Virus record (IMG/VR): IMGVR_UViG_3300023109_000088
Span: 1 to 29,239 of that record
Strand: one strand, 5' to 3'
Length of the DNA stretch: 29,239 bases
From: a virus
The notes beneath the pieces were generated by a model. It had not been told where the DNA came from and did no database searches. It saw only the letters and a program-made list of their open reading frames with translations. Shown here in pieces: positions 1 to 29,239 of this stretch (position 1 is the first letter of the stretch; each line of letters starts with the position of its first letter). The position numbers and the translations under genes were made by a program.

Positions 1-1062
1 TAATGTTGAAAACGTAGGCATAAAACTAGGCATTATATTGGGTGTATTTAAACTACTAGTGCCTCTGTGTATTTTTCGCATACCTCCTTTTACTGAGCTC
101 ATAAGTATTGGCAAGGGGTATGACATTTGTTTATTACGCCCTTTGACATAAGCTGAAATAGAGCCTAGCTCCCCGTGATGCTCAGGCACTACAACAAACT
201 GACTTACTTGACCTCCAAACTTACCAATTCGTTCGTTAAGGCTTGTCACTTGCGCTTCTAGTGAAGCTTCCAATCCTTTTAAGTGTTGGGGCACTTCGAT
301 GGCTGCTGAGGGGTCTTTACCTTGACTAATTGCAATTGACGCTTTAAAAGCGTCAGTCAATGTATTGAAAATTGGTTTTTCTTTAACAAGATTTTCAGAA
401 ACTCCAATTGCTTTTTGACGCCCACTAAAATGTTTAGAAGAATCTCTAAGTCCTCTAAAACGTTTATATTGGTCGATTTTTACATCTGTCGTAGTATTAT
501 TTCGTATTGATTGTAATGCACTTTTAATTTCATCAGAAAGCTCCCCCGCCCTATTCATTTCGCTTTCTAACATGTCGTTGATCCTGTTTACAATTACTGA
601 TGAGTCACCTATTTCTCCCGCTAAATTCAAATCTCTAACTGCATCTCTGACTGCAGTTAATAAATAAGTTTTTTCATTAACAAGAGCTCTTTTAAGCATC
701 TTTTTTTCAGCTGCCATTTCTTGCGTATCTTCATTTGCTTCTTTAATGGTTTTTTGAAGAATGCTACTTGCTCCTTCAATCAAATCATCAAAGAACTGAT
801 TTGCACTTGCTTCTGCACCTTTGTTTCTTCTAGAAAAAGCTTCGTCAATAGAACTTTTTAGCTGAACACCTGCTTTACCAAGATTTGTAGGTATTAAATT
901 TCTTTTCTTAGTTGAAGGAGAATTCGCTACTTCATTGTTGTAGCCTTTTACTAGCAAAGCGCTTGCAGCTCCTAAGCCCAAAACGCTTTTAAACGTATCT
1001 GAATTTTCTCTTTGAAATTCGTTACGTTTCTCTTCATTAAAAATTAAATTAGTAATAGACAT
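1..1062 (-). CDS. Partial gene: helical tail-region protein (C-terminus beyond left edge)
   Basis: The reading frame is open from an ATG at 1062 to the window edge, giving 354 codons with no stop, so the gene continues outside. The ATG overlaps the TAA of the upstream 1434-residue gene (TAATG) and has a Shine-Dalgarno AGGTGAG six or so bases before it. The N-terminus is polar, followed by a short hydrophobic stretch (SVLGLGAASALLVKG, near residues 27-41). A long stretch rich in Lys, Glu and Ala follows and looks helical or coiled-coil (roughly residues 60-250). No family is recognised. Its place after the chaperone-like genes and the giant tail protein fits a tape-measure, tail-internal or DNA-ejection protein, but this rests on position only. 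Confidence 0.85.
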   Translation of the reverse strand, partial: MSITNLIFNEEKRNEFQRENSDTFKSVLGLGAASALLVKGYNNEVANSPSTKKRNLIPTNLGKAGVQLKSSIDEAFSRRNKGAEASANQFFDDLIEGASSILQKTIKEANEDTQEMAAEKKMLKRALVNEKTYLLTAVRDAVRDLNLAGEIGDSSVIVNRINDMLESEMNRAGELSDEIKSALQSIRNNTTTDVKIDQYKRFRGLRDSSKHFSGRQKAIGVSENLVKEKPIFNTLTDAFKASIAISQGKDPSAAIEVPQHLKGLEASLEAQVTSLNERIGKFGGQVSQFVVVPEHHGELGSISAYVKGRNKQMSYPLPILMSSVKGGMRKIHRGTSSLNTPNIMPSFMPTFSTL

Positions 1063-4000
1063 TACTCACCTAGTCTTTCTAATATACCTAAACCTACTTC
1101 GGTGCTTCTGTCATAATTGTAATTCAAATAAGCACTACTTGATTGACCATCTTTTTGATTATAAATATTCAAGTTCCTAAAATCTATGCCTTCCCTGTCT
1201 CTCAATCTTTCTAAAGCACCTCTTGAGTCCGGCATACCCTGCAAGTAAACAAAATCTTCTGATTGATTTAAATAAGGTCTACGATCAAGTCTTCTTAATT
1301 GAGAATTAAATTTTCCATAGTCATGAATATCTTCTCCTAAAGAAGATACATACTTTAATTTAATGTCTTCTAGATCTACATCTTTGTGCCACCCCACCCA
1401 ATCAGCTGCAGGTAGTTCCATTTCCCCCTGAAGATCCATAGATTGGCTCATCATTTCCTGTTCATTTAGTTGAACTTGAGAACCTGCATATAAGGATTGT
1501 TGGCCACCAGTATCTATTCTATTCCAAACAGATTGGTATAGATGAGCCTGGTCTTCAGGCATTAATTCTAAAATCCGATTTCTTTCAGAAGCTTTAGCAT
1601 TGGCAAACGCATCAAAGTATTTTTTTTCACTATCAGGCAAACTCATGTAAATGCCTAACGCATCTCCTTGAGGATTGACTCCTACCCTAGTTTTACTAGC
1701 TAATTTTAAGTACCTTTGCTTGTCATTTTGATTTACAGCTTGTTTAGCTAAGTTAGTGTATTTAATAAACTGCAATTTATCAAAATGCTCGTTTACTTCT
1801 TCGCGTCGTTGTACATGCAATGGTTTACCTTGCCAACCAAGTGCATTCATTGCACTATACATCGAAGGTCTCAACCAGTCTCGAATTGGCGCATCCCAAA
1901 AAGCATGTGGTGTACCATACATTTGGTCAAACTCGTAAGTTTCCGTAATACCTCTAGTGTCACCTAAAAGTTTTTGTGCAGGTCTAAAACCTGCAGGTAT
2001 TAAATATTCTGCAGGCGCTACTGCTTTTCTTACAACTGTTTCTCCAGTTTTATAAACTTTTGAAGTCAGATTTGACAGCCCCGGAATTTTTATAGCATTT
2101 TCTTGAAAATCAAAGTCTTTTATAGATGATAAGCGTTGCTTATGCATTTCAAAAATTTGATCCATCATTTTGTTTTCGTAGTCAGTTGTAGCTTTTGCAG
2201 CTCGCTTTTCCATAAGTTCTTGACGCATCGTCATAGTTCTATGCGATTTAGGTGCTACATCAGACATAATCTTATATTTGTGTATTAGAGGGTACTCTTC
2301 TCCTGGAGTACCCTCTAGCTCAGGGTAAACAGCTTCATAACCTTTACCTGGCAGTCTTGTGTGACCCATAGCTACAGATCGATATGGATCCCCTCTCCTG
2401 AACCTATCTGGTAACCAAGAGGGCATCGAGTTCATGATTGGATTGTAACGTTCAATTTCTGCTCTTGGCCTAGGCAATAAGCGACGTAAACCTTCAGACA
2501 TGAACAAAGCACCACCGGTCTCCATATCCCAATAGTTCAAGATAGAACTATCCATTCTTCCTGAAGACTCCATTACCGGCATCATTGTTCCTAAAGTCTC
2601 TCTCCCTGTCATCATTTTTTGTATAACATTTTTGCCATACCCAGTGATACCTTCAATTTCTCGGCTTTGATATTGAATCTGCCCAAGCCTATGTAAAAGA
2701 TCGTTAGGAGTTAATGGTTTTCCTGGAGGCGTACCTCCCAAAGACGAAGGTGAGCCATATTCTTCTCTGTAAGCAAATTCAACTTCACCGCTTTCATTAA
2801 CTTGCATGAATTCATCTTCATGCATGAATTTTGGAGGCTTTATTAACGAGCCAATCGTTGCACCAAGCAAAGGCCCAATAACTGGTAAACTTTCTAGTGC
2901 AGGCGAGCTAATAGGGTAAGGTCTTTCGTAATAATTCTTATCTTCTAAATGGTAGGTAAAATTCTTAAGTACAAACTTGCTAATCGGATTGTAAACATCA
3001 TGCTCATCACCCCAAACAGATTTTTCATTCGAGCGCGTCATCATTGCGTGGTACTGGTGCGGCCTAAAATAGTTAGTTTCCATACCTGAATATGGCGTTC
3101 CACCACCTTCCCAGAAACGCCCTCTTTTTACCTCTACTAACTTTTCCCCTTTATAAGTCGCTTTTAAATCATCTGGATCATCCATCGATCCAAACACTCC
3201 GGTAGTTAGTAATTGATGTAAACCAAATCCTGCTGCAAACAAACCGCCTGCTCTTCTGAGAGCAGGCTTTCCTCCGTGTCGCATGGAAATTTCTTCATAC
3301 TCTTCACCTGCTAGTGAGGCTCCAAAAAAAGCATGGTAAGACTTTGCTCCAAACTTTTCTATTCGCTCAAATATCTTTCCAACAAAACCAGACCTTTCGT
3401 AACGTTCTCCAATTTCGTCTAAACGCCCCTCTAAAGATTTATGAAGTGGGTTTTTTTCTACGTACTCTTCATGAAAATCAATTCTACCTTCTACACGAGC
3501 ACCCATATAAAGCTTTCGCCCTAGCATTTTTGCTTCAGGCAACGACATATCGTATATTTCTGCTATTAAAGGCGAACTCTCTTGCATTAAATTGTGAAGA
3601 CTTTTTCTTCCTTGAATAGACATTTTTCCATAAGAAAGATTTCCTGTAGTTTTCTCAAAAACTTCTTTGTATTTTTGAGAAGTAAGAAGTTCTTCAAATT
3701 GATTATAAATTTCATAAGGCCCCTTCCTTACTGGGACATCTTCCATCGTTGTTCTTGGAGAAAACATATCGAAGATTTTTCTTTGAATGTGTTCAGATTC
3801 GCTTTTAGGAATCTGAACACTCCCGCCTTGTTTTGCAAAAAAACCGATTCTATTTCTTATTGTTTCGGGAAGCACCCTCTTATTATTCCTGTTTAAGTAA
3901 GCTCCAAAATTCCCATATGAAAGCCCCGCAAGAGCTACACCTACACCCGCACCTACAGTTGGGTCAGAGATGCCCGGGAACAACCCTTCTAGGGTTCTTC

Positions 4001-5366
4001 TGTAGCCAGACAGGCCTGTATACTTTCCTACATAAGATCTAGCAATGTCAGCATTGACTAGTGTGGTAGCTACTCCTTCTTTAATTCCTTGAGAGAACCC
4101 AGGCATCATTTGCAATGCAAATAATCCTGCTCCAACTCTTGTTGGCAAAGTCCTAGATAAATTTCCTTGAGCTTCGTTTAAAGATTTTCTTACTAAAGCA
4201 GCTCCTGCTACACTAACGCCTGCAGAGGCTACTAAATGCCCTGCAACCCCAAAGTTTCTTCTATAATGATCTATTGTTCTCAACCCTAAATAAGCTGCCC
4301 CAATGGCCGAAGCTTTTAATCCTAGATTCATGTATTGCTTATAAAAAGGTCCAGGTTTCGTGTAAGGATTCAATCCAATAGTTTTCAAACCACTTTCAAT
4401 TATTTGTCCTGCAATTGGAATTTGTTCAAAAGTAGATTTAACTACTTTATTAAATCGAGATGCTCCAAAAGTTAAATAAGCAAAGGGTACTGCAGTCCTA
4501 TTTTTAAATCCTTGAATTCCGCCAACATTACTTGGCCCCGTGCCAGACATATATCCAAACCTTGCTAACTTTGGACTAGCTCCTTCGATATCGTCTGCTC
4601 GAGCAATAAAGACTTTGTTTGGATCAATCCCTGCGTCTGTATTCTGAATTGCAGCATTAAATATAGGTTGAGTCTGTAACTCAACCCTCTCTGTTCGTAA
4701 AGCGTCTAAAGCTTCTGGTGGATGCCCCGATACAGGTAACGGAAGTATGCTATCACTTACTACGAAACGATCAATCACGTCTTGTACTGTATGCATTTTA
4801 CTTGTTTTAGGATCTACAACACCTTTTTCATCTGGAAGAAGTTCTCCACGTTCTACAAATTGCTCGAATATAAGTTTTCCAGAAAATCGTTCATCAAAGC
4901 CTTGTTCAAGTCTAAAGCGAAAATTACTAGTAGACATGCGCATTTCAAGGTTCTCATACGCAGCATCTCCGATAGTGGTTTTGAGATGTTTCAAACTATC
5001 TTTATTTTCAAAAAACTCTGATCCTAAAGTGTAATGGCCTACCATCTGCGACTCATCTATTACAGATCTTCCTATATCCATTCCTTTGTAGTGCGGAGAT
5101 GTAAAAAATGACATTAACTCTGGTATGCGAAAAGTATTTCCCAAACCCATTGGGGTTCTAGCTGCACGCTCCATTATTAATGAATGTGCATAATCGAAAA
5201 TAGTTTCCTGTGCATGTTTACTAACAGGACTTTTCATAGCGTAGTAACTTGCTCCAGCTAATGCTGCGTACGGAGCAAATGACATTCCTATCTGCATCAT
5301 TGGATGCATTTCCGGCTCCATTTGAGCTGCACTAAAATAGATACTATCTCCGCTTGACCCTATCAT
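1062..5366 (-). CDS. Giant tail-region virion protein; tape-measure or DNA-ejection candidate (1434 aa)
   Basis: This is the largest gene in the window and lies directly after two chaperone-like genes, where contractile-tailed phages usually encode the tape measure. The start ATG is preceded by AAAGGAG at good spacing. Hydrophobic Gly/Ala-rich segments lie near residues 23-43, 346-362, 373-392, 410-422 and 470-484, with another near 700-725. These would suit a protein held in the tail lumen that inserts into the host membrane during DNA entry. The rest is not classic tape-measure coiled coil: it is rich in Pro, Tyr, Arg and Met. A conspicuous block near residues 965-1045 contains NPIMNSMPSWLP and GDPYRS, and another near 1240-1300 contains KKYFDAFANA. 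I recall similar blocks in large unannotated phage virion proteins but cannot name a family. If it is the tape measure, its length would imply a long tail. Alternative: an ejected internal virion protein. Confidence 0.85.
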   Translation of the reverse strand: MIGSSGDSIYFSAAQMEPEMHPMMQIGMSFAPYAALAGASYYAMKSPVSKHAQETIFDYAHSLIMERAARTPMGLGNTFRIPELMSFFTSPHYKGMDIGRSVIDESQMVGHYTLGSEFFENKDSLKHLKTTIGDAAYENLEMRMSTSNFRFRLEQGFDERFSGKLIFEQFVERGELLPDEKGVVDPKTSKMHTVQDVIDRFVVSDSILPLPVSGHPPEALDALRTERVELQTQPIFNAAIQNTDAGIDPNKVFIARADDIEGASPKLARFGYMSGTGPSNVGGIQGFKNRTAVPFAYLTFGASRFNKVVKSTFEQIPIAGQIIESGLKTIGLNPYTKPGPFYKQYMNLGLKASAIGAAYLGLRTIDHYRRNFGVAGHLVASAGVSVAGAALVRKSLNEAQGNLSRTLPTRVGAGLFALQMMPGFSQGIKEGVATTLVNADIARSYVGKYTGLSGYRRTLEGLFPGISDPTVGAGVGVALAGLSYGNFGAYLNRNNKRVLPETIRNRIGFFAKQGGSVQIPKSESEHIQRKIFDMFSPRTTMEDVPVRKGPYEIYNQFEELLTSQKYKEVFEKTTGNLSYGKMSIQGRKSLHNLMQESSPLIAEIYDMSLPEAKMLGRKLYMGARVEGRIDFHEEYVEKNPLHKSLEGRLDEIGERYERSGFVGKIFERIEKFGAKSYHAFFGASLAGEEYEEISMRHGGKPALRRAGGLFAAGFGLHQLLTTGVFGSMDDPDDLKATYKGEKLVEVKRGRFWEGGGTPYSGMETNYFRPHQYHAMMTRSNEKSVWGDEHDVYNPISKFVLKNFTYHLEDKNYYERPYPISSPALESLPVIGPLLGATIGSLIKPPKFMHEDEFMQVNESGEVEFAYREEYGSPSSLGGTPPGKPLTPNDLLHRLGQIQYQSREIEGITGYGKNVIQKMMTGRETLGTMMPVMESSGRMDSSILNYWDMETGGALFMSEGLRRLLPRPRAEIERYNPIMNSMPSWLPDRFRRGDPYRSVAMGHTRLPGKGYEAVYPELEGTPGEEYPLIHKYKIMSDVAPKSHRTMTMRQELMEKRAAKATTDYENKMMDQIFEMHKQRLSSIKDFDFQENAIKIPGLSNLTSKVYKTGETVVRKAVAPAEYLIPAGFRPAQKLLGDTRGITETYEFDQMYGTPHAFWDAPIRDWLRPSMYSAMNALGWQGKPLHVQRREEVNEHFDKLQFIKYTNLAKQAVNQNDKQRYLKLASKTRVGVNPQGDALGIYMSLPDSEKKYFDAFANAKASERNRILELMPEDQAHLYQSVWNRIDTGGQQSLYAGSQVQLNEQEMMSQSMDLQGEMELPAADWVGWHKDVDLEDIKLKYVSSLGEDIHDYGKFNSQLRRLDRRPYLNQSEDFVYLQGMPDSRGALERLRDREGIDFRNLNIYNQKDGQSSSAYLNYNYDRSTEVGLGILERLGE
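2286..2317 (-). repeat. Perfect 12-bp stem-loop inside the giant tail gene
   Basis: TAGAGGGTACTC at 2286-2297 is the exact reverse complement of 2306-2317, with an 8-base loop. In the mRNA the loop reads CAGGAGAA, so it displays a Shine-Dalgarno-like AGGAG. It encodes an in-frame GTPGEE stretch. No T-run follows on either strand, so it is not a terminator. Confidence 0.85.
3789..3820 (-). repeat. Perfect 12-bp stem-loop inside the giant tail gene
   Basis: GTGTTCAGATTC at 3789-3800 pairs exactly with 3809-3820 across an 8-base loop. Stem length and loop size equal those of the hairpin at 2286-2317, but the sequence is unrelated. It lies within the coding frame and no T-run follows. A 9-bp perfect stem with a 4-base loop also occurs at 3246-3267 in the same gene. 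Confidence 0.85.
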
Positions 5367-5367
5367 T

Positions 5368-6057
5368 TTAACTCCTTTGTTTTGCTTTGTCTAAAGCCTC
5401 CAAATCTGCTTCTGAAAGCTTAACATTTTCTTGTTCTCGTTGATACAGCTCTCTAGCTTCTTCAACTTTCCAGTGTCCTAAAGCTTGCTCAAGCTTTTCA
5501 AAATTTTCACCTTGTACAATTGGTTTAATTTCTTCATCTTTTTTGCCGTTTAAATTGTCGTAAATTTCTTTTAAATTTAATTTAACAAAATTCGGGTTCA
5601 TTTTGCTTAAGATGTTTTCAGCAATAACAAAACATTTTATAAATTCTTTTTCTGTCAGATTATCTATATCAAACAAAGTGTATCTAGGTATTGCTGTAAC
5701 AATAACTGCGCGCATATGCTCGAAAATAGAATCGCTTGGATTCTTTTTGCGCTCATCAGCAATATCAAACAGCAATTGAGTTGGATCTTGAGATCCACTC
5801 AAGTGATAGATTAACTCACCTACTGAAATTAAATATCCCATAGGAGTATTAGCAGGAATGTAACTAGCATCATTTAAAAAACAGAGTTTAAAAACATCTT
5901 CGTAAATAAAAAAAGGAGGCATATTGCCTCCTGTTACAATTTTATTAAACAATCGGTACTCTCGCATAGAAAGTAACCTGAACTGAAATTCTATACCTGT
6001 TTCAAATTCAATACTATAAAGCTCTTTTCCTGACTTAAGAACTTGTATTAAATCCAT
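5368..6057 (-). CDS. Putative tail assembly chaperone (229 aa)
   Basis: The 229-residue protein sits between the tube-like genes and the giant tail gene, the usual place for tail assembly chaperones that bind the tape measure. It starts at an ATG preceded by ATGAGGTAAAA, which overlaps the stop of the previous gene. The N-terminus reads as a beta-rich domain (EFETGIEFQFRLLSMREYRL), followed by helices and a charged helical C-terminus ending KLSEADLEALDKAKQRS. No domain is securely recognised. Its middle (CFLNDASYIPANTP, then a helix VGELIYHLSG) is weakly reminiscent of the end of the preceding protein (CVLWPEANAEW, then DSLYQMILLNSG), which hints that the two are related or work as a pair. 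No classic programmed frameshift joins them. The coding sequence contains a terminator-like hairpin, annotated separately. Confidence 0.85.
   Translation of the reverse strand: MDLIQVLKSGKELYSIEFETGIEFQFRLLSMREYRLFNKIVTGGNMPPFFIYEDVFKLCFLNDASYIPANTPMGYLISVGELIYHLSGSQDPTQLLFDIADERKKNPSDSIFEHMRAVIVTAIPRYTLFDIDNLTEKEFIKCFVIAENILSKMNPNFVKLNLKEIYDNLNGKKDEEIKPIVQGENFEKLEQALGHWKVEEARELYQREQENVKLSEADLEALDKAKQRS
5904..5932 (-). terminator. Terminator-like hairpin plus T-run inside a coding sequence
   Basis: On the transcribed strand an 8-bp stem (AGGAGGCA/TGCCTCCT, 5914-5921 with 5925-5932, loop of three) runs straight into seven Ts, then ATTT. This is the layout of an intrinsic terminator, yet it lies about 40-50 codons into the 229-residue gene. 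The stem also contains AGGAGG four bases before an in-frame ATG (Met-46 of that protein), so an internal start is conceivable. Translating ribosomes would normally melt it, so any termination should depend on translation. Function is inferred from sequence only. Confidence 0.5.
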
Positions 6058-6064
6058 TTTTACC

Positions 6065-6874
6065 TCATAGCTGCGTAGTTAAAAGCATTGCTTGTTGTGG
6101 CGTAAGAAAACCAGAGTTGAGAAGAATCATTTGATAAAGCGAATCTACAACTCCTGCTTTACTATTTTCTAACCATTCTGCATTTGCTTCAGGCCAGAGT
6201 ACGCATCCAGAAACAACTTTTTCTTTAAGTTTTTCTTCGAGCTCTTCAGCATTTTCAGATTCTCGAAGTCGTTTCATAACTTCTTTAATCTTCTTCCATT
6301 CTCCTCGAGTTAAATGATGATAGATGTAGTTGTCATTATCTCCAAAGGACATAATGTGAATGCCGTTTTTTCCAAATTTTTCTTTCCAACCTTCAATCTC
6401 TTCAAAGCTTGGTGCGTTTTCATCAGAAGCAAGCATACCTAGAATTTGGCTACGCATCGTATCTTGAGAAGCATCCTTTGTAATTACCTCAGGCTCTCCA
6501 GAAGCTTCTTCATTTTTTTTCGGTTCTGCTTCTTCAAGAATTGAATCAAGTTCTATATCTAAACTCATTTTTGCTTTTTCCTCAATCATTTGCTCAATGA
6601 TACTTGGTTGTTGAAAGTCTTTAAGAGCATTAAGCTTTTTAACCCGCTCCTTCTTTAATCTAATCCTATTTTTTCTTTTTACAACAGGAATATTTGTTTT
6701 TTCTTTTACAATTACTTTATGCTCTACGGCAGGTATGAATGCACTTTCAGGTAAACTTCTAATAATATCATTACCACTAGGACAGCCCCTGCTGATTGCT
6801 TCTTTGGTTGGCTCTGTTAACGAGCCACCAAACAATACATACCTGTCGCCAATTAAGTTACCTTTATAAGACAT
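6065..6874 (-). CDS. Putative tail assembly chaperone or tail accessory protein (269 aa)
   Basis: The ATG overlaps the TAA of the preceding tube-like gene (TAATG) and has AGAGGG upstream. The N-terminal 30 residues are Gly-rich and may be extended. Residues about 55-80 are strongly basic (KRKNRIRLKKERVKK). Residues about 85-140 are helical and acidic. The C-terminal 120 residues form a compact-looking domain with a Trp-rich core (EGWKEKFGKNGIHIMSFGD, WPEANAEW) ending in a helix (PQQAMLLTTQL). I recognise no family. Gene order between tube and tape-measure candidate, and a loose resemblance of its C-terminus to the next protein, suggest one of a pair of tail assembly chaperones. An imperfect hairpin with one bulge lies at 6803-6832. 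Confidence 0.8.
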   Translation of the reverse strand: MSYKGNLIGDRYVLFGGSLTEPTKEAISRGCPSGNDIIRSLPESAFIPAVEHKVIVKEKTNIPVVKRKNRIRLKKERVKKLNALKDFQQPSIIEQMIEEKAKMSLDIELDSILEEAEPKKNEEASGEPEVITKDASQDTMRSQILGMLASDENAPSFEEIEGWKEKFGKNGIHIMSFGDNDNYIYHHLTRGEWKKIKEVMKRLRESENAEELEEKLKEKVVSGCVLWPEANAEWLENSKAGVVDSLYQMILLNSGFLTPQQAMLLTTQL

Positions 6875-7332
6875 TAAACACCCTCTAGATCTCTAGCAAT
6901 AAAACCAAACTCTTCAAGTATTACATTCTCACTAATTTGTATACTTTGTCCACGAGAAATCAAGAAACAGTTTCTTAAAGTCACATTTGTGTATGCTTTT
7001 GATTTTACTCCTGTTTCAATACTTTCAAGGCCATATCCAATCTCTATGTCAAATAAAGGCACATCGTTTAAAAATGAACTCGTATCTAATGTTTTTGTTA
7101 TCAGCTCATGCTGATTATAACCAGTATGAAAGTTAACAACAAAACTGCCTTGTATAATTCTTCTTCCAGGTAAAACAACATCATATAAATGAGACGCATA
7201 CCCGTATACAGGTTGGTTAGATTCATTAACAACAAAGGATATACCGGCGCATTCAACTAACTTTTCATCATCTAAAGTTACCTGTACGTTAGCACCTGAA
7301 AAATATTTGTAAGGGAATGATTTGACTGACAT
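6874..7332 (-). CDS. Tail tube-like protein, third paralogue (152 aa)
   Basis: This is the shortest of three consecutive proteins sharing the same pattern: an N-terminal Tyr-rich SGA/SGV motif (here YKYFSGANVQV), a beta-strand leading to a PVY or PIY motif (NQPVYGYASH), then a basic glycine turn and strand (PGRRIIQGSFVV). The tube protein shows RGKRGIAGTMI at the same place. The fold implied is the all-beta tail tube barrel. Likely roles for such a short paralogue are tube initiation on the baseplate, a tube cap, or a minor tube ring. It starts at ATG overlapping the TAA of the upstream paralogue. Paralogy is read directly from the sequence; the specific role is inference. Confidence 0.85.
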   Translation of the reverse strand: MSVKSFPYKYFSGANVQVTLDDEKLVECAGISFVVNESNQPVYGYASHLYDVVLPGRRIIQGSFVVNFHTGYNQHELITKTLDTSSFLNDVPLFDIEIGYGLESIETGVKSKAYTNVTLRNCFLISRGQSIQISENVILEEFGFIARDLEGV

Positions 7333-8276
7333 TAGCTACTCTTCCCTACTATTGATAACCTGGTTAAAATATCATTTAAAGCGCTGGGATCATTCAAAAG
7401 ATTAGTATCTTCATATGCTTCTTGACTCAATATTGTATCAAAAAAAGCCTCATTATAGTCCAAAAGCCTTCTAAGCACCTTTTCTTTATCTGCTTTGTTG
7501 CTTACGTTTTCTGGAGTTCTCTCTCCTTTACCAGTATTCAAAGCAGCTCCTATCTCATCTGCATGAATTGTAAAAACAATAGTTTTCTTTGTATCTGGCG
7601 ATACAAACGAAACTGTATATTCCGTATACAGTTTCGAAGCTGCTTTTACAGGTGTTGGGAGAGATGATGTTGCGGGTGTTGGGGGAGATGATGTTCGAAC
7701 ATCACCTCCCCTAACCTTTTCAAGCTCTAACTGATCTATATCAGTAGCTACAAACTGTAATACAACTTCAGATACAATATCATTTACAGAAGTAACAATA
7801 CCTTCTGATATGAATTCTAAATTGTTTATTCTTAAGCCCGCGCCTCTTGCGTCTACTTCATTCTTGTACATAAGCATTAAATCAAAAGGATGGATCATTC
7901 CTGCATTAAATACGGTTGTGTTATTAGGAGTAGATTCTCCTAAAGAAAACCCTTTTTGAGTCACATCATCGTCTAAATGTTTATGAAGTTGACCAAAATT
8001 TCTCATTACAACCCCTAATGGGTGCTCACTCTTTACAATAAAAATGAGTGAACCGGCAATACTTCTGATATTGCCGGTAAACCCAACAGGACTTGCGTGA
8101 CCAAGCCGACGTACAGGAGCTTTTGCCTCATACATCGAAACTGAAACGGTAGCTATATTGTCTAAATGAATTATTGATTGCGCGCTTCCAGTTCGCCGAT
8201 CACCCGTATATGTACTTATTCTTCGAACAGCATATACATCGCAATCAGCGCCTGAGTAACTGTAGTTATATTTCAT
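7332..8276 (-). CDS. Tail tube-like protein, second paralogue with C-terminal extension (314 aa)
   Basis: The first 190 residues or so follow the tube pattern: YNYSYSGADCDV at the N-terminus, EAKAPVRRLGHASP, then TGNIRSIAGSLI, and later HPFDLMLMYKNE, matching LPFDVAIVAVNE in the tube protein. A Pro/Ser/Thr linker with an 8-residue duplication (about residues 194-209) joins this to an extra domain of about 100 residues that begins with beta strands (YTEYTVSF) and ends in helices (SALNDILTRL). The extension makes it a candidate for a tube ring carrying an outward or lumenal domain, or a tube-baseplate adaptor. The start is supported by TGAGGCTAAT before the ATG. It lies just after a terminator, so it is probably made at a lower level than the tube protein. 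Confidence 0.85.
   Translation of the reverse strand: MKYNYSYSGADCDVYAVRRISTYTGDRRTGSAQSIIHLDNIATVSVSMYEAKAPVRRLGHASPVGFTGNIRSIAGSLIFIVKSEHPLGVVMRNFGQLHKHLDDDVTQKGFSLGESTPNNTTVFNAGMIHPFDLMLMYKNEVDARGAGLRINNLEFISEGIVTSVNDIVSEVVLQFVATDIDQLELEKVRGGDVRTSSPPTPATSSLPTPVKAASKLYTEYTVSFVSPDTKKTIVFTIHADEIGAALNTGKGERTPENVSNKADKEKVLRRLLDYNEAFFDTILSQEAYEDTNLLNDPSALNDILTRLSIVGKSS
7588..7711 (-). repeat. Cluster of three hairpins and a 24-bp tandem repeat at the linker of the second tube paralogue
   Basis: Going up the plus strand there is an 8-bp stem with a 4-base loop at 7588-7607, and directly next to it a perfect 12-bp stem with a 5-base loop at 7608-7636 (CGAAACTGTATA). Then comes a 24-bp near-perfect tandem duplication (7651-7674 and 7675-7698) encoding the repeated linker SSPPTPAT/SSLPTPVK. 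Finally a 30-base quasi-palindrome spans 7682-7711 around TTCGAA; its only mismatch is a G-U pair in the mRNA. All lie in frame at the domain junction. Confidence 0.85.
8052..8078 (-). repeat. Perfect 10-bp stem-loop in the second tube paralogue
   Basis: ACCGGCAATA at 8052-8061 pairs with 8069-8078 across a 7-base loop. It lies within the tube-like domain, over the codons around the conserved glycine turn. No T-run follows. Confidence 0.8.
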
Positions 8277-8280
8277 ATTA

Positions 8281-8320
8281 GCCTCAAATAAAGAAGGGGA
8301 ACTTTTTGGGGTTCCCCTTC
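8281..8320 (-). terminator. Intrinsic terminator after the tail tube gene
   Basis: In the 78-base gap after the tube stop codon, a perfect 10-bp stem (GAAGGGGAAC, 8293-8302 with 8311-8320, loop of eight) is followed on the transcribed strand by TTTATTT. It sits about 35 bases after the stop and immediately before the Shine-Dalgarno of the next gene. It probably ends most transcripts carrying sheath and tube, with partial read-through into the later tail genes. No promoter is evident after it. Confidence 0.8.
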
Positions 8321-8354
8321 ATACTACAGTTTAGATTGTTTAAAATCTAGAGGC

Positions 8355-9035
8355 TTATTTTTTCAGTTGCATTATTCCAGGTGCTACAGCATCACCTCGA
8401 TCATCAACACGATCAGCATTACTTTGACTAGTCCAAGGAAGAATAGTACGGCAAACATAAGTCATCTGATTCTCTACAACGATATCATCAATAGAGAAGC
8501 CGGAACCCTCATTAAGGATCTCACAACCATACAAGCGCATAGTAGCCTTTTGACCATACTCATTAACTGCAACGATAGCTACGTCAAACGGCAAAATTTG
8601 ATCTACATAAAAAGGGCGCGTTCGTTGGTAATCGTTCGTCATGCTACCAGTATTACCACTACCAGTCGCGCCTACTTGCAGTAGTCCAGCTCCACTAGTA
8701 TACGCTCCATCGCTAGCAGTTAAATCAGTAAGCGCTTGTGTAGGATCAGCAAAGATCTCACTCTTATCAAGTAGAGGGCTTGGGTGCTGATCAAGACCAG
8801 GATGCTCAAGGAAGTGCTTATCGAGCATAAGAGAAATCATAGTGCCAGCAATACCACGCTTTCCACGAGAGAAAGAGATAGGATCTACTGAGCCCATGAC
8901 ATAGATAGGTGCCTTTTCGCGCTGGATAGCATATGAGATAGCCTGCATAGACCCCATCTCTTTGCCACCAACAACAACTTTAATATCTACTCCAGAATAA
9001 CTAGAGTAAGTCTTTGAGTAATCTAATGAACTCAT
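8355..9035 (-). CDS. Tail tube protein (226 aa)
   Basis: This is the best candidate for the main tail tube subunit. It directly follows the sheath gene (22-base gap), has a strong Shine-Dalgarno (AAAGGA), and is followed by a terminator, as expected for a very abundant product. The N-terminus YSSYSGVDIKVVVGGKEMG leads to REKAPIYVMGSVDPISFSRG and KRGIAGTMIS. This pattern is typical of tube proteins of large contractile-tailed phages (recalled from family knowledge). Later strands include LPFDVAIVAVNE and ATMRLYGCEILNEG. The coding sequence is visibly richer in G and C than its neighbours, as are the sheath and capsid genes, which suggests codon adaptation for high expression. Subunits stack as hexameric rings inside the sheath. 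Confidence 0.85.
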   Translation of the reverse strand: MSSLDYSKTYSSYSGVDIKVVVGGKEMGSMQAISYAIQREKAPIYVMGSVDPISFSRGKRGIAGTMISLMLDKHFLEHPGLDQHPSPLLDKSEIFADPTQALTDLTASDGAYTSGAGLLQVGATGSGNTGSMTNDYQRTRPFYVDQILPFDVAIVAVNEYGQKATMRLYGCEILNEGSGFSIDDIVVENQMTYVCRTILPWTSQSNADRVDDRGDAVAPGIMQLKK

Positions 9036-9057
9036 ATTGTTTTTCCTTTAAGTTAAA

Positions 9058-11592
9058 TTAACCTTGTGGTGCACTTACATTAAGATCTATAGTAATTGCT
9101 TCGATTGAAAGTGGCGGAATAAATTGAACCTTTAGATTTAATCGACCATTAATTCTATCCAATCTTGAAGCTGACGTCTGTACACTTCCATCTTGAATTA
9201 TTCCTTCAACTTTAAGCCCGCGCATAGTACCTGCTAATTCAGCTTCTAGTGCGGCTAGCTGAGCGTCACTAAAGCTTTTCCCCAGGTATCTAAGGCTTAT
9301 GCTTCTTACAGCATCACACACTGCATTTGCAGCACGCACTGTAGAAACTCGAGTATAGTCGCTAGTTGGAAGTGCTGCAGTGCGAATATTTGCAATAGAA
9401 CCATCTGATGCAAGCATTACAACTCGACCAATTGCCAGGTCGTTAAGTAATGCGCGAGAGTTTATTGCACCTGTAGCAGAAACGCCATCAATTAGCCCAT
9501 TAACAGGACCAATGGGCTCTTCGTTGACTGGAAGCTGCGTTAGTTTTTGGATTATCTTAGGCCCAAGATTAGATACCGCAAAGCTTGGAGTGCGTCCATT
9601 TCCTCCTACCGAAACAACGCCGTAAGCACCAACTACAATAAGATGTTTTCCGAGATCAACGGGTATGTCTCGTGAATCAACAGTTTCGTCTGTAGAGTCG
9701 ATACCAAAATCAGCATTATTTTTAATTAAGCCGCCATAAGCGAGACCGATTCCGCTACTAGCAGGACGATAATCAGATCCACCGTAAAGAGCTTTGGTAC
9801 TCATGAATCCAGTACCGTTAGTTTCTACAACAAGTTCTCCATTACTATCGACAGCATACTCAGGAGCTTTACCTGCCCAACGAGCAAGCTGACGCAAACC
9901 GCCTCTTGGACGAGTAGTAGGTACTACAGCAATTGCAGACTTATACTCAGTAGAAGAAGTGTGCGCTAGTGATGCTGCTTGGTGAGCAAAGTTAACCTCG
10001 CGCGCAAAAGCGTTCTCTTGTAGACGGTAAGTTCCGTCTACAACCTTGACGAGACTATCAAAAACCTCTTCAGGAACAAGCTCACCAGTAAGCTCATAAT
10101 GAGTCAGCACTGCTTTATTTACGGGATGCGCTCCAGCACTGCCACCGTTAAGGACAAAAAGCTTTTTAAGGTCAAGAGAAAGATCTACGCTTGTTGTAAA
10201 GTCTGGAATTAAATCAGTTTCGACTGCATATTTCTTTCCAGCTAAAGCAATATCAACTTCAGGTATTTTAAGGTCAAAAGCCTTCGTACTGATACTCAAC
10301 TCAGCAATAGTCAAGGTACCAGCGGAAAAACTTCCATTTTGATAAATTAGGCCCGTTGTGCTTGCAGCTAATGGAGCTTTAATATCAACCTTGATTCTCC
10401 CATCGACACCTACATACTCTTCAACACTTTTAGTTGCTCCGTACTGAATGCGAATGTCATGTAAACTTAAAAGAAGACCAAGCTCTCTCGAGTCTGCATG
10501 AGCTTTAACTTTGACATCGTTTTCAAAGCTACCTGCATTAATTGTCTTCAAAGAAGTTATAGTGCCTGGAGCTACATGATCAGCATTAAAGGGATCAGGT
10601 GAAGCAAACATAGTAACGTAAGGTTGTCCACCGACAACCACCTTGTGTGCAGTACCAAGATACTGATTATCCCAGCGGCTAAACTCACTGGAAGTGAGAC
10701 CTGATGCTGGAATAGTCTTTACATCTGCATAGCAACCGTCACAGAAGACGTAATCCATGCCTGCATCTTCGAGGTCTGCGTAAGCAGTCTCTACTGCTGC
10801 AAAACGCTCACAATGAGTCATTGACTCTCCTGATGCACCAGCAATGCTCTTGACGCTTGCAGCAGTAGTACTAAAGGTACTTGCTGATGTATACACGTCA
10901 GGAATATAAGTTGCGTGATCACTGAAAGTTGACGCACCTAAAAGCTCGCTAAGCAGTGGTAACTTACTGATCGTGTAAAGGTTGCGAATATCCTTAGCTG
11001 CATCAGCCTCTACTTCTGCTTTTGTGGTAGGATCGGTATAGCCGCCAGCTTTTGAAATGAGAAGCTCTCCAATATCCTCGTTAAGCTCTACCTCAAACAA
11101 GGTGTCATCCGTAGAGAGGATCTCTTCGCTATCAAATACGACTACTTCGGTATCTGCATTGAAGATAACTACGCGCTGACGTAGAAAACCGTCAGCCTCA
11201 ATAGCGTGGAAAGCAACGCGAAGCTTGTCAAAAACAGCTGCATCGCCACGCTCGCGAGGAGAAATGCGCAAGACAACTTCCTTCTCACTTGAGTCGTCCA
11301 TAGGCTTCTCAATGAGAAGATGTGACTGCTTACCACCAATGCGAGTAAGCAAAATGTTTGCAGTGTCAGTGTCAGCAATTTGACTTGCTAGATTAGTCAA
11401 AGGTGTGTCGCTGCCAAATTCGGAAGAAACAGCACCCATATCTCCTGCCAAGAAAGGGATTCCTGAAAGCCCTTTCTTGGCAGGAGCCATAAGCATAATG
11501 CTTTGGCCAGCAGTTACTTGTGATAGACTTAAGAAAGTACCATCAATATAGTTCGTCTGTGTGCCGGGCAAGTTTTCATATCTAGTTGCCAT
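9058..11592 (-). CDS. Tail sheath protein (844 aa)
   Basis: This protein forms the contractile sheath around the tube. The N-terminus has the usual extended arm and small strand region (LPGTQTNYIDGTFLSLSQVT). The C-terminal third carries the conserved sheath core: GGLRQLARWAG, VVSVGGNGRTPSFAVSNLG, then the C-terminal domain from about residue 740 (RVSTVRAANAVCDAVRSISL through GIIQDGSV to FIPPLSIEAITIDLNVS). At 844 residues it is longer than many sheaths (T4 has about 660). The extra length sits in the middle as insertion domains that probably decorate the outer surface. The start is chosen at the ATG preceded by AAGGAG at six-base spacing. The preceding gap is a 12-base palindrome (11601-11612) overlapping the upstream stop. 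Confidence 0.93.
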   Translation of the reverse strand: MATRYENLPGTQTNYIDGTFLSLSQVTAGQSIMLMAPAKKGLSGIPFLAGDMGAVSSEFGSDTPLTNLASQIADTDTANILLTRIGGKQSHLLIEKPMDDSSEKEVVLRISPRERGDAAVFDKLRVAFHAIEADGFLRQRVVIFNADTEVVVFDSEEILSTDDTLFEVELNEDIGELLISKAGGYTDPTTKAEVEADAAKDIRNLYTISKLPLLSELLGASTFSDHATYIPDVYTSASTFSTTAASVKSIAGASGESMTHCERFAAVETAYADLEDAGMDYVFCDGCYADVKTIPASGLTSSEFSRWDNQYLGTAHKVVVGGQPYVTMFASPDPFNADHVAPGTITSLKTINAGSFENDVKVKAHADSRELGLLLSLHDIRIQYGATKSVEEYVGVDGRIKVDIKAPLAASTTGLIYQNGSFSAGTLTIAELSISTKAFDLKIPEVDIALAGKKYAVETDLIPDFTTSVDLSLDLKKLFVLNGGSAGAHPVNKAVLTHYELTGELVPEEVFDSLVKVVDGTYRLQENAFAREVNFAHQAASLAHTSSTEYKSAIAVVPTTRPRGGLRQLARWAGKAPEYAVDSNGELVVETNGTGFMSTKALYGGSDYRPASSGIGLAYGGLIKNNADFGIDSTDETVDSRDIPVDLGKHLIVVGAYGVVSVGGNGRTPSFAVSNLGPKIIQKLTQLPVNEEPIGPVNGLIDGVSATGAINSRALLNDLAIGRVVMLASDGSIANIRTAALPTSDYTRVSTVRAANAVCDAVRSISLRYLGKSFSDAQLAALEAELAGTMRGLKVEGIIQDGSVQTSASRLDRINGRLNLKVQFIPPLSIEAITIDLNVSAPQG
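10018..10043 (-). repeat. Perfect 10-bp stem-loop in the sheath gene
   Basis: TTGTAGACGG at 10018-10027 pairs with 10034-10043 across a 6-base loop. Shorter perfect stems also occur in this gene at 9494-9518 (8 bp, loop of nine) and 10622-10639 (7 bp, loop of four). Confidence 0.8.
11442..11486 (-). repeat. Perfect 17-bp stem-loop near the start of the sheath gene
   Basis: CTCCTGCCAAGAAAGGG at 11442-11458 is exactly complementary to 11470-11486, with an 11-base loop. This is the longest inverted repeat in the window. It lies about 35-50 codons after the sheath start and encodes APAKKGLSGIPFLAGD in frame. There is no T-run on either side, so it is not a terminator. It could slow or pace translation, protect or process the mRNA, or be a binding site. 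Confidence 0.9.
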
Positions 11593-11602
11593 AGGTAACT
11601 CC

Positions 11603-12319
11603 TTAATTAAGGTTAATTATGTTATTTTCAATAAAAAATGTTCTTAAAGTAGAATTTGATATTGCTTCGAATTCTCTAAATCTTAAGAAAAAATGTAACG
11701 GTCTACAAAAAAGTCTTTGATTTCCAACAGTCTGGTAAGTATCTGCTCGCCGCTCTTTCCAAAAAAAACGTTCAGCTCCGTTTTCTACAAAAACAAATGC
11801 AGTATTTATAAACAACTTTTCAAGCCACAAGGCTCTTCTATTTGCTAATTTGTTACTAACTGCCCAGCAATTGAACTCAATTATATGATCTACGGGTCTT
11901 GTACTCACTGTAATTGTTTTATTTGCTTCGCAAGGATCAGAATACTCGTAATAGTATCGTGACTTTCTTTGAGGTCTTGAGTCACCTTTTTTGCTCATCA
12001 TTCCTGGTTTTCTTTCTATTACTTTGAAAGTAATAGTTTCTTTACCAAGGTCATTTAACTCTAAAGGCGGATACTCTTCTATTAGTTTAACAAGTTTTGA
12101 GTCTTTTATGCCTTTATCTTTTTGAGCAGACTCAATAACTTTATTTGCTAAATTAAAAAAAGTCTCTAAATCTAACGGCTTTTCATTTGGAAGAAAACAG
12201 CTTAAATCAAATCTAAAAGGGTCTAAGTTCTCAATATGAACTACCCTTTCATCAACTACTTCATCATTATTATCAAGAAATTCTATAATTACTTCTTTTG
12301 CGCTTTTTTTAGCATTCAT
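11603..12319 (-). CDS. Putative tail terminator / neck protein (238 aa)
   Basis: This is the last neck gene before the sheath, the usual place for the tail terminator or tail completion protein that caps the tail and docks it to the head. It overlaps the previous gene (ATGA) and has AAGGA upstream. The N-terminal 120 residues look like an acidic alpha/beta domain (EVIIEFLDNNDEVVDE, DPFRFDLSCFLPNEKPLD). The C-terminal half, from SRYYYEYSDP through DHIIEFNCWAVSNKLANRRA and a helix to FFWKERRADTYQTVGNQRLF, resembles the strand-helix-strand pattern of tail terminators. The identification is by gene order plus this loose pattern. A symmetrical sequence (10 bp with a single central base) lies at 12016-12036. 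Confidence 0.8.
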   Translation of the reverse strand: MNAKKSAKEVIIEFLDNNDEVVDERVVHIENLDPFRFDLSCFLPNEKPLDLETFFNLANKVIESAQKDKGIKDSKLVKLIEEYPPLELNDLGKETITFKVIERKPGMMSKKGDSRPQRKSRYYYEYSDPCEANKTITVSTRPVDHIIEFNCWAVSNKLANRRALWLEKLFINTAFVFVENGAERFFWKERRADTYQTVGNQRLFCRPLHFFLRFREFEAISNSTLRTFFIENNIINLN

Positions 12320-12852
12320 AAGTTTTTCCTTATAGATGATTCTTCTCTAGCATAAACTGCCAAATACTCTGTTCTTCCGAAATCAGCTCTATATTCTTGT
12401 ATTGTTTCAGGTCTAAAAATTCTTATTCTTTCATATGGTATAGATGGTGCACCTTCATAATCAAGCCGAAGCTCAACAATTTTATCTTTATATGAAATTT
12501 CTGTATCAAATTTAAAATAAAATAATTTATAGTCAGTACGAATCTCTCCTGCCATTATTCTTCGATTTCTATTAGCTTTTCCTCCATCAGCTCCAATTAG
12601 ACTTGAATAGCATCTAGAGAAGGTTTCTTTCCATAAGAAACCTTCTCCTAAGCAAAATTCACAGTTAGTTTCTACATTGCTCTCTTGCGTAAGAGCATTT
12701 AGACAGTTGCATTTTATATCAACCCCACTTGCGTCTTTCTTTCTTTTTCGCAAGAGAACAGGATAGTTGTGTGGGGTATCTTCAAAAATTAACTCTTTAA
12801 ATTCTTTTCGTAGGTCAATCTCTTTTCGGGCTTTTTTAAATCTTCGCCTCAT
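12316..12852 (-). CDS. Putative head-closure protein with a four-cysteine zinc site (178 aa)
   Basis: This small basic protein lies in the neck cluster. The N-terminus is very basic (MRRRFKKARKEIDLRKEFKE). Cysteines at 48, 50, 64 and 67 (CNC, then CEFC) form a CxC-x13-CxxC pattern likely to bind zinc. After it the sequence turns into beta strands with a repeated R/K-D-Y pattern (IRTDYKLFYFKFDT, KDKIVELRLDY, RIRIFRPETIQEYRADFGRTEYLAVYA), consistent with a small barrel such as head-closure or stopper proteins have. It overlaps both neighbours by four bases, implying coupled translation. The role is inferred from order and fold pattern; the zinc site is read directly. Confidence 0.82.
   Translation of the reverse strand: MRRRFKKARKEIDLRKEFKELIFEDTPHNYPVLLRKRKKDASGVDIKCNCLNALTQESNVETNCEFCLGEGFLWKETFSRCYSSLIGADGGKANRNRRIMAGEIRTDYKLFYFKFDTEISYKDKIVELRLDYEGAPSIPYERIRIFRPETIQEYRADFGRTEYLAVYAREESSIRKNL
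12617..12647 (-). repeat. Perfect 13-bp stem-loop in the head-closure candidate gene
   Basis: GAGAAGGTTTCTT at 12617-12629 pairs exactly with 12635-12647 across a 5-base loop. It overlaps the codons directly after the second cysteine pair (GEGFLWKETF). No T-run follows. Confidence 0.85.
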
Positions 12853-13841
12853 CGCTTTATACCTTTAGTGACTCCAGTAAAATAATTTTCAGACCATCTA
12901 GTATAACCGCTCTTGTATTTGGATTCGCCTGGACGTCTATATTTTGAATTTGCACTAGGTTGAGCGTAATATTCATTCCACGGATCATGCCACTCTCTGG
13001 AAATTTGAGTTTTTTCAGCTACCTTATTTCCCTTAACTGCAAAGCTTGGGCCTAACCCTTGTCCCGGTACAATTGCCCCTCCAGCATTAACCACTCTAAA
13101 CCATTCATCTCTTTCTAGCTTCAATTCATTTACTAAATCTTTTAATGAAAAGTCGATAGATCCGTTATCTACTAGCAAGTCTCCTAGCTGTTTTCTCCCT
13201 CCACTTGCTCCGGAATATCCGACTGGCATTCTTAATAAATTTATAGCAGCATCATACATTACAAATTTGGAACTTGCATAACTGTGTCTTGAAGACACAG
13301 GTTTTTTACCTGTAATATGCTCAGCTTCTAATGAAGACCAATGTATAGCTAAAGCTAGTGTATCTTCTGGTATGTTTTCTGCCCAGGGCCCTAGCTCCAT
13401 CAAAAGCATGTCTGTGGAGCAGTAAAATGGCTCATATTCCGTAGTAAAAGTAATATACGTAGTCTCACCTAACTTTTCTCCTAAAAGTCCTTCTACGCTT
13501 TTTTCGATCTCTATAACTACTAACTCATTTTTTTCTAGTTCAGGGAGTATAGTAGATATGACCCCTCCTCCAGTAATGTTAAATTCTCCTTCTTTTCTAG
13601 AGGCTACTCCTTCAAGTGTAGCCTCCCAAACAAAACTATACTTACCAATTTCGTCTCCTTCAATATACGTAAGGTAATAGAAGCCGGTTTCAGGATTTAC
13701 AAAATCAGTATTAAAAATTTTCAACTCTCCGTTTGGCTTCTTAATACTTACTTTTAACTCACTAACATTCACCGCTTCTTCTTGTTTATTTGCAAAAAAA
13801 GCTTTTATTTTAATAACGTCATTTAAACTGTAGTTCCGCAT
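12849..13841 (-). CDS. Putative head-tail connector protein with N-terminal beta domain (330 aa)
   Basis: The N-terminal 95 residues form an Ig-like or similar beta-sandwich (VSELKVSIKKPNGELKIF, ETGFYYLTYIEGDEIGKYSF). The central part, from about residue 130 (EYEPFYCSTDMLLMELGPWA) through a run of helices (LALAIHWSSLEAEHITG, SSKFVMYDAAINLLRM), fits the small helical connector proteins that bind beneath the portal. The C-terminal 90 residues are Gly, Pro, Trp and Arg rich and probably extended (GQGLGPSFAVKGN, SKYRRPGESKYKSGYTRW). The ATG is preceded by GGAG at seven-base spacing and touches the upstream stop. Family assignment is by pattern and gene order; an adhesin-like neck decoration is the alternative. 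Confidence 0.8.
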   Translation of the reverse strand: MRNYSLNDVIKIKAFFANKQEEAVNVSELKVSIKKPNGELKIFNTDFVNPETGFYYLTYIEGDEIGKYSFVWEATLEGVASRKEGEFNITGGGVISTILPELEKNELVVIEIEKSVEGLLGEKLGETTYITFTTEYEPFYCSTDMLLMELGPWAENIPEDTLALAIHWSSLEAEHITGKKPVSSRHSYASSKFVMYDAAINLLRMPVGYSGASGGRKQLGDLLVDNGSIDFSLKDLVNELKLERDEWFRVVNAGGAIVPGQGLGPSFAVKGNKVAEKTQISREWHDPWNEYYAQPSANSKYRRPGESKYKSGYTRWSENYFTGVTKGIKR

Positions 13842-14870
13842 TTAAAACTCCAATACAATCTTGTTTCCATTTACAAAAATTTCTTTTGGAATTTTTTGTT
13901 CTTTTGAAGCCCCGTTATAAGAGCCTGAAACTGGTTGCTTAATTAGTTTTACTGTATTTTGATTTATACTTTCTGGATTCAATTCTTTATTAAATGTAAT
14001 GATAATCTTATCTGTACTAGTAGGGTTATTTATAGAGCCGTCTTTAGGACTAACATCAATAACTTTTAATGATGTTTCTAAACTGCTATTAAAGCTACTT
14101 GGAATGTTAATTCCAATATCAGATTCAGATATTACTTTTGGTCTTACCAACAGGTCTTCTGACGAAGTAGAAAAATTTATTTTATACGAGTTCATTAATT
14201 TATTTTTAGGGTAAACTTTTATTTTAAAGGTATCTCCTTTATTAAAGCTGCCCCCGTAAAACTTAATGTAACAACCTTTGTCTAGACTTCGCCACCTACT
14301 TAAAGTCCTGCTTAAGTTTCTACTATTGCTTGCTGGTTTGTCTTTGTTTTCAAACCACCAAATATATTTGGCTTGAGAGTCACTTCCACTTTCAACAATT
14401 TCTACATTTATATTTGTCTCTTGAAGACCTTCAAAAGATCCATAGACTCTTACCAGTTCTGTAAAAGAGTCTTCAAAAGTTGTTCTAAATACTGTTCTTT
14501 CAGAAATTGTATTAGAGTCTAACTCATCTACCAAAGAAGAGTTTTGTTCTAAAGACACTCCTCTAACAACTAATTCATATTTTGTGTGCGCTGAAAGTAG
14601 TTGTTTTGGTTTTAAGCTTACTACTGTTCTTTGACTTGCTTGACGTTCTGTAAAGTCATCAAGCAAAGCCAAGCCGTTTTCATCAATAGCTGTAACGGTA
14701 TAATCTGCTTCAACAATTTTTCTTGCTGTGCTGTCGATTAGGTGAATTGATTCTTTTGCACTTTTATCGTCTACTAAGTTTGAAAATTCTAAGTAAATCT
14801 CTTCGCCTATCGGAAAGCTTGTTGTCCCGTTCAAGGGGTAGCTTTCTTGTACGTTTAACAATATGGTCAT
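13842..14870 (-). CDS. Ig-like (SbsA-type) neck or head surface protein (342 aa)
   Basis: Two Ig-like modules of the bacterial SbsA type are visible. The first starts near the N-terminus (VQESYPLNGTTSFPIGEEI, LEFSNLVDD, then PKQLLSAHTKYELVVRG). The second begins near residue 260 (VIDVSPKDGSINNP, KIIITFNKELNPESI) and stops abruptly at VNGNKIVLEF, before the last strands such modules usually have. Between them is a beta-rich region with FYGGSFNKGDTFKI. Such modules usually bind surface sugars or proteins, so a neck or head decoration role is likely. I start it at the ATG at 14870, which has GGAG six bases before it, rather than the in-frame TTG at 14882. Its first 107 bases overlap the previous small ORF in another frame. 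Confidence 0.8.
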   Translation of the reverse strand: MTILLNVQESYPLNGTTSFPIGEEIYLEFSNLVDDKSAKESIHLIDSTARKIVEADYTVTAIDENGLALLDDFTERQASQRTVVSLKPKQLLSAHTKYELVVRGVSLEQNSSLVDELDSNTISERTVFRTTFEDSFTELVRVYGSFEGLQETNINVEIVESGSDSQAKYIWWFENKDKPASNSRNLSRTLSRWRSLDKGCYIKFYGGSFNKGDTFKIKVYPKNKLMNSYKINFSTSSEDLLVRPKVISESDIGINIPSSFNSSLETSLKVIDVSPKDGSINNPTSTDKIIITFNKELNPESINQNTVKLIKQPVSGSYNGASKEQKIPKEIFVNGNKIVLEF

Positions 14871-15006
14871 TCCTAGCTCCAATCTTTATTTCTTCAAAAT
14901 CATTAAGCTCTAATATATAAGTGCTTTCACTATTGCTTCTAGCATTATTGTTGATTTCTTCTTGAAAAAGTTCAATTTCTGTTTTGTTATCACTAAAAAA
15001 TGACAT
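14764..15006 (-). CDS. Small ORF directly after the capsid terminator (80 aa), overlapping the next gene
   Basis: The ATG has an excellent Shine-Dalgarno (AACAGGAG, six bases away) and follows the T-rich end of the capsid terminator. The first 44 residues look like normal coding sequence (acidic, ELFQEEINNNARSNSES, then ILELNDFEEIKIGA). The last 36, which overlap the Ig-like gene out of frame, are very basic and low in hydrophobic residues (RKLPLERDNKLSDRRR). So either this is a genuine overprinted gene, or a one-base change separated a leader from the Ig-like protein, whose frame is +1 relative to it. No function is recognised. Confidence 0.55.
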   Translation of the reverse strand: MSFFSDNKTEIELFQEEINNNARSNSESTYILELNDFEEIKIGARNDHIVKRTRKLPLERDNKLSDRRRDLLRIFKLSRR

Positions 15007-15020
15007 AAAAATCTCCTGTT

Positions 15021-15066
15021 AAAACGAAAAAGGGGGTAGGAGTCAATTACGACTCCTACCCCCTTT
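15021..15066 (-). terminator. Strong intrinsic terminator after the major capsid gene
   Basis: A perfect 16-bp stem (AAAGGGGGTAGGAGTC, 15029-15044 with 15051-15066, loop of six) is followed on the transcribed strand by TTTTTCGTTTT, whose first Ts are the end of the stem. It lies about 40 bases after the capsid stop codon. A second small hairpin precedes it at 15079-15094 (6 bp TTGCAC/GTGCAA, 4-base loop). Together they should protect the capsid mRNA 3' end and lower read-through into the neck genes. No convincing promoter lies between it and the next gene. Confidence 0.92.
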
Positions 15067-15106
15067 GATACAAAACTATTGCACTAAAGTGCAAGTTGTT
15101 TACACA

Positions 15107-16444
15107 TCACATGCTAGATAGTACTGTATCGTTACTTACGCTTCCGACTTCACTAAACTGAACGTTTGTAGTTCCATCCCACATGTTCTCTGCGCGCTTA
15201 ATGTTCTTGAAAACGCCAACGCCTTGACCCTCATGTGCGACTGCAAAACCGTATCGCTCGCGGATCTTGATCTTAACAGTCTCTGTATTCTCGTCACGCC
15301 ACTCTACAGTAGTCGGAGCTTCATCTACAAGGTGGAACCCAACGTTTCCACCTGACAGAAGGAAGATATCTCCTACCTCTGCTTCTGGATCATACGGGCA
15401 TAGCGGAGATACGATAATCTGGAAGTTACCTGGGAAATAACCAGGTAGCTTGGGCGCAGATGTCATAAGCTGACTGCGCTCAAGTACTGAAGTGATTGAC
15501 TCTGCTTGAGCAGAGCCATTAGTTCCAGTTCCTCGTGGATTAACTACTCGAGTACCATTACTTGGTCCTCGTCCACCCAAAGCACCGTTACTGTAAGGCG
15601 CTAAAGGTCCTGGATCGCCGCTGTAAGGATTGAAGATTGATCCTCCACCATGCGCGAGCATCATATTCCTAAGTACAGGATCTTGAATGAAGCTGTAGTA
15701 GAATAATGGGTGCATGAGCAATACATTAGGAGTGAAACCTTCTTCGCTCATGTGAGCCATGGCTCGCATGAGATTGTCCATGCTCAACGATCCGTTACCG
15801 ACTAGGCCGTTACCTGCTTCGTTCATACCGCGACCAGTAGTCACACCATAAATAGACTGAGCTGGATTGAGGTTGTCAAAAAGGTTTGTTCCAAGTTGCT
15901 TGAGGAACTGAACAGCCTTTTGCTCTTTGTGGCGTACAAGTGCATTACCCATGAGCTCAAGGTTTTTAGCCATGATATCGAAGGTGCTATAACGAAGTGC
16001 TTCATCAGTGAAAGAAGCAGCAATACCGCTCTTGCCGATATAAGCGGTTGAAACCGCGCCACCCATTTGAAAGTTGACCTCAGGGTAAGTACCATGCTCT
16101 TGGACATCACCTGCATACACAGCACCCATTGCACCAGCAAGGATCTGGGTGTTAAGACCCTGAGCCTGAACTCGCGTAAAGAGTGGAGTGATTGTCATGT
16201 TCGGCTCTACAGGCTCGCGAATGAGAATCTCCATCGACTCCTGAAGGAGTGGAGTGATCTCTGAAGTGCGCACGAGGTCCTGATTCTTTGGAGAAATTGT
16301 GTTTGCAAAAGTCTCCCATTTTACTCGTTTTTCCGAATCCGGAAGTGCTCCGCGATTTCGAATCATATCAGCGAGATAACGTGCCGCTGCTTTACGATTG
16401 CTAGGAAGCTCTAGCTCTGTTCCATCAATAAGTTTAAATGACAT
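15107..16444 (-). CDS. Major capsid protein, HK97 fold (445 aa)
   Basis: This is the main shell subunit. It follows the protease/scaffold gene and an accessory gene, is G+C-richer than the surrounding genes, has a strong Shine-Dalgarno (GAGGAAAT) and is followed by a strong terminator. The N-terminal 70 residues or so are charged (LPSNRKAAARYLADMIRNRG) and could be the part removed by the prohead protease. The body has the expected pattern: ITPLFTRVQAQGLNTQILA, FQMGGAVSTAYIGKSGIAASFTDEAL, a long spine-like helix (FDIMAKNLELMGNALVRHKEQ), and later PNVLLMHPLFYYSFIQDPV and a C-terminal RERYGFAVAHEGQGVGVFKN. A Gly/Pro/Asn-rich insertion near residues 265-310 may be an exposed loop. Confidence 0.9.
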   Translation of the reverse strand: MSFKLIDGTELELPSNRKAAARYLADMIRNRGALPDSEKRVKWETFANTISPKNQDLVRTSEITPLLQESMEILIREPVEPNMTITPLFTRVQAQGLNTQILAGAMGAVYAGDVQEHGTYPEVNFQMGGAVSTAYIGKSGIAASFTDEALRYSTFDIMAKNLELMGNALVRHKEQKAVQFLKQLGTNLFDNLNPAQSIYGVTTGRGMNEAGNGLVGNGSLSMDNLMRAMAHMSEEGFTPNVLLMHPLFYYSFIQDPVLRNMMLAHGGGSIFNPYSGDPGPLAPYSNGALGGRGPSNGTRVVNPRGTGTNGSAQAESITSVLERSQLMTSAPKLPGYFPGNFQIIVSPLCPYDPEAEVGDIFLLSGGNVGFHLVDEAPTTVEWRDENTETVKIKIRERYGFAVAHEGQGVGVFKNIKRAENMWDGTTNVQFSEVGSVSNDTVLSSM

Positions 16445-16471
16445 ATTTATTTCCTCTATTTATAGTCTTGA

Positions 16472-17845
16472 TTAAATCTTTACGTTAACAACGACGATCT
16501 GATCAGCAACAGTCTGAAGCTCAGCAGATAGAGTAATCATATCTGAGAAACCACCAGTTGCAGAACCAGGCATCTTAGCTGATGCGTCGAACTCATCGCC
16601 CTGGAATCCGGTACGAACACGCTCAAGGAGGCCACGAGGCTCCTTGATGATGTCCATCACGCGACCAATTGTAAAGTCCTCACGCTCTTGAAGCATATCG
16701 AGGATTGCAGCAGCATTTGCAGCACTCTCATCACCTACATCGTTATCAGTAAGACTAAGCGAGGCACTTCGTACCATCATGTTTGAAAGCTTGTCAAAAG
16801 TAACAAAGTCGCCAGGCTTGCAATCACCAATAAAGTGAATGTACTTTTCCTCACCAGCTTCACCAAAACTAGATGCAGCATCCTCATATTGGTAGTAAGA
16901 CACTGAAGCAAAAGTAGCAGGCTTGTCATCTCCACCATCTTCCCAAATAAGAAGAATTGATGCCTCGTCGTCTAGGTACCAGTCACCAGCCTTTGAAATT
17001 AAAGAGGGCTCTGACCTTCTGCGAAGAGTCTGGGCACCGTGGTCAATAACTACAGGAGTTCTTGCTGTGTGTGCTGCAGCAGGCTTACCCAACTTTAGGC
17101 CAACAACATTAACTGAAAGAGGAAGTCCGTTATAGCGAGGCATTGTTTTGATTTTAGCATTGGTCAGAACCTTGCCATTACCAATGCTAAAAACTGCTGT
17201 AAGCTCAGTTTCAGCAGTTGCTGCTGCAACATGAGCAGCCTTCATCTGAATATCAGTGAAGAACTGAATGAGGTGCTGCTTTTGGTAGTTGGTGAAGTGA
17301 AGGTTCGCAGGATCATCACCAGCCCATGCATACACATCATATGCACAGATACCAACAGGCGCAGAGATAAACTTCTTTGCAAGACGCTTAAGCTCTGAAA
17401 GCTCGTTCCCTGCATCATCTGCAGGGAGGGACTCTCCTGGAAGCCAACCGTTCTCTGACGCAGCTTTAATGAATGCACGAAGAGTAACAGCAGTAGTGCC
17501 GACTCCAGCGTAGAACTCACCAGTCGTAATATCAATTACACGAGCAGCCTTGTCGTTTGCATCGTAGTCAATGATCTCAGCAGCATGGCTGCCTGCATCA
17601 AGGCAACGACGAAGAAGACCTGAAGGTACAACTCGACCTGATGAGTCAAAAGAAACGACCTTGCCAGACGAGAGCACAAAGTAGTCTTTGCTCTTCTCGT
17701 TCTGCCAAACAACTGGAAGCCATGAAGCAGGCTTCCATTCACCATGAGGTACAGATACATTTGATTGGACTACATTATTGGGAGTAATGCTGTCCATAAT
17801 GTCTGTACGAGTTTTAAAACGGCTTGTAAATCTAGAAATAGCCAT
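16472..17845 (-). CDS. Putative capsid accessory or decoration protein (457 aa)
   Basis: Encoded between the protease and capsid genes with the same G+C-rich codon style and a strong Shine-Dalgarno (CAGGAGAT), so it is probably abundant. The N-terminus contains WKPASWLPVVWQNEKSKDYF followed by a strand-turn pattern (VLSSGKVVSFDSSGRVVPSG) seen in surface beta domains. The middle is mixed (ELSELKRLAKKFISAPVGI, then FFTDIQMKAAHVAAATAETE) and the C-terminus is mixed as well (DNDVGDESAANAAAILDMLQ, ending QTVADQIVVVNVKI). I do not recognise a family with certainty. Candidates are a head decoration protein, a minor capsid or vertex protein, or a scaffold partner. Context and expression style support a head role. 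Confidence 0.85.
   Translation of the reverse strand: MAISRFTSRFKTRTDIMDSITPNNVVQSNVSVPHGEWKPASWLPVVWQNEKSKDYFVLSSGKVVSFDSSGRVVPSGLLRRCLDAGSHAAEIIDYDANDKAARVIDITTGEFYAGVGTTAVTLRAFIKAASENGWLPGESLPADDAGNELSELKRLAKKFISAPVGICAYDVYAWAGDDPANLHFTNYQKQHLIQFFTDIQMKAAHVAAATAETELTAVFSIGNGKVLTNAKIKTMPRYNGLPLSVNVVGLKLGKPAAAHTARTPVVIDHGAQTLRRRSEPSLISKAGDWYLDDEASILLIWEDGGDDKPATFASVSYYQYEDAASSFGEAGEEKYIHFIGDCKPGDFVTFDKLSNMMVRSASLSLTDNDVGDESAANAAAILDMLQEREDFTIGRVMDIIKEPRGLLERVRTGFQGDEFDASAKMPGSATGGFSDMITLSAELQTVADQIVVVNVKI
17152..17192 (-). repeat. Perfect 13-bp inverted repeat in the capsid accessory gene
   Basis: TTTTAGCATTGGT at 17152-17164 pairs exactly with 17180-17192 across a 15-base loop. It is in frame, encoding SIGNGKVLTNAK. 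Another perfect stem (8 bp, loop of five) lies at 17407-17427 in the same gene. Confidence 0.85.
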
Positions 17846-17865
17846 ATTTATCTCCTGTGTTTTGT

Positions 17866-17883
17866 TTTAATTAGCTAATTAAA
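17866..17883. repeat. 18-bp perfect AT palindrome at the stop codon and gap before the accessory gene
   Basis: TTTAATTAGCTAATTAAA reads the same on both strands. It overlaps the TAA stop of the protease gene and fills the upstream half of the gap before the Shine-Dalgarno of the next gene. A shorter palindrome (CCTTAATTAAGG, 11601-11612) has the same position before the sheath gene. Either could be a protein-binding site or merely AT-rich sequence. Confidence 0.6.
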
Positions 17884-20617
17884 TATTGTTAGGATGGAAT
17901 CCACGAGGTAAGTACTGGATCTTGCTCATCAAGTAGTCTTCTGCTGCAAGCTCTCCATGATCTTTTTTAAGCAAGCTATAAGTGTCTACTACTTTTTGCT
18001 CAAAATTACCAAGATTACTAGCTGGAGCTTTAGTCATTTTTTGCTCAAGGTCGTCTTTACTTACATGTTCTGAGGGGTTTTCTACTTTTACGTCAATTAG
18101 TAATACTTCGTCTTTTGTATCATTTTCAACCGATTTTGTAATTTTTTCAACAGAATCGTCATTTTTACTAATTATAGATTCGATTACAACAGACAATTTC
18201 TCTTCAAGAGAATTGTATTTTGACAGCAAATCCGAGTAGCGAGACTCTAATTCAAGATAGTCCTTGTCTTTATCGCAACTCATTTTTCCAGCTTTAGAGT
18301 TCACACAAGCCATAATCTTTTGTTTTGTCTCTCCAGAAACTTTTGCTCGACCAATTAGCTTGCGCGCTGCACTTACATGCGCGCAATCTGGTACAGGGAA
18401 TGACCTGTTTGGTCCACAAAAAGCAGATTCAGGAAGCTCTTTTCGCTGCTCGCTTGTAAGCGCAGCATCTTCTTGCATCATAGAATAAGAGAGTCCCATG
18501 TCTAGTAACTCCCAATCAATTTCTTCGCTATCTTGATCAAGAGTTTCTGCCTCTTCAAAAGACTCGTCATGCTCTTCTTGCTCTTCTACAGAAGGCTCTT
18601 CTGCTTCTTCCAAAAGATCTTCGTCTTCAGGCGCTACAATTTCTTCGACAGAATCTTCAACAACAATTTCTTCTGTTTCTACGATTTGCTCTTCTTCGTT
18701 CATAATAAAGTCCTTTGCTTTCTTTTCCTTATTGGATGATTTTCTTGAATGTCCTGCTGGAAGTAGATCATTGTCTTGAACATACTTTGGATTGCTAGGC
18801 CTACCGCTACGTACAAGCTTTAAAAAAGCATTAACTCTTGCTACGCCCCAACCAGATCTAGACATTCCTGGCCTGTGGGTGGAAGAAAAAGCACCTGCTC
18901 CTCTACGATAAACCGCTTTAAGCATCCCAAGGCTTACACGCTTACCTTTTTCTTTTCCATGCTTCTTGTTATGCTTACGCACTTTTTCTTTTAAAGACCC
19001 AAGTACAGAACCAACAGAAATTCCACTACTGGCTTTAGAAGCGGATCCTTTTTTATTCTTCTTAGAACCTTTAATTCGCTCTGAAGGTTTTGCAGGAGTT
19101 TTAGCTCCTTTACCCTTAGGGGAGGAGCGATAAGCGTCTTGATCAAAATCTGCTATCATAGTCTCTTCATTTTCATTATCGTTAGCAGCACTTGTACGTA
19201 TAGCCCAGTCGATCCCTGAAGTGCCTCCCCAACCAAGCCAAGCTACATATCCTCGATCTTTCCATGGAGTAGACTTGAACTCAGGAGCTACTGCTGCATT
19301 CTTACGATGCCTATTGAAAGCTGCCATTCTTTTGACAGTAGAAAGGCCTATCTCTGATTTACTAGCAAGTTGTCTTGCTCTAGCCCAGCCTACAGGAGTC
19401 ATTCCCTTAACTTCTGAGCCTTTCTCTTTTTTCCAATTTAAAACTTTTTGAGCGTTCCCTTTTGCTCCTGAAGGAACTTTAAAAGTTTTTTCGTCTAGTA
19501 GTTCTTCTACTAGCTCTTCAAAACCTAAATATTCCTCTGTAAAAAGTTCACTATCCATTGTTCGCATTTGACCGGAGTATTTTACTTTAATAACCATCGT
19601 CTCCCCATCACCTTTTTGAGTGATGTAAGTTTCTCCAGCTTGGTGTAACTCAGTCATTGCCTTGTCAGAAATTATCATTTCGTGATCATATTTCTGTTTT
19701 ACTTTTTCTTTGGAGCTTTCTTTTTCTTCTTTGCCTTTTTCTTCGTAGGCATCGATTTGCTCGGTTGCTTGTATCCGCTTTGTTTCATTTGAATCTCCTA
19801 GTAGGTAAATGGAGTCTGTAAGAATGATTTCTTTCATTTGAACTTTATCTTGTTGCGTGAATGCGCTCTCTTCAGAGTCGCGCATTTCCATATGTACTAG
19901 CTGGGAAAGGTCATCAGCAGGCGTATTTACCACTGATCCTTCCATGACAATGAAGTCTCCTGTAATAAATACACATGTTTCACCATCATATTCTTCCCCG
20001 TGACGGTGTTCGCACATTCCATCTTTAGCCCAATCGCTTTCACAGATAGAACAAACGTGCCTATCAGTAGTAGAACCAGCAGAAAAGGTAAAATAACGCC
20101 CATCCATAAACTTTTTGATAGCTTCTTCATCCGTAATGTTAGCTTGTACACGCATTCTTCCCAAACCAGGCCATTGCTTATCTTTAATAAGATTCAAGCT
20201 TTTTAATGTATGGTATATTTTACCAGGATCGTCTCCATTGAAAGCATTATGAACATCTAGGATCTTTTGAGTAGACTCTAAATAACTACTTGCCTCATCA
20301 TACAGATCTTGCCACTCCCCTCCAGTAAAACGACCAATCGGCTCGCTTTTTTGATCATGATTCTTTAGTATTGGCTTCGGATATGGATTTGTTAAAGAAT
20401 CGATTCCTCTTTGCTGACCTTTCGTAGAATAAATTCTATTATTTATTCTACGTCCAGAATGGGAAAGATCGTAAGTAATTACTAAACCTTTGCCCCCTGA
20501 ATAAGCTGACATTAACATTTTGTCAATCGTTTGAATTTTTTCAACTCTATCAAGAGTTAAAATTCTTTGGTCAGGGTTTACCTGGATATAATCATTATAC
20601 TTGATTATTTTGCTCAT
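17879..20617 (-). CDS. Prohead maturation protease fused to several accessory domains and a scaffold-like C-terminus (912 aa)
   Basis: Residues 40-240 form the protease. GLVITYDLSHSGRRINNRIY is followed by ILKNHDQ with the candidate catalytic His-87 and by YFTFSAGS with the candidate catalytic Ser-179. A Cys/His cluster (C189, C192, C202, H204, possibly C215) probably binds zinc, and VVNTPADDLSQL closes the domain. Residues about 377-475 hold a helical module (VPSGAKGNAQKVLNW, GWARARQLASKSEIGLSTVK, WLGWGG). Residues about 530-623 hold a third module (VYRRGAGAFSSTHRPG, GWGVARVNAFLKLVRSG, DNDLLPAGH) resembling a domain of unknown function in other phage head proteins. An acidic linker spans 639-705. 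Residues about 719-781 hold a Cys-bearing module (LPESAFCGPNRSFPVPDC). A coiled coil (786-820) and a 50-residue tail complete it and may serve as scaffold. The protease acts inside the prohead, cutting scaffold and capsid N-termini. The Shine-Dalgarno is weak (TAGGGC). Confidence 0.88.
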   Translation of the reverse strand: MSKIIKYNDYIQVNPDQRILTLDRVEKIQTIDKMLMSAYSGGKGLVITYDLSHSGRRINNRIYSTKGQQRGIDSLTNPYPKPILKNHDQKSEPIGRFTGGEWQDLYDEASSYLESTQKILDVHNAFNGDDPGKIYHTLKSLNLIKDKQWPGLGRMRVQANITDEEAIKKFMDGRYFTFSAGSTTDRHVCSICESDWAKDGMCEHRHGEEYDGETCVFITGDFIVMEGSVVNTPADDLSQLVHMEMRDSEESAFTQQDKVQMKEIILTDSIYLLGDSNETKRIQATEQIDAYEEKGKEEKESSKEKVKQKYDHEMIISDKAMTELHQAGETYITQKGDGETMVIKVKYSGQMRTMDSELFTEEYLGFEELVEELLDEKTFKVPSGAKGNAQKVLNWKKEKGSEVKGMTPVGWARARQLASKSEIGLSTVKRMAAFNRHRKNAAVAPEFKSTPWKDRGYVAWLGWGGTSGIDWAIRTSAANDNENEETMIADFDQDAYRSSPKGKGAKTPAKPSERIKGSKKNKKGSASKASSGISVGSVLGSLKEKVRKHNKKHGKEKGKRVSLGMLKAVYRRGAGAFSSTHRPGMSRSGWGVARVNAFLKLVRSGRPSNPKYVQDNDLLPAGHSRKSSNKEKKAKDFIMNEEEQIVETEEIVVEDSVEEIVAPEDEDLLEEAEEPSVEEQEEHDESFEEAETLDQDSEEIDWELLDMGLSYSMMQEDAALTSEQRKELPESAFCGPNRSFPVPDCAHVSAARKLIGRAKVSGETKQKIMACVNSKAGKMSCDKDKDYLELESRYSDLLSKYNSLEEKLSVVIESIISKNDDSVEKITKSVENDTKDEVLLIDVKVENPSEHVSKDDLEQKMTKAPASNLGNFEQKVVDTYSLLKKDHGELAAEDYLMSKIQYLPRGFHPNNI
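20423..20452 (-). repeat. Perfect 11-bp stem-loop in the protease gene
   Basis: CGTAGAATAAA at 20423-20433 pairs with 20442-20452 across an 8-base loop. It covers the codons of the conserved RRINNRIYST stretch. Weaker stems occur in the same gene at 18360-18386 (8 bp of mostly G and C, loop of 11) and 18193-18216 (10 bp with one bulge). Confidence 0.8.
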
Positions 20618-20671
20618 GTTTTTGCCCTAAAAACTGTATTTAATATAATAAACAATAATAGTAGTATTTAA
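20618..20671 (-). other. AT-rich gap before the protease gene; possible promoter
   Basis: Apart from the two terminator regions, this 54-base gap is the longest between genes in the window. It is almost entirely A and T on the transcribed strand (it includes TATTATATTAAATACAG) and separates the portal from the head-assembly genes. It could hold a phage late promoter, but I see no pair of elements matching a known consensus. Confidence 0.3.
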
Positions 20672-22297
20672 TTAATGCTTTTCAAGCATTTCCAATATTT
20701 CATTAATGTTTTCTTTCATTTTAATTTCTTCAACAATCCTTACAGTGTCTTTACTAAATTTAGGGGCAGAGCGTATTCCATGCTGATTACTAGGACGCGC
20801 TCTACTAGCTGATTGGTTTTCAGCTCCTTTAAAAAGATTACTCCCTTTAGGATTCTTTTTTTCACTAACTTTAGCTGTTTCTTCTTTTTTCAACCCCACT
20901 TCATTTATATTTGAATTTGGAGATTCTTTTAATGCATTTGAAGCAGCTGTAAAAGCTCCCATCGCTTTTACAAGCGCAAGAGGCTCTTGATAGAGTTTAT
21001 AATATGACTCTTCTCTATTTTCTACAGGTCTTTCTCCTAAACGCTTTCTAGCTTCTGTTTCAGAAATCAAATTATTGATCCATAGTTGAATGGTTTGATT
21101 TTCTTCTTTTGATTTCTCTTCTTTATCTACAGATCCAAATTTAATCTCTACTTTTAAATCATCGTTTAAGAGTGCTTCTTCGAAACCTCCTTCGAGTAAC
21201 AGTTCATTGATAACGTAAGTCTCCACAAACATTTTAACGGTGCTTTGCAGAGCCTCTACATCTTGAATAGCAATCTTTGATAAAGTGTTTGCTGTACTCC
21301 TGTTAGCAGTATCACCTTCACCCATATCAATTGGAGAAACTCCTAACCCTGCAAAGACTCTTTTTTTAAAGTAATCTATGTAATTATCTATAGATAATGC
21401 TTTACCTTCAGACCCTATAGCCTCAATCTTATGCCTGTGATCAGAAACGAACACTCCTCCAGAAGGCATGTATTCTATGGTATTTCTTACGAGATCTGAT
21501 TCTTTCACTCCATCTGGACCATAACGTTCAGGATGATTGTCATTCCCTACTTTATAATGGAAAAGAGGATGTAGGTTAGCATCTATCATATTTTCGACGT
21601 TTTCTTCTAAACGTCGAAGCAAAGAGATATCCTCAAGTACGGGAAGTAGCTCTGGGGTACCCATTGTAAACCCAGGTTTTTTATTTGTGTAGAAGTGAAT
21701 AACATCTTGAGGAGAGAACTCTTTTGTATCTCCTGTATTCTGCACTTCTTGCATTATTTTTTTAATCTCTCCATTCCTTTTGACTTTAAACCACAACGTT
21801 TCAAAAGGCAAAAGGAAATAACCTGCTACCGGATCAATCTCTTTTCCGTTAACAACTCGTACTTTTCCAGTAGAAGCTTCTCTGCTTCTTACTTTGACCC
21901 ATGCGCAATTAGAATATCTAAACAAATCATGAGCTAAACCTTTTATAAGTAAATCAAAAGGCATGCCTGAAGTAAGTTCGATTTCTTTTATTCGGCGCTT
22001 AATGTATGTTACAGTTTCAGCGTCTTTACCAACTATCTCCCACCCAGCTAATAAAAATCTGTGAACCTTTTTTTGTATTGCTTTAAAGACATAAGAGTCT
22101 ACGTCTTGAGCAATTTGAAGTTCCGTTAGATCGTACTCTGGTTTAAACCAGTTTCCTCGGTGCCGATCTCCGTAGGTCATTGACCTGTTATTAACTTTTT
22201 TAATTTTTACCCCTGACAATCGCTCGACTTCTAATGGCTTATTCATGTCTTTTTGATTGAGCAAGCTCACTGCTTCTAATAAAACCTTGGTATCCAT
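20672..22297 (-). CDS. Portal protein (541 aa)
   Basis: The portal is a 12-subunit ring at one head vertex through which DNA is packaged and ejected. The sequence follows portal proteins of tailed phages: DSYVFKAIQKKVHRFLLAGWEIVG at the N-terminus, then VAGYFLLPFETLWFKVKRNG, DVIHFYTNKKPGFTMGTPEL, a helical stem and crown region, and VFAGLGVSPIDMGEGDTANR near residues 320-340, which is highly characteristic. The C-terminal 100 residues are Lys/Ser/Asn rich and end in a charged helix (KENINEILEMLEKH). The ATG overlaps the TAA of the upstream gene and has AGGAG at eight-base spacing. Unusually, five genes separate it from the terminase gene. The coding sequence holds a 14-base palindrome at 22138-22151. 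Confidence 0.92.
   Translation of the reverse strand: MDTKVLLEAVSLLNQKDMNKPLEVERLSGVKIKKVNNRSMTYGDRHRGNWFKPEYDLTELQIAQDVDSYVFKAIQKKVHRFLLAGWEIVGKDAETVTYIKRRIKEIELTSGMPFDLLIKGLAHDLFRYSNCAWVKVRSREASTGKVRVVNGKEIDPVAGYFLLPFETLWFKVKRNGEIKKIMQEVQNTGDTKEFSPQDVIHFYTNKKPGFTMGTPELLPVLEDISLLRRLEENVENMIDANLHPLFHYKVGNDNHPERYGPDGVKESDLVRNTIEYMPSGGVFVSDHRHKIEAIGSEGKALSIDNYIDYFKKRVFAGLGVSPIDMGEGDTANRSTANTLSKIAIQDVEALQSTVKMFVETYVINELLLEGGFEEALLNDDLKVEIKFGSVDKEEKSKEENQTIQLWINNLISETEARKRLGERPVENREESYYKLYQEPLALVKAMGAFTAASNALKESPNSNINEVGLKKEETAKVSEKKNPKGSNLFKGAENQSASRARPSNQHGIRSAPKFSKDTVRIVEEIKMKENINEILEMLEKH
20948..20972 (-). repeat. Perfect 9-bp stem-loop in the portal gene
   Basis: TGTAAAAGC at 20948-20956 pairs with 20964-20972 across a 7-base loop, within the codons for the C-terminal helix containing LVKAMGAFTAAS. 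Confidence 0.75.
21593..21618 (-). repeat. Perfect 10-bp stem-loop in the portal gene
   Basis: TTCGACGTTT at 21593-21602 pairs with 21609-21618 across a 6-base loop, within the codons for LRRLEENVEN. Confidence 0.8.
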
Positions 22298-23997
22298 TAT
22301 TTTGCTCCTAACGAGTTAGCAAGATGGTCATATACTAAATCTAAACTGTTTTGATTACTATTAATGTCAATAGTAATCTCGCCACAATTATTAGGTCGCA
22401 ATCTACTTTTGTACTCAGATGTTTTACTTTTTACTAATGCAAAAGTTTCACCAGATTCATCTTTTACAAAATCAAGTTCAATATCCGAGTCACTAGACTC
22501 AACTACTTGTTTAAGCAAGTTGTTCTTACTATTATCATCAAAGTCTTTACAAATTTCTAAACCAGATTTGCTTAGTTTAAATAAAAGTTTTATCAATCTA
22601 CCTAAATTAGCTAAAACGCGTATTTCTGATATTAACTTTGTACTAACATATAAAGGCTCAATTATAACTCTTTGAAAAGCACGCAGAGTATATACTAATC
22701 TGCTGAAGAAGTCATTCACAATCACTCGAGCCCTTCCTAAGCGATCAATTATAATATCAATAAATCCTCCTCCAAAAGGATTTTTCTGAAGAAATGTAAT
22801 TGGTTCTACATTGTTATTTAGATTTGTGCTTGTATAGACTCCAGCTTTGTATCCGGGAAGGTACTCTTCGCTATCTATTTTAGTTCCATATTTTTTAGAT
22901 TCTTTGTTGTTTTTTTTGCTTGGAGCTACAGGTTCTACACTTGGGTTTTTGTTTTGTTTTTGAACAGCTTTTTGATTCTTATATTTAAGATTTTGTTTTA
23001 CTTTTTCAGAAATTGCTATTTGATTTTTAATATCTTCTCTTTCTGGCACACCAAAAGTATCACCAACTCTTAATGCTTGAGCTTTTATACTACTAGCTGC
23101 TTGATCTGCTGCTACAAGTACTGATTTCATTGTTTTGAAAGAGTTAATTAGGCAATCAAAGATAGGAATTGTTATTCCCTTTAACATTTCTATAACCTTC
23201 GAAAGCACTTTTAAAACAGGCATCAGTAAGCTTCCTACCAATCCAGTCCATGAAACTCCTACTTCAAACAACTTTGATTTTATGTCGCTAATAATTATAG
23301 GAAAACTAGCTAAGATAAGAGGGTAGCTGCTTAAACATAGCCCGTTACTGTTCTCAAGCATTTCCTTTATTTTACATATATCTGCAATTTGTTTTGTATT
23401 GTCTAAGGATAGCTTAATATCTGTAAGCAATCCCTTCAAGCTTTCTAAGAACTTTTTAATTTCCCAGCTAACTTCAAATGGAGGCAATCCTCCATTGATA
23501 TCTGCTGGTCTTCTGCAGTTCAAGCACCCTTCAAGATCGTAATTTTCGTTATCTTCAAATATATCTTTAATAAAATCGTTTATATTATCAGAAGCACTAT
23601 TAAATTTTTTGTCTAAAAAATAATATCCCTTCCTATAATTTTTTACTGCTTTTGAATCATTAACATCTTTATTAATGGTTCTTAATTTATTTTCTACTTT
23701 TTTTGTAGACCCTTCTGGATCTATTTTAAAAACGCACTTTTCATAAAATGCGCTTTCTTTTATAGGTGCTTCCTTAATATCAGGCTTAACTTTTAACTTA
23801 GCTTCTTTTTCCTGATAAAGAACATCAACGTTACTACTTATATCGACTGCACTTAATATCATATCCATTTTGTGAAGATTGCTAAACTGTAAAATATCTA
23901 AAGGAACATCTTCATGCAAAGTAATGTTTAAAATAGTTTCTTTTTCAAACTTTTCAGTTAAAGCCAAAACGGCTTGTAGTAACTTTCCTTCATTCAT
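22297..23997 (-). CDS. Unrecognised structural protein between terminase and portal (566 aa)
   Basis: No family is recognised. The first 110 residues look alpha/beta (NITLHEDVPLDILQFSNLHK). Residues about 155-240 contain cysteines (GCLNCRRPADINGG, ADICKIKEML, NGLCLSSYPL) followed by a hydrophobic region (LILASFPIIISDI, GVSWTGLVGSLLMPVLKVLS, GITIPIFDCLINSF) that could be buried helices or a membrane-active segment. A Lys/Asn-rich linker (about 320-375) leads to a second half with FGGGFIDIIIDRLGRARVIV and several amphipathic helices, and the C-terminus is beta-like (GEITIDINSNQNSLDLVYDH). It is coupled to both neighbours by one-base overlaps, and its Shine-Dalgarno is weak. A minor head, portal-vertex or ejected protein is possible. 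Confidence 0.82.
   Translation of the reverse strand: MNEGKLLQAVLALTEKFEKETILNITLHEDVPLDILQFSNLHKMDMILSAVDISSNVDVLYQEKEAKLKVKPDIKEAPIKESAFYEKCVFKIDPEGSTKKVENKLRTINKDVNDSKAVKNYRKGYYFLDKKFNSASDNINDFIKDIFEDNENYDLEGCLNCRRPADINGGLPPFEVSWEIKKFLESLKGLLTDIKLSLDNTKQIADICKIKEMLENSNGLCLSSYPLILASFPIIISDIKSKLFEVGVSWTGLVGSLLMPVLKVLSKVIEMLKGITIPIFDCLINSFKTMKSVLVAADQAASSIKAQALRVGDTFGVPEREDIKNQIAISEKVKQNLKYKNQKAVQKQNKNPSVEPVAPSKKNNKESKKYGTKIDSEEYLPGYKAGVYTSTNLNNNVEPITFLQKNPFGGGFIDIIIDRLGRARVIVNDFFSRLVYTLRAFQRVIIEPLYVSTKLISEIRVLANLGRLIKLLFKLSKSGLEICKDFDDNSKNNLLKQVVESSDSDIELDFVKDESGETFALVKSKTSEYKSRLRPNNCGEITIDINSNQNSLDLVYDHLANSLGAK
22353..22378 (-). repeat. Perfect 10-bp stem-loop near the 3' end of the 566-residue gene
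   Basis: GATTACTATT at 22353-22362 pairs with 22369-22378 across a 6-base loop, about 55-80 bases before the stop codon. A second perfect stem in this gene lies at 23477-23496 (8 bp, 4-base loop). Confidence 0.8.
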
Positions 23998-24305
23998 TAT
24001 TTTACATCTTTCTTTTTAACTAAAATTTCATCAATATCTTGATAGCCTTTTCGTTCAGATAGCTTTTTATTAAGATTTTTTTCATATTCTTTTGCTTTTA
24101 AAAATGCGTTTCTTCTAAGTTCTAAACTTAGTTCTAAATCTAAAAGCACCTCAGAAAACATATCTCTCATTATTTCTTTGAAATCTTCAATATGAATAAA
24201 ATCTCTAGCTATCTTTTTATATATTTTTTGGTAAGTTTCTTCAAGATACTCATCTTGACTAAAATTACTGTCTCGCCCTTCTCTAAGATCTCGATAAAAA
24301 CTCAT
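23997..24305 (-). CDS. Small helical protein of unknown function (102 aa)
   Basis: A highly charged, almost wholly helical protein (YRDLREGRDSNFSQDEYLEE, EVLLDLELSLELRRNAFLKA, ending in a Lys-rich tail). It overlaps the upstream gene by four bases (ATGA) and the downstream gene by one (TAATG), which supports a real, translationally coupled gene. GGGAG lies about ten bases before the ATG. No domain is recognised. It may be a chaperone or assembly factor for the neighbouring 566-residue protein. Confidence 0.75.
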   Translation of the reverse strand: MSFYRDLREGRDSNFSQDEYLEETYQKIYKKIARDFIHIEDFKEIMRDMFSEVLLDLELSLELRRNAFLKAKEYEKNLNKKLSERKGYQDIDEILVKKKDVK

Positions 24306-24775
24306 ATCTCTGCAACTCCCAAAATTCCTTTTTGCTCATCTACTTCTAATAATTTTTTAAGCTCTAGTAACGCTACGTAATCTTCGAAAGAAATAGATTT
24401 GCTTCTTTTACCAAACACTTCTACATAGTGAGTTTTGAGTGCATTAGAATCGCTAATGTCAACGGAAACTGGATCTTGTTTAGACACTTTTTTGTAAATT
24501 TTATTTTTTTCTTCTACAATACTTTCTTCAAGTAAACTTATCTGTTTTTGGTTTTCTGCAATTACCTTTTTAAAAACTTCAATATAAGTTTTGTTTGATA
24601 GCAAAGTTGCGTCTGTTTTTGACTTTTCAATTATGTCTTCTATTTTTTTGGGAGAAGTAAAAATATTTTCAACTTCGCGCATATCTACATTTGATTCATT
24701 TTTAGTTTCTTCAGAATGAATCTCTATAACGCTAGCATCTTGACCTAACGGCTCTCTTTTAAATTCTTTGATCAA
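24302..24775 (-). CDS. Helical protein of unknown function, probable TTG start (157 aa)
   Basis: A charged helical protein with a likely coiled coil near residues 55-95 (EVFKKVIAENQKQISLLEES, then VEEKNKIYKKVSK) and a C-terminal helix pair (FEDYVALLELKKLLEVDEQK). The frame opens with TTG at 24775, two bases after the TAG stop of the previous gene. An AGAGAT nearby is a weak Shine-Dalgarno. The next Met is at residue 32, which would discard acidic sequence that looks coding. Function unknown. Confidence 0.72.
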   Translation of the reverse strand: MIKEFKREPLGQDASVIEIHSEETKNESNVDMREVENIFTSPKKIEDIIEKSKTDATLLSNKTYIEVFKKVIAENQKQISLLEESIVEEKNKIYKKVSKQDPVSVDISDSNALKTHYVEVFGKRSKSISFEDYVALLELKKLLEVDEQKGILGVAEI

Positions 24776-24777
24776 AA

Positions 24778-25170
24778 CTATATCTCTGTTGCGGTTAGTT
24801 TAATATTAAAGTCATCTGCGCTTGTGTAAACCTTAGACTCTTCCCCTGCTGGGCAAAAGAGTCTAAATTGAAGCGTATAAACCGTATCCGTATCTTCAAT
24901 ATTACCCACGTTAACAGTTGGTTCAAGCTCATTCCATTCTTGTAAAGATACTACATCATTTCCAAGATGAGCCTTTGACTCCCATTTTTTATTTTTTAGT
25001 TGAACACTTATCTCTAACTTCACCTCTACATTTTCGTATAGTTTAGCTGGATCATCATTCTTCAAATAAACAGTAATTAGATCTGCTTCACCAGTAAAGC
25101 CGTTGTGCGTAGTAGATATATTTTGAGCTTCTGAAGTACAGTCACGGTCTTCATAAAAAACTAAACTCAT
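24778..25170 (-). CDS. Small beta-sandwich structural protein (130 aa)
   Basis: This short protein looks entirely beta-stranded: GEADLITVYLKNDDPAKLYE, VEVKLEISVQLKNKKWESKA, TVYTLQFRLFCPAGEESKVY, DDFNIKLTATEI. The alternating pattern suggests an Ig-like or jelly-roll virion component such as a head or neck decoration. The ATG overlaps the previous stop (ATGA) and is preceded by AGGGGGA. It ends in TAG, the only amber stop in the window, so amber is not reassigned. No named family recognised. Confidence 0.8.
   Translation of the reverse strand: MSLVFYEDRDCTSEAQNISTTHNGFTGEADLITVYLKNDDPAKLYENVEVKLEISVQLKNKKWESKAHLGNDVVSLQEWNELEPTVNVGNIEDTDTVYTLQFRLFCPAGEESKVYTSADDFNIKLTATEI
24833..24866 (-). 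repeat. 10-bp stem-loop in the beta-sandwich gene, stem shared with the Ig-like gene
   Basis: TTAGACTCTT at 24833-24842 pairs with 24857-24866 across a 14-base loop that itself can fold (CCC/GGG). The core AGACTCTT...AAGAGTCT recurs as an 8-bp stem with a 13-base loop at 14444-14472 in the Ig-like gene. This is the only stem sequence I found used twice. Confidence 0.75.
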
Positions 25171-26756
25171 ATTCTGTTCCCCCTGTGTGCGTTAAATCCT
25201 CGGCGTTTATCATTCCTTCTACCAGTAAATGCAACACCTGCCAACATAGAACCACCTATCACTGCATGTCTAGCTTGCATACGAGGAGAATCTGCTCCTC
25301 TCATAAGTTGACCGTGAGCTTGTCTTTGACCAAAACTAAGACGACTTACTTGGTCTGAGCTTAAGTTTTTGACTGCTGCTGCATTGGCAGTAGCAGCACC
25401 CTCCTTGTACACACCCTCACCAAGTACTTGTCTCTGCATGTAGTTGCTTATTTGATCCTGGTTTGCGCCAATAGCGCGCGCACCAATCATAATACCTCCA
25501 CCTGCTAAACCACCCATCATAGCACCTTCACTAAACTCTCCACCCATAGCATAGTTTGCAGTACCACCAAGTAGTGCGCCCATACCCATGCCCATAGCAA
25601 TGCCTGTTCCTGTGCTAGGATCCATACCTCCTAAAATACTGTTATTACTTTGAGTAGGTGTAGTAGTGAAAGCTCCAGTACCTCCGTTTGCTACAGGTGT
25701 ACCACTGGTAACACCTTCCGTCATGGCTTCATTAGCTGTATTTAGGTTTGCTCTTGCGTGAGCTGCTTCGCTGTAGCCGTCACCTTGCATGAGTCTGTTG
25801 TGTGCAACCAGTCTTTGTGTTTGCTCTTGACCATAAGTGTTTAAGTATGGTGCGTCAGGGTGAGTTAACTCATCCATTAGCATCTCTTCATGCCTTACTT
25901 GCAAGGCAGCTTTTTCTTGATCACTCATTTTTGCTATATTTTTGGTATCTCCAAAAAGCTCTCTATAAGATCTTCCTTGAAGCATTTCATTAAATGCTCT
26001 CTGATCATCAGCTAAAGCTCCTAGTCTTTCGATTCCTCCACGCATGCCCCCTTGATTTACTAGCTGGTCAATAGCTTCTTCCGATAAACCTGGATGACTT
26101 GCTGCAACATTTCCTCTATGAATTCTAGCCATATTTTCTGGAGTAAGATCAGAAAGCATACTAGCTATAGTTGCATTTGGTGGTTTTGGTGGTTTTGGTC
26201 CCCTATATCCTTCTGGAGCAGTTTCTCTTCCAAAACCTGCTGGAGCATTATAACCTGGTCTGTCACCAAATACGGAGTCTCTAGGGCCCTGAGCCCCTGA
26301 CAACAAGCTAGCAGGAGTGTTGGGAGCTGTATCAGTACTTCCTAAGCTTTCTAACGCACCCCCATGACCTGATGGAAGAAATTCATCACCTGGTTTGGGA
26401 GGTTTTAAATTAGCACGAGTTGTTGCAGTTTCAACACCTTCTTCCAGGCCCATTAATAATGGGCTGTTCATGACAGCGCTCATTGTTGTTTGATCTGGAA
26501 CTCTGCTTGGATTGTCGAATAAGTTGTCAACTGATTGCAGTCTTCTTTGTTGGGCTGATTGCAGTCTTCTTTGTTGGGCGCTAAAAATATCTGCACTTTG
26601 ATTAAAACTTGTATAAGCACTATGTAAGGTACCTGAGCCCCGCCGTGCTTTTTTGTCTCTTACTGCAGCTTTTCTTGCATCAATAAAAGTTTTTTTCCCC
26701 ACTTCACTCATACTTTGAATAAGGTCTGATAAACCCTTTTGAACAACCCTTGCCAT
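25167..26756 (-). CDS. Gly/Ala-rich protein with a glycine-zipper hydrophobic segment (529 aa)
   Basis: The chosen start is the ATG at 26756, eight bases after GGAGG and two bases after the terminase stop. A TTG fifteen bases earlier is in frame but overlaps that Shine-Dalgarno. The N-terminus is basic and Ser/Gln-rich with a duplicated octapeptide (SAQQRRLQ). A long low-complexity, Pro/Gly-rich middle follows (GYRGPKPPKPPN, numerous GG). Helices then lead to a strongly hydrophobic Gly/Ala/Met segment near residues 386-430 (IAMGMGMGALLGGTANYAMG and GLAGGGIMIG) of glycine-zipper type, and a basic C-terminus (GRRNDKRRGFNAHRGNRI). Glycine zippers insert into or cross membranes, so an ejected virion protein or membrane-pore component is plausible. 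No family is recognised. Its C-terminal style echoes the partial gene upstream of terminase. Confidence 0.82.
   Translation of the reverse strand: MARVVQKGLSDLIQSMSEVGKKTFIDARKAAVRDKKARRGSGTLHSAYTSFNQSADIFSAQQRRLQSAQQRRLQSVDNLFDNPSRVPDQTTMSAVMNSPLLMGLEEGVETATTRANLKPPKPGDEFLPSGHGGALESLGSTDTAPNTPASLLSGAQGPRDSVFGDRPGYNAPAGFGRETAPEGYRGPKPPKPPNATIASMLSDLTPENMARIHRGNVAASHPGLSEEAIDQLVNQGGMRGGIERLGALADDQRAFNEMLQGRSYRELFGDTKNIAKMSDQEKAALQVRHEEMLMDELTHPDAPYLNTYGQEQTQRLVAHNRLMQGDGYSEAAHARANLNTANEAMTEGVTSGTPVANGGTGAFTTTPTQSNNSILGGMDPSTGTGIAMGMGMGALLGGTANYAMGGEFSEGAMMGGLAGGGIMIGARAIGANQDQISNYMQRQVLGEGVYKEGAATANAAAVKNLSSDQVSRLSFGQRQAHGQLMRGADSPRMQARHAVIGGSMLAGVAFTGRRNDKRRGFNAHRGNRI
26531..26578 (-). repeat. 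Perfect 24-bp tandem duplication
   Basis: Two identical 24-base units, 26531-26554 and 26555-26578 (unit starts CTGATTGCAGTCTTC), lie in frame and encode a duplicated eight-residue unit (SAQQRRLQ). The lack of any mismatch suggests a recent slippage event. Confidence 0.9.
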
Positions 26757-26758
26757 AA

Positions 26759-28972
26759 TCATTTCCTCCAAGATCTAGATTTAGAACCAAACCTACCTCT
26801 TTTAGGAGTGTGGTAAACACTCCCAATACTTTTAGAGGAGTTAGGTGTATTCAGGTTTTCTTTAAGCGCGCCTAATAAAGAAAAATTGCTTTCTTTTGTT
26901 ATACTACGCGATTTATTTACATTTCCAGGCTGTTTGATAATACCGTCTTTTATATACTTTTGATGTATAGCTCTTTGCTCTTCTTCGGAACCGTTACCAC
27001 GCATGATACGCAAAACGTTTAGTGCCCCCGGAAACCCTTGCTCTTCAGCTTTATTAAAAAGCCCATCTATCTCATCGTCAGCACTTTGAAAGCCAACACC
27101 TGATACTTGAGTCCTGTGGAACGTAGGTACAGAAGGCACCATCTGTCTACCCGAATAAACACTCTCTTCTAACACTAAGCCACCTAGCGCTAACATGAAT
27201 GCATCTAACCTGTGGTCGCCAACTTTTTCGTTAGCTTTACCATATACTGGCTTATTGTTTTGAGGATTTCTTCTTAATATTTTGTAGTTAAAAAACTGCT
27301 CTCTTAAAGTATTATCTTCATTCGAGAAGATAAATAAGCCTTCTTGCAATGTTCTAATAGCATTTTCTACTAAGAAGTGTTTGCCTAGTTTTTTAATATC
27401 TGCGTTTGTTACCGGATCTTTTAAAATAACATTAGATGAAAAGTTAAAAGATGTAAGTCTATCAGGAATAAGTATAGTTTGCTCATCCATTGATGACTTG
27501 TTCTTTTTTCTTCTAAGAGAATAGGCCTGATACTTAACGTCCTCAATAATTGTGTGTCCGTACCCCTCATCTGCATATATATAATCTGGCTTCCATTTGT
27601 AATTAAGCGCTAAAAGCTCTTTAATCCATCGTTTTGCTGAGTATTCGGAAGAAGGTACATTGACAGCATCCAGACCAATCCACATGCCTAGTGATGGGTA
27701 ATAACCTACTACATAGAATTCTGTGCCTGCGTTCTTATTCCAATCAATGCCTATACAAGTGATTCTTTCATTTGAACCTTTTAACTGCAGTTTGTTTAGC
27801 AGTTTAGAACTACTTGAGGCATCTACGTAAGAGTAGTCTGCCATAGCCCTGTACACCCAGTCTTTTTTAAAAACTCCTCTTTCTTCATCAATAAAAATTC
27901 CCATATACTCAGCAGCAAAAGAATCTTTAGTTGACTCTCTAAGTATTTCTTCTTTAATTTGCTCCCAGTGAGGGATTACAGAAGAGGGTAGATAATCTTC
28001 CTTAAAATCTGGGCGTTTCAAACACCATTCATAAAATTTACCTTGCTTACCGATAGGCGTTGATGTTGCGATCAACGCCGTATTTGGCGTTGTAGCTAAT
28101 ATAGGATTAATAACTTTATCTAGGATATCTTCAGGAATCATGTCCATCTCATCTAGATACACTAGATCGGCCGAGAAACCACGCATAGTGCCACCACCAG
28201 ACCCATCCTGACGCATACCTATACCTGATACAAATCCCTGGATTACAGCACCGTTCCGGAACTCCATTTTAAATGTAGGAGTTTTGATATATAAGCTGTC
28301 TCCAGTACCAGTAATTACTTCATTTGCTAACTCCCTGTTTCTTTTTAAAAGTTTTTCCATTTCTTCAAAAATATTTGTGAGTTGCGCTTGGTAAGGAGTA
28401 ACCACCATTATTGTCGGGCCTACTTCTATTGTATTTCCTGAAGCATCTCGCCCTCTCGCAATCAAAGAATTAAATGCTGTGTATATGAGCTTTAAGCTCA
28501 TTGCAAAACTCTTACCAGAACGACGTCCTTCTCGAACTGCCATTCGTTTGCTAGTGCATCTTAGCTGTTCTTTTTGATAGTTTCTTATAAACCACTGATC
28601 GTCTCCATCTGAAAAACCAAACATAAGCTCGCACCAAGCTACAGGATCTACTGTAGCTTTTATGATTTTAAGTGCTTGTTTTTGATCAATTTCAGGATTT
28701 GACTCTTGTATTGCTTTTAACTTAGCTGCAGATCCTTCAGGCAATCTTTTAGCAATTCCTGAGCATTTAACTTGGAAGTCTTGATCGTACTTTTCTATTT
28801 GTCGAATCTGGCAGCTAATGCAACTGTTGTGCACATCAGTTTTGATATTATGTTTCTTTTTATAGTAATCAATCGTTTCTGCAGATACTTTACCTGCAGG
28901 ATTTTGATGCTTAACACCATACTCGTTAATTACATATAAAGAGTTATCTACGTCTGCTTTGATGTTATTCAT
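26759..28972 (-). CDS. terL: Terminase large subunit (737 aa)
   Basis: This is the motor that pumps DNA into the prohead and cuts it. The ATPase has Walker A GRRSGKS (residues 149-155), Walker B VYLDEMD (271-277, acidic pair D274/E275) and a coupling motif IATSTP (301-306). The C-terminal RNase H-like nuclease has CIGIDWNK (D410), YIYADEGYG (D468) and GDHRLDAFMLALGG (D586/D590). All catalytic acids are present. The N-terminal 110 residues are an extension with a possible metal site (H48, C51, C54, C70). The last 110 residues are a basic, Ser/Gly/Arg-rich tail (ending GRFGSKSRSWRK) that might contact DNA or portal. The ATG overlaps the previous TAA. No small terminase subunit is recognised in the window. 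Confidence 0.95.
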   Translation of the reverse strand: MNNIKADVDNSLYVINEYGVKHQNPAGKVSAETIDYYKKKHNIKTDVHNSCISCQIRQIEKYDQDFQVKCSGIAKRLPEGSAAKLKAIQESNPEIDQKQALKIIKATVDPVAWCELMFGFSDGDDQWFIRNYQKEQLRCTSKRMAVREGRRSGKSFAMSLKLIYTAFNSLIARGRDASGNTIEVGPTIMVVTPYQAQLTNIFEEMEKLLKRNRELANEVITGTGDSLYIKTPTFKMEFRNGAVIQGFVSGIGMRQDGSGGGTMRGFSADLVYLDEMDMIPEDILDKVINPILATTPNTALIATSTPIGKQGKFYEWCLKRPDFKEDYLPSSVIPHWEQIKEEILRESTKDSFAAEYMGIFIDEERGVFKKDWVYRAMADYSYVDASSSSKLLNKLQLKGSNERITCIGIDWNKNAGTEFYVVGYYPSLGMWIGLDAVNVPSSEYSAKRWIKELLALNYKWKPDYIYADEGYGHTIIEDVKYQAYSLRRKKNKSSMDEQTILIPDRLTSFNFSSNVILKDPVTNADIKKLGKHFLVENAIRTLQEGLFIFSNEDNTLREQFFNYKILRRNPQNNKPVYGKANEKVGDHRLDAFMLALGGLVLEESVYSGRQMVPSVPTFHRTQVSGVGFQSADDEIDGLFNKAEEQGFPGALNVLRIMRGNGSEEEQRAIHQKYIKDGIIKQPGNVNKSRSITKESNFSLLGALKENLNTPNSSKSIGSVYHTPKRGRFGSKSRSWRK

Positions 28973-29239
28973 TAGAACCTTCTGTGGTTTGCAAAATAAT
29001 CTCGATTCATGTGCTGGAAGCTTGCTTCTTGACCTAAAGCGGAGCGAGCATTTAAATGAGATTTGTGCATAGACTGTACAGCTCTTTGTCTCATTGTGAC
29101 AGAAGCATTAGTGTTGTAAGCAGATAAATCTCCTGCAAAATCTAGACCTCTGTTCCTTGTATGTTTAAATCCACTTTTTAAAACATCTCCTACAGCACTA
29201 GTAACCATCATAGCCCCACCTACAGCTAATGCGCTTAAA
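28972..29239 (-). CDS. Partial gene: C-terminus of a Gly/Ala-rich protein upstream of terminase
   Basis: The frame is open from the right edge to a TAA at 28972 that overlaps the terminase ATG. Internal Met codons at 29211 and 29208 could be starts, with AGGTGGGG just before them. But the preceding in-frame codons read LSALAVGGA and join smoothly to MMVTSAVGDVLKSG as one hydrophobic Gly/Ala segment, so I think the gene begins outside the window. The rest is polar, with a motif-like end (TMRQRAVQSMHKSHLNARSA, then LGQEASFQHMNRDYFANHRR). It resembles the style of the 529-residue protein after terminase. Function unknown. Confidence 0.7.
   Translation of the reverse strand, partial: LSALAVGGAMMVTSAVGDVLKSGFKHTRNRGLDFAGDLSAYNTNASVTMRQRAVQSMHKSHLNARSALGQEASFQHMNRDYFANHRRF

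Follow-up and report, generated by a model that had tools for sequence, protein, structure and literature searches.

The genes of the viral DNA analyzed here contain perfect stem-loops far in excess of chance, and these stems are, with a probability that we place at roughly two in three, the footprints of a mutation process acting on DNA, i.e., templated mutation, and not functional RNA elements. The window (the whole stretch of DNA under analysis) spans the full length of an IMG/VR virus record (29,239 bases), a single metagenome contig that probably represents a genome fragment, with a G+C content of 38.2% and all of its genes on the minus strand. These genes make up the structural module of a large phage with a contractile tail, including a terminase (called via Pfam Terminase_6N) and the portal, major capsid, and sheath proteins (called via PHROGs). 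The order of its genes is like that of Acinetobacter phage ME3, a distant relative whose capsid protein shares 34% identity with that of the window. The DNA search against named phages returned zero matches to the window, and the protein search disclosed only distant relatives, such as ME3. Using five window proteins as queries, about 150 loci were gathered, many of them overlapping, 77 of which were distinct and longer than 5 kb; no relative was confirmed with the sheath protein as query, and DNA polymerase B, searched for in eight relatives, gave no match.

The count of perfect stems located inside genes and having loops of 3–15 bases was compared with that of synonymous-codon shuffles. The window genes harbor 39–40 stems of at least 8 bp (7.1 in the shuffles), 13 stems of at least 10 bp (mean 0.39, maximum 4 in 1,500 shuffles), and seven of at least 12 bp (mean 0.03, maximum 2 in 1,500 shuffles); shuffling the order of the codons led to the same expectation. 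At 10 bp and above, the excess is therefore about 30-fold over chance. A first-pass annotation, made by reading the sequence, had proposed this excess, together with a rough chance estimate and codon-preserving shuffles as a check; the excess is real, since the shuffles fall far below the observed counts instead of giving similar ones, and the rough estimate proved to be about right. The excess is restricted to loops shorter than about 15–20 bases: inverted repeats with loops of 3–11 bases number 17, with 2.0 expected. Mirror repeats show no excess, being near expectation overall (6 vs. 2.7 in the bins with loops of 3–11). Among the 68 stems of the enriched contigs, loop sizes peak at 6 nt (20 stems).

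All twelve stems listed in the first-pass annotation are present where it placed them, although the one at 20423–20452 is a perfect 12 bp stem and not one of 10–11 bp as had been reported. The gene 1062–5366 carries two perfect 12 bp stems, both with a loop of 8 (2286–2317 and 3789–3820), and a perfect 10 bp stem with a loop of 10 (3652–3681), which was absent from that list. In the gene 7332–8276, a perfect 12 bp stem with a loop of 5 is located at 7608–7636, the aligned positions being unpaired in relatives, and a perfect 10 bp stem with a loop of 7, found in the window only, at 8052–8078. The tail-sheath gene (9058–11592) contains a perfect 10 bp stem with a loop of 6, also restricted to the window (10018–10043), and, 106 nt into the gene, a perfect 17 bp stem with a loop of 11 (11442–11486), 11 of whose 17 pairs are kept in the nearest relative. 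The perfect 13 bp stem with a loop of 5 at 12617–12647 (gene 12316–12852) is accompanied by an Ile-to-Leu change at a position occupied by Ile in 12/12 distinct relatives compared, and that at 17152–17192 (13 bp, perfect, loop of 15; gene 16472–17845) keeps 7 of its 13 pairs in the nearest relative. The stem at 20423–20452 (loop of 6), lying 165 nt into the gene 17879–20617, is the one window stem present in several divergent relatives. The perfect 10 bp stem with a loop of 6 embedded in the portal gene 20672–22297 (21593–21618) recurs in the relative L041 with one loop change, and the two remaining perfect 10 bp stems, at 22353–22378 (loop of 6; gene 22297–23997) and 24833–24866 (loop of 14; gene 24778–25170), occur in the window only. 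Outside this intragenic set, two intergenic terminator-like hairpins with T-rich tails lie on the minus strand, one with a 16 bp stem after the capsid gene (15029–15066) and the other with a 10 bp stem after the gene 8355–9035 (8293–8320). A further terminator-like hairpin, followed on the coding strand by a run of seven T, is found at 5914–5932, within the gene 5368–6057 and about 125 nt past its start.

The distribution of the excess among lineages is patchy. In seven cultured reference phages subjected to the same processing, the stems of at least 10 bp range from 0 to 1.4 per 10 kb of genes; the corresponding values are 4.5 for the window and 8.6 for the uncultured relative L135 (expected counts in this comparison, 0.5 and 1.6, respectively). 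The excess is strong in the window, L135, L113, L125, and L041, and weak or absent in most of the other relatives. Four loci (L114, L115, L116, and L118) resembled further enriched cases, but their stems may be ordinary terminators, since many have 4-base loops and are clustered in one part of the contig, some of them being intergenic. L114 and L116 were not used, and L115 and L118 were excluded from the analyses of loops, positions, and flanks. In the 147 kb contig of L118, hairpins rich in G+C are densely packed within the first 40 kb of G003, both inside and between the called reading frames, and are few beyond that point. As a separate observation, stems of two distant relatives (L101, 6689–6716, and L125, 8304–8329) share the same loop, AAGCAA, and have similar arms that are one complementary pair change apart; this shared stem possibly reflects a predisposed protein motif.

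Not all genes take part in the excess. The major capsid gene of the window (15107–16444, minus strand) has none, and the distinct major-capsid sequences (29 rows including the window, for a total of 36.4 kb) contain 0 stems of at least 9 bp, where 13.1 would be expected at the average rate; shorter stems are at chance level, so that in the capsid gene the excess is absent and hairpins are not pushed below chance. For the tube gene, two stems were observed and 3.3 expected, a lack that is not significant; the earlier remark that both the tube and capsid genes are devoid of long stems holds, for the latter, far beyond the window. Among the genes compared, that of the major capsid ranks first both in conservation (mean amino-acid identity of 82%) and in third-position G+C, on the basis of which we infer that purifying selection probably purges templated changes from it. 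Apart from these counts, the same gene includes a near-perfect palindrome of 26 nt at 15747–15772, 92% identical to its own reverse complement.

A different explanation is that the stems are selected in the mRNA of the late genes, as RNase sites, as protection from RNases, or as signals for ribosome pausing. The large size of the excess, the loops of 6–8 nt, which suit RNA hairpins, and the frequency of complementary double changes, higher than in controls, would be in agreement with it, and the exception represented by the capsid gene could reflect regulation. However, selection on mRNA folding should tolerate G-U pairs over A-C mismatches, and this preference is absent. In 13 pooled enriched contigs, whose "other enriched" group includes L115 and L118 with stems that may partly be terminators, perfect stems of at least 10 bp number 80 against 4.45 expected (18-fold), those with one G-U 6 against 2.9 (2.1-fold), those with one A-C 12 against 2.6 (4.6-fold), and those with another single mismatch 21 against 8.9 (2.4-fold). 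The window and L135 alone exhibit the same pattern, with perfect stems 22- and 19-fold in excess, respectively, G-U stems numbering 1 and 0, and A-C stems 3 and 1. An excess of perfect stems without any G-U preference is what would be expected if stems are formed perfect and then decay at random. Mismatches flanking the stems likewise show no significant G-U bias over shuffles.

The other properties of the stems also fit poorly with a role in mRNA. For 41 of the 68 stems of the enriched contigs (60%), folding is more stable in the sense RNA than in the antisense, a share equal to that of the background (60%). No U-tracts follow these stems (mean of 2.0 T in 8 bases, background 2.4; none with six or more), and a loose terminator pattern is matched by both intergenic hairpins and, among the listed stems, only by that at 7608–7636. 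The stems are spread along genes without significant unevenness (KS P = 0.08), their pairing phase is even, and the search of the window against Rfam 15 gave nothing at the gathering score. The moderately enriched L175 and L169 have stems in excess also in other parts of their longer contigs than the one first fetched. Stem G+C is near that of the background (0.398 vs. 0.384; 0.289 vs. 0.316; 0.446 vs. 0.409) and above that of chance stems, as copying predicts. Lastly, few sites are shared among relatives and the stems do not change more slowly than other bases; as regards a conserved structured RNA element, complementary double changes exceed controls, but there is no G-U excess and most sites are unshared. 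On the whole, we consider selection in mRNA unlikely, and mRNA stability, processing, and translation pacing, which the first-pass annotation had listed among the possible causes, are not borne out by the lack of G-U preference, of sense/antisense asymmetry, and of U-tracts, nor by the little conservation observed.

The turnover of the stems was followed in codon alignments of relatives (up to 45 rows). Stems of at least 9 bp occur, in one row or another, at 132 sites, only 11 of which are common to two or more distinct sequences, and the positions aligned with the window stems are mostly unpaired in relatives. Stem bases change at the same rate as control bases; in the two most enriched lineages they appear to change slightly faster (232 vs. 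205), a weak difference that is not significant (P about 0.05). When both sides of a pair are altered, the result is complementary in 25/48 cases (52%), compared with 27–34% at control positions. The arm asymmetry of the changes had a differing outcome between divergence classes, and stem codons do not depart from conserved residues significantly more often than others (4/30 vs. 9.8% in the window, 2/52 vs. 5% in the L011 lineage). Conservation of pairing, whose absence the first-pass annotation would have taken as a refutation, is lacking for most of the stems, with a few sites recurring, such as that at 20423–20452.

These recurring sites might suggest a mixed origin, in which most stems are mutational and a minority is kept for a function. 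A few stems do recur in divergent relatives beyond the expectation from amino acids and codon use (27 rows vs. 1.8, at sites picked for having stems). The stem at 20423–20452 is present in 5/28 distinct rows, with 0.24 expected, and the MDNIT/NNVVQ stem, at the start of the gene 16472–17845 in relatives, is common to L005 and the L011 lineage. However, the recurring sites sit in conserved protein motifs that already supply much of the pairing, so that the recurrence can also be due to common ancestry or to templated perfection having taken place more than once at predisposed sites, and the sites were chosen because the stems were there; a mixed origin appears a little less probable than selection in mRNA. 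The gene hosting the stem at 20423–20452 (17879–20617) encodes a conserved protein of 912 residues with a weak DUF5824 match; among relatives, its 31 stem sites (9 bp or longer) exceed those of every other gene, a number close to that predicted from its length.

Selection at the DNA level, for cruciforms, packaging or replication signals, or operator-like palindromes, would account for a palindromic structure that is perfect and strand-symmetric, but the arms have no sequence in common (no shared 7-mer, and fewer shared 5- and 6-mers than random) and few sites are fixed among relatives, which makes it very unlikely. The same absence of a common motif agrees with the earlier remark that the stems do not form one repeat family (no sequence common to the stem copies, as in dispersed REP or MITE elements, was found) and speaks against the binding sites for a phage protein that had also been envisaged. 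Finally, foldback artefacts occur in sequencing libraries and the window comes from a single metagenome contig, but an assembly or library artefact is hardly credible, given that the reading frames are intact, that three data sets have contigs with identical stems (L010, L011, and L012, from possibly non-independent samples), that the stem at 21593–21618 recurs in L041, and that L010, which is rich in stems (8.3 per 10 kb), and L003, which is poor (1.4), come from the same metagenome (3300010149), which argues against a sample artefact.

Templated mutation, in the form of template-switch repair perfecting quasi-palindromes, had been one of the causes put forward in the first-pass annotation, and it is the one favored by the perfection of the stems, their strand symmetry, their short loops, and their rapid turnover. 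According to this mechanism, which we infer from those properties, a short inverted repeat, imperfect and with only a few bases in its loop, would occur by chance in a gene; the growing strand would fold back or jump, and one arm would template the other (quasipalindrome correction, template switching, or sequence-directed mutagenesis), so that a single event might produce a perfect stem, later broken by ordinary point mutations. In some phage lineages this might happen often enough for genes to hold many perfect stems at any given time (under a simple model, about 1–1.5% of accepted changes), and purifying selection would clear them from the most constrained one, that of the major capsid. It can also be tentatively proposed, although we hold it less probable than not, that some lineages of these large tailed phages use replication machinery or hosts unusually prone to template switching, with at least 1% of fixed changes being templated and their genes being continually remade into perfect hairpins, and that this trait has been gained or lost among close relatives.

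A simulation in which sequences underwent point mutation and local copying of reverse complements, with amino-acid changes weakly accepted and no benefit assigned to stems, was run at several templating rates, the nucleation rule, the tract length, and the acceptance being free parameters. At the lower rates, the stem counts were not raised. With 1.2–1.5% of accepted changes templated, the simulated stems of at least 8, 10, and 12 bp numbered 28–40, 10–16, and 3.5–6, respectively (observed 39–40, 13, and 7), and the helices with one G-U, A-C, or other mismatch numbered about 1, 1, and 4.5, respectively (observed 1, 3, and 4). At 66–74% identity, about 0–0.9 of 12–16 simulated stems were shared (less than one in eleven), few being shared in the real data as well, and 35–48% of double changes were complementary (observed 52%); stems were predicted to change 1.1–1.3 times faster than average. 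Since it was the stem count that determined which of the scanned templating rates was chosen, the fit of the remaining measures represents a plausibility check and not a proof. The peak of loops at 6 nt is not explained by the model. The search for template-switch clusters in pairs at 88–99% identity found that 0/578 multi-base clusters match a nearby reverse complement, and no inverted loops (spacer inversions) were detected among 4,527 stems; both tests are weak, because the close pairs come mostly from lineages without a strong excess. As no individual switching event was found, the stems work like the footprint of template switching without being a proven member of that class.

It is known that quasipalindromes can be mutated by template switching, as first observed in phage T4 and yeast, the examples including T4 rIIB, yeast CYC1, and E. 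coli thyA (PMC7202029). In those systems, as would be the case here, imperfect inverted repeats are perfected by templated synthesis; the difference is that single events were observed there, whereas the present phages display only a standing footprint. Template switching has also been described as creating and maintaining RNA hairpins, thereby mimicking compensatory evolution (PMC8794818), and as altering coding genes and their proteins in yeast (PMC8604942). The likeness lies in the fact that one event gives a perfect stem resembling the product of compensatory evolution, coding genes included, but in those studies the events were reconstructed on trees, and none has been reconstructed in the present phages. 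Short inverted repeats are in excess in bacterial coding sequences (Ladoukakis and Eyre-Walker, cited in PMC4060949), and both sequence-directed mutagenesis and selection for mRNA stability have been offered as causes (PMC4060949). As described there, the bacterial case is similar in having short perfect repeats above expectation inside genes, ascribed to template switching, and concerns a small but significant excess of repeats of 6–9 bp; that of the present phages is about 30-fold at 10 bp and above, and strongly lineage-dependent. The mitochondria of Nematomorpha likewise harbor functional protein genes with numerous perfect inverted repeats, their coding palindromes reaching 284 bp (PMC6649704), compared with 10–17 bp here. 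No report of such a hairpin excess in phages was found in the open-access literature, which is not proof of its absence; the excess represents a strong example, in phages, of an already known kind of phenomenon.

Perfect intragenic stems with compensatory changes are usually taken as a sign of RNA function, and templated mutation alone can yield the pattern seen here, double changes included. This calls for caution when covariation is used to discover RNAs in phages, and the comparison between G-U and A-C mismatches allows RNA function to be told from templated mutation. If the proposed origin is true, these phage lineages would represent natural high-rate systems in which the controls on template switching might be found.

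Two other kinds of repetition can be seen in the window. Three adjacent genes (6874–7332, 7332–8276, and 8355–9035) all match phrog_9206, labelled as major head protein, which suggests that the trio spanning 6874–9035 consists of tandem paralogues, perhaps tail-tube-like. The gene 25167–26771 includes, at 26531–26578, a perfect tandem duplication made up of two copies of CTGATTGCAGTCTTCTTTGTTGGG, whose unit of 24 nt corresponds to a whole number of codons.
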